A stretch of DNA of 64,000 bases from Aliiglaciecola sp. LCG003 (GTDB taxonomy: Bacteria > Pseudomonadota > Gammaproteobacteria > Enterobacterales > Alteromonadaceae): NCBI RefSeq assembly GCF_030316135.1, contig NZ_CP128185.1, positions 1,302,001-1,366,000 of the forward strand. The letters run 5' to 3'. A model generated the notes under the pieces. It was not told the DNA's origin, did no database searches, and worked only from the letters and a program-made list of their open reading frames with translations. A program made the translations under genes and the position numbers. Shown piece by piece: positions 1 through 64,000 of the stretch; within the stretch, counting starts at the first letter, position 1, and each line of letters starts with the position of its first letter.

Positions 1-365
1 ACTTCATGGAACGTCAGGTCAAGGTTTGCGGAGTGGCAGAACCTTTGGCAACTACCGAAGTGGCCGCGTATTTCTTTTCCCGTCCCAAAGAAAGTCAGCT
101 AGCCGCTTGGGCGTCAAAACAAAGCCAGCCTATTTCTACGCGCCAGATGCTATTGGGCAAATTAGCTGAAATGAAAGAGAAATTCGCCGCTGGGGAAATC
201 CCACTTCCTAAGTTCTGGGGAGGCTATCGTGTAGTTCCCCATGAAATTGAGTTTTGGCAGGGGGGGCAACATCGTTTACATAATCGCTTTATTTACCAGC
301 GCGATGTGAATCAGCCTTACTTAGCAGAAGAGCAGCAGTGGCAAATTCAACGTTTGATGCCTTAA
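1..365 (+). CDS. pdxH: Pyridoxamine 5'-phosphate oxidase, C-terminal part (cut by window edge)
   Basis: The reading frame is open from the first bases of the window, so only the C-terminal ~120 residues are seen. PdxH oxidises pyridoxamine or pyridoxine 5'-phosphate to pyridoxal 5'-phosphate using FMN, in the cytosol. Family signatures seen are [16 protein letters not shown], then [31 protein letters not shown] and a C-terminal RLMP, which matches the usual end of the family (substrate- and FMN-binding arginines and histidine). The first internal ATG (position 6) is within the conserved domain and is not the true start. The next gene starts 34 bases downstream. Identification is secure; the missing N-terminal half cannot be assessed. 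Confidence 0.95.
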
Positions 366-399
366 TCAGCAATCAGATTACTAGGCAAGGCCGTTCAAA

Positions 400-1191
400 G
401 TGATAGATAGCCACTGTCATTTGGACTTTGCTGCATTTGATCGAGATCGCAACGCAGTAATGCAGCGTAGCCAGTCACTTGGCATCTCAGATATTATTAT
501 TCCAGGGACGCAGGCCAGCCAATGGCCAAATCTTATAGCCTTATGTGAGCAACATACAAATTTACATTTTGCATTGGGTCTTCACCCATATTTCTTGCAA
601 TCGGCTAGTGACAACGATTTGGACGTTTTACAACATTTGCTGTCACAACAGGCCAAAAAAGTAGTCGCTGTAGGTGAAATAGGTCTGGATTTTTTCGAAA
701 AAACAGAAGCCGTGAAAAAACGTCAATTGCATTTCTTCGAGCAACAATTGCATATAGCACAACAGCATCACCTACCGGTTATTTTACATCATCGCAATTC
801 TCATAACGCATTAATACAGTCCATCAAACACTGTAAATTTGGATATGGCGGTGTTATCCATGCTTTTTCCGGTAGCTATCAGCAGGCGTGCACTTATATT
901 GAACTTGGTTTCAAGTTAGGAGTGGGTGGTACTATAACCTATGAGCGGGCGAGTAAGACCCGTGACGTTATAAAACGTATTCCTCTATCCACTATTTTAT
1001 TAGAAACCGATGCCCCTGACATGCCGTTATTTGGTGCGCAGGGTGAGCGCAATAGCCCCGAGTATTTGCCGCAAATCGCGAAAGTAATAGCCAGCCTCAA
1101 AGGTATCGATATCGAACAAGTGAGCTTGCAAACCGACCAAAATGTGCAGCAGTTATTTGGCATAAACCTTAGTGTTGATTGGCTCTTCTAA
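400..1191 (+). CDS. yjjV: TatD-family metal-dependent hydrolase, YjjV type
   Basis: 263-residue TIM-barrel metallohydrolase of the TatD DNase family. The N-terminal metal motif IDSHCHLD (residues 2-9), the central GEIGLDFF, ILHHRNSH, HAFSGS and the C-terminal LLETDAPDMPL are all present, giving the expected His/Glu/Asp metal ligands. GVGGTITYERASKTRDVI is almost identical to E. coli YjjV, which is why I prefer YjjV to TatD or YcfH. The start is GTG at 400, chosen because the family motif begins at residue 2. Family members have metal-dependent DNase or phosphodiesterase activity; the physiological substrate is not clear. It directly follows pdxH, and a repeat array begins just after its stop. 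Confidence 0.9.
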   Translation: MIDSHCHLDFAAFDRDRNAVMQRSQSLGISDIIIPGTQASQWPNLIALCEQHTNLHFALGLHPYFLQSASDNDLDVLQHLLSQQAKKVVAVGEIGLDFFEKTEAVKKRQLHFFEQQLHIAQQHHLPVILHHRNSHNALIQSIKHCKFGYGGVIHAFSGSYQQACTYIELGFKLGVGGTITYERASKTRDVIKRIPLSTILLETDAPDMPLFGAQGERNSPEYLPQIAKVIASLKGIDIEQVSLQTDQNVQQLFGINLSVDWLF

Positions 1192-1272
1192 TCAGGACAC
1201 CCACTCTTACTCGCTCGTATTCTAATCAGGACACCCACTCTAACTCGCTCGTCAAGTCACCTCTTTTTATAA

Positions 1273-1347
1273 GGACACCCATTCTAATTCGCTCGAGAAA
1301 TCTGCTTCAAAATTCACATATATGAAATATTTAACGATGGCTGTCCA
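1273..1347. repeat. REPIN-like element, copy 1
   Basis: A 75-base unit bounded by GGACACCCAT on the left and ATGGCTGTCC(A) on the right. The ends are inverted repeats with a single mismatch, and the interior is AT-rich. Read outward-in on the minus strand the right end is GTGGACAGCCAT; the other strand of a related left end reads GTGGGTGTCC, so both arms carry a GTGG head like the GTRG head of known REP sequences. An identical copy lies at 1419-1493. Inferred to be mobilised by the transposase at 29084-30076. Confidence 0.7.
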
Positions 1348-1418
1348 CGTTATTTTGCTCTCGTATTCTAATCAGGACACCCACTCTAACTCGCTCGTCA
1401 AGTCACCTCTTTTTATAA

Positions 1419-1493
1419 GGACACCCATTCTAATTCGCTCGAGAAATCTGCTTCAAAATTCACATATATGAAATATTTAACGATGGCTGTCCA
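1419..1493. repeat. REPIN-like element, copy 2 (tandem duplicate of copy 1)
   Basis: Same 75-base element as 1273-1347, shifted by exactly 146 bases, with the same GGACACCCAT and ATGGCTGTCC ends. It was presumably copied with its surroundings by tandem duplication rather than inserted independently, because the flanking bases are duplicated as well. Confidence 0.7.
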
Positions 1494-1659
1494 CGTTATT
1501 TTGCGTTATTTTGGTCCACGTTATTTTGTGGTAACAACGCCAATGCTAATTAATGCTTATAAAGAGGAGTGGTAGAGGGAGGAACCGGAAGATGATGTGA
1601 TATTCGTTGCCTGACTAGCAATATCAAGGGTGACGGTGAAGTACCGCCACCTTTGGAGC

Positions 1660-2181
1660 TTAAAACGTCATTCGAATGCCAGCAGAGAAGACATCAGCCT
1701 CATCAAAGGATTCGTATATCGCTTCAATTGAAGTAGTTTCAGAAACCTTAAAGGTTGCACCACCACCAAAACCAAACTCCCAATCATCAGCAGTTTCACT
1801 AAACCCGCCTGCACTGGCTGTTGCTTCTAAGCGACCGTAGCTAGGTTGTAAGAAAACACCAAAGTCTTCTGTTACGTTGTATTGACCACGGATGCTAGCC
1901 ACAACGAGCGAATCGATTTCGACATTAACATTAACACCGTATATAGATACGTTATCGTCAGATATACCTGTACCCAGACGTAGGCTCGGCATAAACGTCA
2001 TTGAACCTGATTCGTAAGTATAACCAGCAGTAGCATAGATAACCCCTAAACTAATGTCAGCTCCATCTCCATCTTCCATGTAGTTTGCGTAGCCACCACC
2101 GAAGTTCCAGCCATTTGCGCTTGCCATAGAAGAGGCCGCTAATAAACTAGCGATTGCTAGCCCTTTGAAAATCTTATTCAT
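1660..2181 (-). CDS. Small outer-membrane beta-barrel protein
   Basis: 173-residue exported protein. An N-terminal signal peptide (Met-Asn-Lys, hydrophobic core to about residue 20, cleavage at AMA/ASA-type SASA-N near residue 22) is followed by alternating-hydrophobicity segments typical of beta strands. The chain ends in IRMTF, with the terminal Phe that the BAM machinery recognises in outer-membrane barrels. The length and pattern suit an 8-stranded OmpA/OmpW-like porin-family barrel. It has no close operon partner: repeat-rich DNA lies on both sides. A specific function cannot be assigned. Confidence 0.75.
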   Translation of the reverse strand: MNKIFKGLAIASLLAASSMASANGWNFGGGYANYMEDGDGADISLGVIYATAGYTYESGSMTFMPSLRLGTGISDDNVSIYGVNVNVEIDSLVVASIRGQYNVTEDFGVFLQPSYGRLEATASAGGFSETADDWEFGFGGGATFKVSETTSIEAIYESFDEADVFSAGIRMTF

Positions 2182-2671
2182 GAAATCCCTTATACTTAAG
2201 TAGTAAAAAGTGGCTACGTCGCCACTTGCGGGACTTTAATTAACCTGCTACCAAAAAGCAACTCAACCATAACAAAATAATGATTTAGTTTCCGTCTCAC
2301 TCCGACTTACTTTTTGACCGACTGCAAAAAGTAATGATGGCTGTCCACGTAATTCCCTTTTATCAGGACACCCACTCCCAGTTTCCCCTTTTCGCTTGAT
2401 ATTGTTTACGAAGATGTTTTACCAAGACACCCATCAGATTTATTTTGGCTATTCGGTCGACAAACATTTTATATTCAAAGTAATCATGGCTGTCCACCTA
2501 GCTATCCACCTATCGATGGACTACGAAGCCAAGCCCCTAACGGCCAATAAATATTGGAGTCAGTGATGAATGCTAGCCTATAAAATGACCTTTGACGGCA
2601 ACCTTCGCAACTGGCCGAAAACTGTCGTCATTTTCACTATAAAGCCTAATGGATAGCTAATTGGAGGGGAG
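2182..2671. repeat. Intergenic region with three REP-type motifs
   Basis: 490 bases without a gene. TGGCTGTCCA at 2338-2347 is followed by GGACACCCA at 2366-2374 (a short inverted pair, outward orientation). GACACCCAT at 2426-2434 pairs with ATGGCTGTCC at 2486-2495, giving a 70-odd-base element the same size as the one at 1273-1347. The bases up to about 2230 presumably carry the promoter of the outer-membrane protein gene. The rest shows nothing recognisable. Confidence 0.75.
2425..2496. repeat. REPIN-like element, copy 3
   Basis: A 72-base unit with left end AGACACCCAT and right end ATGGCTGTCCA, inverted with two mismatches. Its size matches the 75-base elements at 1273 and 1419 but the interior sequence differs. 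This suggests the ends are the conserved, functional part and that this is an independent, older insertion. Confidence 0.65.
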
Positions 2672-3292
2672 TTATCGAGCTTGCTTTTGGTGATTTCTAA
2701 AACGAAACTTATAATAAGCGCGAGTTACTAATAAGCCAGCAAAGCCTGCCAACATCATTAACGCTAGTAGTTGTTTATACAATTGCAGTTGATATTCATC
2801 ATGCAATAACATCACTTCTTTCTCTGCTAAAATCAAACGTAAATATCCGATTACTTTATCGTCATTTTTAATTTCGGCAATAAATACGAGTGGAATGTCT
2901 TGTGACAATAAAAAATGGCTTAAAATGGAGCTGTTTTGTTCGGTGCTATCAATAATCTTCCCTTGCTGATCAAACACGGCCGCTCCAGTTACGTAGGGGT
3001 CGTGCAGAAGGAGATTCAGTTGGTTTTTAATTTCATCATGGTCTTGTTGTCCCAATGGGATGGCAATCATTTTGGCCGCGTAGGATGATAAACTTTTGCC
3101 CATTTGGCCAGATTGTTTCTCGTACCAAGCTTGCGCTTGCCCTGTGTTCAGCAACCACAAATTAACGCAAAAAGCAGCCGTGGCTATAACCAAGACTAGG
3201 TTGATTATGCGTTTTAAAATAGAATAGTTACTCGGTCTGTTTGGGTGGCTCTCGAGTACGCCATTTTTTAACATATCCATGCAGGCAAACAT
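2672..3292 (-). CDS. ytjB: Smp/YtjB-family membrane protein
   Basis: 206-residue inner-membrane protein with an N-terminal transmembrane helix (about residues 29-48), a periplasmic domain of about 120 residues, and a second helix (about 173-190) followed by a basic tail. It sits back to back with serB, exactly as smp/ytjB does in E. coli, and the NxNLLLHDPYVTGAAVFDQQG region fits the family. Its biochemical role is unknown; in some bacteria the homologue (AhpA) is linked to peroxide resistance. The start could be the Met at residue 5 or 7 instead. The 3293-3484 gap holds the divergent promoters. Confidence 0.8.
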   Translation of the reverse strand: MFACMDMLKNGVLESHPNRPSNYSILKRIINLVLVIATAAFCVNLWLLNTGQAQAWYEKQSGQMGKSLSSYAAKMIAIPLGQQDHDEIKNQLNLLLHDPYVTGAAVFDQQGKIIDSTEQNSSILSHFLLSQDIPLVFIAEIKNDDKVIGYLRLILAEKEVMLLHDEYQLQLYKQLLALMMLAGFAGLLVTRAYYKFRFRNHQKQAR

Positions 3293-3484
3293 AAGTCATA
3301 ACAGTCAATTTGCCAAGTGATACTTGGTAGCATCAGGAGTTAAGTGCCAATTGCTGTAACAACTTACTTGGCTTAATTTTCTTTAACAGTGACTTTTTTA
3401 TTAACTTATACCAGACTGGATTTTGCAGAGTGGCAGGAATTGGGTAGAATCCCCCATCTTTAGCAAATACGAGCTGAGTTCGCC

Positions 3485-4495
3485 GTGCCAACCACCGATT
3501 TAACCATTTCTGAATATTGTTCCGCTGGGTATTTAACTAACTTGTGCCGCAGAGATGTGTGTTTTGCATTGCCGCAAGGTTATCAACTTGAATTGGTTGA
3601 GTCTGCTATTGATTTCGATGCTCACTTGATCATATTTGGCGAAGGCTTAAATGTTGAGACATTAGGGCAAGTTCAACGTCATTTAGCTGCACATATTGAG
3701 ATCATAAGTTATTCACGGGGTAATGAAATCAGTACCGGTTTCGCCATTGAAGCAAAAATTAAAATCTTGTCGCCCCAGCAACTTGCCAGTCAAATAGAGT
3801 TTACTGCAATAGCGACCCATGCAGAAATTGCGCTATTAACTAAGCGTCCAACGCTGGCCAAGCCCGGCCTGTTGGTCATGGATATGGATAGTACGGTCAT
3901 CGGTATTGAGTGTATTGATGAGATCGCTAAATTGGCAGGGGTCGGAGAGCAAGTTTCGGAAGTTACCGAGCTGGCTATGCAAGGTAAGTTAGATTTCGCA
4001 CAGAGTCTAATTAGTCGGGTGAAATGTTTAACCGGTGCTGATGAAGCAATTTTGCAAACCGTTAGAGATGGTTTACCGATCAATCCCGGAATAAGCCCGC
4101 TTTTACATCGGTTAAAGCAAGCAAATTGGAAACTTGCTATCGCATCGGGTGGGTTTACCTTTTTTGCCGATTACTTAAAAGACCGCTTAGGCTTGGACTT
4201 TTGTATATCGAACCAGTTGGAAATAAAGCAGCAACGACTAACCGGTAGGGTCTTAGGTGATATTGTTAATGCACAAACGAAAGCGGATACTTTGTTGCAA
4301 TTGGCTACACAGTACGAAATTGATATTGCTCAAACTATTGCCTTGGGCGATGGTGCAAATGACTTGGTGATGATGGGGCAGGCAGGTTTGGGCGTAGCCT
4401 ATCATGCAAAACCTATTGTGCGTCAACAAGCTGATGCGGCAGTGCGCTTTAGCAGTGCTGACACATTGCTAGCGTATCTAAGCACTGACTCTTAA
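3485..4495 (+). CDS. serB: Phosphoserine phosphatase
   Basis: 336-residue HAD-superfamily enzyme that performs the last step of serine synthesis, phosphoserine to serine. The DMDST motif (residues 133-137, nucleophile Asp133) and VIGIECIDEIA follow directly, SGGFT is motif II, and GDGANDLVMM (around 287-296) is motif IV. The N-terminal ~125 residues form the regulatory/ACT-like extension seen in gammaproteobacterial SerB. The start is GTG at 3485, matching expected length. Its divergent neighbour smp supports the call. trmJ follows after 66 bases. Confidence 0.96.
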   Translation: MPTTDLTISEYCSAGYLTNLCRRDVCFALPQGYQLELVESAIDFDAHLIIFGEGLNVETLGQVQRHLAAHIEIISYSRGNEISTGFAIEAKIKILSPQQLASQIEFTAIATHAEIALLTKRPTLAKPGLLVMDMDSTVIGIECIDEIAKLAGVGEQVSEVTELAMQGKLDFAQSLISRVKCLTGADEAILQTVRDGLPINPGISPLLHRLKQANWKLAIASGGFTFFADYLKDRLGLDFCISNQLEIKQQRLTGRVLGDIVNAQTKADTLLQLATQYEIDIAQTIALGDGANDLVMMGQAGLGVAYHAKPIVRQQADAAVRFSSADTLLAYLSTDS

Positions 4496-4561
4496 TACTA
4501 TAGGTACGCGGCTTTATGTTATCATACGTCGGTACACTCTTATCTTTTTAAAACAGTAGAA

Positions 4562-5320
4562 ATGTATACTATGACTGTTCAACAAACGCAAAAATCTGAT
4601 TTGGCCAATGTTCGCATTGTGCTTGTCAATACATCTCATACTGGCAACATTGGTTCCACCGCACGGGCGATGAAAACCATGGGCCTGAGCCAGCTTATTC
4701 TGGTTAACCCTGTTGATAAGCCTGATGGAAAAGCTAGTGCTCTGGCCGCAGGAGCAGGGGATGTGTTGGCTAATGCTAAAATTGTCGACACATTAGAGGA
4801 GGCTGTAGCTGACTGTGGTTTAGTCGTTGGCACCAGCGCCCGTTCTCGCACTTTATCCTGGCCGATGCTTGAGCCACGAAGCTGCGGTGAAAAGCTCGTT
4901 GCTGAGGTGCAAAAGTATCCTGTAGCCTTGGTTTTTGGCCGTGAAAATAACGGTTTAAGCAATGAAGAATTACAGCAATGTCATTTTCATGTGTGTATTC
5001 CAGCCAATCCTGAATACAGTTCTTTGAATTTGGCAGCCGCGGTACAAACGCTATGTTATGAGATTCGTATGGCTTGGTTACACCAAACTGAATTGTCCGA
5101 AGAGCAAAATGAGTACCCATTGGCAGAAGAACTTGAGCGTTTTTATAGTCATTTGGAACAAACCCTTTCAAAAACGAATTTCATCATTCCTAAACATCCG
5201 GGTATGGTGATGACTAAATTAAGGCGTTTATTCAATCGGGCTAGACCTGAAACCCAAGAGTTAAATATATTGCGTGGGATTTTGGCGTCCATTGATAAAT
5301 CGATCACAAGTAAAGATTAA
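4562..5320 (+). CDS. trmJ: tRNA (cytidine/uridine-32 2'-O)-methyltransferase TrmJ
   Basis: 252-residue SPOUT-class methyltransferase that 2'-O-methylates position 32 of the tRNA anticodon loop using S-adenosylmethionine. It has the N-terminal [25 protein letters not shown] motif region (split here: [18 protein letters not shown]), the knot signature [13 protein letters not shown] and [17 protein letters not shown]. The next gene, cysE, starts two bases after its stop, so they are likely cotranscribed. ATG at 4571 is an alternative start three codons in. Confidence 0.95.
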
Positions 5321-5322
5321 CT

Positions 5323-6132
5323 ATGTTTGAGAGAATGAAAGAAGATATTCAAAGTGTCTTCCATCGCGATCCCGCTGCCCGCACAACCTTAGAAGTGCTT
5401 TTGAATTATCCAGGTCTGCATGCTATCTGGATGCATCGGCTGGCGCACCGTCTTTGGCAGGCTAATTGGAAATTGCTAGGGCGCTGTATTTCTACATTCT
5501 CTCGTTGGATGACGGGAATTGAAATTCATCCCGGCGCCACCTTGGGCCGTAGGTTCTTTATTGATCATGGTATGGGGGTCGTGATCGGCGAAACCGCTGA
5601 AATTGGTAATGACGTTACCTTGTACCACGGAGTGACCCTTGGCGGCACAAGTTGGAATGGTGGTAAACGACATCCAACCTTAGAGGACAATGTTGTGGTA
5701 GGAGCGGGTGCTAAGGTACTTGGTCCAATTACTATGCATAAAGGCGCTAAAGTCGGCTCAAATTCGGTGGTGGTTAAAGACGTACCTGAAAATGCTACTG
5801 TGATAGGGATTCCCGGCCGAATTGTGATGCAAAAAGAACAAAAAGATCAGGATAAACATCAACATCGTGATAAAATCGCGCGCAAATATGGGTTTGACGC
5901 CTATGCGGTTGCGCCGGACAATCCAGATCCAGTCGCCAATGCTATTGGTATCATGTTAGATCATGTGCATCTTATCGATACCAAAGTTGAGGAAATGTGT
6001 AAATCTATCAACGCTATGGGCGGCGATGTGTGTGGAAAATCTTTGCCTTCAATCAATCTGGAAACCTTCCAGGATTCAGGCTTAGTAGATGACATGCAAA
6101 GGAACAGAGAAGCTTTTGACCCAAGCATTTGA
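5323..6132 (+). CDS. cysE: Serine O-acetyltransferase
   Basis: 269-residue left-handed beta-helix acetyltransferase. It makes O-acetylserine from serine and acetyl-CoA, the first step of cysteine synthesis. Hexapeptide repeats run from about residue 67 ([18 protein letters not shown]) to about 170, including the catalytic loop [15 protein letters not shown] and [18 protein letters not shown]. The C-terminal tail that normally carries feedback inhibition by cysteine is retained. It is tightly coupled to trmJ upstream and lies immediately before the ISC operon, for which cysteine is the sulfur donor. A palindrome follows 8 bases after the stop. Confidence 0.96.
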
Positions 6133-6140
6133 ACGGAGTT

Positions 6141-6184
6141 AACCCAGTAAAACAGTCAATAATACTTGACTGTTTTACTGGGTT
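6141..6184. repeat. 44-base perfect palindrome between cysE and iscR
   Basis: Bases 6141-6159 (AACCCAGTAAAACAGTCAA) and 6166-6184 are exact reverse complements with a six-base loop (TAATAC). The right arm TTGACTGTTTTACTGGGTT closely resembles the IscR operator copy that follows at 6187-6211. It may serve as a hairpin ending cysE transcription (though there is no U-run), as a second IscR binding site, or both. Confidence 0.75.
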
Positions 6185-6186
6185 AA

Positions 6187-6211
6187 ATACTTGACTGTTT
6201 TAGTAGGGTAT
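6187..6211 (+). promoter_or_regulatory. IscR type 1 operator in the iscR promoter
   Basis: The 25-base stretch starting ATACTTGACTGTTTTAG and ending GGGTAT matches the published type 1 IscR consensus (ATASYYGACTRWWWYAGTCRRSTAT) at 24 of 25 positions by eye; the mismatch is A for C at 6205. TTGACT at 6191-6196 could be a -35 element, so a bound [2Fe-2S]-IscR would block the promoter. This is the expected negative autoregulation of the isc operon. A weaker second copy lies just upstream at 6162-6186. Confidence 0.8.
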
Positions 6212-6248
6212 GTGACAATTACGCCTATCTTGTTTATGGGTGTTCTAT

Positions 6249-6737
6249 ATGAAACTTACTTCCAAAGGCCGATATGCCGTCACTGCTATGCTAGATGTTG
6301 CTTTGCATTCTCGCAGAGGCCCAGTGTCATTGGCAGATATCTCCGAGCGACAGGAAATTTCACTTTCATATCTTGAACAACTGTTTTCTCGCTTGAGAAA
6401 AGAGCAGTTGGTACAAAGTGTCCGTGGACCCGGTGGTGGTTATAAACTTGGACGTGCAGCCGAAGAAATTGCGGTTGGCGAGGTTATTAAAGCGGTAGAC
6501 GAATCCGTGGATGCAACACGTTGTCAGGGCAACTCAGATTGCCAAGGCGGGGAGCGTTGTCTTACCCATAGTCTATGGCAAGATTTGAGTGAACGGATCA
6601 GCCTTTTTCTAAATGGTATCACCTTAGGTGAACTTATGGCCCAACAAGACGTAAAAACAGTTGCCGGTCGACAAGACAGAAATAAACAACTTAATCATAT
6701 TGTTGCAAACGAAATTGAAATCAGTTTGCAACTGTAA
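6249..6737 (+). CDS. iscR: Iron-sulfur cluster regulator IscR
   Basis: 162 residues, the same length as E. coli IscR. Rrf2-family winged-helix regulator that senses iron-sulfur status and represses the isc operon when carrying a [2Fe-2S] cluster. The cluster ligands Cys92, Cys98 and Cys104 are in the canonical spacing ([16 protein letters not shown]), and the DNA-binding region [16 protein letters not shown] is intact. An upstream in-frame GTG at 6240 exists, but ATG at 6249 gives the conserved N terminus. iscS follows almost without a gap. Confidence 0.97.
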
Positions 6738-6749
6738 GTGGAGCAAGCA

Positions 6750-7973
6750 ATGAGCAATATTAATTTACCTATTTACCTTGACTATTCATCTACAACGCCG
6801 GTTGACCCGCGTGTTGCACAGAAGATGATAGAATGCTTAACGCTAGAAGGGAATTTCGGTAATCCGGCATCTAGGTCACATAAATTTGGCTGGCATGCAG
6901 AAGAAGCAGTAGATATTGCCCGGAACCAAGTGGCTGAATTGGTTAACGCTGACCCACGTGAAATCGTATTTACCTCGGGTGCAACAGAATCGAATAACTT
7001 GGCAATTAAAGGTGCTGCGCACTTTTATGCTAAAAAGGGTAAGCATATTATTACCCTTAAAACTGAACACAAAGCAGTACTTGACGCTTGTCGTCAACTA
7101 GAGCGTGAAGGTTTTGAAGTGACATACATGGATCCTAAGCCAAATGGCTTGCTGGATTTAGCTGAATTTGAAGACAATCTTCGACCTGATACTGTGCTTG
7201 TAAGTATCATGCATGTGAATAATGAAATCGGCGTGATCCAAGATATTGCTGCGATTGGCGAGATATGTCGTGATAAGAAAGTGTTGTTTCATGTTGATGC
7301 TGCTCAGAGTACCGGTAAAGTAGAAATCGATTTACAGACGCTTAAAGTCGATATGATGTCTTTTTCAGGCCATAAAACCTATGGTCCAAAAGGGATAGGC
7401 GCATTATATGTACGTCGTAAACCTCGTGTTCGCTTAGAAGCGCAAATGCACGGTGGCGGACATGAGCGTGGTATGCGTTCTGGTACCTTGGCAACCCATC
7501 AAATCGTTGGTATGGGTGAAGCCTTTAGAATTGCAAAAGAAGAAATGGCCGAAGAAAACGCACGTATTTTAAAATTGCGTGATCGTCTTTGGAATGGCCT
7601 AAAAGATATGGAAGAAGTTTATTTAAACGGTGATCTTGAGCACCGTGTGGCAGCAAATCTTAATATTAGCTTCGCTTATGTTGAAGGTGAGTCGCTGATA
7701 ATGGCACTGAAAGATATGGCGGTTTCGTCAGGCTCTGCTTGTACTTCAGCGAGCCTTGAACCGTCTTATGTGCTGCGAGCGTTAGGCCTAAATGATGAGC
7801 TTGCACACAGTTCAATTCGTTTCACTATCGGTCGTTTTACCACCGAAGAAGAAATCGACCATGTCATCAAAGTAGTGCTAAACGCGATTGGTAAATTACG
7901 CGAAATGTCACCGCTTTGGGATATGTTTAAAGATGGTGTGGACCTGAGCAAAGTAGAATGGGTTCACCACTAG
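6750..7973 (+). CDS. iscS: Cysteine desulfurase IscS
   Basis: 407-residue PLP enzyme that removes sulfur from cysteine and passes it as persulfide to IscU and to tRNA-thiolation proteins. The PLP lysine lies in [12 protein letters not shown] and the persulfide-forming cysteine is Cys331 in [14 protein letters not shown]. The start is ATG at 6750, preceded by GTGGAG at good spacing; an in-frame GTG at 6738 is less likely. It is the second gene of the isc operon. Confidence 0.97.
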
Positions 7974-8060
7974 TTGACAGGTTAAATGCTTAACAAGCAT
8001 TGCTAGAATTGAGTATTTTTGAGTTTAACGCGCCTTGGCGCAATGAAAGAGGTAAGTAAC

Positions 8061-8447
8061 ATGGCTTACAGTGAAAAAGTTATCGATCATTATGAAAACC
8101 CTCGTAACGTAGGTGGTTTTGATAAGAATGATCCAAGTATCGCTACTGGCATGGTAGGTGCACCTGCGTGCGGTGACGTAATGAAACTGCAATTGAAAGT
8201 GGGTGAAAACGGTATTATCGAAGATGCTAAATTCAAAACTTATGGTTGTGGTTCTGCTATTGCTTCTAGCTCATTGGTTACTGAATGGGTTAAAGGCAAA
8301 ACCCTAGACGAAGCCGTCACCATTAAGAATACCGATATTGCTGAAGAGTTAGCATTGCCACCAGTGAAAATTCACTGTTCGATCTTGGCTGAAGATGCAA
8401 TCAAAGCAGCAGTAGAAGACTACAAGTCAAAACACAGCAACGCTTAA
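8061..8447 (+). CDS. iscU: Iron-sulfur cluster scaffold IscU
   Basis: 128 residues, exactly the E. coli length. Assembles [2Fe-2S] clusters from IscS-derived sulfur and passes them on with HscA/HscB help. The three cluster cysteines are in [10 protein letters not shown] (Cys37), [11 protein letters not shown] (Cys63) and [11 protein letters not shown] (Cys106), and the HscA recognition motif LPPVK is just before the last. An upstream in-frame start at 8019 would add a non-conserved extension; ATG at 8061 follows the AGAGGTAA ribosome site. Confidence 0.97.
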
Positions 8448-8467
8448 GTATCGACGAGGAGCCAGTT

Positions 8468-8791
8468 TTGGGAATTAAAGTATCTGATGCAGCCGCACAA
8501 CGAGCACGTAGCTTTCTTACCAATCGCGGTTCGGGACTGGGTTTGCGTCTAGGGGTAAAAACCACGGGATGCTCAGGTTTGGCTTACGTATTGGAATTTG
8601 TTGATGAAGCCAATCCTGATGATCAGGTTTTTGAAGACAATGGTATAAAAATCATTATTGATGGTAAGAGTTTGGTTTACCTTGATGGCACCGAGTTGGA
8701 CTTTGCAAAAGAAGGCCTGAATGAAGGCTTTTTATTCAACAACCCTAATGCTAATGGGGAATGTGGTTGCGGTGAAAGTTTTAATGTTTAA
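8468..8791 (+). CDS. iscA: A-type iron-sulfur carrier IscA
   Basis: 107 residues, as in E. coli. A-type carrier with the three conserved cysteines in TTGCSGLAY (Cys36) and the C-terminal GECGCGESF pair. It transfers clusters to apo-targets and helps form [4Fe-4S] clusters. The start is an unusual TTG at 8468, preceded by GAGGAG; no ATG or GTG is available near the conserved N terminus. Fourth gene of the isc operon, 20 bases after iscU. Confidence 0.96.
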
Positions 8792-8843
8792 CTTTTGCCG
8801 TCAATCCAGTTGCCTTCTTCACAACAAAATTTAAAGACTCTTG

Positions 8844-9371
8844 ATGAATTTTTTTGCACTTTTTGGTTTGCCTCAACAGTTCCATATCGACATGGCTGTG
8901 TTGTCTGCAACCTACCAATCTCTTGCACAAGTAACTCACCCTGATAAATTTTCAGCTGCTGGTGGTAAAGAAAAACTGCTAGCAGTTCAAAAAAATGCGC
9001 AAGTCAATGACGGTTATCAAGTCCTCAAAAAACCACTTAGCCGTGCCGAGCATTTGCTCGAACTACGCGGCCTTGAGTTGCAGCACGAAACCCAGACTAT
9101 GCAAGACAGTCAATTTTTGATGCAACAAATGGAATGGCGCGAAGAATTGCATGAAATTGAAAAAGCATCAGAGCCAGAGCGCGCATTAGCAGCTTTAGAG
9201 CTCCAAATCGCTGCGCAAACTAAACAACATTTTAGCAGACTAGAGTCGTTACTGAATCAGCAGAATGCCGAAGCAGATAAAAACGCCGCCATGGAAGTGC
9301 GTAAACTTAAGTTTTTGGAAAAAATGAAAAAAGAAATTGAATTAAAAGAAGATGCGCTATTTGATTACTAA
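8844..9371 (+). CDS. hscB: Co-chaperone HscB (J-domain)
   Basis: 175-residue J-type co-chaperone that delivers IscU to HscA and stimulates its ATPase. The J domain at the N terminus carries HPD (residues 32-34, in THPDKF), and the C-terminal part forms the IscU-binding helices. I chose ATG at 8844 rather than TTG at 8841, as the MNFFALFGLP start matches the family. It lies between iscA and hscA as in other isc operons. Confidence 0.95.
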   Translation: MNFFALFGLPQQFHIDMAVLSATYQSLAQVTHPDKFSAAGGKEKLLAVQKNAQVNDGYQVLKKPLSRAEHLLELRGLELQHETQTMQDSQFLMQQMEWREELHEIEKASEPERALAALELQIAAQTKQHFSRLESLLNQQNAEADKNAAMEVRKLKFLEKMKKEIELKEDALFDY

Positions 9372-9435
9372 AGCCAATCAGCGGCAAGGTAAGAGACAAG
9401 ATAAGCGTATAAATAATGACAGGTAATATTTGAAT

Positions 9436-11301
9436 ATGGCACTACTCCAAATTGCAGAACCAGGACAAGCCGCTGCCCCTCATCAACGCAAACTCGCTGT
9501 TGGTATCGATTTAGGAACAACCAATTCATTAGTTGCTTCAGTGATAAGCGGTAAAGCTGAAACCTTAGTCGACAACAAAGGGCGCGCCATATTGCCATCG
9601 GTAGTGCACTACAGCGACAGTGGTATTGATGTTGGAGAAGAGGCTAAACAATCTGCCAATTTAGACCCCGCTAACACTATTGTTTCAGTGAAACGCTTAC
9701 TCGGCCGAAGTTTACAAGATATTCAGCAACATTATCCTAACTTGCCCTATATATTTGATTCCAGCACTCCAAATGTCAGCATGCAGGTAGCTAATCGCTG
9801 GGTTAATCCTATTCAAGTCTCAGCAGATATTTTAGCGACCCTCAAGCTACGCGCAGAGCAAACCCTAGGTGATGAATTGACGGGTGCGGTAGTAACAGTG
9901 CCTGCTTACTTTGACGATGGTCAACGTCAAAGCACCAAAGACGCCGCACAATTGGCCGGCTTGCATGTTTTGCGCTTGTTAAACGAGCCCACAGCTGCGG
10001 CTATTGCCTATGGTTTAGATTCAGGTCAAGAGGGCGTTATTGCCATTTATGATTTAGGTGGAGGTACCTTTGATATTTCCATTTTACGCTTATCAAAGGG
10101 CGTGTTTGAAGTATTGTCTACCGGTGGTGACACGGCGTTAGGAGGAGATGACTTTGATCAGCTAATATTCGAGCATATTTGCCTGCAGGCTAATCTCCCT
10201 AATGAAATTTCAATCCACTTACGTCGTCGTTTGTTAGATGATGCCAAAGCTGCTAAAGAAGCATTGAGTTCTGATTCGGCAGCCGAAGTAAGTTTTACCG
10301 ATGATCAGGGTCAAGTGCACAATGTGGTTATTAGCGCATTGAAATTTGAAGCCATGATTGCCCCATTGATTAAGAAGACTCTGCGAGCGTGTAAGCGTGC
10401 AGTAAAAGATGCCGAAATTGAGTTAGATGAAGTACTGCAGGTTGTGATGGTGGGCGGTTCAACACGGGTGCCAACGGTGCGTACGGAAGTCGGGCAGTTC
10501 TTTGGCAAAATGCCATTGACCTCGATTGATCCTGATAAAGTGGTCGCTATTGGTGCTGCGATTCAAGCCGATATTCTAGCTGGCAATAAACCTGACAGCG
10601 AAATGCTGTTGCTAGATGTGTTGCCTTTATCCCTTGGGATAGAGACCATGGGCGGGTTGACTGAGAAAATAATTCAACGCAATACCACAATTCCCGTTGC
10701 CAAGGCACAGGAATTCACTACCTTCAAAGATGGCCAAACTGCGATGATGGTGCATGTGTTACAAGGTGAACGGGAACTGATTAAAGACTGTCGTTCGCTG
10801 GCGAAGTTTAATTTGACTGGAATTCCGCCGATGACGGCTGGTGCAGCGCATATCCGTGTGACTTTCCAAGTAGATGCAGACGGTTTATTAAGCGTCACCG
10901 CAATGGAAAAATCCTCTGGTGTTAAAGCCGAGATCCAGGTTAAACCTTCTTATGGGCTGGAAGAAGATGAAGTTGCCAACATGCTCAAATCTTCAATGGA
11001 AAATGCCCAGCAAGATATGCAAGCTAGGATGTTAAAAGAGCAGCAGGTAGAAGCGGCTAGGGTAGCTGAGTCACTTACCAGCGCGTTACAAAAAGATGGC
11101 GCAGATTTGCTCAGTACAGAAGAATTAAACGCCCTTGAGTATGCTATGGCTCAAATGCTTGTGTTAGCTAATCAAGATGATATAGCAGCAATAAAAGCGG
11201 CTATAGAACAAGTCGATAATATTAGCCAAGAATTCGCGGCAAGGCGAATGGACAAATCTATTCACAAGGCGTTGGCGGGTCACTCAGTCAACGAATTATA
11301 A
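9436..11301 (+). CDS. hscA: Fe-S protein assembly chaperone HscA
   Basis: 621-residue specialised Hsp70 that drives cluster release from IscU. The nucleotide-binding domain shows [13 protein letters not shown], the phosphate loop [12 protein letters not shown] and [10 protein letters not shown]; the substrate-binding domain follows from about residue 390. The first residues ([21 protein letters not shown]) are almost those of E. coli HscA, which fixes the ATG at 9436 over TTG at 9430. fdx begins 20 bases downstream. Confidence 0.97.
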
Positions 11302-11321
11302 CGATTTAAGAGGATCATAAA

Positions 11322-11660
11322 ATGCCACAAGTTATATTTTTACCCCATGCTGAACTGTGCCCTGATGGCGCGGTATTGGAAGGTAAAAAAGGCACATCCG
11401 TGTTAGATGTAGCGTTGCAAAATGGGATTGGCATCGAACATGCTTGCGAGAAAGTGTGTGCCTGCACAACCTGCCATGTTTTGATCCGCGAAGGTCTAGA
11501 TTCGCTTCCTGAAGGTGATGAGCTAGAAGAAGATATGTTGGACAAGGCTTGGGGTTTAGAGCCAGACTCTCGACTAGGCTGCCAAGCGATTATTCAAGAC
11601 GAAGATTTGGTGGTAGAAATACCCAAATATACCGTCAATCAAGTGAGCGAAGGCCATTAG
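11322..11660 (+). CDS. fdx: ISC-type [2Fe-2S] ferredoxin
   Basis: 112-residue adrenodoxin-like ferredoxin, the electron donor of the isc pathway. Cluster cysteines are Cys42, Cys48 and Cys51 (HACEKVCACTTCH) and Cys87 (SRLGCQ), as in E. coli Fdx. It ends the operon here: a terminator follows and no iscX is found before the next gene. A good ribosome site (AAGAGGA) precedes the ATG. Confidence 0.96.
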   Translation: MPQVIFLPHAELCPDGAVLEGKKGTSVLDVALQNGIGIEHACEKVCACTTCHVLIREGLDSLPEGDELEEDMLDKAWGLEPDSRLGCQAIIQDEDLVVEIPKYTVNQVSEGH

Positions 11661-11687
11661 TTTTTAAGCTTCTTGCTAGCAAATTCT

Positions 11688-11713
11688 AAAGGCACCTTAC
11701 CGTGCCTTTTTTA
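11688..11713 (+). terminator. Terminator of the isc operon
   Basis: AAAGGCAC and GTGCCTTT form an 8-base stem around a six-base loop, followed by a run of T. It lies 27 bases after the fdx stop. Confidence 0.85.
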
Positions 11714-11737
11714 TTATCTAATCGTTCTCTCTTATGA

Positions 11738-11868
11738 GGACACCCACCGTATTTAGCATGGACAGCCAACGTATTTAGCATGGACAGCCACCGTGTATTT
11801 TGCATGGACACCCACCGTATTTAGCATTATTTTGCATGGACACCCACCGTATTTAGCATGGACAGCCA
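11738..11868. repeat. Cluster of six alternating REP-type head motifs
   Basis: GGACACCCA at 11738-11746, TGGACAGCCA at 11759-11768 and 11781-11790, TGGACACCCA at 11805-11814 and 11837-11846, and TGGACAGCCA at 11859-11868 all point the same way. They are separated by short AT-rich spacers such as CCGTATTTAGCA. Unlike the 75-base elements, these are direct repeats mixing the two motif variants, spaced 21-32 bases. The remainder of 11661-12020 holds the isc terminator and the lipoprotein gene's promoter region. Confidence 0.85.
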
Positions 11869-12020
11869 ATAAGTCTGCTATCCACTTAAATGTCTTAATT
11901 ACGCCATGAAACTGCAAATAAACTGTCACTGAATTGTCCATTAACAGTCACTTAAAAACGTCAACATCTTTGTCTTACTGCTCAAGAGTCAACTCCCCTT
12001 AAAATATAAAGGCATAAAAC

Positions 12021-14540
12021 ATGAGAATAAAAAAAGGTTTAAGTTTGCTTAGCTTGGCATTTGCCGTTCCATTGGGATTATCAGGATGTATGGATGATGG
12101 TGAAGATGGTGCTGCAGGAGCGAATGGAACACAGGGTACTCCAGGTATAGTGAGTCTGGTGCGTCAAACAACTTTGTTTAGCGGTGACGCACAATGTTTC
12201 CAAGGTGGAACTGAAATCGCATCTGGTCTAGACCATGATGGGGATGCTGTATTAGCAGATTCAGAAGTGACACAAAGCACCGTCCTATGTGCCACAACTC
12301 AATTGGAGCAAAATAAACATTTCAATCGTATCGCTGTATTTCCAGTGTGTCAGCAAATCGACGCTACCTGTGATGACAACACTGAAACTTCCGCTGAAAT
12401 TGTGGCTGCCAATGCTGATGGCACTATGTTGATTTATTCTGATAGCCCTAATCAGCAAATTGGTTTTGTTAATATCAATGATCCGGCTAATCCTATTGCC
12501 ATGGGAACATTGGCCTTGCCCGGTGAGCCAACTTCAGTGTCTGTCAAAGGCGATTATGCCTTGGTGGGGGTGAATCGTTCCGCAGACTTCATCAATGTTG
12601 CCGGTTCATTGGAAGTGGTAGAGATTTCAACTCTGACGATAGTGGCGAACATAGACCTAAGTGGTCAGCCTGATTCTGTCGCAGTGAGTCCTGATGGGCT
12701 TTATGCTGCGGTGGTGATAGAAAATGAGCGTGACGAAGACTTAAGTGATGGATCTCCGCCTCAATTGCCTGCTGGAAACCTTCAGATTGTGACGCTAAAC
12801 GGTTCACCAGACAGCTGGGCTACTTCGACTGTAGCATTAACCGGTATTGCCGATTTATACCCTGATGATCCGGAGCCTGAATTCGTGGATATCAATAGCG
12901 ACAATATTGCGGTAATTACTCTGCAAGAGAACAACCACATAGTATTGGTTGATTTAACTGACGGTTCAATCGTAAATCACTTTAGCGCTGGAACAGTTAA
13001 TTTGAACTTAGTAGATAATACAGAAGAGGGCGCATTAATCTCTCAGACCGAATCAGTAAGTGAGATGTTACGAGAACCTGACGGTGTGACTTGGTTATCC
13101 ACAGAGTACTTTGCAACCGCCGATGAAGGCGATCTAAATGGCGGCGGGCGAGGCTTTACCGTATTTAATACCCACGGGCAGGTGATTTATGCTGCAGGCA
13201 ACTTCTTGGAGCACCAAACCGCCCGTGTGGGTCATTATCCTGATGAACGCTCTGGTAATAAGGGTAACGAACCTGAAAATGCTGAGTTTGGGGTATTTGG
13301 AGATGAACGCTATTTGTTTGTCAATTCAGAACGCTCGAGCTTAGTCTTTGTGTATGATGTTGCCGATTTAACTAAACCGAAATTTAAACAAGTGTTACCT
13401 GCAGGTGCCGCACCTGAAGGATCGCTAGCCATTCCGTCTAGAAACTTGTTAGTGGTAGCCAGTGAAGCGGATGATAGAGGTGATAAATTGCGCTCGGTTG
13501 TAAATATATATAACTACACCCAGAGCCGGCCTCAATATCCTACCTTAGTCTCGGTCGATCGAACCAACGGCACACCGATTCCGTTTTCTGCATTGTCGGG
13601 ATTAGCTGCTGACAGGCAAAAGGCAGACTTGGTTTATTCCATAGAAGACAGCTTCTATAAGAGCAATCGTATATTTGCTATTGATGTGGGGCAAACCCCA
13701 GCGGTATTAACTGGTGAAATCAATATCAAAGACGAAAATGATGTGTTCGCAGGACTGACAACAGTTGCGCTAGCCGATAGCACAGTGGCAGACGATCACG
13801 TTAGTCGCATTGGAGTCTTTGATGAAGCTGATTTAGCCGCGATGATTAACCCTGACAAGACAGTGAATATTGATCCTGAAGGTATTGCTCAAGCCAGCGA
13901 CGGGGGCTTTTGGATTGCTTCTGAAGGCGCGGGTACTTTGGGAGATGATGAGCGCCCAGTGAATAGCTTGAACCTACTATTTAAAACCGATGCCAGTGGC
14001 GTTATCCAACAGGCTATCACCTTACCTGAAGATATCAACGGGAAACAAATCCGTTTTGGTTTCGAAGGGGTGGCTGATTATGACGGTAAAGTATATGTTG
14101 CCTTCCAACGGGTGTGGAGTGGTGATGACTCCTTACGTATCGGTGTGTATGACCAGTTAGCGCAAAGCTGGAGCTTCTTGTTTTACCCCCTGGATATGGT
14201 TGAATCCCAAAACGGTGGTTGGGTCGGTTTGTCAGACATTGCCTCAATGGGGAATGGCAAATTTTGGGTACTTGAAAGAGATAATCAGGGCGGGCCAGAT
14301 GCTGCGATAAAACGTATTTATGCCATAGATATTAACGGAGCCGCAGAGGGGGATTTGCTGCGTAAAAGCTTGATCCGTGACTTGATGACAGATTTGCAAG
14401 CGCCAAATGGTCTAGTCTACGAAAAAATAGAGGGCCTAGCAGTGACCATTAATGGGGAAGCGATTATTGTCAATGACAATGATGGCGTCGATGATAACAG
14501 CGGTGAAATACAATTGATTAATTTGGGCAATATCCAATAA
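12021..14540 (+). CDS. Lipoprotein with beta-propeller and esterase-like/phytase-like domain
   Basis: 839-residue exported lipoprotein: signal peptide with lipobox LSGC (Cys about residue 23), then a short collagen-like Gly-X-X stretch (GEDGAAGANGTQGTPG) and a cysteine-containing segment of the kind found at the N terminus of other marine lipoproteins (DUF7151-like). Residues about 100-530 look like a beta-propeller (repeats such as EPTSVSVKGDYALVGVN and QPDSVAVSPDGLYAAVV). Residues about 540-835 resemble the esterase-like activity of phytase family (DPEGIAQASDGGFWIASEG, FEGVADYDGKVYVAFQRVW, IEGLAVTING). The substrate is unknown; a phosphate-ester or lactone hydrolase is possible. It occupies the interval between fdx and ndk and is flanked by repeats, so it may be a later insertion. 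Confidence 0.75.
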   Translation: MRIKKGLSLLSLAFAVPLGLSGCMDDGEDGAAGANGTQGTPGIVSLVRQTTLFSGDAQCFQGGTEIASGLDHDGDAVLADSEVTQSTVLCATTQLEQNKHFNRIAVFPVCQQIDATCDDNTETSAEIVAANADGTMLIYSDSPNQQIGFVNINDPANPIAMGTLALPGEPTSVSVKGDYALVGVNRSADFINVAGSLEVVEISTLTIVANIDLSGQPDSVAVSPDGLYAAVVIENERDEDLSDGSPPQLPAGNLQIVTLNGSPDSWATSTVALTGIADLYPDDPEPEFVDINSDNIAVITLQENNHIVLVDLTDGSIVNHFSAGTVNLNLVDNTEEGALISQTESVSEMLREPDGVTWLSTEYFATADEGDLNGGGRGFTVFNTHGQVIYAAGNFLEHQTARVGHYPDERSGNKGNEPENAEFGVFGDERYLFVNSERSSLVFVYDVADLTKPKFKQVLPAGAAPEGSLAIPSRNLLVVASEADDRGDKLRSVVNIYNYTQSRPQYPTLVSVDRTNGTPIPFSALSGLAADRQKADLVYSIEDSFYKSNRIFAIDVGQTPAVLTGEINIKDENDVFAGLTTVALADSTVADDHVSRIGVFDEADLAAMINPDKTVNIDPEGIAQASDGGFWIASEGAGTLGDDERPVNSLNLLFKTDASGVIQQAITLPEDINGKQIRFGFEGVADYDGKVYVAFQRVWSGDDSLRIGVYDQLAQSWSFLFYPLDMVESQNGGWVGLSDIASMGNGKFWVLERDNQGGPDAAIKRIYAIDINGAAEGDLLRKSLIRDLMTDLQAPNGLVYEKIEGLAVTINGEAIIVNDNDGVDDNSGEIQLINLGNIQ

Positions 14541-14570
14541 TCCAAACCCATTATAGTGACGTAGAGCTCA

Positions 14571-14604
14571 AACAAGCCCAGTAAATTTACGGGCTTGTTT
14601 TTTG
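14571..14604 (+). terminator. Terminator after the esterase-like lipoprotein gene
   Basis: AACAAGCCC and GGGCTTGTT form a nine-base stem with an 11-base loop, followed by T-rich sequence, 31 bases after the stop. Confidence 0.85.
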
Positions 14605-14640
14605 GTATAACAAATTAATCTGTAATTAACGTCAGATTAA

Positions 14641-14669
14641 TTAGGTTTTGCGCTGGTTTTTGCTATAAT
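14641..14669 (+). promoter_or_regulatory. Probable sigma-70 promoter of ndk
   Basis: A perfect -10 hexamer TATAAT at 14664-14669 lies 17 bases after TTAGGT (14641-14646), a weak -35. The -10 lies 50 bases before the ndk start. Confidence 0.6.
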
Positions 14670-14719
14670 CCGCGCGAAAATTTTATCAACTTTATATTTT
14701 ATGAACCGGAGACCTGTAA

Positions 14720-15151
14720 ATGGCCTTAGAACGTACTTTTTCCATTATCAAACCTGACGCTGTAGCAAAAAATGTTATCGGTGCTATCTACAATCGTTTC
14801 GAGTCCGCTGGTCTGCGCATCGTTGCCTCTAAAATGGTTCACCTGAGCAAAGAACAAGCTGAAGGTTTCTACGCTGAACACAGCGAACGTCCTTTCTTTG
14901 GCGCTTTGGTTTCTTTCATGACATCTGGTCCTGTAATGGTTCAGGTTCTTGAAGGCGAAAACGCAGTGTTACGCAACCGTGAAATCATGGGTGCAACTAA
15001 CCCTACTGATGCGCTAGCTGGAACACTTCGTGCTGATTACGCAGCTTCTATCGACGAAAACGCAGTTCATGGTTCTGATGCACCAGAATCTGCTGCACGT
15101 GAGATCGCATATTTCTTCTCTGAAGAAGAAATTTGCCCACGTACTCGATAA
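14720..15151 (+). CDS. ndk: Nucleoside diphosphate kinase
   Basis: 143 residues, the usual length. Transfers the gamma phosphate between nucleoside triphosphates and diphosphates through a phosphohistidine, His117 in [24 protein letters not shown] at the N terminus is the family signature. It has its own promoter-like sequence and a strong terminator, so it is likely a monocistronic unit. Confidence 0.98.
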
Positions 15152-15171
15152 GTATTATTTAGATAATACGC

Positions 15172-15195
15172 AAAGGGGAGCTTAGCTCCCCTTTT
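15172..15195 (+). terminator. Terminator after ndk
   Basis: AAAGGGGAGC and GCTCCCCTTT form a 10-base stem with a three-base loop and end in TTTTG. Confidence 0.9.
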
Positions 15196-15260
15196 GTCGT
15201 AGTAATAACTGCTCGAAAATTGTACAATCTGTTGTTTGTTTATTTGAGGTAAATCGTTTT

Positions 15261-16397
15261 ATGTCTGTTATGAGTCAACCTGCTAAAATCAATTTGTTAG
15301 ATTTTAATCGTCAGGGTTTGCGTGAATTCTTCGATTCTATTGGTGAGAAGCCATTTCGTGCTGATCAGCTAATGAAATGGATCTATCAGCAAGGCGAATC
15401 AGACTTTGACAACATGACGAACCTCAATAAAGTTCTCAGAGAAAAACTCAAAGCCAAATGCGTGATCACCGCGCCTGAAATTGCTTATCAGCAAAATGCA
15501 ACTGACGGAACGATTAAATTCGCCCTCAAGCTGGCTGGTGGACAGGAAGTTGAAACAGTCTGGATCCCTGAAACTGACCGCGCGACCTTGTGTGTATCGT
15601 CTCAGGTGGGTTGCGCACTTGAATGTACTTTTTGTTCAACTGCTCAACAAGGTTTCAATCGTAACCTCACAGTGGGTGAGATTATCGGTCAAGTGTGGCG
15701 AGTGGCCACTACCATCGGCTTATCCAAAGACACCGCTAAGCGTCCGATTACTAATGTGGTAATGATGGGAATGGGCGAGCCGCTGCTTAATTTGAAAAAT
15801 GTAGTGCCAGCAATGGATATCATGCTAGACGATTTCGGCTTTGGATTATCCAAACGCCGTGTCACCTTGAGTACCTCTGGCGTGGTCCCTGCACTGGATA
15901 AACTCGGTGATATGATTGACGTAGCGTTAGCCATTTCATTGCACGCTCCTAATGATGAGTTGCGTGACGTGTTGGTGCCGGTAAACAAAAAATACCCAAT
16001 TGAAGAGTTTTTGGCCGGTGTGCGTCGTTATTTAGCCAAATCAAATGCTAACCAAGGACGGGTCACGGTAGAATACGTGATGCTCAACGGTATCAATGAC
16101 AGCATGGAACAGGCCCATGAATTAGCCAAAGTGCTAAAAGAAACGCCATGTAAGATAAACCTTATTCCATTCAACCCTTATCCGGGTTCTCCGTATACCT
16201 GTTCAAGTAATTCACGTATCGATCGCTTTTCAAAAGTGCTAATGGAATATGGTTTTACGGTAGTAGTGCGTAAGACGCGAGGAGATGATATTGACGCCGC
16301 ATGTGGTCAATTAGTCGGCGAAGTGGTTGATCGCACGAAAAGATTGTTAAAAAAACAGCAAAAGGGTGAACAAATTTCAGTAAAAATGTCCAACTAG
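15261..16397 (+). CDS. rlmN: Dual-specificity 23S rRNA/tRNA m2A methyltransferase RlmN
   Basis: 378-residue radical-SAM enzyme that methylates C2 of A2503 in 23S rRNA and of A37 in some tRNAs. The [4Fe-4S] motif CALECTFC uses Cys118, Cys122 and Cys125; the C-terminal cysteine that resolves the methyl adduct lies near [17 protein letters not shown] and LNGINDS are further family blocks. First of the chain rlmN-pilW-rodZ-ispG, as in related bacteria. Confidence 0.97.
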
Positions 16398-16443
16398 TTG
16401 GATAAGTGCTGAACAAGCAGTTAGCATGCACTAAGAGGACTTT

Positions 16444-17613
16444 ATGCAAGTGAGTTTTATGCGCAGTTTTTTTATCATCGCCCTAATTTTTCTCTCTGCC
16501 TGTGTCAGTGAGCCCCTACCTGACGGATTCAAAGACAGTGATGACTTTGATCCTGTAGTGGCTGCTAAAAATAGGATTTCATTGGGATTAACCTATTTAA
16601 AAAATGGCAATTTTAGTCAGGCCAAATTTAATTTAGATAAAGCCTTGCAGTTTGCCCCCAGATTGGCTGATGCTCATTATGGTATTGCTTATTATTATCA
16701 GCGGGTTGATGAAACTGAGTTGGCCAGTGAAGCATTTCAAAAAGCTTTAGCTTTCGCACCAAATAATCCCGATATTGCCAACTCTTATGGTGCATTTTTA
16801 TGTCAGCAGGGGCAGTATCAGCAAGCCAAAAAGTATTTTTTAAAAGCGGTAAATAGTGACAATTATATCTCCACTGCTGAGACCTATGAAAATTTGGCAT
16901 TGTGTAGTCAAAGTCAAGGGCAGGTAGATGATGCAATGGAGTATTTGCAAAGCGCCTTGAACCATCAACCATCGCGTTCGCAAGCATTATTGTTACTTAT
17001 TCAGTTACAAATGCAACAGCAACAATGGTCCGAAGCTAAGCAGAATTTGCGTCGTTTAGAAAAAATTTCTAATGTCTCGGCTGAGACATTGTGGATGTCA
17101 GTAAATATTGAAAATGCTTTGGGTAATGCCGATTTAGCCAAAGGTTATGGCGACATGTTAATCGCCATGTATCCCACTCATCAAAGGACATTATCCTATA
17201 TTAAGAACCGCCAGCAGTTCACAGTACCGTCAAGTACAGCTAAAATATCCAAACAGCTTAAACCCGAAACGGCTGAAATTGATCAACAAGATGAAAAGGT
17301 TGATAATCAGCCTGATGCAACTGGGAACCCCGCGGCAGCGCAACTGAATAATGTAGCGCCAGAGCCAGGTGTTGTCGCTCAGTCTGATCAGCAACAACCG
17401 GAATTGGTAAAACAGCCAGCAGGCAAAGTAACAAACAAAGAAAATGAAGCCACACAATTTCATGTTGTCCAGAAAGGCGAGAATTTATATCGCATTTCGT
17501 TAAAATATAACGTGAAAATACAACGATTAGTGGAATGGAATGATTTGCAGGATAGTGCTGCAATTTATGTAGGTAAGCGACTGATTGTCGTGGATCCAGA
17601 AACGGTAGAGTAG
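16444..17613 (+). CDS. pilW: Type IV pilus biogenesis lipoprotein PilW with C-terminal LysM domain
   Basis: 389-residue lipoprotein: signal peptide with lipobox LSAC (Cys about residue 20), TPR repeats from about 40 to 250 (ISLGLTYLKNGNFSQAKF, ADAHYGIAYYYQRV, NPDIANSYGAFLCQQG), then a low-complexity linker rich in Gln, Pro and Glu (about 260-340) and a LysM domain at about 340-386 (FHVVQKGENLYRISLKYNV...LVEWNDL). PilW/PilF is the pilotin that places the PilQ secretin in the outer membrane. Typical PilF/PilW proteins are about 250 residues, so the LysM extension is an addition that could bind peptidoglycan. The start is ATG at 16444 with AGAGGAC upstream. rodZ overlaps its stop. Confidence 0.88.
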   Translation: MQVSFMRSFFIIALIFLSACVSEPLPDGFKDSDDFDPVVAAKNRISLGLTYLKNGNFSQAKFNLDKALQFAPRLADAHYGIAYYYQRVDETELASEAFQKALAFAPNNPDIANSYGAFLCQQGQYQQAKKYFLKAVNSDNYISTAETYENLALCSQSQGQVDDAMEYLQSALNHQPSRSQALLLLIQLQMQQQQWSEAKQNLRRLEKISNVSAETLWMSVNIENALGNADLAKGYGDMLIAMYPTHQRTLSYIKNRQQFTVPSSTAKISKQLKPETAEIDQQDEKVDNQPDATGNPAAAQLNNVAPEPGVVAQSDQQQPELVKQPAGKVTNKENEATQFHVVQKGENLYRISLKYNVKIQRLVEWNDLQDSAAIYVGKRLIVVDPETVE

Positions 17614-17615
17614 TG

Positions 17616-18533
17616 ATGACGGACGAACAACAAGAACAACAACAAGTTAAAGTTAAAGGTCCTGGTGCTATCTTAAAAGAAGCAAGAGAAAAGCTTGGGT
17701 TATCGGCAGCGGACATAGCGAATAAATTGCACCTTAAGGTCATTAATATTTTAGCCTTAGAAACGGATGAATATGACACAACCATATCAATGACCTTCAC
17801 TAAAGGGTATTTGAAGTTGTATGCCAAACAAGTCAACGTGCCTGAAGACGTAGTGTTAGAAGCATTGGCTGGCCAGCATATACAGCAAAAAGAGCCAGCT
17901 AAATTGCAGAGTTTCTCAAAGCGGGTGGCAAAACAAGCGAATGATGATCGCTTGATGATGTTGACCTATGTGATAGTCGCTGTGCTGATTGCCTTAATCG
18001 TGATTTGGTGGGTACAACAAGATTCTAGTGAAGTCAGTTCTACAGGTGTTAGCGTAGCAAAAAACACAGTCAAAGCATCAGATACCGCTACACTTCGAAC
18101 GGCACAAGATGATGCTCAAGGACAAGATACGACACTTGAGCCAACCCCTGACGATTTAATTGTTAGCGGTCAAAATACACAACAAGAATTTGTGGATGAG
18201 ACCGTCGAGATGATTGAGGCCGAATCAACAGCGCAACCAGTTATCGAACAAGAAGCGGTTAGCCAAGATGCTGATACGGAAGGACAAGTAATTGAATTGG
18301 TATTTGAGTTTTCTGACAACTGCTGGATGAATCTTACTGACGCAACTGGTGAAGCTATTGCTTATGGTGTTAAAAAATCTGGTCGGGTGATGACAGTTTC
18401 AGGTGTCAGTCCCTTTGAGGTGACGCTAGGTGCTCCTGAAGTAGTCAAAATTAGTTATGATGGTGTTGAGGTCGATTTATCCAGCATTGAAGCGGGTCAG
18501 ACTGCTAAATTTTCTCTACCCTTCACACAATAG
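17616..18533 (+). CDS. rodZ: Cytoskeletal protein RodZ
   Basis: About 305 residues. An N-terminal Cro/C1-like helix-turn-helix (GAILKEAREKLGLSAADIA, about 13-80) is followed by a basic juxtamembrane stretch, one transmembrane helix (about 113-130, ending VIWWVQQ), an acidic linker and a C-terminal periplasmic DUF4115 domain (ELVFEFSDNCWMNLTDATG onwards). RodZ couples MreB to the elongasome and sets rod shape. It lies between pilW and ispG as in other gammaproteobacteria. ATG at 17616 is chosen over the GTG one codon earlier, which overlaps the pilW stop. Confidence 0.94.
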   Translation: MTDEQQEQQQVKVKGPGAILKEAREKLGLSAADIANKLHLKVINILALETDEYDTTISMTFTKGYLKLYAKQVNVPEDVVLEALAGQHIQQKEPAKLQSFSKRVAKQANDDRLMMLTYVIVAVLIALIVIWWVQQDSSEVSSTGVSVAKNTVKASDTATLRTAQDDAQGQDTTLEPTPDDLIVSGQNTQQEFVDETVEMIEAESTAQPVIEQEAVSQDADTEGQVIELVFEFSDNCWMNLTDATGEAIAYGVKKSGRVMTVSGVSPFEVTLGAPEVVKISYDGVEVDLSSIEAGQTAKFSLPFTQ

Positions 18534-18548
18534 TTAAAGGTAAGTGTA

Positions 18549-19667
18549 ATGTTTTCCGAGTCTCCAATTATCAGACGTAAATCAACTCGCATTAACGTGG
18601 GTTCGGTGCCTATCGGTGACGGCGCGCCTATTGCTGTGCAATCCATGACTAATACACACACCACAGATGTAGCCGCAACTGTTGCTCAAATTAATCGTAT
18701 TGTAGCCGTGGGTGGTGAGATTGTGCGGGTATCGGTTCCGACTATGGAGGCGGCTGAAGCGTTTAAATTAATTAAACAACAGGTTAGTGTTCCGCTGATT
18801 GCCGATATTCATTTTGACTATCGTATCGCCCTGAAAGTAGCTGAATACGGGGTGGATTGCCTGCGCATTAACCCTGGTAATATTGGTAGTATGGATCGTG
18901 TTCGCAGCGTGGTGGATTGTGCCAAGGATAACAACATTCCCATCCGCATTGGCGTCAATGGAGGCTCTTTAGAAAAAGAGTTACAGGAAAAATACGGTGA
19001 ACCAACACCCGAGGCTCTGGTTGAATCCGCCATGCGTCATGTTGATATTCTAGATAAACTGAATTTTGATCAGTTTAAAGTCAGCGTTAAAGCTTCTGAT
19101 GTGTTCCTAGCCGTTGGGGCCTACCGTGAATTGGCAAAACGAATCGATCAACCTTTGCATTTAGGGATCACTGAGGCGGGCGGTTTCCGCTCTGGCGCTG
19201 TAAAAAGTGCAGTGGGATTAGGGATGTTATTAGCAGAAGGAATCGGAGATACCATACGTATTTCTCTTGCCGCCGACCCCATAGAGGAAATCAAAGTAGG
19301 CTTTGATATTCTAAAGTCATTACGCATTCGCTCCAGAGGGATAAACTTCATTGCTTGTCCTAGTTGTTCACGACAAGAGTTTGATGTTATCAGCACAGTC
19401 AACGCGCTGGAACAGCGGGTAGAAGATATTTTAACGCCAATGGATGTATCTATCATTGGTTGTGTGGTCAACGGTCCTGGAGAGGCCGAAGTGTCTGATT
19501 TAGGATTGACTGGAGCGCGCAACATGAGCGGCTTTTATTTAGACGGTAAACGTCAAAAAGAACGTCTTTCAAATGATGATCTTGTCGACCAATTGGAAAA
19601 ACGCATACGCGCTAAAGCTTCTCAGTTGGATGAAAAGCGCAAAATTGCGATCAAGCAGCTGGGATAA
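18549..19667 (+). CDS. ispG: 4-hydroxy-3-methylbut-2-enyl diphosphate synthase IspG
   Basis: 372-residue [4Fe-4S] enzyme of the MEP isoprenoid pathway. Cluster cysteines are seen in [10 protein letters not shown] and [14 protein letters not shown]. The N-terminal TIM-barrel domain shows [19 protein letters not shown]. Starts 16 bases after rodZ and is closed by a terminator. Confidence 0.97.
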
Positions 19668-19698
19668 AAAACCAGCTTAAGCTTGTATCAATGCAATC

Positions 19699-19727
19699 AA
19701 AGCCCCTATAATACGGGGCTTTTTTTA
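19699..19727 (+). terminator. Terminator after ispG
   Basis: AAAGCCCC and GGGGCTTT form an eight-base stem with a short loop and a run of seven T. Confidence 0.92.
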
Positions 19728-19769
19728 AACGCCAATGTGGCGAAAAAACGATTTTAGAGAACTCAATAC

Positions 19770-21047
19770 GTGACCAAACAAATTCAAGCCGTTCGCGGTA
19801 TGAACGACTGTCTGCCAACTGATTCCGGTTTATGGCAATGGGTCGAAAATCAAATTCGTCAGGTTGTTGCCGGCTACGGTTATCAAGAACTGCGCACGCC
19901 TGTTGTCGAAAGCACGGATCTTTTTAAGCGTTCTATCGGTGAAGTAACTGATATTGTTGAGAAAGAAATGTACACCTTTGCTGATCGCAACGGTGACAGC
20001 TTAACCCTGCGTCCGGAAAATACAGCAAGCTGTGTGCGGGCGGGTAACGAGCACGGTTTAATTTATAATCAGCAACAGCGCATTTGGTATATGGGTCCGA
20101 TGTTTCGCCATGAGCGCCCACAAAAAGGCCGCTATCGTCAATTTCATCAATTTGGTATTGAAACCTTCGGTATCGAAGGACCAGACATTGACGCTGAAGT
20201 GATCATGTTATCTGCTCGTCTTTGGAAGCAATTTGGTATCAGCGAACATGTGACGCTGGAACTTAATTCTTTAGGTTCCAATGCGGCTAGAGCACACTAT
20301 CGCGAGCTGTTGACAGCTTATCTGCGCGACCGCAAGGACCAGTTAGATGAAGATAGTATCAGGCGCCTAGAGACCAATCCACTGCGGGTATTAGACAGTA
20401 AAAACCCGGACGTACAAGCTGTCATTTTGGATGCGCCGAAATTAATAGACCATTTAGATGCCGAATCTAAGCAGCATTTTGAAGGTCTATGCAGCAAGCT
20501 TGACCAACTAGGTGTAGCTTACCGAATTAACCCAAGCTTGGTCAGAGGTTTAGATTATTATAATCGCACTGTATTTGAGTGGGTTACCGATAGTCTTGGC
20601 ACCCAAGGAACCGTTTGTGCAGGCGGACGTTATGACGGCTTAGTTGAGCAGTTAGGCGGCAAACCCAGTCCTGCAGTTGGTTTTGCTATGGGCATTGAGC
20701 GACTAGTGCTGATGCTGCAAACCTTAGATTTGACCTCAGCGGTACCTGATACTGTTAATGTTTATGTTACCTCCTTGGGCGAGTCGGCGGAACTTTACGC
20801 CATGAAATTGTCTGAGGAACTAAGAGATTCACTTCCAGCACTGCGTGTTCAAACTCATTGTGGTGGTGGGAACCTTAAAAAACAAATGAAGCGGGCTGAT
20901 AAAAGCGGCGCTCCTATCGTGTTGGTGTTAGGCGAAAACGAAATAAATGAACAAGTTGTGGTGATCAAATTTTTACGTGAGGATAAGCCTCAGGTATCAA
21001 TTGTTCGTCACGAATTAATCGCCTTTATCGAAAATTATTTTAATTAA
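19770..21047 (+). CDS. hisS: Histidyl-tRNA synthetase
   Basis: 425-residue class II synthetase. Motif 2 includes [20 protein letters not shown]; the histidine-specific signatures [15 protein letters not shown] and [16 protein letters not shown] are present, as is motif 3 ([14 protein letters not shown]). The C-terminal anticodon-binding domain runs from about residue 330. The start is GTG at 19770, giving the usual [12 protein letters not shown] terminus. RPENTAS replaces the common RPEGTAG of E. coli, a substitution near the active site worth noting but not disabling on its face. Confidence 0.97.
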
Positions 21048-21095
21048 AAGATTTTACGCGCCCTGATTGGCGTGTGTTGTACGAGGAAAAATACA

Positions 21096-21710
21096 ATGGA
21101 ACAGTTCGTTACAGAAGATCAACAAGTCGAAGCGATTAAACGTTTTTGGAAAGAAAACGGTTTGGCCATAGCCGCGGGCGTAGTGCTAGGTATTGGTGGT
21201 CTGTATGGCTGGCGTTGGTATAACGACACACAACTTGCCGAGAAAGAGAGTGCATCAAAGGCATACGAAAATGTGCTATTAACCCTAAGTGCTGATAATA
21301 CCGCTGATGCGAAAGCTTTTGTTGATTCTCATACTGGTGGTTACTCGGTGTTAACAGCTTTACAGTTAGCAAAACTTGCCGTGGACAATAAAGATTTAGT
21401 CGAAGCATCTAAGCAACTGTCTTTTGTAGCAGATAATGCCAGCGATGCTGCGATAAAAAGCGTCGCCAATCTGCGCTTAGCCCGTATCCAGATTGATTTG
21501 AAAGAGTATGATAAAGCACTAGCAACATTAGCGCTTATCGCCCAAGAATCTTTCGTCAGTCAAGTGGCTGAGATCAAGGGTGACGTGTATGTTAATCAAC
21601 AAAAAATTGAAGACGCTCGTAAAGCCTATAATGAATCTTTAGCGGCGGACGCTAACAATCAGTTAGTTAAAATGAAACTGGATGATTTGTCGGTTGCTGC
21701 CAATGGGTAA
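21096..21710 (+). CDS. yfgM: YfgM family TPR protein (BAM-associated, SecYEG ancillary)
   Basis: 204-residue inner-membrane protein with a cytoplasmic N terminus, one transmembrane helix (about residues 23-41) and a periplasmic TPR-like domain. The FVTEDQQVEAIKRFWKENG start is typical for YfgM, which associates with SecYEG and periplasmic chaperones. It lies between hisS and bamB as in E. coli. ATG at 21096 has CGAGGAAAA upstream; earlier in-frame starts lack conservation. Its last codons overlap the probable bamB start. Confidence 0.92.
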   Translation: MEQFVTEDQQVEAIKRFWKENGLAIAAGVVLGIGGLYGWRWYNDTQLAEKESASKAYENVLLTLSADNTADAKAFVDSHTGGYSVLTALQLAKLAVDNKDLVEASKQLSFVADNASDAAIKSVANLRLARIQIDLKEYDKALATLALIAQESFVSQVAEIKGDVYVNQQKIEDARKAYNESLAADANNQLVKMKLDDLSVAANG

Positions 21711-22956
21711 TATGTTTTCAACACTAAGCTGGACCAAAGGGCTAGTGCTGATTGCAGTCTTGTCTTTAGGCGGTTGTTCAACTATATCAGGCTGGTTTAC
21801 CGATGATGAAGAACTTGAAATTCGCACCCTAAAACCAATTGAAGCGCAATTTGAAGCGAAACGAATCTGGAGCCAGGATTTATCCGGTGGGGTAGATTTT
21901 TATTACTCACGATTACGTCCTGCTTTAGCTTACGATAAGGTTTATGCCGCCAGTCGACAAGGCACAGTTGCTGCTTTTGATGAAACTAGCGGTAAAGAAA
22001 TCTGGAAGCGTGACTTGGCTACCTATCCCAATGATAGTTGGTTTAGCTTCATCAGTAATATATGGTCATCAGGCATTTCAGCTAAAATCTCCGGTGGCTT
22101 GACCATCAGTTACGAAACCGTTTTTTTCGGTACTGAAGACGGCGAGGTTTTTGCTTTGGATGCCAATACGGGTGAAACCAAGTGGCGGGTGAAAGTTCGC
22201 GGCGAAGTGATAGCCCCGCCAGCAGTAGATGAGCAAGTTGTGGTGGTTAACACAGGCTCTGGTACCTTGTTTGCGTTAAATGCAACCACAGGTGAGCAAC
22301 TTTGGAGTTATGATTCCGACGTGCCAGCCCTAAGCTTACGCGGTATTTCAACCCCTGTAGCGGTTAATGGTGGCGCAATCGTAGGTACTGCGACAGGTAA
22401 ATTAGTGGTAAATATTCTAGCCAGCGGTCAAACCGCTTGGGAAGAAACCATTTCTGCCCCCTCTGGCGCGACAGAATTAGAACGTATTGTTGATATCGAT
22501 AGTGAGCCAGTCGTGTTGGCCGGTATTATTTATGTGATCTCATTTGACGGTACGCTAGCATCAGTGGAATTGCGTACCGGTCGAATTATCTGGAAACGAG
22601 AATACAATTCGTATCGCCGGATTGGCGTGGCGGGTAATAGCCTTTATGTGACTGATGTAAACAGTAATATGTACAGTATTGATCGCCGAAATGGGGTAGA
22701 GCTGTGGAGTCAAAGTGCCCTTAAAAAGCGTAACTTGACCGCTCCTGAGCCCATTGGAGATTATGTCGTGGTAGGCGACAAATATGGTTACCTACATTGG
22801 ATGAATCAATCTGATGGACAAATTGTAGCTCGTATGGATATTGGTGGTGACGACGAGGATGAAGGTATCTATGTTGAGCCAGTGACCAACGGCAATAAAT
22901 TATATGCACAGACCCGTGATGGCGAATTGGTAGCCATTGAGGTACCTGCTCTTTAG
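21703..22956 (+). CDS. bamB: Outer-membrane assembly lipoprotein BamB
   Basis: About 417-residue lipoprotein with a signal peptide and lipobox LGGC, then an eight-bladed beta-propeller of PQQ-like repeats (FALNATTGEQLWSYD, TGETKWRVKVRGEV, GVELWSQSALKKRNL). It is part of the BAM complex that folds outer-membrane proteins. ATG at 21703 overlaps the yfgM stop; ATG at 21712 is an equally possible start. A terminator separates it from der. Confidence 0.95.
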   Translation: MGNMFSTLSWTKGLVLIAVLSLGGCSTISGWFTDDEELEIRTLKPIEAQFEAKRIWSQDLSGGVDFYYSRLRPALAYDKVYAASRQGTVAAFDETSGKEIWKRDLATYPNDSWFSFISNIWSSGISAKISGGLTISYETVFFGTEDGEVFALDANTGETKWRVKVRGEVIAPPAVDEQVVVVNTGSGTLFALNATTGEQLWSYDSDVPALSLRGISTPVAVNGGAIVGTATGKLVVNILASGQTAWEETISAPSGATELERIVDIDSEPVVLAGIIYVISFDGTLASVELRTGRIIWKREYNSYRRIGVAGNSLYVTDVNSNMYSIDRRNGVELWSQSALKKRNLTAPEPIGDYVVVGDKYGYLHWMNQSDGQIVARMDIGGDDEDEGIYVEPVTNGNKLYAQTRDGELVAIEVPAL

Positions 22957-23015
22957 TCTAGATTAAATAGCCTGATTTTGGTTAGGTTATAGTCAAAATA
23001 GACGCTATATTTAAA

Positions 23016-23060
23016 GACGGCTCAACGGTCGATAAGAACGTTTGAGCCGTCCTTGTTTTT
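23016..23060 (+). terminator. Terminator after bamB
   Basis: GACGGCTCAA and TTGAGCCGTC form a ten-base perfect stem around a 16-base loop, followed by CTTGTTTTT. Confidence 0.85.
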
Positions 23061-23074
23061 GATGGAAAAAATAT

Positions 23075-24520
23075 ATGTTACCTGTTGTTGCCCTTGTCGG
23101 CAGACCTAATGTCGGCAAATCTACCTTGTTCAACCGTTTAACGAATACTCGTGACGCCTTGGTGGCGGACTATCCTGGACTGACCCGTGACCGTAAATAT
23201 GGTCAGGCAAAGTATGAGGGGCTGCAATTTATCGTTGTTGATACTGGTGGGATAAGCGGTGATGAACAAGGCATCGATGCGGAAATGGCGGAACAGTCGT
23301 TATTGGCCATAGATGAAGCCGATGTGGTTCTCTTTCTGGTTGATGCTCGCGCAGGGTTAACACCTGATGATATGGCCATCGCTAACCATTTACGTAAGCA
23401 AGAAAAAACCGTTTATCTGGTGGCAAACAAAGTTGATGGGATTGATGGTGACAGCGAAAGTGCAGAATTCTATTCGCTTGGATTGGGCGAAATCTCGCAA
23501 ATAGCTGCCACCCATGGACGAGGCGTAACCCAGTTATTGGAACGCTCAATGCAGCCACTAGAAGCTTTATTTCCGGATATGCATATTCCCGAAGCGGTGC
23601 GTAATGATGATGATGAAGACGCTGATGCCCAGCTTGAAAGGCTGCAGAGTCTACCGATTAAACTTGCCATAGTCGGTAAACCCAATGTGGGTAAATCTAC
23701 CCTGACCAATCGTATCCTTGGGGAAGAGCGGGTAGTTGTATTCGATATGCCAGGCACCACTCGCGATAGTATTTTCATTCCGATGGAGCGCGATGGTCGT
23801 GAGTACGTCCTGATTGATACAGCAGGTGTGCGCAAACGTAAAAGAGTGGCAGATGCGGTTGAGAAATTCTCAATTATCAAAACCCTACAAGCGATCGAAG
23901 AAGCCAACGTAGTATTGCTGTGTATTGATGCCCGTGAAGGGATCAGTGAGCAAGATTTGAGTTTGCTAGGCTTCGTGTTAAATGCCGGTCGTTCTTTGGT
24001 CATTGCGGTGAATAAATGGGATGGCTTAAATAAAGATGTTAAAGAAGAGATTAAGCGCGAACTCGATCGTCGTTTAGGCTTTGTTGATTTCGCCCGTATC
24101 CACTTTATCTCTGCTTTGCATGGTACTGGCGTAGGTCACTTATTCGAGTCGGTGCAGGAAGCCTATGCTTCTGCCACTAAACGGATCAATACCTCAATGT
24201 TGACTCGTATCATGGAGATGGCACAAGATGATCACCAACCACCAATGGTTCGCAGTCGTAGAGTGAAGATGAAATACGCCCATGCGGGCGGTTATAACCC
24301 GCCGGTTATCATTATTCACGGTAACCAAGTTGAAGATTTACCGGATGCTTACAAGCGTTATATGATGAATTACTACCGTAAGTCGCTGCAAACAATGGGC
24401 ACGCCAATTCGAATAGTATTCCGTGAAGGCGCTAACCCATTTGAAGGCAAGGTGAATAAACTTACGTTATCTCAAGAGCGTAAACGTAAGCGTTTGATGT
24501 CACACCATAAGAGAAAGTAG
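23075..24520 (+). CDS. der: Ribosome-associated GTPase Der (EngA)
   Basis: 481-residue GTPase with two consecutive G domains, required for 50S subunit assembly. G1 motifs are [11 protein letters not shown] (near residue 9) and [11 protein letters not shown] (about 207); DTGG/DTAG G3 and NKVD/NKWD G4 motifs are seen in both. A KH-like C-terminal domain ends in a very basic tail. Last gene of the block; it converges with the lipase gene. Confidence 0.98.
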
Positions 24521-24575
24521 CCATTATAGCAGGCGCGGATACAGTCACTTGCTGTCTGTACCCGCAGTTGCTGCG

Positions 24576-25271
24576 TTATTGAATCAGATCTAACTGTTTT
24601 TCTGCGGTATCAGTTTGTAGGCCAAAGTGTCCTAGCGTGTACGTGTACGAATTATCTTCATTCCAAACCCTGCTACTGTGTAACCCCCCCACGCTGCAAA
24701 CCCCTGTGGAGCAAACAACTTGATCGATATTACTCTTAATCGAATACACCTTACTACCAAGTGGCACCCCATAGAGTCCATCTAAGAATGGGCTTTGCAC
24801 CGACAGTCCATAATAACCGCAAGTAGAATTCCACACATTAAACGGATACACACCACAGCTCCATAATCCTCTAAATGCCCCTGCGATACCGACAAATGTA
24901 TCTACATTGGCGGATGCATTTAACTTACTGATTTGCTGTGCCGCCAGAGTCGCGCCCATCGAGTGGCCGATTACGTCGATTTTGCCAGTACATGAATTAG
25001 CGATGGCATCACTTATGGCCTGACGCACGGGGGTCTCTTCACTTCCGCTATGATTGTTGCAGGTAGCGCAATATTTAGAGCCCCAGTTAGGACGGTAAAT
25101 ATCTGAACTTGTATAGCCATTGCTTAGAAGTAAGTTGTAAGTATTATCCCAACTGCTAGGAGTTGCCGTATTGCCATGAACTAAAACGACAGCGTCTTTA
25201 CAGCCACTTGCATAAGCGTTTATGGATATTGATAGGAATGCAAGCAAAGTGGTAGTGATTATTTTCAACAT
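24576..25271 (-). CDS. Secreted alpha/beta-hydrolase, lipase class 2-like
   Basis: 231 residues with a signal peptide (about 1-21, cleavage after AYA-S). The oxyanion region VVLVHGN is near residue 30 and the nucleophile elbow IGHSMGATLAAQQ carries the catalytic Ser (about 104). A histidine in LGHFGLQ near the C terminus could complete the triad. Several paired cysteines (KYCATCNN, WSCGV, NSTCGYY, VVCSTGVCS) suggest disulfides in an extracellular enzyme. The fold suits small bacterial lipases (EstA/LipA-like). No operon partner; substrate unknown. Confidence 0.78.
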   Translation of the reverse strand: MLKIITTTLLAFLSISINAYASGCKDAVVLVHGNTATPSSWDNTYNLLLSNGYTSSDIYRPNWGSKYCATCNNHSGSEETPVRQAISDAIANSCTGKIDVIGHSMGATLAAQQISKLNASANVDTFVGIAGAFRGLWSCGVYPFNVWNSTCGYYGLSVQSPFLDGLYGVPLGSKVYSIKSNIDQVVCSTGVCSVGGLHSSRVWNEDNSYTYTLGHFGLQTDTAEKQLDLIQ

Positions 25272-26017
25272 AATTTAATGCTCTTTTTTATTGGAGCAAT
25301 AAAATTAGTTGCGAAACGCTAATAAAGACATAGTACTTTAGTACAGCGGCTAGACTTAGCCCCAATTTAGAGGGCCATTTAGTTAAGGCCGTTAACCGTA
25401 TTTTCTAGGCTGGCTAGTCATTGAGTACAATTCGTGATTCTGTAGAGAGCAAATTAGCACCGTGAAATATCATTAGCAGTGCGGCTTTTGAGCCCAGGGA
25501 GTATCTGGTGGAGATTTGTCTACGCTTCTATATTTCAACGACTGGTAAGCCGCGATGAGGCTTATTTATAGCACAGTGTAGATACCTCACAGAAAACCGA
25601 GATAGCGGTTTGAAAAATAGATCACGTCAGGTTAGGATTGGATTCCTAAGGTTCTGCTCTGGGTGCAAGCAGCATAGGTCGTCTTTTTGCTTTACACACG
25701 TTTGGTAGGCTTGGGTAGTTTATCGAAGATGTCGGCAGCGGATATTGTTATGATCATTGTGATTGGATCACGGTTTGCTCAGACGGGCAATTTAGGCCCG
25801 TTGTTTCTAGCTGGAATGGAAATTTAATTTGTGGCATACACAACTTTAGCTAGGTGACAGATGTAGATTATTGTCGTTAGTGTAGGGCTAATCTCGGCAA
25901 GTCTCCCATTTGTGCAACCAGGCCAAAATTACTGCTATTTGTTTTACAGGGTTTGCTGGGACGGGGTGATAGATACTAGAGTAATACTTATCAAGAAAAG
26001 TTATAGAAGGGTGGAAA
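25272..26017. other. Gene-poor stretch without recognised content
   Basis: 746 bases with no reading frame that looks protein-like. A short hairpin (ACGGGC/GCCCGT at about 25785-25803) resembles a weak terminator but has no gene to end. It may be decayed coding DNA; I recognise no family in any frame. Confidence 0.5.
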
Positions 26018-26563
26018 TTGTCTAATTTTAACAATAGGTTGGCAACACAAGAAGATATTCCTGAGATTACTGCACTGATGCAACTCTCGATTTTGGAAAA
26101 TATGAAGTCGTTCCTTACTGCTAAGGAGATTGAAGCGGCCCAGCAAACAATGGGAGTAGACGTGACCCTAATTGAGGACAATACCTACTTCGTTATTGAA
26201 AGCATAGAGCATGAAAAAACGGTTATGGTTGGCTGTGGCGGATGGGGAAAACGTCGAACCTTGTATGGCGGTGCGCACACCCTAGGTCGAGACGATTCTT
26301 ATAGCGATCCAGCAGTAGATGCCGCTAGAGTTCGAGCCATGTATACCCATCCATCTTGGGTGCGTTGTGGTGTGGGGACAATGCTGCTTGAGCTCAGTGA
26401 AGCAGCAGCCCGAGATGCTGGATTCAAATTAATCGAGCTTGGCGCAACCATCCCCGGCGAACCTTTGTATCTTGCCCGAGGCTACAAGGAGGTCAGTAGA
26501 AACTCGCACTTGACTGCTGACGGGGTTAATAGTGTAGTGATAAAGATGCAAAAACGATTGTAA
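26018..26563 (+). CDS. GNAT-family N-acetyltransferase
   Basis: 181-residue acetyltransferase. The N-terminal region (RLATQEDIPEITALMQLSI) fits the start of the GNAT fold, and VRAMYTHPSWVRCGVGTMLLELSE contains the acetyl-CoA pyrophosphate-binding motif (R-x-x-G-x-G/A, here RCGVGT). The chain ends with the typical YLARGYKEV beta-strand. The start is TTG at 26018 with GGGTGG upstream, so the exact N terminus is uncertain. It stands alone in a gene-poor accessory region; substrate unknown. Confidence 0.8.
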   Translation: MSNFNNRLATQEDIPEITALMQLSILENMKSFLTAKEIEAAQQTMGVDVTLIEDNTYFVIESIEHEKTVMVGCGGWGKRRTLYGGAHTLGRDDSYSDPAVDAARVRAMYTHPSWVRCGVGTMLLELSEAAARDAGFKLIELGATIPGEPLYLARGYKEVSRNSHLTADGVNSVVIKMQKRL

Positions 26564-26792
26564 AGGGTTACAAAACGAAGGAACTGTCTTGCTGCTGGCG
26601 ACTTTTGGGTCTGTGGTGCTGTTTCTCATGATTGTAGAAGGAATAGGGTTTAATGTCTTATCTATTCTGCTTTCAGTTCTTTGTGATTGATTCTGCTCGT
26701 ACCTAAGCTTCAATAATATAAAGTGATATATCTATTATCATCTGACTTAAATTTTGCAAAATGATCAGTTTGTTTAGCTCATGGAATAAGCA

Positions 26793-27187
26793 ATGAAAAA
26801 AGAACATATAGGAAGCGTTTACAGGGTATTTGGAATCACTCGCTAAGCTTTTTGGCAAAATAGAATCTAGTGTTGATGGTGACACCTCAATTTTAGAGGC
26901 AAGGTTAATAGATGATATGTTGCCGCTTTATACTCAAGCTGAAATCGCGGCGAGTTTTGCATTGCGGACAAGCTGTCCTATCGTGAATGTCCTCCTCGGA
27001 TCTTTTGTACATTGGCAGCATTTCCGTTATGGCGGGTTCGGTTAAAGTAAGCTTAACTACTTCAGCGTTTTTAAATAACTTTGCGCGGGCGAATTTCTTT
27101 TTCCATTTGAGTGTGGTTTACGTCATTGCACGATCTAGGGGGATCTCCATCACTAAGGGGGATTATGATGGATTTCCATTTGAATAA
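26793..27187 (+). pseudogene. Decayed DUF1993-type gene
   Basis: Pieces of a DUF1993-like protein occur in successive frames. MKKEHIGSV reads from ATG 26793; FTGYLESLAKLFGKI and ARLIDDMLPLYTQAEIAASFALRTSCPIV read in another frame from about 26818 to 26980; and FLNNFARANFFFHLSVVYVIA with RGISITKGDYDGF reads in a third frame to 27187. Together they follow the order of the family (N-terminal helix, LAPDM-like helix, PNFFFH C-terminal helix). At least two frame changes and a scrambled middle around 26985-27050 make it non-functional. The family function is unknown. Confidence 0.7.
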
Positions 27188-27574
27188 TAAGTCACTTCCG
27201 TTTGGCGCAGCGCATCATTTGCAAGTGCTTGAGTTTTTCCGTGAGACTGTGACATACATTCTTGAGTGAACACGTGGAATATCTTTGTGCTGTAGTGCAA
27301 GTGCGTATTAATATTGTATTTATCAAAAAAGTTATTAAACCAATATTGACTGGTTGCTCACTTTGATCCAGTTTGCTTGTTAAGTTGTAAGGATTAAAGG
27401 TCTCAAAATCTTGGCTAATTCATGTTAGATTATGAAGATTAGATTATGAATGAAAGATTATGAAGACACCCATGCAAGCAAGATGAGATTATGAATGAGA
27501 TTATGAAGACACCCATGCAAGCATGCCAGAAATTCCCCAAGGGAAAACATAGTGTTTAAAGATTCGGAGATTAA
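27188..27574. repeat. Gap with a 25-base direct repeat containing GACACCCA
   Basis: The 25-base unit beginning GATTATGAAGACACCC occurs at 27456-27480 and 27499-27523, and shorter GATTATGAA pieces lie between and before. The GACACCCA core links it to the REP-type family elsewhere in the window. The rest of this stretch is without recognisable features apart from the presumed nhaA promoter and ribosome site. Confidence 0.75.
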
Positions 27575-28765
27575 ATGAACAACCAACAAAACTCTTCCAT
27601 CACGCGCTTTTTACAGCTGGAATCGGCGGGAGGGATCCTGTTGATAATAGCTGCAGCCGTCGCCATTATTCTGGCTAATACACCACTCGACCGTTTCTAT
27701 CAGTTACTACTTTCAACACCAGTTGAAGTTAAGATCGGTAGCCTAGAAATAGCTAAGCCTTTGCTGCTATGGATTAACGATGGCCTGATGGCAATATTCT
27801 TTTTCTTAGTGGGGCTTGAGTTAAAGCGAGAATTGATCGAAGGAGAACTCTCCGATAAACGCAATATCGTTTTGCCGGGTATTGGCGCTGTAGGGGGTAT
27901 GCTAGTTCCAGCACTAATTTATGTATATTTCAATGCCGGTGATAGTGTTGCTATGAATGGTTGGGCCATCCCTGCTGCTACGGACATTGCATTTGCACTG
28001 GGCGTTCTAATGTTGCTAGGATCACGGGTACCTGTTGCGCTAAAAATATTCCTTACTTCATTAGCTATTTTTGATGATATCGGTGCTATCGTCATCATCG
28101 CTTTCTTCTATACCTCGAACATATCTGCAACTGCGTTAGTTGTAGCGGCCACGTGTATTGCCATCCTGTTTACCTTGAATAAGAAACACGTTACTTCGAA
28201 GAGCGCCTACATTTTAGTAGGTGTTATTATGTGGATAGCAACACTCAAATCTGGTGTTCACGCAACACTTGCCGGTGTGGTGTTGGCAATGTTTATACCT
28301 ATGCGCGCGAAAGCTGACCCAAATATATCACCGCTCAAAAGTATGGAGCACGATTTACACTCCGTGGTTGCCTTTTTTGTACTCCCCGTTTTTGCCTTCG
28401 CTAATGCTGGTATAAGTATGACAGGTGTAGGGGTGGAGCAACTGTTGCATCCAGTGCCTGTGGGTATCGCGCTTGGATTGTTCCTTGGAAAGCAAATAGG
28501 CATATTTGGCCTGTGTTGGTTATGCATAAAATTAAAAGTGGCTAGGTTACCAGAAGGTATGAGTTGGTCGAGTTTGTACGGTACCTCCGCACTGTGTGGA
28601 ATTGGTTTCACTATGAGTTTATTTGTAGGCTCACTGGCCTTTGAAGAAACCGGCGTTAACCTTTTATTTGATGAGAGATTAGGAATTATTGTTGGATCCC
28701 TGGCCTCCGGTATAGTTGGTTTTATCGTGCTGAAAATCAGTTTGAACTCAACTAGAACAGCTTAA
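27575..28765 (+). CDS. nhaA: Na+/H+ antiporter NhaA
   Basis: 396-residue inner-membrane antiporter exchanging internal Na+ or Li+ for external protons, for pH and salt homeostasis. The ion-binding aspartates fall in LAIFDDIGAIV (Asp167, Asp168) and ATDIAFALGVL (Asp137), and FFLVGLELKREL and GTSALCGIGFTMSLF are family hallmarks. About 12 membrane segments are evident. No nhaR regulator gene is adjacent. REP-type repeats lie on both sides. Confidence 0.96.
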   Translation: MNNQQNSSITRFLQLESAGGILLIIAAAVAIILANTPLDRFYQLLLSTPVEVKIGSLEIAKPLLLWINDGLMAIFFFLVGLELKRELIEGELSDKRNIVLPGIGAVGGMLVPALIYVYFNAGDSVAMNGWAIPAATDIAFALGVLMLLGSRVPVALKIFLTSLAIFDDIGAIVIIAFFYTSNISATALVVAATCIAILFTLNKKHVTSKSAYILVGVIMWIATLKSGVHATLAGVVLAMFIPMRAKADPNISPLKSMEHDLHSVVAFFVLPVFAFANAGISMTGVGVEQLLHPVPVGIALGLFLGKQIGIFGLCWLCIKLKVARLPEGMSWSSLYGTSALCGIGFTMSLFVGSLAFEETGVNLLFDERLGIIVGSLASGIVGFIVLKISLNSTRTA

Positions 28766-29083
28766 GGGACTAGTCGCTAAGACGTGTCGAATTAGATGAG
28801 ATGTCTTAGCGCTAAAGCTATAAACTATTTAACTATGGACATGCATCCTCATCATGGGCCATCCTCATCATGGACAGGCATATTAAATATCTTCTTGAAG
28901 AAGCTTGATTCTCCCATAAGCGTTGTATTTTAAGTTGGGATATCCATAAATTATGACTTTTTGCGCCAAATCAGTCTGAGTTAGCCAGCATTAAAGCTAA
29001 AGTTATGGTTGATACGAGTTTTAATTCAGCAGGAGCTCTCAAGCTCTGCAGTTGATTTTGGGAGTGAAAGATTTGCGTTGTGC
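28766..29083. repeat. Gap between nhaA and the transposase gene, with hairpin and short repeats
   Basis: CGCTAAGAC (28775-28783) and GTCTTAGCG (28803-28811) form a nine-base stem just after nhaA, without a T-run. CATCCTCATCATGG is repeated directly at 28844-28857 and 28860-28873, next to TGGACATGCA and TGGACAGGCA, which resemble degenerate forms of the TGGACAGCCA motif. These could mark the far end of the transposase-bearing element. Confidence 0.6.
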
Positions 29084-30076
29084 TTAGGGAAAAACGGCTA
29101 TGCCTAGGATACGTTTTCGCTTAGTGTGATGTTTATAGCGATTCATGGATTGGGGCTGACCAGCCGCGACACTAAAGCAGCTTTCAAAACATTGGCTTAG
29201 TGTTAGCCAATGGCTTTCATCTATACCTAAACGTCGCAAAATGGGAGACACAGTGATGTCAATCGTACCTGATTTTTGTGGGGCAATACACCGCCCGGTT
29301 GTCTCAACTAATTGAATGTAGTCGATTAAATCAAAATTCAATGCTGAAGGTTTGTTATTAGCATGATTTCCCACAAAAGGCATCAGTGCTCTAGGTTGAT
29401 AGCCTTTTTTTAAACTGAGTATACGGCGTTGAATACTTGTGTGTTTAGATGTTTCAGGGAGCGTAGCCATGTTGACACGAATAGGGTTTAAATCCACATA
29501 AACCATACAGGCGGCTAACGCGTGTTCATCTAAGAGTGCCTGTGATTTAAACCGACCCTCCCAGAAATGACCGGTGCAGTTATCCTCAGCATTGGCTTGG
29601 CGTGCAATAGGCTCGTTGAGCTCACGCATAAACCAACTGATATCGAACAAACGTCGCCGGTATATTGCAATTGTCGAGTCCAAAGTTATTTGTTGAGCAT
29701 TGTCTGTGGCTTCGCTGTCGTCATTCATAAATTGTTGTACGAGTAACGTGGTCTTATGCAATTTTTGCCAACGAATAATTACTTCTTGGTCACTAAGTTG
29801 CTTGGCTTCATCTTGATTCACATGCAATACAACATGGGTGTGATTACTCATCACCGCATATGCACAAACATCAATACAAAATACCCTTGATAAAAAGAGC
29901 AAACGGTCTTCAACCCATTGGCGGCGGTATTCATAGCTTTTGCCTGTGAGCATATCTTCCCCACACAAAAATGCACGACGAACACAGCGAGAAACGCAGT
30001 GGTAAAAGGGCGTATCAATCAAACTGATTTGGCGCTTTCTAGCTAGAGGCATTTGGTAGTCCTTGTCCAATTCCAT
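29084..30076 (-). CDS. REP-associated tyrosine transposase (RAYT), Y1/HUH family
   Basis: 330-residue protein of the IS200-like Y1 transposase superfamily. The metal-binding HUH motif is His79-Thr-His81 in MSNHTHVVLH, and GHFWEGRFKS (169-178) and YVDLNPIR (193-200) are the usual RAYT blocks. Such proteins cut single-stranded DNA at REP hairpins; here a GTGGGTGTCC head lies about 50 bases upstream of the gene (30125-30134), and many copies occur in the window. Met at residue 9 (30052) is an alternative start. The frame is intact, so the enzyme may be active. There is no sign of standard IS ends or target duplication. Confidence 0.85.
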   Translation of the reverse strand: MELDKDYQMPLARKRQISLIDTPFYHCVSRCVRRAFLCGEDMLTGKSYEYRRQWVEDRLLFLSRVFCIDVCAYAVMSNHTHVVLHVNQDEAKQLSDQEVIIRWQKLHKTTLLVQQFMNDDSEATDNAQQITLDSTIAIYRRRLFDISWFMRELNEPIARQANAEDNCTGHFWEGRFKSQALLDEHALAACMVYVDLNPIRVNMATLPETSKHTSIQRRILSLKKGYQPRALMPFVGNHANNKPSALNFDLIDYIQLVETTGRCIAPQKSGTIDITVSPILRRLGIDESHWLTLSQCFESCFSVAAGQPQSMNRYKHHTKRKRILGIAVFP

Positions 30077-30124
30077 TATTACAAGGTTAACGTAGTTCCT
30101 TTTTTTTCCAAGTCTAGTTTTAAA

Positions 30125-30134
30125 GTGGGTGTCC
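30125..30134 (+). repeat. REP-type head upstream of the transposase gene
   Basis: GTGGGTGTCC, the minus-strand form of the GGACACCCAC motif found at 1195, 1229, 2366 and 11738. It lies 49 bases before the start of the transposase gene, the place where RAYT genes typically carry one of their cognate REPs. Confidence 0.7.
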
Positions 30135-30183
30135 TGGTTAAAAGACTAGAAATATTTCTAGTCTTTTGGGGAGCGGATGGAAA

Positions 30184-31809
30184 TTAGTTGCCCCAAATTT
30201 CGTTAACGAATTCAGGGTGATCGACAAATGGATTACGGTTGCCTTGGAATGATTCCGCCGCATCATTGCGATCCAATTCTTTTTGACTAACAGGATCTTG
30301 AGTATGCCATTTTTTAAGCAATGCTAGCATCCAAGCTTCAAATACCTGACTGCTGGTACCGTCTAAAGCCGCGTCTACATAGGTACTGTTGTTTTCCCAT
30401 CCTGCGATGATGTTTTCATAACGAGTCGCCATATAGAAATAAGCACGAGCCAGATCACCTTTGAATTCATCTATAGGTTCAAAAACGGTACTCGTATAAC
30501 CCTGTGCAGAGGTTCCACTGCCTAATAAAGAGCCATTTTGTGAGGTAAATGAAGCAGATGATACTTCACCGAAGGGATAGCTGCTGCGCTTAGAATTTAC
30601 ATAGCCATCAGTTGGGAATATGTGATGAACATCGGTATTCATTGGATTAACTGCACCGCCAAACCAACTTCTTGGGAATGAGTGCTCCCGATTGTAGCAA
30701 CCCCCTTCACCCGAATAATTTCCGCATTGATCACTGACCAAAGTGAAGTTATACGGGTCACCTCCACCTGGAGATTCAGAATAAATATCAATGACGGAAT
30801 TGTCATTTTCATAATATTTATCTGTTTCATTGGCAGTGTAAAATGTCCAAAGGTCACCATAAGATTTGGTGGTGTGGTTATTTACAATGTTATACAAGGC
30901 CGTTTTTAAATTATAGCCTGTTAAACCTGCAACTGATTGGTAATAGGTGCCTAAATCAGTACCGCCTCCTCCAGAGCCGCCACCGCTTGAACTGCCAAGG
31001 GTGAAGCTGCTTGCTTGGGAACTGGTAAAGCTGGCACCGTTTGCTACTACCGTCCCGCCAACTGCCAGACTATATGAGCCTGAGCCATAACTACAACAAA
31101 TGCCATCTCCATAGGTGTCATTAATGGTAAAAGTGTAACTGTCGTCAGTTAGACAAACTTCCTCGGAGTAATTGGTATTGCTGGCATAACCAGAACCTGA
31201 AGCGACCACGCTGGCGCTGCTATTAGTGATTTGCCAACTGGTTTCGCTGCCATAATTGTCCGTCGTTAAACTTAAGGTACCTGAATTTGTAGCACAACCT
31301 GGAGTTACGGGTGAGCTATTGGTGGGAGCAAAGTCGTCAATGTAGACAACTTCAGATCCGTCAAATCCAGAGGTATCATAGAAACGCAGACCCACGTTAA
31401 TCAACGTTGTACTGCTAGCAGTATAACTATAACTGATTTGTTGCCATTGATTGGTAGCCGACTCGTTGGAGTAGCCTTGATAACCGTTTACATATAAACG
31501 GGCTCGCACATTGCCTTCTGTATGGTAAACCCAGACGCTAAAGTCATAAGTTTGTCCTTGCGTGACGCTTACTGATTGTAGAAAGTCAGTAGAACCTTGT
31601 GTTGCCGTGTTGACGGATATCGCTGCAGCGCTGCTTCCTGAATGAACAATGTTACTCGATTCAGCTAGACTGATACCTGAATCTATCGTAGTCCAACTAT
31701 CAGGCACATTGCCTGTCCAGTTTTCAAAATCTCCATTTTCTATATTTGCATAAGTCATTTGACTTACAATCATCATCCCTAATAACAACATACTTGTGTA
31801 TCTTTTCAT
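30184..31809 (-). CDS. Secreted endonuclease I with N-terminal carbohydrate-binding-like domains
   Basis: About 541 residues from ATG 31809 (a longer frame from 31860 would place the signal peptide internally). A signal peptide (MKRYTSMLLLGMMIVSQMTYA) is followed by a CenC-like jelly-roll domain (NGDFENWTGNVPDSW, about 22-165), a second Ser/Gly-rich domain with DTYGDGICCSYGSGSY, a Gly/Ser linker (SSSGGGSGGGG) and an endonuclease I domain at the C terminus. The catalytic motif NREHSFPRSWFGG and TDVHHIFPTDGYVNSKR match the DNase I-like His-Me family (EndA/NucM). It would degrade extracellular DNA, for nutrition or biofilm turnover. Promoter region faces the large gap upstream. Confidence 0.88.
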   Translation of the reverse strand: MKRYTSMLLLGMMIVSQMTYANIENGDFENWTGNVPDSWTTIDSGISLAESSNIVHSGSSAAAISVNTATQGSTDFLQSVSVTQGQTYDFSVWVYHTEGNVRARLYVNGYQGYSNESATNQWQQISYSYTASSTTLINVGLRFYDTSGFDGSEVVYIDDFAPTNSSPVTPGCATNSGTLSLTTDNYGSETSWQITNSSASVVASGSGYASNTNYSEEVCLTDDSYTFTINDTYGDGICCSYGSGSYSLAVGGTVVANGASFTSSQASSFTLGSSSGGGSGGGGTDLGTYYQSVAGLTGYNLKTALYNIVNNHTTKSYGDLWTFYTANETDKYYENDNSVIDIYSESPGGGDPYNFTLVSDQCGNYSGEGGCYNREHSFPRSWFGGAVNPMNTDVHHIFPTDGYVNSKRSSYPFGEVSSASFTSQNGSLLGSGTSAQGYTSTVFEPIDEFKGDLARAYFYMATRYENIIAGWENNSTYVDAALDGTSSQVFEAWMLALLKKWHTQDPVSQKELDRNDAAESFQGNRNPFVDHPEFVNEIWGN

Positions 31810-32340
31810 TTTATTCTCTTTTTTATTTTTTGATGTGTCATCAGTGTCTAGAGACTGCAATGGTTATTAAAAACCATAGCGGCTTAGATTCCCTATTATT
31901 GGTAGGGATTCTAGCGTGTACTTTTTTGACCGTTCAGTCAACGTTCGCATTGCTATTCTTTTATTTTTAAGGTGATGCTACTTGAGCAGGATTGGCTAAC
32001 CTAACCTGCTCAGTTACATTTGGAGTGATTCGGGTCTGTCAGCTGCTAGGTTTCTTTGCTCGAATTTTTAGATGTGATGATTGCCCCAACAACTAGCATC
32101 ACTGAGCATTTGAAAGAGCTTTGCATCTAGAAAACGCAAAGCGTCGAGTACTTATGCTGATGTTTATTGCTTTCACTATCCAATGTCAACTAGGGGCGAT
32201 GCGTTGGTATTTAATAGTGTCGTTTAGCTCACTGTTAGGGTTAAAATTTTCAAGTTACTCTGACCCTCTTGATCCGACCCTCTTGATCCCTCTGACCCTC
32301 TTGATCCTGAATTTTGGGGATTAATAGGCTCTGCGAGTTG
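31810..32340. other. Gap upstream of the endonuclease gene with GACCCTCTTGATC repeats
   Basis: No gene is supported in these 531 bases. TGAGCAGG and CCTGCTCA (about 31983-32013) form an eight-base stem. At 32252-32306, GTTACTCTGACCCTCTTGATC is followed by two more copies of GACCCTCTTGATC. The same repeat occurs after sbcC at 55003-55105, so it is a second dispersed family. It ends about 35 bases beyond the xseA stop codon. Confidence 0.7.
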
Positions 32341-33684
32341 CTAAGGGTGCTTGATGACCTGACTTGTCACTTCGCCATCATGGAATTTGCTTGAAATCTG
32401 ATCGCCTGCTTGTAACTCTTTGCTGCTTTTGACAATCTGGTTATCCTTAAAGGTAATACTGTAGCCTCTGGATAGCGTTGATAAAGGGCTGACCGTATCG
32501 AGTAATTGACTGGCTTTGGCCAATTGTAATTGACGTTGATTTAATAAAGTATGAGTGGCTTTGCTCAGCCGTTCTTGCAAATTTTGGGTAGTGCGAACAT
32601 GTTGATTGACTATATTGGCCGGAGACTGTTTGTCGAGACGCTGACTTGCGCTGGCTAATCGTTGTTGCAGATTAGATTGCTGGCGATTAAAGCGATGCTC
32701 CAACGTCATTCGCAGTGTATCCAAGTGTTGATATTGCTGACGAATGCGATTTTCCGGATGAGTTAATTTTAATTTCTGTGCCATAAGTTGGGTATGATGC
32801 CCATAACCCTGAATATGCCGAAGAATACTTTGGCTTAGGCGCTTTTGCTGAGCGACAATACTTTGTAAAACATCTATTTGGTCACTACTGACCATCTCTG
32901 CAGCAGCGGAAGGGGTGGGGGCTCGCAGGTCTGCGACGAAATCGGCAATAGTGACATCTACCTCATGGCCCACTGCGCTAATAATCGGAATTGGGCAGAT
33001 AAATATTTTTCTGGCCACCGCTTCATCATTAAAACACCACAAGTCTTCTAGCGAGCCGCCTCCGCGACCAACTATTAACACATCCACTTCGTTGCGTTGA
33101 ATCGCTTTGTCCAACGCTTGGCAAATCAATGCAGGTGCAAGCTCCCCTTGTACCTGAGAAGGATAAACTATTACGTTTATAGCAGGGTTTCGCCGCTTAA
33201 GTACGGTTAATATATCATGTAAAGCTGCGCCTGTAGCCGAGGTGATCACTCCCACAGAATTAATAACTGAAGGCAGGCTTTGTTTGGTGTGTGTGGAGAA
33301 TAAACCTTCAGCAGATAGCTTAATTTTCAACATCTCAAATTGCTGTTTAAGTTGGCCTTCGCCTTCAGGCTCCATGAAATCCACCACTAACTGGTAGTCG
33401 CCACGAGCTTCGTATATTCCGATGGTGGCACGGACTAGTATTTTGTCGCCTTCTTTGGGACGTAATTTGATCCGACTGTTGGCCCCTCGAAACATCGCAG
33501 CTTTTACTTGAGCACGGCTATCTTTTAACGTGAAATACCAATGGCCCGACGACGCCGCGACGAAATTTGAAATCTCTGCAGACAGCCACACTTGGCCAAT
33601 TTCTGATTCGAGCACACTGCGCGCCATGCGATTTAATTGGCTAACGGTGAAGATATTTTTACTATTGCTGGATTGACTGAGCAT
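32341..33684 (-). CDS. xseA: Exodeoxyribonuclease VII large subunit
   Basis: 447-residue catalytic subunit of exonuclease VII. N-terminal OB domain (FTVSQLNRMARSVLESEIGQVWLSAEISNF), central nuclease domain with GVITSATGAALHDIL, IIVYPSQVQG-like VIVYPSQVQG, RGGGSLEDLWCFNDE and SAVGHEVDVTIADFVADLRAPTPSAAAE, then a long coiled coil (about 270-400). It degrades single-stranded DNA with the small subunit XseB, which is not in this window. Divergent from guaB, the common arrangement. Confidence 0.96.
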   Translation of the reverse strand: MLSQSSNSKNIFTVSQLNRMARSVLESEIGQVWLSAEISNFVAASSGHWYFTLKDSRAQVKAAMFRGANSRIKLRPKEGDKILVRATIGIYEARGDYQLVVDFMEPEGEGQLKQQFEMLKIKLSAEGLFSTHTKQSLPSVINSVGVITSATGAALHDILTVLKRRNPAINVIVYPSQVQGELAPALICQALDKAIQRNEVDVLIVGRGGGSLEDLWCFNDEAVARKIFICPIPIISAVGHEVDVTIADFVADLRAPTPSAAAEMVSSDQIDVLQSIVAQQKRLSQSILRHIQGYGHHTQLMAQKLKLTHPENRIRQQYQHLDTLRMTLEHRFNRQQSNLQQRLASASQRLDKQSPANIVNQHVRTTQNLQERLSKATHTLLNQRQLQLAKASQLLDTVSPLSTLSRGYSITFKDNQIVKSSKELQAGDQISSKFHDGEVTSQVIKHP

Positions 33685-33792
33685 GGGCGCCTTAAAAGTT
33701 TTGAAAATTTACTACAAATACAGTTTACCTGATTATACAAAACGGCTACAATCACGCCGCAACTAAAACCCGCTAAATATAGGTGTTGTTGC

Positions 33793-35262
33793 ATGTTAAG
33801 GATTGCCAAAGAAGCCCTTACTTTTGATGATGTATTATTAGTACCAGGCCACTCTACAGTGTTACCCCATACTGCCGATCTGCGCACCAGATTGACCCGC
33901 AGTGTATCATTAAATATCCCCCTTATCTCTGCTGCGATGGACACCGTGTCTGAAGCGCGCCTTGCTATAGCGTTAGCCCAAGAAGGCGGCATGGGATTTA
34001 TTCACAAAAATATGACTATCGAAGATCAAGCTAATCATGTTCGTGCAGTTAAAAAGTACGAAAGTGGTGTGGTGTCAGATCCGGTTACGGTCAATTCCAA
34101 AGCCACTATCGGTGAAATTAACACCTTGAGCAAGCATCATGGCTTTTCAGGTTTCCCCGTGGTGGACAAAGACAACAACTTAATAGGTATTGTCACAGGT
34201 CGTGATTTACGCTTTGAAAATAAGTTAGATCAGCCTATTACCAGCGTGATGACGCCCAAAGAGCGTTTGGTAACTGTTCCTGAAGGCGCCGCCTCAGATG
34301 AAGTCCTTGCCTTGATGCATGAACACCGGGTAGAGAAAATTCTGGTGGTAGATAGCGCATTTAAACTCAAAGGCTTGATCACTGTTAAAGATTTCCAAAA
34401 AGCAGAAAGCAAACCCAATGCCTGTAAAGATCAGCTTGGACGATTACGTGTAGGTGCCGCTGTAGGTGTCGGTCCTGGGACTAAAGAGCGAATTGAAGCC
34501 TTGGTTGAAGCAGGTGTAGATGTATTATTGATTGATACCTCTCATGGTCATTCCCAAGGAGTGATCGACCGAGTAGCTGAAACGCGAAAAGCCTTCCCTG
34601 ATATCCAGATAATTGCTGGAAACGTAGCAACCGCCGAGGGTGCTCTTGCACTAGCCGATGCAGGCGTTGATGCGGTTAAAGTTGGCATTGGCCCTGGCTC
34701 TATCTGTACCACTCGTATTGTTACCGGCTGTGGAGTGCCACAGATTACGGCCATCGCTGACGCAGTCGAGGCACTGAAAGATCGCGACATTCCCGTTATT
34801 GCCGATGGTGGCATACGTTTTTCTGGTGATATTGCCAAAGCATTAGTCGCTGGGGCAAGTTGTGTCATGGTCGGCAGTATGTTGGCTGGTACCGAAGAAG
34901 CTCCGGGCGAAGTAGAGCTATATCAAGGACGTTACTACAAATCTTATCGCGGAATGGGCTCGTTAGGTGCAATGAACCAAAGCCATGGTTCATCTGATCG
35001 ATATTTCCAAGACAGCAAGAATGAAGAGAAATTAGTGCCTGAAGGAATCGAAGGCCGAGTTGCTTATAAAGGGCCGATTTCTAATATTATTCATCAACAA
35101 ATGGGTGGCTTACGCTCAGCAATGGGCTTAACGGGCAGTGCGACTATTGAAGTACTGCGCACCAAGCCACAATTTGTCAAAGTGACAGCGGCAGGCATGG
35201 GTGAATCTCATGTCCATGATGTCAGCATCACTAAAGAAGCGCCAAACTATCGTTTAGGTTAG
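33793..35262 (+). CDS. guaB: Inosine 5'-monophosphate dehydrogenase
   Basis: 489-residue enzyme that oxidises IMP to XMP, the committed step of GMP synthesis, using NAD+. The catalytic cysteine lies in [17 protein letters not shown], tandem CBS domains interrupt the barrel (about 95-205), and the flap [10 protein letters not shown] is present. Followed by guaA after a hairpin. ATG at 33793. Confidence 0.98.
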
Positions 35263-35284
35263 TCAACGCATGCTTTATCTTCAC

Positions 35285-35315
35285 GGGCGGTAAGTGCCAC
35301 TTCCGCCTGTTTTTC
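35285..35315 (+). terminator. Hairpin between guaB and guaA
   Basis: GGCGG-T-AAGTG pairs with CACTT-CCGCC with one bulged base, followed by TGTTTTTCG. It is placed where a partial terminator or attenuator would reduce guaA relative to guaB. Confidence 0.7.
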
Positions 35316-35338
35316 GTTTTATCTATATGAGAATGTCC

Positions 35339-36916
35339 ATGACCACTAATATTCATCAACAACGCATATTAATTCTAGATTTTGGTTCTCAGTACACCCA
35401 GCTCATTGCGCGCCGAGTGCGTGAAATAGGGGTCTATTGTGAGCTTTGGGCATGGGATGTAACAGAAGAGCAAATTAAAGAATTCAAGCCCAACGGAATT
35501 ATTCTTTCCGGTGGTCCAGAGTCCGTTACTGAAGAAAACTCACCACGTGCACCGCAATATGTGTTTGAGGCCGGAGTACCCGTATTTGGTATTTGCTACG
35601 GTATGCAAACTATGGCTGAGCAGCTTGGTGGACAAGTACTCGGCTCGGATAAACGTGAATTTGGCTATGCGCAGGTTGAAGTTATTGAAAAAATGCCATT
35701 GCTAGCTAATATCGAAGATCACATTGCCGAGAACGGAAACGGTTTACTTGATGTCTGGATGAGCCACGGTGACAAAGTTTTGGAAATACCTGAAGGCTTC
35801 GTCACGGCTGCGCAGACACCAAGTTGCCCCCATGCTGCCATGTATGACGCATCACGTCATTTCTACGGTGTTCAATTTCATCCAGAGGTAACCCATACGC
35901 GCCAAGGGCTGCGTATATTAAGCCACTTTGTAATGGATATTTGTGGCTGTGAGAAGCTATGGACACCTGCCAGTATCATTGAAGATGCTATTGAACGTAT
36001 CAAAGAGAAAGTCGGCGACGATGAAGTCATTTTGGGCCTATCTGGTGGAGTAGACTCTTCGGTTACCGCCATGTTGCTGCATCGTGCAATTGGTAAAAAG
36101 CTAACCTGTGTATTCGTTGATAATGGCTTGCTGCGCTTAAACGAAGGACAGCAAGTGATGGATATGTTTGGTGATCACTTCGGACTAAATATTATCAAAA
36201 TTGAAGCCGAAGATCGCTTCTTGGCCGCCCTGCAAGGCGAACAGGATCCCGAGTCTAAACGTAAAATAATCGGCCGTGAATTTGTCGGTGTGTTTGATGA
36301 AGAATCCCAGAAACTGGAAAACGCCAAATGGTTGGCCCAAGGTACTATCTATCCTGATGTGATCGAATCTGCCGGCTCTGCCACAGGTAAGGCACATGTC
36401 ATTAAGTCCCATCATAACGTGGGTGGGTTACCGGCCAATATGAAAATGGGACTGGTTGAACCATTACGTGAACTGTTTAAGGACGAAGTGCGTAAGGTAG
36501 GTTTAGAACTGGGTTTGCCCTACGATATGTTGTATCGCCATCCTTTCCCAGGACCTGGTTTAGGTGTTCGAGTGTTAGGAGAAATTAAAAAAACCTACTG
36601 TGATCTATTGCGCCGCGCAGATGCTATCTTTATCGAAGAATTACATGCTGCCGACTTATATCATAAAGTCAGCCAAGCTTTTACTGTGTTTTTACCGGTG
36701 CGTTCGGTTGGTGTTATGGGCGATGCCCGTAAATATGATTGGGTGGTTTCACTTAGAGCAGTAGAAACCATAGATTTTATGACTGCACATTGGGCCCATT
36801 TACCTTATGACTTTTTAGGTAAAGTATCGAATCGTATTATCAATGAAATTGATGGTATATCTCGTGTGGTATACGACATATCCGGCAAGCCGCCGGCTAC
36901 CATTGAGTGGGAATAA
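35339..36916 (+). CDS. guaA: GMP synthase (glutamine-hydrolysing)
   Basis: 525 residues from ATG 35339, exactly the E. coli length; upstream in-frame starts are ignored. The N-terminal class I amidotransferase domain has the nucleophile in [13 protein letters not shown] and the His/Glu pair in [10 protein letters not shown]. The ATP-pyrophosphatase domain has the P-loop [13 protein letters not shown]-terminal dimerisation domain ends KPPATIEWE. Converts XMP to GMP after guaB. Confidence 0.98.
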
Positions 36917-36950
36917 CCAGTAGTTAACTGAAAAGCTATTTGCTTAAACC

Positions 36951-36987
36951 AAATAAGGCGCATCCACTGTATGCGCCTTATTTTTGT
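36951..36987. terminator. Bidirectional terminator after guaA
   Basis: AAATAAGGCGCAT and ATGCGCCTTATTT form a 13-base perfect stem with a seven-base loop, flanked by A-run and T-run. It can end both guaA and the opposing PspB-like gene. Confidence 0.92.
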
Positions 36988-37002
36988 TTAATAGAGTTGA
37001 TG

Positions 37003-37245
37003 TTATGCGGCCTTATTGCGACCTAAATTATCAAATTCGCGCTTTAGATTGTACTTTTCATCAGTGACTATGGCTTCCAGCACTGCGATGCGCTCTTGCA
37101 TGCTTTGTAGTTGGTGCAGCATCTCTTGATTATGAATGTCAGCCTGCTTAGGGCTGGCTTCTGGTTTAACTTTCTTGCTTCTGTCGGTCAATTTGACTAT
37201 TGTCCAGCAAATAAGAGCGATAATTGCGATTGCGGTCAGATTCAT
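37003..37245 (-). CDS. PspB-like small membrane protein
   Basis: 80 residues: one N-terminal transmembrane helix (about 3-20), a basic stretch and a coiled-coil segment ending ERIAVLEAIVTDEKYNLKREF, which resembles the C-terminal part of phage-shock protein B. No pspA, pspC or pspF is adjacent, so a role in envelope stress is only inferred. A good ribosome site (AGGAGAACC) precedes the ATG. It converges with guaA. Confidence 0.65.
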   Translation of the reverse strand: MNLTAIAIIALICWTIVKLTDRSKKVKPEASPKQADIHNQEMLHQLQSMQERIAVLEAIVTDEKYNLKREFDNLGRNKAA

Positions 37246-37456
37246 GGGGTGGTTCTCCTGTGGCGTAAAATCACGATGCGTTTTAAATAAATTTCTTAAT
37301 ATAAAATATCTATTGCATAATTCTCACCAATATAAAAATTATCAATTAAAACAGTTTGTTAGCTATTTTGCGCACTATTTAGTTACTAGATACTTAGTAA
37401 ATATAGCTAATAAGTAAGCAAAATGACTAACCATCAGAGTAAAAATAAACGATTAG

Positions 37457-37960
<504 letters not shown>

Positions 37961-37966
37961 TAGCAA

Positions 37967-38119
37967 TTAACTGGCTTCGGCAAACAATTCCTGCGCATCA
38001 AATTGCAAATATTGCTGACGACGCAAGATGACTTTTTGATGTAAGCGTTTGACCATTAGCCGTCGACGGCTGCCATTGTTCAAACGATTACGTTGTGAAA
38101 ACACATTTCTTTTTTTCAT
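37967..38119 (-). CDS. Small, highly basic 50-residue protein
   Basis: A 50-codon frame begins ATG at 38119 after a strong ribosome site (GGAG, seven bases upstream) and ends TAA at 37967. The sequence begins MKKRNVFSQRNRLNNGSRRR and continues with many Arg, Lys and Gln residues, ending in an acidic EELFAEAS-like tail (AQELFAEAS). The charge suggests an RNA- or ribosome-binding peptide. It converges with tadA, its stop lying only 7 bases from the tadA stop. I do not recognise the family. Confidence 0.65.
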   Translation of the reverse strand: MKKRNVFSQRNRLNNGSRRRLMVKRLHQKVILRRQQYLQFDAQELFAEAS

Positions 38120-38352
38120 TATATTCTCCATTCCTATTAAAAAATCGAACTCCTTGGTGTAATACTAAGGTACCTTAATTCAGACAGTCATTTCTACCAG
38201 AAAGTTTCAATAATGAAAACAATAAAACGAATGTTTCATGATTTTCATTGTCTGACGAATTCAGGCTGCCATACCAGCATGAAACTAATATGACAGCGAG
38301 CAGGGAAGTAGTGTGTTGAAGAGGTTGTGCACTGAACTAAGGGTTCAAGGTG

Positions 38353-39831
38353 TTATTCAGTGTCTTCACTTGTCGCTATTTGTGCTTCGTCAAGGGTGAG
38401 GGGGTCTTGTTCATCTATCCATACTAAAGTGTCATAGTAGCGGCGAATGTTATCCACGTAGCTGACGGCCTCATCGCCGCGGGCATAACCGTAACGAGTA
38501 GTTTTGTAGTACTTTTTCTGACGCAGTTGTGGCAAACGTTTTTTAACGTCGATCCACATGTCTGGGTTTCCACCTTGTTTTTGGGTCAAAACTCTTGCAT
38601 CTTCCAAGTGTCCAAGGCCTATATTGTAAGCCGCTAGCGCAAACCATATTCGGTCCGGCTCTTGAATTCGGGCGGGGATTCGTTTGAGTAATTGACTGAA
38701 ATAATCAGTGCCACCACGTATGCTTTGCTCAGGATCAAGTCGGGAGGTGATATCCAAATCTCGGGCAGTGGCTAAGGTTAGCATCATCATGCCACGCACA
38801 CCGGTAGCCGATTTGGCTTGCGGGTCCCAGTGACTTTCTTGATAACTCATGGCTGCTAACAAACGCCAATCGATATCATTAGCGTATTGCTCAAACAAGT
38901 GACGATAGGTTGGCAACACGGTTCGGGCGGAACGAATAAACTCACGGGTATCAACGTAATTGAATAGTCGGACATGACCGAAATACTTATCTTCCAAAGC
39001 AGCTAAACGACCATTGGTCTGAATTTGGCCGAAATATTCAATCAATGCGGCCAACAAAGAATCATCCTGCGCTTTATCTAATGCCCAAGCCACGCCTTGT
39101 TCTTGATTGATGGTAAAACCAATGCTTAACTCGGGATGGCGTCTGCGCAGCACAGCCAAGATGTTTGAGTCGACAATGGTGTAAGCGAGTTCATCGTTTA
39201 ACACCATCTCCATTAATTCTTCAGCGTCTTTTTCGTCAGTTTCTTGCCAATTGAGATTTGGATGAAAGGGTTTAAAGGTGCGCAATGTTTCGGCGTGACT
39301 GCTGCCAGCAATGACTAATATATCTTCGGTTAAATCCACTGCCGAGCGAGGACGGACATTCCCCTGTTTAAAGACCAACTTCTGGCTAACATTTTGATAG
39401 GCAGGGCCGAAGCGGAATTGTTCATAGCGTTCTGGGGTGACACTGATACCGGCTGCAATTAAATCTAAGTGATGATGACTAAGTTGTGGGAATAACTCGT
39501 TCAAAGTGTAATAAGGGAAGACTTCCAATCTCACTCCCAAGTATTCGGCAAAGCCTTCGGCCAGTTCATATTCAAAGCCTTCAGGTCCAGTAGCGCCATT
39601 AAAATAGGTGGTGAGACCATAATTGGTGCCAACCTTCAGAACGCCATCATCAAGGATGCGCTCGAGGGTACTGGTTGGACGCGTTTTTTCGCAAGCTGAT
39701 AAAAATATCAACAACCACAGCAGTACAAATGTGCCTAAACCTTTTTTCACTGGCGACCTTTTTTTCACATCGAGAGGTCTATTGTGACTAAATTGTTGCA
39801 GTTCATCTACTGGAATAATAAATTTGTGCAT
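38353..39831 (-). CDS. mltF: Membrane-bound lytic murein transglycosylase F
   Basis: 492-residue two-domain protein. A lipobox (LSAC, Cys47) follows a hydrophobic stretch, then a periplasmic solute-binding-like domain (about 55-290, VLKVGTNYGLTTYF) and a C-terminal SLT lytic transglycosylase domain with catalytic Glu332 in AAMSYQESHWDPQAKS and later AAYNIGLGHLEDAR. Cleaves peptidoglycan to 1,6-anhydromuropeptides. The N terminus before Cys47 is long; GTG at 39768 would give a more usual signal peptide and may be the true start. Divergent from purL, as in E. coli. Confidence 0.94.
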   Translation of the reverse strand: MHKFIIPVDELQQFSHNRPLDVKKRSPVKKGLGTFVLLWLLIFLSACEKTRPTSTLERILDDGVLKVGTNYGLTTYFNGATGPEGFEYELAEGFAEYLGVRLEVFPYYTLNELFPQLSHHHLDLIAAGISVTPERYEQFRFGPAYQNVSQKLVFKQGNVRPRSAVDLTEDILVIAGSSHAETLRTFKPFHPNLNWQETDEKDAEELMEMVLNDELAYTIVDSNILAVLRRRHPELSIGFTINQEQGVAWALDKAQDDSLLAALIEYFGQIQTNGRLAALEDKYFGHVRLFNYVDTREFIRSARTVLPTYRHLFEQYANDIDWRLLAAMSYQESHWDPQAKSATGVRGMMMLTLATARDLDITSRLDPEQSIRGGTDYFSQLLKRIPARIQEPDRIWFALAAYNIGLGHLEDARVLTQKQGGNPDMWIDVKKRLPQLRQKKYYKTTRYGYARGDEAVSYVDNIRRYYDTLVWIDEQDPLTLDEAQIATSEDTE

Positions 39832-39850
39832 AAAAGCGTAAAAACCGAGC

Positions 39851-39888
39851 TGTTTGCGCTTATCAATGGACTGATTTTACTCTATAAT
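39851..39888 (+). promoter_or_regulatory. purL promoter with possible PurR half-site
   Basis: The -10 TATAAT (39883-39888) is 17 bases from TTATCA (39860-39865), a four-of-six match to a -35. TGTTTGCGC at 39851-39859, immediately upstream, matches one half of the PurR operator (ACGCAAACGTTTGCGT), while the other half is poor. Promoter reasonably supported; PurR control is only a suggestion. Confidence 0.5.
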
Positions 39889-39966
39889 TCGCGCCTCAAA
39901 TCTTCTTGAAAACGTGAATGATGTCAAACTGTTTTGGTACATTCCACTAACCTTGGTGATAGCCTT

Positions 39967-42900
39967 ATGCTAGTCCTTCGCGGTGCACCTGCGCTTTCTG
40001 AATTTCGTCTGAATAAATTACTTGAACGCTTCGCTGCTCAATCGTTACCGATTTCTGCTGTCTATGCTGAATTTGTCCACTTTAGTCATTTAAATGGCCA
40101 GCTCAACAATAGCGAACAACAGGTACTTGAACAATTATTGACTTATGGACCTGCTATTCAAGCTCACGAACCGGCGGGAAGCCTAATGTTAGTCGTGCCA
40201 CGTCCTGGGACTATTTCACCCTGGTCATCTAAAGCCACTGATATTGCACATAATTGTGGGTTAACTCAAATACACAGAATCGAACGTGGTTGCGCTTACT
40301 ATTTACAGATTGATGGAAATTTATCGGCATCGCAAGGTGTTCAGGTTAATGAGATCATCCATGATCGAATGACTGAAGTGGTAATGGCCGAATTGCAGGA
40401 TGCTAACGTGTTATTTAAGGCTGAGCAGCCTAAACCTTTTACTAGTGTGGATATATTAGCTGGCGGACGAGATGCATTGGTCAAGGCCAATACTCAAATG
40501 GGATTGGCGCTGGCTGAAGATGAAATTGATTATTTGGTAGAGAATTTCCAACGCTTAGGTCGTAATCCGAATGACATTGAATTATATATGTTCGCGCAGG
40601 CCAATTCAGAACATTGTCGGCACAAAATTTTTAATGCTGACTGGACCATCGATGGGATAAAACAGCCCAAGTCGTTATTCAAAATGATTAAGAACACTTA
40701 TGAACTGAATCCCGACTTTGTGCATTCTGCCTACAAAGATAATGCCGCTGTAATGGAAGGTTGGGAAGCGGGCCGTTTCTTCCCTGATCCGATTTCACAT
40801 GAGTACGACTATCATCATGAAAATATTGATATTTTGATGAAAGTTGAAACCCATAATCATCCAACGGCTATATCACCTTTTTCCGGTGCAGCCACCGGTT
40901 CCGGTGGGGAAATACGCGATGAAGGTGCTACCGGTAGAGGCTCTAAACCCAAAGCGGGCTTGGTAGGATTTACCGTTTCAAACCTATGTATCCCAGGATT
41001 TGAACAACCTTGGGAACAGCCATATGGTAAGCCAGGGCGTATTGTCAACGCGTTAGAAATTATGCAGCAGGGTCCGTTGGGCGGCGCTGCATTTAACAAC
41101 GAATTTGGTCGTCCCAATATATTGGGTTACTTCCGTACTTTCGAGCAACAGGTGAATAGTTTCAATGGCGAAGAAGTGCGCGGTTATCACAAGCCGATTA
41201 TGTTGGCCGGTGGTTTAGGCAATATTCGCAGTACCCATACTCAAAAAGGTGAAATTACCGTTGGCGCAAAACTCATTGCCCTCGGTGGACCAGCCATGAA
41301 CATCGGCTTAGGCGGCGGCGCTGCTTCGTCTATGGCCTCAGGTCAATCCAATGAAGATTTAGATTTTGCCTCAGTACAGCGAGATAATCCGGAGATGGAA
41401 AGACGATGCCAAGAAGTGATTGACCGTTGCTGGCAGTTAGGCGAAAACAACCCTATTCAATTCATCCATGATGTAGGCGCGGGTGGCTTATCCAATGCCT
41501 TCCCAGAGCTAGTGAACGACGGTGGACGGGGCGCTAACTTCGAGCTACGTAATGTGCCTAATGATGAACCGGGTATGGCCCCCCATGAAATCTGGTGTAA
41601 TGAATCTCAAGAGCGTTATGTGCTGTCGGTTGCACCTGCCAATTTAGCGTTGTTCGAGTCTATTTGTCGCCGTGAAAGAGCACCGTTTGCTGTGGTGGGT
41701 GAGGCAATTGAAGCCCCTCATTTAAGCTTAAACGACAATCACTTTGATAATAAGCCGATTGATTTACCGTTAGATGTTTTGTTGGGTAAAGCGCCTAAGA
41801 TGCACTGTGACGTTACCTCTAGCCAAGCTAAGGGTGATGATTTTGATTCAGCCACGATTGAACTGACGGATGCGGCTGAGCGGATTTTACGTTTACCCAC
41901 AGTGGCGGAAAAAACCTTCTTGATTACCATCGGTGATCGCTCGGTAACAGGTTTAGTTAACCGCGATCAAATGGTAGGACCTTGGCAAATTCCAGTGGCA
42001 GATGTGGCCGTAACCGCATCATCTTTCGACAGTTATCAGGGCGAAGCCATGGCGCTGGGTGAAAGAACCCCCATAGCTTTATTAAACCATGCTGCATCGG
42101 CGCGGATGGCAGTGGGTGAGTCTTTAACCAATATTGCCGCTGCCGATATTGGTTCATTAAACCGCATTAAACTATCTGCCAACTGGATGGCTGCAGCGGG
42201 TCACCCTGGAGAGGATGCCGGATTATACGAAGCAGTTAAAGCCGTCGGAGAAGAGTTATGTCCAGAGCTGGGCCTAACCATTCCGGTGGGTAAAGATTCA
42301 ATGTCGATGAAAACCCAGTGGCAGGAAAACGGTCAAAGTAAGTCGGTTACCTCACCGCTTTCTCTGGTTATCACTGCATTTGGTGCGGTCAAAGATATTC
42401 GTAATACCTTAACCCCGCAGCTAAGAACAGACAAAGGACCTAGTAAGTTATTGTTGATTGATTTGGGCTGTGGGCAAAACCGCTTAGGCGGGTCTTGCTT
42501 AGCACAGGTTTATCAACATTTGGGTCGAGTGACGCCTGATGTAGACCAAAGTAAATTATTGAAAGGCTTCTTCAACAGTATCCAAACTCTTGTCAGTGAT
42601 CAGTTATTGTTGGCCTACCATGACCGTTCTGATGGTGGCTTGTTCACTACATTGGTTGAAATGGCGTTTGCAGGGCATACGGGCATTGACATTGATATCT
42701 CGGCACTGGTTGGAGACAACGCGGCGGTATTGTTCAATGAAGAATTAGGTGCAGTGATCCAAGTGCGTGAATCTGACCTTGATACTGTGACCCAAACGCT
42801 ACAGCAGCATGGTTTAACAGAATGTGTTCATGTTGTGGGTAGCATTAGCACTGATGATCGCATTGTGATCACCCGCGATGGCAACACTTTGATTAAACAA

Positions 42901-43860
42901 TCAAGGGGTTACTATCGCCAAATATGGGCAGAAACTACCGACCAAATGCAGCGTCTTCGTGATAATCCAGACTGCGTTGCCCAAGAATGGGCGGCGAAAT
43001 CAGATGATGCCGATCCGGGCCTACACAGTGAACTTACGTTTGATATTAATCAGGATGTGGCTGCACCTTATATCGCTAAAGGGCTATTACCGCGGGTGGC
43101 GATTTTGCGCGAGCAAGGGGTCAACTCACATTCTGAAATGGCTGCTGCATTTAACCGTGCCGGTTTTAGCGCCATCGATGTTCACATGAGTGATATTTTA
43201 AACCAGAAGGTCGATCTCGAGCAATTCGCTGGGCTGGTAGCCTGCGGTGGTTTCTCTTACGGTGATGTGTTGGGAGCGGGTGAGGGTTGGGCTAAATCTA
43301 TTTTATTTAATCCTCAGGCAAGGGAGCAGTTTGCACAATTTTTCGAGCGCTCTAATACCTTTAGTTTAGGGGTGTGTAACGGTTGCCAAATGTTATCAAA
43401 TCTTAAATCACTTATTCCAGGTGCGGATTTGTGGCCGCATTTTGTCACCAATCGTTCGGAACGATTCGAAGCGCGGGTGGCGATGTTGGAAGTTCAGCAA
43501 AGCGACTCAATATTCTTCCAAGGCATGCAGGGCTCGAGAATGCCTATCGCGGTATCTCATGGCGAGGGTAGAGCAGAGTTCAAACATACGGGTCATTTGA
43601 GACAAGTGCAAAATAGCAGTGCGGTGGCGCTAAGGTACATTGATAATTACGCAAATGTGACCGAACAGTATCCGGCTAACCCTAACGGCTCACCGGATGG
43701 GATTACCGGTCTAACCTCAACTGACGGTAGGGCTACTATCATGATGCCACACCCTGAGCGAGTATTCAGAGCCGTGGCTAACTCGTGGCAAGCCGATGAT
43801 TGGCAAGAAGATAGTCCATGGATGCGGATGTTTAGAAATGCCAGAGTATTTGCAGGTTAA
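39967..43860 (+). CDS. purL: Phosphoribosylformylglycinamidine synthase
   Basis: 1297 residues from ATG 39967 (upstream in-frame starts extend into the leader). Single-chain gammaproteobacterial PurL: N-terminal domain, FGAM synthetase core with [11 protein letters not shown] and the ATP site ([19 protein letters not shown] as [15 protein letters not shown]), and a C-terminal glutaminase with catalytic Cys in [10 protein letters not shown] and the His/Glu of [10 protein letters not shown]. Fourth step of purine synthesis. It is closed by a terminator. Confidence 0.97.
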
Positions 43861-43978
43861 TCCTAGAGCATAGTATATAGAGGGCGAATGAATAGTTTTT
43901 AGCGCTTCGCCGGTCTGTATGCTGAGTAAATGGTAAAACATTTACTTTGGTGATTTCCTTCGAGCAAATGCTCATTTT

Positions 43979-44005
43979 AGCGCCCAATTTTTTGGGCGCT
44001 TTTTT
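43979..44005 (+). terminator. Terminator after purL
   Basis: AGCGCCCA and TGGGCGCT form an eight-base stem with a T-rich loop, followed by five or more T. Confidence 0.9.
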
Positions 44006-44234
44006 AAATATCATAATAAATCAAGTGGAAATTATTACTTTTAACCAACAAAGTACTTAGTCTATTGATTTCATTAAATAAAATACTTGTCAATTATACC
44101 TTAGTAGATTAGAGTAATCTGAGTGTCAGTATTCTGACGCGTTTCGCTGTAAGAATTATTGGATATGGCGAAAAAGAATGGATTCTTTCTAACCTTCTGT
44201 GTCTGAATAACTATAATAACAAAGAGATACTCAC
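44006..44234. other. Leader region before the 47-residue peptide gene
   Basis: No gene is seen; together with 43861-43978 it makes a gap of 374 bases between purL and the next frame. AT-rich sequence with TTGTCA near 44090 and a GATTAGAGTAATC palindrome near 44107 may hold the promoter. The leader from there is over 100 bases, long for such a small gene, so regulation at RNA level is possible. Confidence 0.4.
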
Positions 44235-44378
44235 ATGAATCGTTCATCGAAAGGGTTTGGCTTAGCAGGCGTATTTGCGACTGTCTTAATTTTGGTCATT
44301 ACAGCTGTTATCAGTTCCTCAGCCAATTCTGCCACGGGTCAGGGGCAACCAACAAATTTAGTCGCTGCAAGCAAATAA
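44235..44378 (+). CDS. Small 47-residue membrane or secreted peptide
   Basis: ATG at 44235 follows AAAGAGA at good spacing; the frame ends TAA at 44378. The product starts MNRSSKGFGLAG, then a hydrophobic core (VFATVLILVITAVI) and a polar tail ending LVAASK. It could be a single-span membrane peptide, or a secreted peptide cleaved near SSANSA. It converges with the Smr gene, ten bases away. Not recognised; the start and composition support translation. Confidence 0.55.
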   Translation: MNRSSKGFGLAGVFATVLILVITAVISSSANSATGQGQPTNLVAASK

Positions 44379-44388
44379 GCTGAACACA

Positions 44389-44973
44389 CTACCTTTTACG
44401 CTGCAGTTCTCTATTCTGTAGTTTGTCCTGTTCGCTTTTTTTAAGCATCACGTACACCGAAGCCGCACCACCATGCTGTTGTTGAGCACTGTGAAAAGCT
44501 AGTACTTGAGGCAACTCTTTTAGCCACTGATTAACATAGCTTTTCAGCATGGCAGGAAAGGGTTTGCTGTGTAAGCCGATGCCATGCTTAATAAGCAGTG
44601 TTCGCTGACCATCTTGCTGAGCTTGGAGCATTTTTTCAAACAGTAGTTGTCGTGCCTGGGTAAATTTCAATTTGTGTAAATCTAGCACCCCATCAATTTT
44701 ATATTTTCCCAAACGTAAATTTTTGAATACACCATGTTGTACCCCAGACTTCTTAAAACTGAGTTGATCTAACGGATCAACGGGTTCAACGCATTCCACA
44801 CTTAGGTTATTGTTAGGTAAACTATGCTCACGTTCCAAGGCTTGGCGTTTTAGCTGCTGAGCAAGTGTATGCTGAGGCTTGAGCGATACCACAGGATCAT
44901 TCTTACGTAGAGGTTTAACATCTTGCATGGCATCGAGAAATGATATCTCGTCACTGCAATCTGTATTCGTCAT
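44389..44973 (-). CDS. smrA: Smr-domain protein (SmrA-like endonuclease)
   Basis: About 194 residues. The Smr/MutS2 C-terminal domain occupies about 85-185: YKIDGVLDLHKLKFTQAR is the DLHG-like first motif and LLIKHGIGLHS the HGxG motif, followed by LAFHSAQQQHGGAASVYVML. The N-terminal ~80 residues are charged. Such proteins nick DNA or RNA; SmrB acts in ribosome rescue, SmrA is less understood. ATG at 44973 with GGAGG upstream is preferred over TTG at 44985. Confidence 0.85.
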   Translation of the reverse strand: MTNTDCSDEISFLDAMQDVKPLRKNDPVVSLKPQHTLAQQLKRQALEREHSLPNNNLSVECVEPVDPLDQLSFKKSGVQHGVFKNLRLGKYKIDGVLDLHKLKFTQARQLLFEKMLQAQQDGQRTLLIKHGIGLHSKPFPAMLKSYVNQWLKELPQVLAFHSAQQQHGGAASVYVMLKKSEQDKLQNRELQRKR

Positions 44974-45101
44974 ACTATCCTCCAAGTAATCAAATTGACC
45001 TGTAAAGTATAAATTCTAATAGTTAAGCGAATACTACGAGAGGCATTCGGTTTCTGATCCATTTATGTCACAATCTTATAAAAAGTTCATTGGGAAGAAA
45101 A

Positions 45102-46997
45102 ATGAAAAATTCGAAAATATTGATTGGTGTGCTAACCATAGCATTGGGTGCTTGCTCACCTGCAAAAAATACTAGCGAGCAACCCGCCACTGCAAAGCAA
45201 TCTACTACTGAAAATTCGAGCACAATGGAGGCGGGCAAAGATTACCACTCGTTTGCTAACCCAGATGTTATTCGGGTCACGCATATTAATTTGGATCTTA
45301 CGGCTGACTTCACCAAGCAACAATTAATTGGTAGTGCGGAACTGCAATTCAAGCGCGTACAACCAAAAGCGAACGAGCTAGTTGTTGATACACGAGGTTT
45401 AACCATCGTTAATGTGACGGCCAATGGCGAAGATATCGATTATACCTTGCAGCAGGCTGATCCGGATCTTGGTGCTGCATTGCATATCAGCGTTCCTGAC
45501 AGTGCACAATCAGTGACAGTTGCATATCATACTTCTTCTGACTCCTCAGGGGCTCAGTGGCTCACTCCGGCACAAACTGCAGGCAAGCAACATCCATTTT
45601 TATTCACTCAAGCACAAGCGGTGCACGCTAGAAGCTTTATACCGTTACAAGATTCTCCACAGGTCAGAGTTACCTATGATGCGACTATACGCACACCTGC
45701 AGAATTATTAGCGGTTATGAGTGCGGCTAATGATCCTGATACGGAACGTGATGGCGTGTATGAATTTCATATGCCGCAGCCTATCCCCTCTTATTTGATC
45801 GCACTTGCCATTGGGGATTTGCAGTTTAAAGCAATGGGTAAACGCACGGGTGTTTATGCAGAGCCTGCTTTGCTCGAAGCAGCAGCGGCAGAGTTTGAAG
45901 ACACGGAAAGCATGTTAGAAGCTACTGAAAGCACTTATGGCCCTTACAGTTGGGATCGTTATGATTTACTTATATTACCGCCGTCATTTCCCTTTGGTGG
46001 GATGGAGAATCCGCGCTTGTCGTTTATTACGCCAACGGTTATCGCAGGTGACAAAAGTTTAGTTTCCCTTATTGCCCATGAACTCGCCCATAGTTGGTCA
46101 GGGAATACGGTTACCAATGCAACGTGGCGTGATCTTTGGTTGAATGAAGGATTTACCACCTATTTGACTTACCGCATCATGGAAATGATCTACGGCACTG
46201 ATAGATACAATATGGAAGCTGTATTGGGTTATCAAGACTTGCAAGCAGACATCAATAGTCTCGATGAGAATGACCAAATTCTGGCAATTGATTTACGTGG
46301 ACGCAATCCAGACGATGTTTTTTCAAATATTCCCTATGAAAAAGGGGCGCTATTTTTACGAGAAATTGAACAGAAAATCGGTCGTGACAATTTTGACCAA
46401 TTCTTGCTAAATTATTTCGAGCATTTTGCGTTTAAGAGTATTACCACCGACGAATTTATCGCCTATTTAGATAAAACCTTGTTAACCACCTATGCTGATA
46501 AGCTCGACAAAGCACGTATTCATCAGTGGATATTCGAACCGGGTTTACCGGAAAATGTGGCGGTACCGCTCTCGGATGCTTTTACTAAAGTTGATAGTGC
46601 GCGAACAGGTTGGTTGGATGGCAGTTTAAAAGCTGCTGACATTGATACCCAAGACTGGACCGTACATCAGTGGTTATACTTTTTGAATAATATGCCAGAG
46701 CAGCTTTCTGAAGCGCAAATTGTGACGTTGGATATGCAATTTAAGTTGACTCAAAGCAAGAATAACGAAATTGCCCACAGTTGGTTAATGATAGCGGTAA
46801 AGAATGATTATCAGCCTGCGTTTGACCGCTTGTTTGATTACCTCACGACTATTGGTCGTAACAAGTTGGTCAAGCCGTTATATCGTGAGTTAGCCAAAAC
46901 ACCAGAGGGTAAAGCATTTGCCAAACGTGCCTTTGACATTGCTAAGCCGGGTTATCATCCGCTAACGGTGAAAGCTAATCAGGGTTTTGTTGAATAA
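45102..46997 (+). CDS. M1-family aminopeptidase lipoprotein
   Basis: About 631-residue lipoprotein with lipobox LGAC near residue 18. The N-terminal beta-sandwich is followed by a thermolysin-like zinc domain: His326-Glu327-x-x-His330 in IAHELAHSWSGN and the third ligand Glu349 in WLNEGFTTYL. The exopeptidase motif FGGMENPRLSF precedes it. The C-terminal domain resembles leukotriene A4 hydrolase. It would trim N-terminal residues from peptides at the cell envelope. ATG at 45102 follows GGGAAGAAA. Confidence 0.93.
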   Translation: MKNSKILIGVLTIALGACSPAKNTSEQPATAKQSTTENSSTMEAGKDYHSFANPDVIRVTHINLDLTADFTKQQLIGSAELQFKRVQPKANELVVDTRGLTIVNVTANGEDIDYTLQQADPDLGAALHISVPDSAQSVTVAYHTSSDSSGAQWLTPAQTAGKQHPFLFTQAQAVHARSFIPLQDSPQVRVTYDATIRTPAELLAVMSAANDPDTERDGVYEFHMPQPIPSYLIALAIGDLQFKAMGKRTGVYAEPALLEAAAAEFEDTESMLEATESTYGPYSWDRYDLLILPPSFPFGGMENPRLSFITPTVIAGDKSLVSLIAHELAHSWSGNTVTNATWRDLWLNEGFTTYLTYRIMEMIYGTDRYNMEAVLGYQDLQADINSLDENDQILAIDLRGRNPDDVFSNIPYEKGALFLREIEQKIGRDNFDQFLLNYFEHFAFKSITTDEFIAYLDKTLLTTYADKLDKARIHQWIFEPGLPENVAVPLSDAFTKVDSARTGWLDGSLKAADIDTQDWTVHQWLYFLNNMPEQLSEAQIVTLDMQFKLTQSKNNEIAHSWLMIAVKNDYQPAFDRLFDYLTTIGRNKLVKPLYRELAKTPEGKAFAKRAFDIAKPGYHPLTVKANQGFVE

Positions 46998-47024
46998 GCA
47001 AAACAGTAAAGTGTTTAGGTAATA

Positions 47025-47050
47025 AGCGGGATCAGGTATCCCGCTTTTTT
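47025..47050 (+). terminator. Terminator after the M1 aminopeptidase gene
   Basis: AGCGGGAT and ATCCCGCT form an eight-base stem with a five-base loop and six T. Confidence 0.92.
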
Positions 47051-47084
47051 ATGGGATTCTAGTTGCTGCGATGCAACAACCTAA

Positions 47085-48015
47085 TCAGATCTTATGCTCT
47101 TTCGATTGGGCGTTGATTGTGGGGTGCCCTACAATTAAATTATCAGTTTGCCTAATAGCATGTATGTCTTTGTTGTCGTAGGGAAGCGCTGTCAAAAAAT
47201 GTCGCATGCAATTTAGTCTAGCGCGTTTCTTGTCATCGGATTTAATAATAGTCCAAGGCGCATCAGCAGTGTTGGTGTAAAAAAACATCGCGTTTTTTGC
47301 TTTGGTATATTCATCCCACTTGGTGACAGCAAATTGATCTATGGGGGTGAGTTTCCATTGCTTTAGCGGATCGGTCTGACGTTTCTTTAAACGCTTTCTT
47401 TGTTCTTCAGCGGTGACTGAAAACCAATACTTAAACAGGTAAATTCCACTTCGTACTAACATCCTTTCGAATTCGGGGGGCTTGGCGCATGAACTCTAGG
47501 TATTCAGCCGGTTGGCAAAATTCCATGACTCGCTCAACCCCAGCTCTGTTATACCAAGAGCGATCAAACAAAGTGATTTCGCCTTTAGTCGGCAAATGTT
47601 GGATATAACGTTGGAAATACCATTGACCGCGCTCGGTATCTGATGGTTTTTCTAAGGCGATAACACGAGCGCCACGTGGATTTAAGTGTTCCATAAAGCG
47701 TTTTATGGTGCCTCCTTTGCCTGATGCATCCCTTCCTTCAAACAAGACGACAATGCGTTGGCCACTTTCTTTGACCCATTTTTGCGCTTTTAACAATTCT
47801 ATTTGTAATTCTTGTTTATGAGACTCATAACTGTTCTTCGACATGTTGGATTTATAGGGGTATTCACCCGCTTCGAAGGCATGAGTGATAAAATCCGGAT
47901 CCTGTCTATGTTCCGCTAATTGATGCAACGACTCGCCTCGAGTAGATTTAGCGTCAGTTGTTTTGATTTTATTCTGCTCATTATTTTTTTTATCCTGCAT
48001 ACCCATACCAATCAA
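47085..48015 (-). pseudogene. ppk2: Polyphosphate kinase 2, frame broken by one base
   Basis: The N-terminal part (47478-48015 region) carries the PPK2 Walker A FEGRDASGKGGTIKRF and Walker B FDRSWYNRAGVERVM, and the C-terminal part (47085-47462) carries GIYLFKYWFSVTAEEQ, DPLKQWKLTPID and TADAPWTIIKSDDKKRARLNCMRHFL. Together they make a full-length enzyme of about 300 residues. The frames meet at a run of six G on the + strand (47475-47480, six C in the coding sense). With one C fewer the protein would read RQAPEFERMLVRSGIYLF, the usual family sequence. It would convert polyphosphate and nucleotides. The cause may be a sequencing error, a real mutation or slippage at the homopolymer. The start could be ATG at 48006 or 48000. 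Confidence 0.88.
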
Positions 48016-48228
48016 TAAAACGATATGATTAGTGTAGCCATATTTTTTCTGGTTACAGTGAAAATTGACTATTTATTGATGCAGATCAGTTGGTTTGTGC
48101 GGCAATTGTCACGATCAGCAGCGAAACTTGAATAACACAGCGGTTTCTGATTGCAGCATGGGTTGAACTGTTGCAAAGTAGGCGGCTGATAACCCATAAA
48201 AATATTATTACGAAATTAAGGAATTGTT

Positions 48229-50034
48229 TTGGTCGACCTCACCGTAGCTTTAGTACTCGTTGGATTGCTTTCCATCGCGTGTCAATTTCTTGCCTTTAAA
48301 ATCAAACTACCGGCGATATTGCCTCTGTTGATTGTAGGTATTGTTGCCGGCCCTGTTACCGGATTGATAGATGCCGATTTAATCTTTGGTGATCTGCTGT
48401 TTCCGGTGGTATCGCTGTCTGTGGCGATCATATTGTTTGAAGGCTCTCTAACGCTGCGTTTTGGCGATCTCGCTGGGCACGGCTCTATGGTGCGTAATCT
48501 ATGTACAATAGGTACTATAGTAACCGGCGGTATTGCCGCGACTGCTGCGCATTTTGCGTTGAGTTTGTCATGGGAAATGTCATTTTTATTCGGTGCTATT
48601 GTCACGGTCACCGGACCAACTGTGATTGTTCCTATGCTACGAACCGTAAGACCAAGCAGTAAAATTGCCAATATTTTACGCTGGGAAGGGATAGTGATCG
48701 ATCCTATCGGTGCGCTCCTTGCGGTACTGGTGTTTGAGTTCATCATTTCTACCCAAGATGCGATTAGTCACACCTTGTATGCTTTTGGCTTGACACTGAC
48801 CGTAGGCTTGGGCATCGGCGCTGCAATGGGCTATTTTTTAGGCAAGGCATTACGGGGTAATTACATACCACATTACCTGCGCAATACAGCGGTGCTTACC
48901 TTGATGCTAGGCGCATTTGCTGTCTCCAATTTGTTGGCCCATGAATCAGGCTTATTAACCGTGACTATCATGGGGATATGGCTGGCTAATATGCGCGATG
49001 TCGACACCGACGATATTCTTGAATTCAAAGAAACCCTTAGTGTTTTATTAATCTCTGGGTTGTTTATTTTACTCGCCTCTCGCATCGATTTGCAGTCGAT
49101 TATGAACGTTGGTTGGGGCTCAGTCATAGTGTTAGTCGTTATTATGTTTGTCGCTAGACCATTATCGGTATTGGTTTCCTCTATTGGCACCGGACTTAAC
49201 TGGAAAGAAAAGGCCATTCTAAGTTGGATTGCCCCACGGGGGATTGTTGCCGCTGCCGTATCAGCGTTGTTCTCTTTGAAACTGGAATTACTTAATTACG
49301 AACAAATTGAATTGCTAGTACCTATGGTATTTTTGGTCATTATCTGCACGGTTGTGTTTCAAAGTTTAACCTCAGTTAAGGTGGCAAAGTGGCTAGGTAT
49401 TAGAGCACCAGCGCCCAACGGATACTTGATTTTTGGTGGTGGTTTGTTTTGCCGGATGTTTGCTAAAGAGTTGATAGCCAATGATGCTCAAGTTTGCTTA
49501 GCCGATACCAACTGGGACGCAATGCGCGCTGCAAGAATGGATAATATACCGACTTATTTTGGTAATCCGATGTCAGAACATGCTTCACGAACCCTAGATA
49601 TGTCAATATTTGGCACCGTGCTGGTGATGTCACCGTATCGTCAATTAAACCCCATGGTTACCTTCCACTTTGAAGGCGAGATGGGCAAAGGGGCGGTCCT
49701 GGCCTTAAGTAACAACGAACAGCAACAACGCCCAAGCCATCAGGTTTCTGAATCATATGCTAAAAAACTTGGACTCTTTGCCGAAGATATAACTTACGGT
49801 AAATTAGCTAGCTGGGTGGCTAAAGGGGCAAAAATTAAAACCACGCGGATTTCAGATAACTTCACCATGGAAGATTACCTTGCCGAATACCATGGTCGTT
49901 TATTGCCGCTATGCGCGTTCGATACTAATAATCGTTTGAAAATGTACACTACCAGCAACAGTGTTTCGCCTAAATCCGAATGGCGAGTGATGAGTTTGAT
50001 CATGCCCGAAGAAGTTGAAAAACTAGGACAATAA
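48229..50034 (+). CDS. CPA1-type cation:proton antiporter with cytoplasmic RCK domain
   Basis: 601 residues. About 12 membrane segments (residues 1-395) with the CPA1 hallmarks LFEGSLTL, GAIVTVTGPTVIVPML and GIVIDPIGALLAVL (conserved Asp in the sixth-helix-like WEGIVIDPIG). A Rossmann RCK/TrkA-N domain follows from about 400 (NGYLIFGGGLFCRMFAKELI), with a C-terminal regulatory tail. Likely Na+(K+)/H+ exchange controlled by nucleotide. The start is TTG at 48229 with AAGGAA upstream. The second Na+/H+ antiporter in the window, besides nhaA. Confidence 0.85.
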   Translation: MVDLTVALVLVGLLSIACQFLAFKIKLPAILPLLIVGIVAGPVTGLIDADLIFGDLLFPVVSLSVAIILFEGSLTLRFGDLAGHGSMVRNLCTIGTIVTGGIAATAAHFALSLSWEMSFLFGAIVTVTGPTVIVPMLRTVRPSSKIANILRWEGIVIDPIGALLAVLVFEFIISTQDAISHTLYAFGLTLTVGLGIGAAMGYFLGKALRGNYIPHYLRNTAVLTLMLGAFAVSNLLAHESGLLTVTIMGIWLANMRDVDTDDILEFKETLSVLLISGLFILLASRIDLQSIMNVGWGSVIVLVVIMFVARPLSVLVSSIGTGLNWKEKAILSWIAPRGIVAAAVSALFSLKLELLNYEQIELLVPMVFLVIICTVVFQSLTSVKVAKWLGIRAPAPNGYLIFGGGLFCRMFAKELIANDAQVCLADTNWDAMRAARMDNIPTYFGNPMSEHASRTLDMSIFGTVLVMSPYRQLNPMVTFHFEGEMGKGAVLALSNNEQQQRPSHQVSESYAKKLGLFAEDITYGKLASWVAKGAKIKTTRISDNFTMEDYLAEYHGRLLPLCAFDTNNRLKMYTTSNSVSPKSEWRVMSLIMPEEVEKLGQ

Positions 50035-50083
50035 ACCTTGATATGTATGTTTAGAGTAAAGCACACTTTAAGGATGAAGTGAG

Positions 50084-51319
50084 ATGAAAATACTGCATAC
50101 CTCGGATTGGCATTTGGGTCAGAGCTTTTTTACTAAGAGTCGCAAAGAAGAGCATCAAGCCTTTATCAATTGGTTACTTGAGCTGGTAGATAGACAGCAA
50201 ATAGACGCGGTGATTATTGCAGGGGACGTGTTTGATACCGGCACACCGCCCAGCTATGCTCGAGAAATGTATAACCAATTTGTGGTCGATTTACAGCAAT
50301 TAAATTGTGTTCTGGTGGTATTGGGCGGTAATCATGACTCGGTGTCGACCCTCAATGAGTCCAAACAAATACTTGCCTGCTTAAACACCTTTGTGGTGGC
50401 AAGCACCGGTGTGTCTGTTGAGGAGCAGGTGTTTGTAATCCCAGATAAAACTGGCCAGCCTTCAGCCATACTGTGCGCCGTGCCCTTTATTCGAGCCAGA
50501 GACGTATTGCAAAGCAGCTCTGGTGAGACAGGGCTGGAAAAGCGCCAAGCGCTAGGGGAGGCAATTCAACAGCATTATCAGACTCTATACCAAGTTGCTA
50601 TAACGAAGAAACAGCAAAGCGGCTTAGATTTACCCATCATTGCCACTGGGCATTTAACTGCATTAGGTGTAAGTCAATCCGAAAGCGTCAGAGATATCTA
50701 TATTGGCAGCTTAGATGGATTCGCAGCAGATGGTTTCCCGCCTGCTGATTATATCGCGCTAGGACACATTCACAGACCACAAATAGTCGCAAAGTCCGAA
50801 CATATTCGGTATTGCGGCTCACCTATTCCATTGAGCTTTGATGAACTCAATACGCAAAAACAGGTGGTGTTAGTAGAGTTTAACGCTGCACAGCAAAGGA
50901 CAATTACGCCAGTAGATGTACCCATTTTTCAACCTATGCAAGTGCTCAAGGGCGGTTTGCCTGCGCTGTCTCAGGCTTTGCAGTCATTTAAACAGGATCA
51001 GGCAGGTTTACCTTGTTGGTTGTGTATAGAGGTCGAGACCCAAGATTATTTGTCTGATTTGCAGCAACGTATTCAAACCCTTACAGAGGGATTGAATGTA
51101 GAAGTCTTGCAATTACGCCGAACACGCAATCCACAGCGCCAGTCTCTGACTCAAATACAAAGTGAAACCCTTGCAGAGCTGACCCCTCATGATGTATTTG
51201 AAAAACGCCTATCGATGGAGCGTTTTGAAGGTGACGCTGAGCAAGCCCGTCGACAACGGATAAAACAGCAATTCGAGCAAATACTGTCCCGTGCAGAGCA
51301 TCAAGGGGAGGATGTATGA
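50084..51319 (+). CDS. sbcD: Exonuclease SbcCD, nuclease subunit D
   Basis: 411-residue Mre11-like phosphoesterase. Metal motifs HTSDWHLGQ (residue 5 on), IAGDVFDTGTPPS, GGNHDS and, further on, TGHL and LGHIHRPQ are all present. The nuclease opens DNA hairpins and trims ends in partnership with SbcC. The stop overlaps the sbcC start by four bases (ATGA), indicating translational coupling. Confidence 0.96.
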   Translation: MKILHTSDWHLGQSFFTKSRKEEHQAFINWLLELVDRQQIDAVIIAGDVFDTGTPPSYAREMYNQFVVDLQQLNCVLVVLGGNHDSVSTLNESKQILACLNTFVVASTGVSVEEQVFVIPDKTGQPSAILCAVPFIRARDVLQSSSGETGLEKRQALGEAIQQHYQTLYQVAITKKQQSGLDLPIIATGHLTALGVSQSESVRDIYIGSLDGFAADGFPPADYIALGHIHRPQIVAKSEHIRYCGSPIPLSFDELNTQKQVVLVEFNAAQQRTITPVDVPIFQPMQVLKGGLPALSQALQSFKQDQAGLPCWLCIEVETQDYLSDLQQRIQTLTEGLNVEVLQLRRTRNPQRQSLTQIQSETLAELTPHDVFEKRLSMERFEGDAEQARRQRIKQQFEQILSRAEHQGEDV

Positions 51320-54300
51320 AGATCCTCACGCTGCGCCTCAAAAACCTCAATTCACTCAAGGGAGAGTGGAAGATTGATTTTAGCCAATCTCCCTTTGCAG
51401 AAAATGGTTTATTTGCGATTACTGGTCCGACAGGGGCGGGCAAAACCACTTTGCTAGATGCAATTTGTTTAGCGCTTTATCACCAAACCCCGCGCTTAGG
51501 ACAAATTACCTCATCTTCTAATCAAATCATGACGCGAGGCACAGCTGAGTGCTTAGCGGAGGTTGAGTTTGAAGTAAAAGGAAAAGCCTACCGCGCATTT
51601 TGGAGTATGCGTCGTTCAAGAGGCAAGGCAGATGGCAATTTACAACCGGCTGATACAGAGTTGGCGGAAGTTGCAAGTGGTAAAGTTTTGGCAACCCAAA
51701 TCCGTCAGAAAACCGATGAAGTGGAGCGTATCACCGGTTTAGACTTTGGCCGATTTACTAAATCAATGATGTTATCCCAAGGTGACTTTGCGGCATTTTT
51801 AAATGCAGAAGAACGTGAACGGGCTGAATTACTCGAAGAGTTAACCGGTACTGATATCTACGGCATTGTGTCGATTAAAGTCCATGAAGAATTTAGTTCA
51901 GCCAAACTGTATCTTAAAGAGTTGCAAGATAAAGCCGGGACTTTCGAGCTGCTTAGCCCTGAACAAAAACAGCAATTACAAGTAGAATTAGACAGCCTAG
52001 AATTACGCCAGAAAAAGCTAGAACAGCAAGTCGTTGAGTGGCAACAGCACCAGAGTTGGTGGGACAAACTACACAGTGCCCAACACAGCCAGCAACAAGC
52101 AAAGATTCAATTTGCACAGGTAAACCAAGGGTTCGAAAAGTCCCAACCAGAGCTGGATAAATTAGCCCAAAGTGAACCCGCATCTCGGCTACGTACTCAG
52201 TGGGAACTGCTTATTAATGAGCAACAATCGTTATCAAAGATCAATCAGCAATTAGCGCAAAATCAACAAAATAAAGTTCGCATAACAGAACAATTACACG
52301 ACGCTCAAAGTGCCCTTGAGCAGGCCAATGATGTCTTTACACAAGCAAAACAAACGCAGCGTACCCAAGAGCAGTTAATTACAGACAAAGTATTACCATT
52401 AGACAATGAGATTAAGCGGCTTGACGATAAATACTTAGTGCTTAAGCAGGAAATAAATAAACGGTTAATAAAGCAAAAAGAATTGGCTGCTCAACAGCAA
52501 AGCTCAAACACTGAGTTGGATATTGAACGACAGCAACGTCAGGAAGTAACCCGCTATTTAGAGCAACATATAGCCGATAGTAAGGTGGCGGAGCATTTAA
52601 ATAGTTGGCAGATGCAGTTGCAACAGATTGAAAAAGACACTCAACATCATCAGCAACTCCAAAAAGAATCTTCTGAACACAAACTTAAAATAGGTCAGTT
52701 AGATCAGCAGCACAACGAGTTAGCCGAGCAATTAGTTAAATATAACCAGACCTTGGCTATCCAAAAAAAGCAATTGCAGCAGCATCAACAGCACCTAGAA
52801 AAACTAAATCAACAAGCAGACATAGACACGCTAGAGCTAAAGCATGGGATGTTGCTGAATTCATGGCCAGATTTTCACAGCGCCAAGAGCCTGCAGCAAA
52901 ACTATCTGCAGGTAAACAAAGATAAAACTAATAACTCAACTCAACTACAACGATTGCAAGCCAATGAAGGGCAACTCAAACAGCAACGCAATGAATTAGC
53001 TGAGCAATTTAAACAGCAAAAGCAACAAATAGAAGATTTGCGTCGTCTAGTCTCCCAAGAAGAACAGCTGGCAGAATATCGACGCTTACTCAAAGATGAC
53101 CAAGCATGTCCGTTGTGCGGGGCGACAGACCATCCTAAAGCGAGCAAAATGGTTTTGGACATACCTGAAACCTTGGAGCGTCTGCAACAGGCAGAAATTG
53201 CTTTTGACACTGTGACCGTTCAAGGACAAGAAGTCCGTGAGCAACTGGACTCTACTTTGCGTCAAATCACCGAGTTGCAATACAGTGAGGAGACTTTGAG
53301 CAACAGCCTAACTGAATTAATGGGTCGTTGGTGTTCTTTGGTTGATGTTTTGGGGGTAGATTGCGACATAGATGATCAAGCAGGCTTAGAAGATGCAAAG
53401 CTCAAACTAACAAAAGATATCGAGCAGGTTAAGCAACAATTACAAGCGCTTCGCGATCTAGATAAAAGCTGTTCACAAAGTATGCAAGCTTTTGAGTCAA
53501 CGGAGCGAGATATAAAGCAGCTGCTGGCGGAACAAAATTTCGTAGTGAAAAGTCGAGATGATCTTTACCTACATGAAGCAAAGATTCAGCAGCAATTGAC
53601 TGAATTAAAGCATAGGAATAACGCCAGCCAACAAGAGTTGCGCGGGGCTATTAGTGAGTTGGGTTATGAGTTTCCTGAGGATAGATTAGCTGATTGGATC
53701 CAGACTAAACGTGACGATGCGCGCCAATATCAGTTACACGTCGCAGAAAACAATACACTTAGCCAGCAAATTTTGCTCAAGCAGAATCAATTATCTGAAA
53801 TTGAAAAACGACTTGCTGAAATTGTAAATGAGCATGCTCAGATGCAACACGAAAGTACAGTGCTCAGCCAACAGATAATCGAGCTACAACAACAACGACA
53901 CATTCTCTTTGGTGATTTGTCTGTCAACCAAGCCAGACAAACAGCAAGTGCTGCACTTCTTCAAGCCGAACAGGTCTACCAAGCTAAATTTGACAGCCAT
54001 AAACAAGTTGAACAGCGTCACAGTGAATTGACCGCTAATATTAAACTTCAAATTCACAGTCAAAATGAACTGAAAGAAGTCACAGTTCAACGTGAGCAAG
54101 CATGGCAACAAGCTATCAGCCAAAGTCCGTTTACCGATCAGCAAGAATTTCTTAGTGCGCTGTTACCCGAACAAGAACAGTTACGGCTAGTTGAGCTTAA
54201 ACGAGCTCTAGATGCAAAATTCGAGCAGGCCAAGGCCTTGTTGCAACAAGCCAGCACACAAGTTGATGAACTAAACCGTGCGGAAAATGCACAACAATGG

Positions 54301-54990
54301 CAAACCATACCGCTGGCTGAAGTTACGGATTCCCTTAAACAGTTGCAAAGTGACAAAGATCTGTTAGTGCAAAGCAAAGGTGAGCTCAAACAGAAATTGA
54401 TTGCTGACCAACAACTATCGCAGCGGCAAAGCGAATTGATTCAGCAAATTGCGCAGCAACAGCAACAGTATGACGACTTGAGCTATTTACATTCATTAAT
54501 TGGTTCGGCCAATGGCGATAAGTTCCGCCGCTTTGCCCAAGGCCTGACACTGGACAATCTAGTCTATTTAGCCAACAAACAACTTGATCGTATTCATGGT
54601 CGATATTTGCTTAAGCGAAAAGACGAGGAGGGGTTAGCCCTGAGCGTACTTGATACTTGGCAAGGTGATGTAGAACGGGATACAAAAACCTTGTCAGGGG
54701 GAGAAAGCTTTCTGGTGAGTCTAGCGTTAGCGCTGGCTTTGTCGGATTTAGTTAGCCATAAAACCAGTATTGATTCGTTGTTTCTTGATGAAGGCTTCGG
54801 CACGTTGGATTCTGAAACTCTGGATATAGCGTTAGATGCCCTAGACAACCTTAATGCATCAGGCAAAATGATCGGCGTGATAAGCCACATCGAAGCCATG
54901 AAGGAACGGATCCCCACCCAGTTGCAGGTCACCAAGAAAAGCGGCTTAGGAGTTAGTCAGCTAGACAGTCGCTTCAGCGTTGGCCCATAA
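51316..54990 (+). CDS. sbcC: Exonuclease SbcCD, ATPase subunit C
   Basis: 1224-residue Rad50-like SMC protein. Walker A GPTGAGKTTLLDAI is near residue 36; two very long Gln-rich coiled coils (about 180-590 and 650-1040) flank the zinc hook CPLCG near residue 599 (DDQACPLCGATDHP). The C-terminal lobe has the ABC signature [20 protein letters not shown] and Walker B DSLFLDEGFGTLD. The coiled coil is unusually rich in glutamine. SbcCD attacks hairpins such as those formed by inverted repeats. A repeat element directly follows the stop. Confidence 0.96.
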   Translation: MKILTLRLKNLNSLKGEWKIDFSQSPFAENGLFAITGPTGAGKTTLLDAICLALYHQTPRLGQITSSSNQIMTRGTAECLAEVEFEVKGKAYRAFWSMRRSRGKADGNLQPADTELAEVASGKVLATQIRQKTDEVERITGLDFGRFTKSMMLSQGDFAAFLNAEERERAELLEELTGTDIYGIVSIKVHEEFSSAKLYLKELQDKAGTFELLSPEQKQQLQVELDSLELRQKKLEQQVVEWQQHQSWWDKLHSAQHSQQQAKIQFAQVNQGFEKSQPELDKLAQSEPASRLRTQWELLINEQQSLSKINQQLAQNQQNKVRITEQLHDAQSALEQANDVFTQAKQTQRTQEQLITDKVLPLDNEIKRLDDKYLVLKQEINKRLIKQKELAAQQQSSNTELDIERQQRQEVTRYLEQHIADSKVAEHLNSWQMQLQQIEKDTQHHQQLQKESSEHKLKIGQLDQQHNELAEQLVKYNQTLAIQKKQLQQHQQHLEKLNQQADIDTLELKHGMLLNSWPDFHSAKSLQQNYLQVNKDKTNNSTQLQRLQANEGQLKQQRNELAEQFKQQKQQIEDLRRLVSQEEQLAEYRRLLKDDQACPLCGATDHPKASKMVLDIPETLERLQQAEIAFDTVTVQGQEVREQLDSTLRQITELQYSEETLSNSLTELMGRWCSLVDVLGVDCDIDDQAGLEDAKLKLTKDIEQVKQQLQALRDLDKSCSQSMQAFESTERDIKQLLAEQNFVVKSRDDLYLHEAKIQQQLTELKHRNNASQQELRGAISELGYEFPEDRLADWIQTKRDDARQYQLHVAENNTLSQQILLKQNQLSEIEKRLAEIVNEHAQMQHESTVLSQQIIELQQQRHILFGDLSVNQARQTASAALLQAEQVYQAKFDSHKQVEQRHSELTANIKLQIHSQNELKEVTVQREQAWQQAISQSPFTDQQEFLSALLPEQEQLRLVELKRALDAKFEQAKALLQQASTQVDELNRAENAQQWQTIPLAEVTDSLKQLQSDKDLLVQSKGELKQKLIADQQLSQRQSELIQQIAQQQQQYDDLSYLHSLIGSANGDKFRRFAQGLTLDNLVYLANKQLDRIHGRYLLKRKDEEGLALSVLDTWQGDVERDTKTLSGGESFLVSLALALALSDLVSHKTSIDSLFLDEGFGTLDSETLDIALDALDNLNASGKMIGVISHIEAMKERIPTQLQVTKKSGLGVSQLDSRFSVGP

Positions 54991-55001
54991 CGCCACTCCG
55001 A

Positions 55002-55105
55002 ATCAAGAGGGGCAGAGTAACTTGATCCTCTTGCTCTTCAAGTTACTCTGACCCTCTTGATCTAGTTACTCTGACCCTCTTGATCTCTATTGATCTGACC
55101 CTATT
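55002..55105. repeat. Inverted and direct GACCCTCTTGATC repeats after sbcC
   Basis: ATCAAGAGGGGCAGAGTAAC (from 55002) and GTTACTCTGACCCTCTTGAT (from 55042) are inverted repeats (about 24 bases with one mismatch) separated by 12 bases. Two further direct copies follow, CTCTGACCCTCTTGATC near 55070 and a degenerate CTGACCCTATTGAT near 55095. The same core occurs at 32252-32306. No T-run is present, so it is not a plain terminator. Confidence 0.8.
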
Positions 55106-55126
55106 GATTGGGACTAATACATATGA

Positions 55127-56305
55127 TTAGTGATGGTCTTTCAATACTTCGAGTTTGGCGGTATAGAGGTAATTTTGTTTGTCACTATCGGCCAGTTCGA
55201 TTGCCCGCTGCATATATTCTTTAGCTTGTTTTTTTTTATTCATTTCAAATAAGGTTTTCGCTAAACCGAAGTAACTTTCAGATAAATAGGGGGCTTTTTG
55301 TATAGAACGGTTGAAAAAGTTAAGGGCTCTTTGATAGCGCTTTTGTTCAAAGGCAATATTTGCCAAATCGACCCATTTATAGGGGTTATCGTCGTCGGCT
55401 AAATCTACTTTACTTTCTAAAGTCTGTAATTCTTTGACGCGCTTTTGTTCCGACAAAAGTTTCGCATAGTTGCTAAAGAGGTTCAGTCCACCATTGGTGT
55501 GGTTGATGGCATATAGGTAGATTTGCTCTGCTTTTTCGGTGTTTCCAACCCGGTTGTATAACACTCCTAGTGTATTAAGTGTTTCCGCATTTTTAGGCGA
55601 CGCCTGCATGGCATGGGCTAGCAGGGTATAGGCTAAATCATAGTGTTTATTAATGAGCGCTACACTGGCAAGGTTTTGATAAAACATAGCGATGAAGTCA
55701 CTGTGACTGACCTTTGAACCTGCTTCATTTGAGCGGCTCGGGAAGTAGTCGATAATTAGTGATGAGCGCGCGAAAACGACTTCATTTGTGTTAGATTCGG
55801 TAGCTGGTGCGAAAATGCGGGTTTGAACATGGGTTGATAGTGTCATCAAATTATCATAACGACTGTAAACCGGCTTGGCATGCACTTTACGATATTCAAT
55901 ATCTATGTTTACTTCTTGGGCCAGCGCACTGGTTAAAATAGCCAAAGACAAACAATTCCCTGTACTGGACTCTAAAGCTTTGCTAGCGATGTAGGTATCG
56001 CCCTTGTAATCGAATAAATTGGTAACTCTTTCCATGTATTCAAACAGTCGCTGATGGCCAGGAATGCTTGATTGTGCTGGGGCATTATAGAATTCTAGAA
56101 AGGCGTGTCTTTGCTGCGGAAGCAATTCGAATAGCGTTCCTGCAGTGGGTACTTCAGTTAATTTAAAGTGATCAGATTGCCAATCCAAGTCAGGCGCAAC
56201 CTGGTTCGTTTGCTGCTGGATAACTTCGCTTTGGGTTGCGCACCCCAATAACATACTTGATAAAACGCAAAAGGTCAGCAACACAAGGAAACTATTTAGC
56301 ATCAA
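55127..56305 (-). CDS. Lipoprotein with transglutaminase-like segment and TPR repeats
   Basis: 392 residues. A signal peptide with lipobox LLGC (Cys about 22) is followed by a region (about 60-200) containing STGNCLSLAILTSALAQ and STHVQTRIF, whose Cys and His resemble the bacterial transglutaminase-like (peptidase-like) core. TPR repeats follow from about 220 to the end (YTLLAHAMQASPKNAETLNTLGVLYNR, ALNFFNRSIQKAPYLSESYFGLAK). No reaction can be assigned; probably an envelope protein. The gene is followed by the repeats after sbcC. Confidence 0.7.
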   Translation of the reverse strand: MMLNSFLVLLTFCVLSSMLLGCATQSEVIQQQTNQVAPDLDWQSDHFKLTEVPTAGTLFELLPQQRHAFLEFYNAPAQSSIPGHQRLFEYMERVTNLFDYKGDTYIASKALESSTGNCLSLAILTSALAQEVNIDIEYRKVHAKPVYSRYDNLMTLSTHVQTRIFAPATESNTNEVVFARSSLIIDYFPSRSNEAGSKVSHSDFIAMFYQNLASVALINKHYDLAYTLLAHAMQASPKNAETLNTLGVLYNRVGNTEKAEQIYLYAINHTNGGLNLFSNYAKLLSEQKRVKELQTLESKVDLADDDNPYKWVDLANIAFEQKRYQRALNFFNRSIQKAPYLSESYFGLAKTLFEMNKKKQAKEYMQRAIELADSDKQNYLYTAKLEVLKDHH

Positions 56306-56587
56306 AAATACCGCCTATTTATTTGAAATTTTAATTGATTAAACCCTATTACGCTGAGTTGCAGCATTCAAGGCTTTTTAATATCATCGGGTAAAACCGC
56401 CAGCGCGGCTCCACCCTGGCCAAATATCACCGGATAAACCGGTTCAAGCCACTTCACTATAAGCAAGGATTGCTAGCACTTCCAAGCTGATAGCTATTTG
56501 CACAGCTAGCGCTGTTCCCTATGCCGGTAAATCCAACATTATCGTTCGAAGGTAAAAACGCGACTAAACAACAGCTTTTTGTCGAGA

Positions 56588-59374
56588 TCAAAGATTTGCA
56601 AACCAATCACTGCCTTCATAACCCCACAGCATGGTTGTATATTGATCCGAAATTTTTCCATCCTGATGGTGCATTTTCCAGTTAACAAGGAAAATAGTTT
56701 TGGTGGAATTGTTGTCAAAGGTCCCCTTGATGTCGACATCCAAAGACGCTCCAAATAACCCATCTTCTGTTCTACGGATAACGTGGTTGTCGTCATATAC
56801 TTTCTTACGTGAATTGTTTTTGAGTCGGCCGAAGTCATCCTCCTCAACATCTACTTCAAAAGAATCAATTCCATGCCACTGTTGTATCTTTAGCTTGAGC
56901 AATCGGCGGGTTTCAGAGGATAGATCTGCTGACAACAACATCTTGGCTAATGACTTACGACGTTCCGCGTAGCTTTTATTATCAACCTCAATACCGCTTT
57001 GGTCTTTTTCAAGCTTGGCTAAATCCAGTAACTCAATGCACTGGATGTCACTTTGTTCTACACCGTGACCTAAACAAAAGGCATTTGCCAATTTGACATT
57101 AACAATAGCATTGTGCTCTTGCTGCTTGGCTAAACTGAACAAAGCAAAGGACTTGGCGTAATCTCTGGGGATCGCCTTGCCTGAGTAGTAATGCTCAGCA
57201 AGTTCAAAAGAGGCATTTGAGAACCCCTTATCAGAAGCCTGCTGATACAAAGCTATGGCTTTTGGTAAATCGGTCTCAATTTGGGCAGAATGCTCATAAA
57301 GCCAACCCTCGCTATAGAGCCCTCGAGGACTGCCCATTAGCGCCGCCATTTTGAAATATTTTAGCGACAGTGCTAAATCTTGGTTAACCCAATTATCACC
57401 GAAGAATGTTGCCCCAAGACGGATATACTCATCTTGAATCATCTTGACATCAGCACTCGGAATTTGTGCGATATCCAAATCAGGCAGCGCTAGGGAATCA
57501 AGTAAAAATTGATAGGTTAAGGTTTGTTCGTGCCAATCGCCATACCACGAGTTGTGTCCGTGGGCAGCTTTCTGGTAATAAACAGCTTGTACGTCCTTGT
57601 CATGTTTTTTCAAAACATACTCCATCCGACGAGTATGTTCGATGGTAGTAATTTTATCTTTGACACCACCAATCAGAAGTATAGGAACATTTAAATTCTG
57701 GGCAAGGTAAACCGGTGATACATCAAATAGTTTATCGTTGAATTCTCCTATGACATCAGCCCAGCCCTTTCGCTCTTCTTCTAACACCGCGTAGTTACTT
57801 GAATTAAACATCAGTGGTAAATCATAAACACCAAAAGCTCCAACCACGCATTTAATTTTATCTGGGTGTTTAAGGGCCAGCATCATCGAGGAGTAGGCGC
57901 CATAACTGCTGCCCATTGCGCACATGTGCTGATACTTGTGATCTTTCAATACTTTATTCATAGCGGCACTGATATCTTCTTCGATCATTTTGCCCCATTG
58001 ACCCACGCCAGAATTGCGGAAATCGTTACCATAGCCGGATGAACCTCGGTAATTGACTTTTAAGACCGAAAATCCGCGGCTGACAAAATATTGTACGCTT
58101 GGGTCAAAACCTACAGTATCCATTACACCTATAGGTCCGCCGTGGGGCATAATTAATAGGGTGTTGTGGTTGGGCTGTTCTGCCTTAGTGAGATAAGCAT
58201 CAATTGAAGTGCCATCCTTACTGGTCACATGGAACATTTCAGTCTTGGCAAATTGATACATTTCTAACTTGTCATTAGCGGGTAACAAATATTCTATTTG
58301 TTCTTTTTTACGATCGTACAGGTAGTATGATCTGGGCTTGGACGACGAATATACTTCTAAGATTTGCTTACCCGTTAAGGCATTGTTCAGGGCGACGGAA
58401 ATTTGCTCGTTGCCAAAGTGTTTTGTCAGCAGCGCCGAGTTGGCGGCGCTATCAGTGTCTAAATATTCGGTGGTCAACTTACCATGGTCGTAATAGCTCA
58501 CCGAGATAACTTTGCCTGCGACAGGAGAAATTTGCGCACCGACAAGATCGAAACTTTTGTGTGAGTAGAGCTGTTTACCAAATGTTTTGCTGGCCAAATC
58601 AAATTCGAAAAGTGACAGGGTATCAGTGTCTTTGTCACTTAATACCGCCATCTTTGACTCGGAAAGCAGGCCGACAGGAACAAAATCTGACTCTTCTGTA
58701 TTCAACTCATAGCTTTTGGTGGATTGCTCATCCCCGAGCCTGCCGATAGACAAGAATATTTTTTCTAGCTCTTGATCTATTTGCAAGCTGATAAGCCGAT
58801 CCAATTCATCACTGTAACTGAATAAATTTAGATTTTCGGATATCCCAGGCATCTTATATTGGTCGGCCATATCGCCATCGCGAAGGGCTTGCAATGGAAA
58901 TTTATACAGGTGGGATGTGATAGTTTTATGGTTTTCAACGATAGCCAGTAAAACATGCTGTTTATCATTTGGTAGTGATGAAACTAAATAGCCATCGCGC
59001 TTAAGAATGATGTTCTTCCATGTGTCATTTTCACTGCTAGAGTCTTTATAAACCAAAACCATGCGGTGACGGTGACCTAATTTAGCGCTAAGCAGCAGGG
59101 TGCGTTCATCTAACCAAGAGTATCCATGAATAACTTCATCATCGCGCAGCACCAATATGCCTAGTGGTTGTTTAGTTTCTATATCTTGAACTGTTAGATA
59201 GGTTTGGTCGTCAATTCTGGTCAGATAAGATATCCATTGACCATCAGGAGACATATCCAACAAACTCGATGTTGGGTTTTGAAACAGTTTTTCTGCAGGC
59301 ACAGGTGCAGCGATAGCAGCTAAGGACATCACTATGCTGGTAAGGCACATCAAGCAACCGATTAACTTACTCAT
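56588..59374 (-). CDS. S9-family prolyl oligopeptidase-like protein fused to Sel1 repeats
   Basis: 928 residues with a signal peptide (about 1-23). A beta-propeller (30-370) is followed by an alpha/beta-hydrolase peptidase domain: Ser490 in AMGSSYGAYSSMM, Asp573 in GVKDKITTIEHT and His605 in KAAHGHNSW. From about 650 the chain adds a Sel1-like helical repeat array (DLALSLKYFKMAALMGSPRGLYSEGWLYEHSA, AIALYQQASDKGFSNASFELAEHYYSG) and a C-terminal ~100-residue domain of unknown type. The usual S9 dipeptidyl peptidases lack this tail. The start overlaps the end of the upstream lipoprotein gene by eight bases, so the two are cotranscribed. Confidence 0.87.
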   Translation of the reverse strand: MSKLIGCLMCLTSIVMSLAAIAAPVPAEKLFQNPTSSLLDMSPDGQWISYLTRIDDQTYLTVQDIETKQPLGILVLRDDEVIHGYSWLDERTLLLSAKLGHRHRMVLVYKDSSSENDTWKNIILKRDGYLVSSLPNDKQHVLLAIVENHKTITSHLYKFPLQALRDGDMADQYKMPGISENLNLFSYSDELDRLISLQIDQELEKIFLSIGRLGDEQSTKSYELNTEESDFVPVGLLSESKMAVLSDKDTDTLSLFEFDLASKTFGKQLYSHKSFDLVGAQISPVAGKVISVSYYDHGKLTTEYLDTDSAANSALLTKHFGNEQISVALNNALTGKQILEVYSSSKPRSYYLYDRKKEQIEYLLPANDKLEMYQFAKTEMFHVTSKDGTSIDAYLTKAEQPNHNTLLIMPHGGPIGVMDTVGFDPSVQYFVSRGFSVLKVNYRGSSGYGNDFRNSGVGQWGKMIEEDISAAMNKVLKDHKYQHMCAMGSSYGAYSSMMLALKHPDKIKCVVGAFGVYDLPLMFNSSNYAVLEEERKGWADVIGEFNDKLFDVSPVYLAQNLNVPILLIGGVKDKITTIEHTRRMEYVLKKHDKDVQAVYYQKAAHGHNSWYGDWHEQTLTYQFLLDSLALPDLDIAQIPSADVKMIQDEYIRLGATFFGDNWVNQDLALSLKYFKMAALMGSPRGLYSEGWLYEHSAQIETDLPKAIALYQQASDKGFSNASFELAEHYYSGKAIPRDYAKSFALFSLAKQQEHNAIVNVKLANAFCLGHGVEQSDIQCIELLDLAKLEKDQSGIEVDNKSYAERRKSLAKMLLSADLSSETRRLLKLKIQQWHGIDSFEVDVEEDDFGRLKNNSRKKVYDDNHVIRRTEDGLFGASLDVDIKGTFDNNSTKTIFLVNWKMHHQDGKISDQYTTMLWGYEGSDWFANL

Positions 59375-59930
59375 GGCTAACCTCCACTTGCTGATCTTCT
59401 TGCATCAATCGTAAAAAGGGATCGCTGCTGGGACCAGTATAATTGAGAGTGCGGTTTTCCAAAATGGTAGGAAATTGGCTTTCCATGAACAACAGCGCTT
59501 CAGTAGAGCGATTGACCAACTCCACATCAGATTGAGATTGCAACATCCATAGACTAGAACGGCTTTTAACTTCTAAGTGACCTATATAGCTGATTTCGCC
59601 TCGGCGAACGGTGAAGTCCCAATACCCTTCTTCTAAGTCAATGTACCAAAAGTAATTAAGCTTAATATTACCAATGTGATAATCGCCAGCTTCAAGGTCA
59701 ATCAAAATATATTGGGTGCCCGAGCGCAAATCCTCGCGTGTTAAACGGATATTGTCGGCTCCATAAATTTTAATACTATCGAGGTCTGAGTTACTATCAA
59801 CCCCTAGCAATAGATATCCAGCATCATGTTCGAGTTCGACATCGACATCTTGTTTTATGGATGAAACTTTTACAGTGCAGCTCGTCAAAAACGCTAGCAA
59901 TAATAGTAGGCAAAGAGATTGAAACTTCAT
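59367..59930 (-). CDS. Lipoprotein cotranscribed with the S9 peptidase
   Basis: About 187 residues from ATG 59930, one of three consecutive ATG codons; AGGGA lies six bases upstream. Signal peptide with lipobox LTSC near residue 17. The rest is a beta-rich domain (GYLLLGVDSNSDLDSIKIYGADN, GTQYILIDLEAGDYHIGNIKL) of the kind that resembles DUF2846-type lipoproteins, but I do not recognise it surely. It likely acts with the peptidase at the envelope. Longer frames reach 60032 but lack a signal-peptide start. Confidence 0.7.
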   Translation of the reverse strand: MKFQSLCLLLLLAFLTSCTVKVSSIKQDVDVELEHDAGYLLLGVDSNSDLDSIKIYGADNIRLTREDLRSGTQYILIDLEAGDYHIGNIKLNYFWYIDLEEGYWDFTVRRGEISYIGHLEVKSRSSLWMLQSQSDVELVNRSTEALLFMESQFPTILENRTLNYTGPSSDPFLRLMQEDQQVEVSHE

Positions 59931-60280
59931 CATCATCCCTGTTCGTACAATTGAATTCCATGCAAGTTTTAAAGCAAACTTGGTACGACACGCTATCAAA
60001 GCGTAAACGCAGATTAGCAGAGATTTTGGCATGGTGTAAATTTTTTCTTATGCGCAAAATGGCTACTAATACAAATAACTTGAGAAGCTTTGATATCAGT
60101 TCAGTGGCAAATAATGAGGTTTATTAACTTATCCTTTATAGGGGTGAAGCTAATTGATGAAGAGACCGTTAAGGTTAATAAAGCAAACCAATAGGATCAG
60201 AGCAGTGAAATACACTATCACTGACCCTCTGAAAACGGCGACATTCAGGCCCTTATTTTAGTCTTTAATTGGCTGTTCAA
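59931..60280. other. Gap between the lipoprotein gene and the iron-permease gene
   Basis: 350 bases without a supported gene. A weak inverted pair around 60198-60235 (GGATCAGAGCAGTG with CACTGACCCTCTG) shares GACCCTC with the repeat after sbcC and may be a degenerate member. The rest presumably holds the promoter of the lipoprotein-peptidase pair. Confidence 0.4.
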
Positions 60281-62149
60281 TCAGGCCTTTTCAGTCTGCT
60301 TTTGGTAAAGCAAGGTGGCGATAATGATCAACAGCACAAAGGCTTGGGCCGCTAAGGTTACCCCATCAGCGTAGATACCCAACCAAGCCACATCTGGGAT
60401 TGCGAGGGGGTTGCTGGTGATTATGCCCGTCTCCTGCAATGCTGCAATTCCCCGTCCTACGAAGAATAGCGCCATTGCGTACATGATTACGGCATTCACT
60501 GCGAAAAACTTGGTAAGCGGGATATTCATTGCAACTTTAAAAATAGCGAAGCTGATCACGATTAACCCTATGAAACCAGATAGTACTCCCCAGATGATGG
60601 CACTGTGACCTTCAGCCCCAGCCTGCCACCAAAGTGCTTGGTAGAACAATATAATTTCAAAAATCTCGCGATAAACAGCGACAAAGGCCAAAATGGCAAA
60701 GCCCCAAGTTTGACCCGATGATAGGCTGGCAGACAATTTATCTTTTATATACTGCTGCCACTGGGCTGCATGAGACTTCGAATGCATCCATATTCCCACC
60801 CACAATAAAATTACGGTGGCAACTAGGGCGGTAATACCTTCGGTCATTTCTCGATTGGCCCCTGAGATACCTATCACATAGGTGGCAACAAACCAGGTGC
60901 CAACACCCGCGACTAATGCGGACAACCAACCTGCATGCACGTATTTAACTGCTGCGGTGGAGCCTGAGCGATTTAAAAAAGCTAAGATGGCAGCGAGGAC
61001 AAGAATGGCTTCTAGTCCTTCGCGTAATAATATCACTAAGGAAGAACTAAAACTGACCGCCGGAGACAATGTTCCGCTATTCAGTTGTCGCTGCACTTCA
61101 GCTAACTTATCCAAGCAAAGTTGATAGCGCTGCTGTAACAGTGGCGTGGCTAATTCATTGCGTAATGCATCCCGATAGCCAAACATCGCCTTTTCAGTGC
61201 TCAGTCGTAATGGATTATTTAAATTATCTAAACTGGCTTCAACAAGTTCAAAGCCTTCCAAATAGGCAGTTATTGACAACTGATAGGCTAACCCAAGGTC
61301 ATTGTTTTCCACAGCCTGCCAGGATTTATGCAAGCTGGTGAGGGCAAATTCGATTGGTGAGACCTTCGCCTCGGGCAAACGGCTAGGGTGGGCGCGCAGT
61401 TGCTCAAAGCCTTTACTGTCTTGACCTGTTGCGGCAATTTGAATCGGTGTTTTAGTCGCTAGCTCTGTTAGGCTGAAATTTGCCACGGCTAGATTTTTGC
61501 TTGGTTCAGGTTGGTTAAATCCGGCAACATAAGAAGCTAATGACCAGCGTTCGTCTTCCGTTAGAGCTTGGGAGTAGTTCATCATGCCCGTACCTTGGAC
61601 ACCTAAAGTAATAGTGTTATAAAGGCCGAATAGCGAAAGCTCCTGCATGCGTTCGCTATCGTGAAAGTTAGCTGGCGCTGGCTCTAAGTGTGCACCCGTG
61701 GGACCATCACCTTTGCCGGTTGCGCCATGACAAGCGGAACACATTTGCTGATATATATGCTGGACATTTTTCGGGTTTGGCAGGTTTCGAGGCACCAAAA
61801 CTAAATCATAGGCGTTAACGATGGCCTGAGTTAACCGCTCAGTCATCTCTTTAACATCTTCACCGGGCAGTTTATCTGCTATGGCTTGACGTATCACGGC
61901 GGTTTGCGCTAACAAATCTGAGCTGTGTTCATTGTCGGGGAGGGTGTTTAAAATGTCTTCCACTGCTTGGGCAAACTCTACCTGTTCAGCATATTCACCC
62001 GGATCAACTATTTGTCCTGCATTGACGGTATTTGGATAATCGACTCCGACATAAGAAAGCAAGTGCAGGGTCCGGCCAGCCTCAGTAGAGGGGTTGGCCA
62101 AACAAAATTGAGAAATTAATAGTAGAGTAAGCAGAAACAGGCGTGACAT
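60281..62149 (-). CDS. Cytochrome c-FTR1 iron permease fusion
   Basis: 622 residues. Signal peptide (to about 18), then a helical region, a c-type cytochrome haem site CSACH (about 136-140, MCSACHGATGKGDGP) with axial Met in GTGMMNYSQALT, and after about 370 an FTR1-type permease of seven membrane helices. Iron-permease motifs REGLEAILVLAAIL and REIFEIILFYQALWW (R-E-x-x-E) are both present. Such proteins oxidise and import ferrous iron; the haem domain may replace the multicopper oxidase partner of fungal FTR1. A Fur-box-like palindrome lies 75 bases upstream. Confidence 0.92.
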   Translation of the reverse strand: MSRLFLLTLLLISQFCLANPSTEAGRTLHLLSYVGVDYPNTVNAGQIVDPGEYAEQVEFAQAVEDILNTLPDNEHSSDLLAQTAVIRQAIADKLPGEDVKEMTERLTQAIVNAYDLVLVPRNLPNPKNVQHIYQQMCSACHGATGKGDGPTGAHLEPAPANFHDSERMQELSLFGLYNTITLGVQGTGMMNYSQALTEDERWSLASYVAGFNQPEPSKNLAVANFSLTELATKTPIQIAATGQDSKGFEQLRAHPSRLPEAKVSPIEFALTSLHKSWQAVENNDLGLAYQLSITAYLEGFELVEASLDNLNNPLRLSTEKAMFGYRDALRNELATPLLQQRYQLCLDKLAEVQRQLNSGTLSPAVSFSSSLVILLREGLEAILVLAAILAFLNRSGSTAAVKYVHAGWLSALVAGVGTWFVATYVIGISGANREMTEGITALVATVILLWVGIWMHSKSHAAQWQQYIKDKLSASLSSGQTWGFAILAFVAVYREIFEIILFYQALWWQAGAEGHSAIIWGVLSGFIGLIVISFAIFKVAMNIPLTKFFAVNAVIMYAMALFFVGRGIAALQETGIITSNPLAIPDVAWLGIYADGVTLAAQAFVLLIIIATLLYQKQTEKA

Positions 62150-62224
62150 TACAACTTCCTAGAGAATAAATAGTAAAATTATCAGCCTACAGGCTACGCA
62201 AAACTCAAATGAAAATCCAGATGT

Positions 62225-62239
62225 AAATGATACTCATTT
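62225..62239 (-). promoter_or_regulatory. Probable Fur box upstream of the iron permease gene
   Basis: AAATGATACTCATTT is a perfect 6-3-6 palindrome and matches the 7-1-7 Fur core TGATAATNATTATCA with few differences. It lies 75-90 bases before the permease start. Iron-dependent repression by Fur is inferred. Confidence 0.65.
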
Positions 62240-62363
62240 GTAATTAAGTGTATTTGCACCGTTAAAATTACGCCTAGTTGCCTTGGCGTAACAAATATAG
62301 CTAGATGTTAAACAGTAGGGAATTTATCACTAAGCAAGCGAAGGCTCGCCGTGTGAGTAAAAA

Positions 62364-62440
62364 TGGCGTCCCCTGCTGGATTCGAACCAGCGGCCTCACC
62401 CTTAGGAGGGGTGCGCTCTATCCAGCTGAGCTAAGGGGAC
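62364..62440 (-). tRNA. tRNA-Arg (anticodon CCT)
   Basis: 77 nucleotides on the minus strand with encoded CCA. The acceptor stem is GTCCCCT/AGGGGAC, the D arm GCTCAGCTGGATAGAGC, and the anticodon stem-loop CACCC-CTCCTAA-GGGTG gives anticodon CCT, reading AGG. The T arm has GCTGGTTCGAATCCAGC. A full cloverleaf is present. Confidence 0.97.
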
Positions 62441-62552
62441 TTTTGCACGTCATTTTGGGTCGCCTATGCTAAGGTATTTTTTAGGTGCTGTCATTTTGCT
62501 TTTAAGTACAATTGGTAAATCAGTTGCAATGCGCGCCAAATAGACTCTCATG

Positions 62553-63743
62553 CTACCGGCGTGAGACAAAGTCGTTTGCTTGTATGTTCCCTAGATAGCT
62601 ACCGTCTACGGCAATAGCCATTGCACTTTCTGGGAATATCTCTGACACTCTGACCACAGCCGGATGCAAGCGAAATTGTGCATGGACTTGACCCGCGGTA
62701 TCGTGAAATTGTGATACTTGAAATAAGGTAAGTTCGTCGCCTGTTTTAACGCCTTGATTGAGGCCAAGATTGAGTCTTAGAATTTCTCCGTTAACTTCAA
62801 GAATTCGACCGTAAGCGGGTAAGCAGGCTAAGGTTTCGTCGACATTTTGAACTACATCCTGCAACACTTCTTTGATCAGCTTGCCATAAGAACTGGCCCA
62901 CAAGGCTTGGCTGTTTACATCTACTTGTTGGTGAATATCAAAGTCCCACACTGAGGCGACGTTATAGTATTTCTGCCACACCAAGGCGCCCGTGTAGCCG
63001 TCATAGAGTGCACTTTGGTATGCAAAATTGCGCATGGTGTCAGAGGATTGCCAGAACTGCCAAGACGACTGCTTGGTTTGTTCGGTACTGATGTCTTCGA
63101 TACTTCCAATCAATAGGTACTGGCTACCACTTTTGCGCGCTAAAATTGTTGCGTCAATATCTGAGGTATTATTCGAATATTGATGATAGAAGGGCAGGAC
63201 GGTTTTTATTTTCGAATTGTGGGCATACTCAGTAAAACTATGATCAAGCATATTGGCTAATTTCATACCAATATCAAAAATGCCTCCTGTTGTGGCCTGA
63301 GCTCGATTGCGCAGTGGCTGCCAGGTAGTGGCGATCGTTTTACTGTAATCTCCTGCACGGCAGCTATGTTGTTGGGAAAATATGTCAGCACGAATAGATA
63401 CTGTAATTATGCCATCAGAATGTACTTCGTCGATCAATTCTAAACTATTTACTTCGCCAGAAGAGCGTATCTCCAGCTCGTCATTTTTTAGCAGGCCATT
63501 GGCCATTTTTTGCACGCTGCGCACTGAGGCGCCAGCAAATAATAATGCTTGTTTAATTGCTTCTTGGGTGGCATTTTGCCGCGCCAATTCAATATTGCCG
63601 TCATAAATTGCCGCCTGGCCGCTAGATTCAAACCACGCAGCGTTAGCTCCTGCGTTCATTATCAGCACGAAAGCTGCCAAGCTACATTTTAGTTTGTATC
63701 GGTAGAGGACAATTTTTGATAAAGATTTACGCAATCTGTTCAT
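62553..63743 (-). CDS. flgT: Flagellar assembly protein T
   Basis: 396 residues with a signal peptide (basic start, cleavage near residue 35, NAAWFESSGQAAIYDG). FlgT forms the H-ring around the basal body of sodium-driven polar flagella in Vibrio and Alteromonadales. The ARQNATQEAIKQALLFAGASV segment and the C-terminal domain with GRILEVNGEILRLNLGLNQGVKTGDELTLF are typical. No other flagellar gene is inside the window. Confidence 0.9.
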   Translation of the reverse strand: MNRLRKSLSKIVLYRYKLKCSLAAFVLIMNAGANAAWFESSGQAAIYDGNIELARQNATQEAIKQALLFAGASVRSVQKMANGLLKNDELEIRSSGEVNSLELIDEVHSDGIITVSIRADIFSQQHSCRAGDYSKTIATTWQPLRNRAQATTGGIFDIGMKLANMLDHSFTEYAHNSKIKTVLPFYHQYSNNTSDIDATILARKSGSQYLLIGSIEDISTEQTKQSSWQFWQSSDTMRNFAYQSALYDGYTGALVWQKYYNVASVWDFDIHQQVDVNSQALWASSYGKLIKEVLQDVVQNVDETLACLPAYGRILEVNGEILRLNLGLNQGVKTGDELTLFQVSQFHDTAGQVHAQFRLHPAVVRVSEIFPESAMAIAVDGSYLGNIQANDFVSRR

Positions 63744-64000
63744 TGCACCATCACTAGTTAACGTTTAAGTTCGCAGGCAAATCAGGGGAGGGGCCGATTA
63801 CAGTCCATTTTCCAACCTTTGCCGATTATGATTTATGGCCTCATAACAAATACTGCTAACAGATTTATCATTTAACGCTTATCAGGTTATGCATCTTCCG
63901 TACCTATTTGGCAATAATCAGATTGATATAAAAGGCCAGCTCAACTACATTGACTATCGATACGGAATGATTATTGCTAGCTAAGAAGTAAGTTGAAATA
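63744..64000. other. Upstream region of flgT to the window end
   Basis: 257 bases without a supported gene. It would hold the flgT promoter and possibly that of a divergent gene beyond the edge; no clear sigma-54 or sigma-28 site was seen. Confidence 0.4.

Follow-up and report, generated by a model that had tools for sequence, protein, structure and literature searches.

Tandem duplications of host flank and element tip at the ends of a HUH/Y1 insertion sequence in Aliiglaciecola sp. LCG003

What are the short motifs that recur between the genes of this stretch of DNA, and what multiplies them? The window, as we call the whole stretch analyzed, comprises 64,000 nt of Aliiglaciecola sp. LCG003 (GCF_030316135.1, NZ_CP128185.1:1,302,001-1,366,000, forward strand). 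An earlier note described at least 15 copies at six loci and read them as a REPIN-like family with a cognate RAYT. The excess over chance is real: GTGGGTGTCC occurs 8 times against 0.05 expected, a number reached in none of 100 shuffles of the window, and GTGGACAGCC 4 times against 0.07. Genome-wide, TGGSTGTCC is found 137 times, versus 51 for the reversed control. Counted on both strands of the window, GGACACCCA and TGGACAGCCA amount to 17 copies, all lying between genes as had been claimed (outside ORFs of at least 100 aa). They occupy four of the six loci, with seven copies at 1195-1504, three at 2338-2496, six at 11738-11868, and one at 30125-30134, but the other two loci hold inexact variants, AGACACCCA at 27464-27515 and TGGACATGCA and TGGACAGGCA at 28836-28880. 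The copy just upstream of the transposase ORF is present, 48 bases away rather than 49. As a whole, the observation is confirmed in part.

The motifs are in fact a single one, GACA[C/G][C/G]CA, which reads into an insertion sequence from either end. They had been taken for two GTGG-headed motifs inverted relative to each other. GTGGACAGCC reads at 1339, 1485, 2339, and 2488 and GTGGGTGTCC at 1195, 1229, 1375, and 2366, and wherever the two are found together they share the minus strand; they are therefore not inverted by the definition that the note itself used. What is inverted is GACACCCA ... TGGCTGTC, the same motif apart from a G/C difference, and the supposed use of two head variants as opposite arms is a product of aligning the motifs in opposite senses. 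A GTGG head would require C after GACASSCA; at left ends this base is C in 51%, T in 39%, A in 9%, and G in 1%. Folding of the ends does not exceed that of shuffled sequence (mean z of 0.02 and −0.17 on the two strands for 89 left ends, −0.25 and −0.20 for 93 right ends), and z falls below −2 in 4–8% of ends.

The insertion sequence to which these ends belong lies on the minus strand:

28860..30131, minus strand: autonomous element (insertion sequence), 99.6% shared with a second copy at G000:C1:3332509
29084..30076, minus strand: HUH/Y1 tyrosine transposase, TnpAY1 subclass 2.3 type from its motifs and alignment, 330 aa
30125..30134, minus strand: left (5′) end motif, GGACACCCAC on the gene strand, from motif search and comparison with the twin copy
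28836..28880, minus strand: right (3′) end, TGCCTGTCC, host flank ATGATGAGGATG in two copies, and after it another TGTCC copy of variant sequence

The 99.6% identity with the twin extends over 1,273 bp, and both ends fall in or beside motif copies. The sole gene encodes a HUH/Y1 tyrosine transposase of the subclass 2.3 type, whose true start may be MPLARK.... It has the HUH/Y1 fold and catalytic residues, with the motifs N78-H79-T80-H81, W172-E173, and Y193-VDLNP; H79, H81, W172, E173, Y193, N197, and P198 are invariant in 30 aligned sequences. This is the RAYT-like protein that was proposed as the cognate enzyme of the dispersed repeats, and that assignment holds. There are 19 matches in the genome, several pairs of which are 97–99.6% identical over about 1.2 kb.

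Judged from its sequence, the protein fits TnpAY1 subclass 2.3. In the available text of the survey by Quentin et al. (2018, PMC6006769), this subclass is characterized by YVDLNP, a WE motif, and a length of about 325 aa, and is prevalent in Alteromonadales with several copies per genome; NHYH is its commonest HUH form, the middle residue varying across class 2, and no REP-like sequences are reported to be associated with it. The window transposase shares the length, YVDLNP, WE, the long C-terminal part, the Alteromonadales host, and the multicopy state. Unlike the subclass as portrayed in that text, the element has described ends, miniatures, near-identical copies, and junction arrays, and the HUH motif in ten aligned copies of this genome is NHTH in eight, NHIH in one, and NHVH in one, not NHYH.

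The same motif also ends a few short derivatives of 62–74 bp. The miniatures and arrays of the window are these:

1195..1520, no strand assigned: junction array with a 146-bp tandem duplication, from motif positions
1195, 1229, 1273, 1375, and 1419: left motifs of this array, three of them with flank TTCTAATCA + GGACACCCA
1338 and 1484: right motifs of this array, TGGCTGTCC + flank CGTTATTTTG, repeated
1273..1346, plus strand: miniature (non-autonomous) element, GGACACCCA ... TGGCTGTCC, 74 bp
2338..2374, no strand assigned: additional right (2338-2346) and left (2366-2374) motifs, adjoining the 71-bp miniature
2425..2495, plus strand: miniature element, AGACACCCA ... TGGCTGTCC, 71 bp
11738..11868, plus strand: orphan array, six left motifs, flanked by a 2Fe-2S gene and a phytase-like gene
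27464..27515, plus strand: left motif AGACACCCA in two copies, flank GATTATGAA repeated, upstream of a Na+/H+ antiporter gene

Miniatures with inverted ends exist in small number. The three inverted pairs of the earlier note measure 74, 74, and 71 bp from end to end, but only two of these pairs are independent because the first two are copies of each other, the second (1419-1492) having been made by the 146-bp tandem duplication. Among close neighbors in this genome (at most 250 bp apart, 60 stretches), 26 are left-left, 16 right-right, 7 left-right, and 4 right-left, so that direct neighbors, 42 of 53 close pairs, form the commonest class; six of the seven left-right pairs are spaced 53–65 nt start to start.

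Motif number follows transposase number within the genus. Across nine congeners, the ratio of motif to control tracks transposase copies (Spearman 0.82, p 0.007, kinship ignored), and the sole congener of the nine without a copy (G008) has 49 motifs versus 116 controls. The expectation that relatives lacking the transposase would also lack a motif excess is borne out among these nine genomes. Outside the genus, the exact motif shows scarcely any enrichment even where copies are numerous: the median ratio is 0.88 in 12 genomes with at least five copies versus 0.77 in 23 genomes with none. At the loci read there, the ends have often diverged. The transposase occurs in 36 of 60 genomes, this one included, and the named loci are mostly from Alteromonadales, with others from Marinomonas and Photobacterium.

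What the earlier note overlooked is that host flank and element tip are duplicated together in tandem. At 11738..11868, the commonest unit is 22 nt long and consists of flank CGTATTTAGCAT + GGACA[C/G]CCA[A/C]. In the window, the flank is shared over 10–13 nt in 5 of the 14 close motif pairs and over 0–5 nt in the other nine. Such junction duplications were found at 53 of 110 distinct insertions from several genera, at left and right ends alike, and the flank-sharing test (cut-off 6 nt; 155 pairs, 115 loci) detected none at 57 of the 115 loci. The usual unit comprises 9–13 nt of host flank and an element tip of variable length. In most units, its outer boundary is nearly fixed, 9–13 nt outside GACA, and its inner boundary lies anywhere between a few and over 100 nt inside. 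Even the outer distance varies, being 6–7 nt for 26 of the 155 pairs and exceeding 17 for 11 of them, a spread due partly to nested units and to the cut-off of 6. No cleavage-site sequence was seen at the outer boundary, and no unambiguous empty site was found among the loci compared.

Change in the arrays far outpaces movement of the insertions. Between two genomes 98–99% alike, one of them a 40-contig draft, nine of ten shared insertions differ in their junction arrays, gain or loss of units being mostly unpolarized, and many insertions are common to close species. Indels are about 75 times denser near motifs than elsewhere in this comparison. Substitutions there are about twice as dense (2.6% vs. 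1.2%), so that part of the difference may reflect alignment or general instability.

We consider these loci to be probably best explained as the ends of an insertion sequence together with tandem duplication of its junctions by nicking, extension, and resealing, of which the mechanism is what we infer. The transposase would recognize GACASSCA, nick one strand about 11 nt (one helical turn) outside the motif, and stay on the 5′ end via its tyrosine. DNA polymerase would then extend the free 3′ end inward across the flank and tip, and the transposase, with its reaction reversed, would link the 5′ end it carries to the lengthened 3′ end. One unit would be added per round. Since each unit would carry another recognition site, arrays could grow. 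More tentatively, a HUH transposase may in this way create tandem repeats in the host chromosome with no transposition taking place, by a nick about 11 nt outside its motif, polymerase run-on, and resealing; an insertion would then be the birthplace of a flank-plus-tip minisatellite, and the array a log of nicking.

Ordinary replication slippage or unequal recombination, expanding and contracting motif copies once two of them are near each other and with the transposase uninvolved in the duplications, is an unlikely alternative although tandem repeats are inherently unstable, the whole-unit array differences between genomes G002 and G003 look like slippage, and substitutions too are denser near motifs. 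Seams overlap by 4 nt in 4 of 16 perfect tandems, above our chance expectation, and end-joining or slippage may therefore contribute. Slippage leaves unexplained why units within one array share their outer start and differ in their inner ends, and why this start lies at about 11 nt in unrelated flanks and genera. Random upstream anchors seldom carry such repeats (7 of 6,900), and a single junction in one genome (L240) faces units with several inner ends in the other (L209), which also argues against it. Paired offset nicks, that is, staggered cuts on both strands around an end, followed by fill-in of the 5′ overhangs and joining, would duplicate the interval with one side set by a specific nick and would accommodate the 4-nt overlaps as end-joining. 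We regard them as rather improbable: the second nick would need positions scattered between about 5 and over 100 nt within the element, and unit length varies beyond what a stagger would give.

REPs and REPINs are marked by a palindromic hairpin, a conserved GTRG at its foot, and two inverted motifs as the unit of dispersal. A REP/REPIN family with its cognate RAYT, as first proposed, resembles what we describe in its tyrosine HUH enzyme of the same fold, its short dispersed cognate motif, intergenic in the window, its few small inverted-end elements, and the tracking of transposase number within the genus, yet this identity is highly improbable here, the ends having no hairpin and no fixed GTRG head, the direct neighbors prevailing, the host flank being duplicated in tandem with the motif, the transposase gene being multicopy (19 matches) with near-identical copies, unlike the single-copy, vertically inherited RAYT that the available text on REPIN systems describes (PMC8049555), and the subclass carrying no REPs in the survey text cited above (PMC6006769). 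Taken as a whole, the earlier interpretation is partly supported.

Two other systems bear comparison. TIRYTs or TIRtrons, as the available part of their description has it, carry a RAYT-like gene between terminal inverted repeats that also occur elsewhere singly, in dimers, or in groups (PMC3733652). The window element has this arrangement. It differs in its end motif, whose logo gives GACASSCA and not the GGGGWSAS common to a subset of TIRtron TIRs, and flank-plus-tip tandem units do not figure in that part of the description. Members of IS200/IS605 (TnpA of IS608 and ISDra2) have subterminal hairpins and a Y---Q motif according to the survey text (PMC6006769); here the inverted-repeat ends are unstructured and the tyrosine motif is YVDLNP.

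For subclass 2.3, common in marine gammaproteobacteria and without repeats in the available text of the published survey, the DNA ends are now described and there is an activity to test. A nick at a specific site, with one end fixed and the other running, offers a candidate answer to how bacterial short tandem repeats originate from non-repeated DNA; if true, it would be a natural, enzyme-driven route from unique sequence to tandem repeats. Because arrays differ at nine of ten insertions between two close relatives, they could be used to tell strains apart and to trace how active the transposase has been, and those of the window, lying between genes, could alter expression there.

The earlier note had described two GTGG-headed motifs; TGG[G/C]TGTC and GACA[C/G]CCA are complements and represent a single motif. 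The excess over chance for which it proposed a test was borne out in the window (positions 1302001–1366000) and across the single-contig 4.41-Mb genome of Aliiglaciecola sp. LCG003 (G000), in which TGGSTGTCC occurs 137 times versus 51 for the reversed control. Read inward as GACA[C/G][C/G]CA, the motif marks both ends of the insertion sequence encoding the HUH/Y1 transposase: the DNA common to near-identical copies of the transposase gene reaches only about as far as the motifs. Identity between the window copy (28860–30131) and another at 3332509 is 99.6% across 1,273 bp; the two diverge within GGACACCCAC on one side, where the second copy carries an IS110-family element, and just past TGCCTGTCC on the other. 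Sequence logos were built from 102 left ends and 94 right ends; the core is invariant in them by construction, as the ends were chosen by it, but the two logos are alike also outward of the motif, with A/T at −6 and −5 (88–94%) and a purine at −1. The ends are thus terminal inverted repeats. Sixty stretches of G000 were searched for close motif pairs. The window supplied four; the other 56 surround the 83 out-of-window sites among 100 listed of the 137, together with six further GTGGGTGTCC sites. They contain 53 pairs: 42 are direct and seven left-right, six of the latter, 53–65 nt start to start, being miniature elements of 62–74 bp.

In L012, at about 1360–1500, a decayed older end seems to lie inside the present left end, as if the element had moved by the outer motif of an earlier junction array, carrying former host flank. 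In L013 versus L014, and in L016–L019 and L026 of G000, the genes are 95–99% identical and the 3′ tails partly or quite different, yet the right motif still lies ~200–240 nt from the stop codon; tail exchange or a length constraint may be the cause. At 983–989 kb (L160 to L163), motif repeats spaced 229 bp and ~1.69 kb, accompanied by a miniature element, end at an IS110-family end in L160. At 2684–2688 kb (L024 and L026), a transposase copy is interrupted by a ~2.6-kb stretch that has GGGATCAC-type repeats on its edge. Immediately outside the left end of the window element, the host DNA forms a hairpin, AAAGACTAG...CTAGTCTTT (30140–30168), which may serve as terminator for the endonuclease gene; in Pseudoalteromonas, between icd and ilvI, the element likewise directly follows a terminator-like hairpin.

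Many copies are bordered by junction arrays, tandem repeats of host flank plus element tip. L016 is a plain example: the host word TATTCTTATCA is followed by short and longer tip pieces in turn, and finally by the entire element. At least one such duplication was found in 58 of 115 loci drawn from G000, named genomes, megaplasmids, and G003 (35 left, 41 right), and none by the same test in 57. Flank and tip are common to 155 of 569 within-locus motif pairs, versus 697 of 198,195 between loci. In five cases, two loci are a single insertion present in each of two close genomes; counting every such insertion once leaves the duplication in 53 of 110 insertions, and flank and tip common to 141 of 522 motif pairs. 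Exact direct repeats of at least 14 bp occur in 37 of 95 upstream regions (2 of 189 control windows) and 34 of 92 downstream regions (4 of 166), and a 14-mer spanning the left junction is repeated in 26 of 124 loci versus 7 of 6,900 random anchors. The outer boundary of the unit, in the flank, is nearly fixed, at 9–13 nt in 104 of 155 pairs (101 of 141 in the non-redundant set), whereas the inner boundary is variable, with 4 to 190 nt of element shared across all pairs. In 16 perfect tandems, they measure 11.6 ± 1.8 and 15.8 ± 8.3 nt, respectively. Within the window, 10–13 nt of flank are common to 5 of 14 close pairs, including 1196/1230 and 27465/27508 (10 each), and the remaining nine share 0–5 nt.

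The arrays differ between close relatives. In the congeners G002 and G003, ~98–99% identical in element flanks, all 10 insertions compared (10 of 12 G003 copies retrieved) are common to both; the arrays are unlike in nine. One of the two genomes is a draft, no unambiguous empty site was found, and in most cases it cannot be said which state is ancestral. At L206/L250, the tenth, indels of at least 5 bp are absent from the left end, the only end covered; a single end is also comparable for L204/L216, L207/L248, L209/L240, and L210/L253, the G002 sequence stopping inside the element. In nine pairs (all but L210/L253), 18 indels of at least 5 bp fall in 2,538 columns near motifs versus 3 in 31,849 elsewhere; substitutions are likewise denser there (2.6% versus 1.2%). 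As we read them, the alignments contain clean one-unit differences of 28 nt (outer 11) in L210/L253, 16 nt (outer 10) in L212/L220, and 27 nt (outer 8–9) in L208/L217. One unit of L209 holds ~126 nt of element, reaching into the transposase gene, and its relative has a single junction. At site E, three genomes, one only ~85% identical, share an insertion with unlike arrays.

This element has inverted ends, near-identical copies at separate places, and junctions that change in place. We propose that the transposase would nick the junction, a polymerase would extend the free end, and the transposase would reseal the strand onto the extended end. Cleavage by the related TnpAREP is described as leaving a 5′-phosphotyrosine and a free 3′-OH, and the enzyme as joining a 3′-OH to that 5′ end (PMC8266576); the scheme would need only these activities, plus a polymerase. 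It predicts a duplicated unit starting at the nick and stopping wherever synthesis ended, and the three one-unit differences have, by our reading, the expected geometry. A mixed origin, in which the enzyme initiates and slippage expands the array, is quite possible. Under plain slippage, no fixed boundary would be expected.

Motif abundance follows transposase number within the genus (Spearman 0.82, p 0.007, nine genomes, relatedness not corrected).

Number of transposase matches, then motif/control counts, for the nine congeneric genomes
G000: 19; 271/100
G002: 21; 242/95
G003: 18; 275/98
G006: 12; 314/94
G004: 5; 160/95
G001: 4; 139/82
G005 (59% complete): 3; 64/50
G007: 1; 149/137
G008: 0; 49/116

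In G008, the sole congener without any copy, motifs are rarer than the reversed control. Also uncorrected for relatedness, the correlation is 0.55 in 59 genomes and 0.40 in the 50 outside the genus, where the exact motif shows hardly any enrichment: the median ratio is 0.88 in 12 genomes with at least five copies versus 0.77 in 23 with none. Element ends vary outside the genus: of 20 loci from six further genera, some carry GACACTCA, GCCACCCA, or TGCCTGGC where the motif would be, flank-plus-tip repeats recur in L255, L262, L263, L268, and L273, and neither feature is seen in others.

The motif also harbours a second element. In two genera, that of G000 and Pseudoalteromonas, it is split between GACA and CCCA by elements of the IS110/IS1111 family, which is of the bridge-RNA type; the element in L010 was assigned to the family by Transposase_20 and DEDD_Tnp_IS110.

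IS110/IS1111-family elements at the motif
G000, 3331 kb (L200 and L010): in motif, both ends seen
G000, 1282–1283 kb (L174 and L175): in motif, both ends seen
G000, 687 kb (L155): in motif, one end seen
G000, L160 and L194: beside TGGGTG, one end seen
Pseudoalteromonas, L138 (both ends seen) and L251 (one end seen): different family member with like ends, in motif

These insertions parallel those of ISPpu9, described as inserted into REP sequences (PMC8450116). This parallel suggests that such elements adopt whichever short repeat abounds in a lineage.
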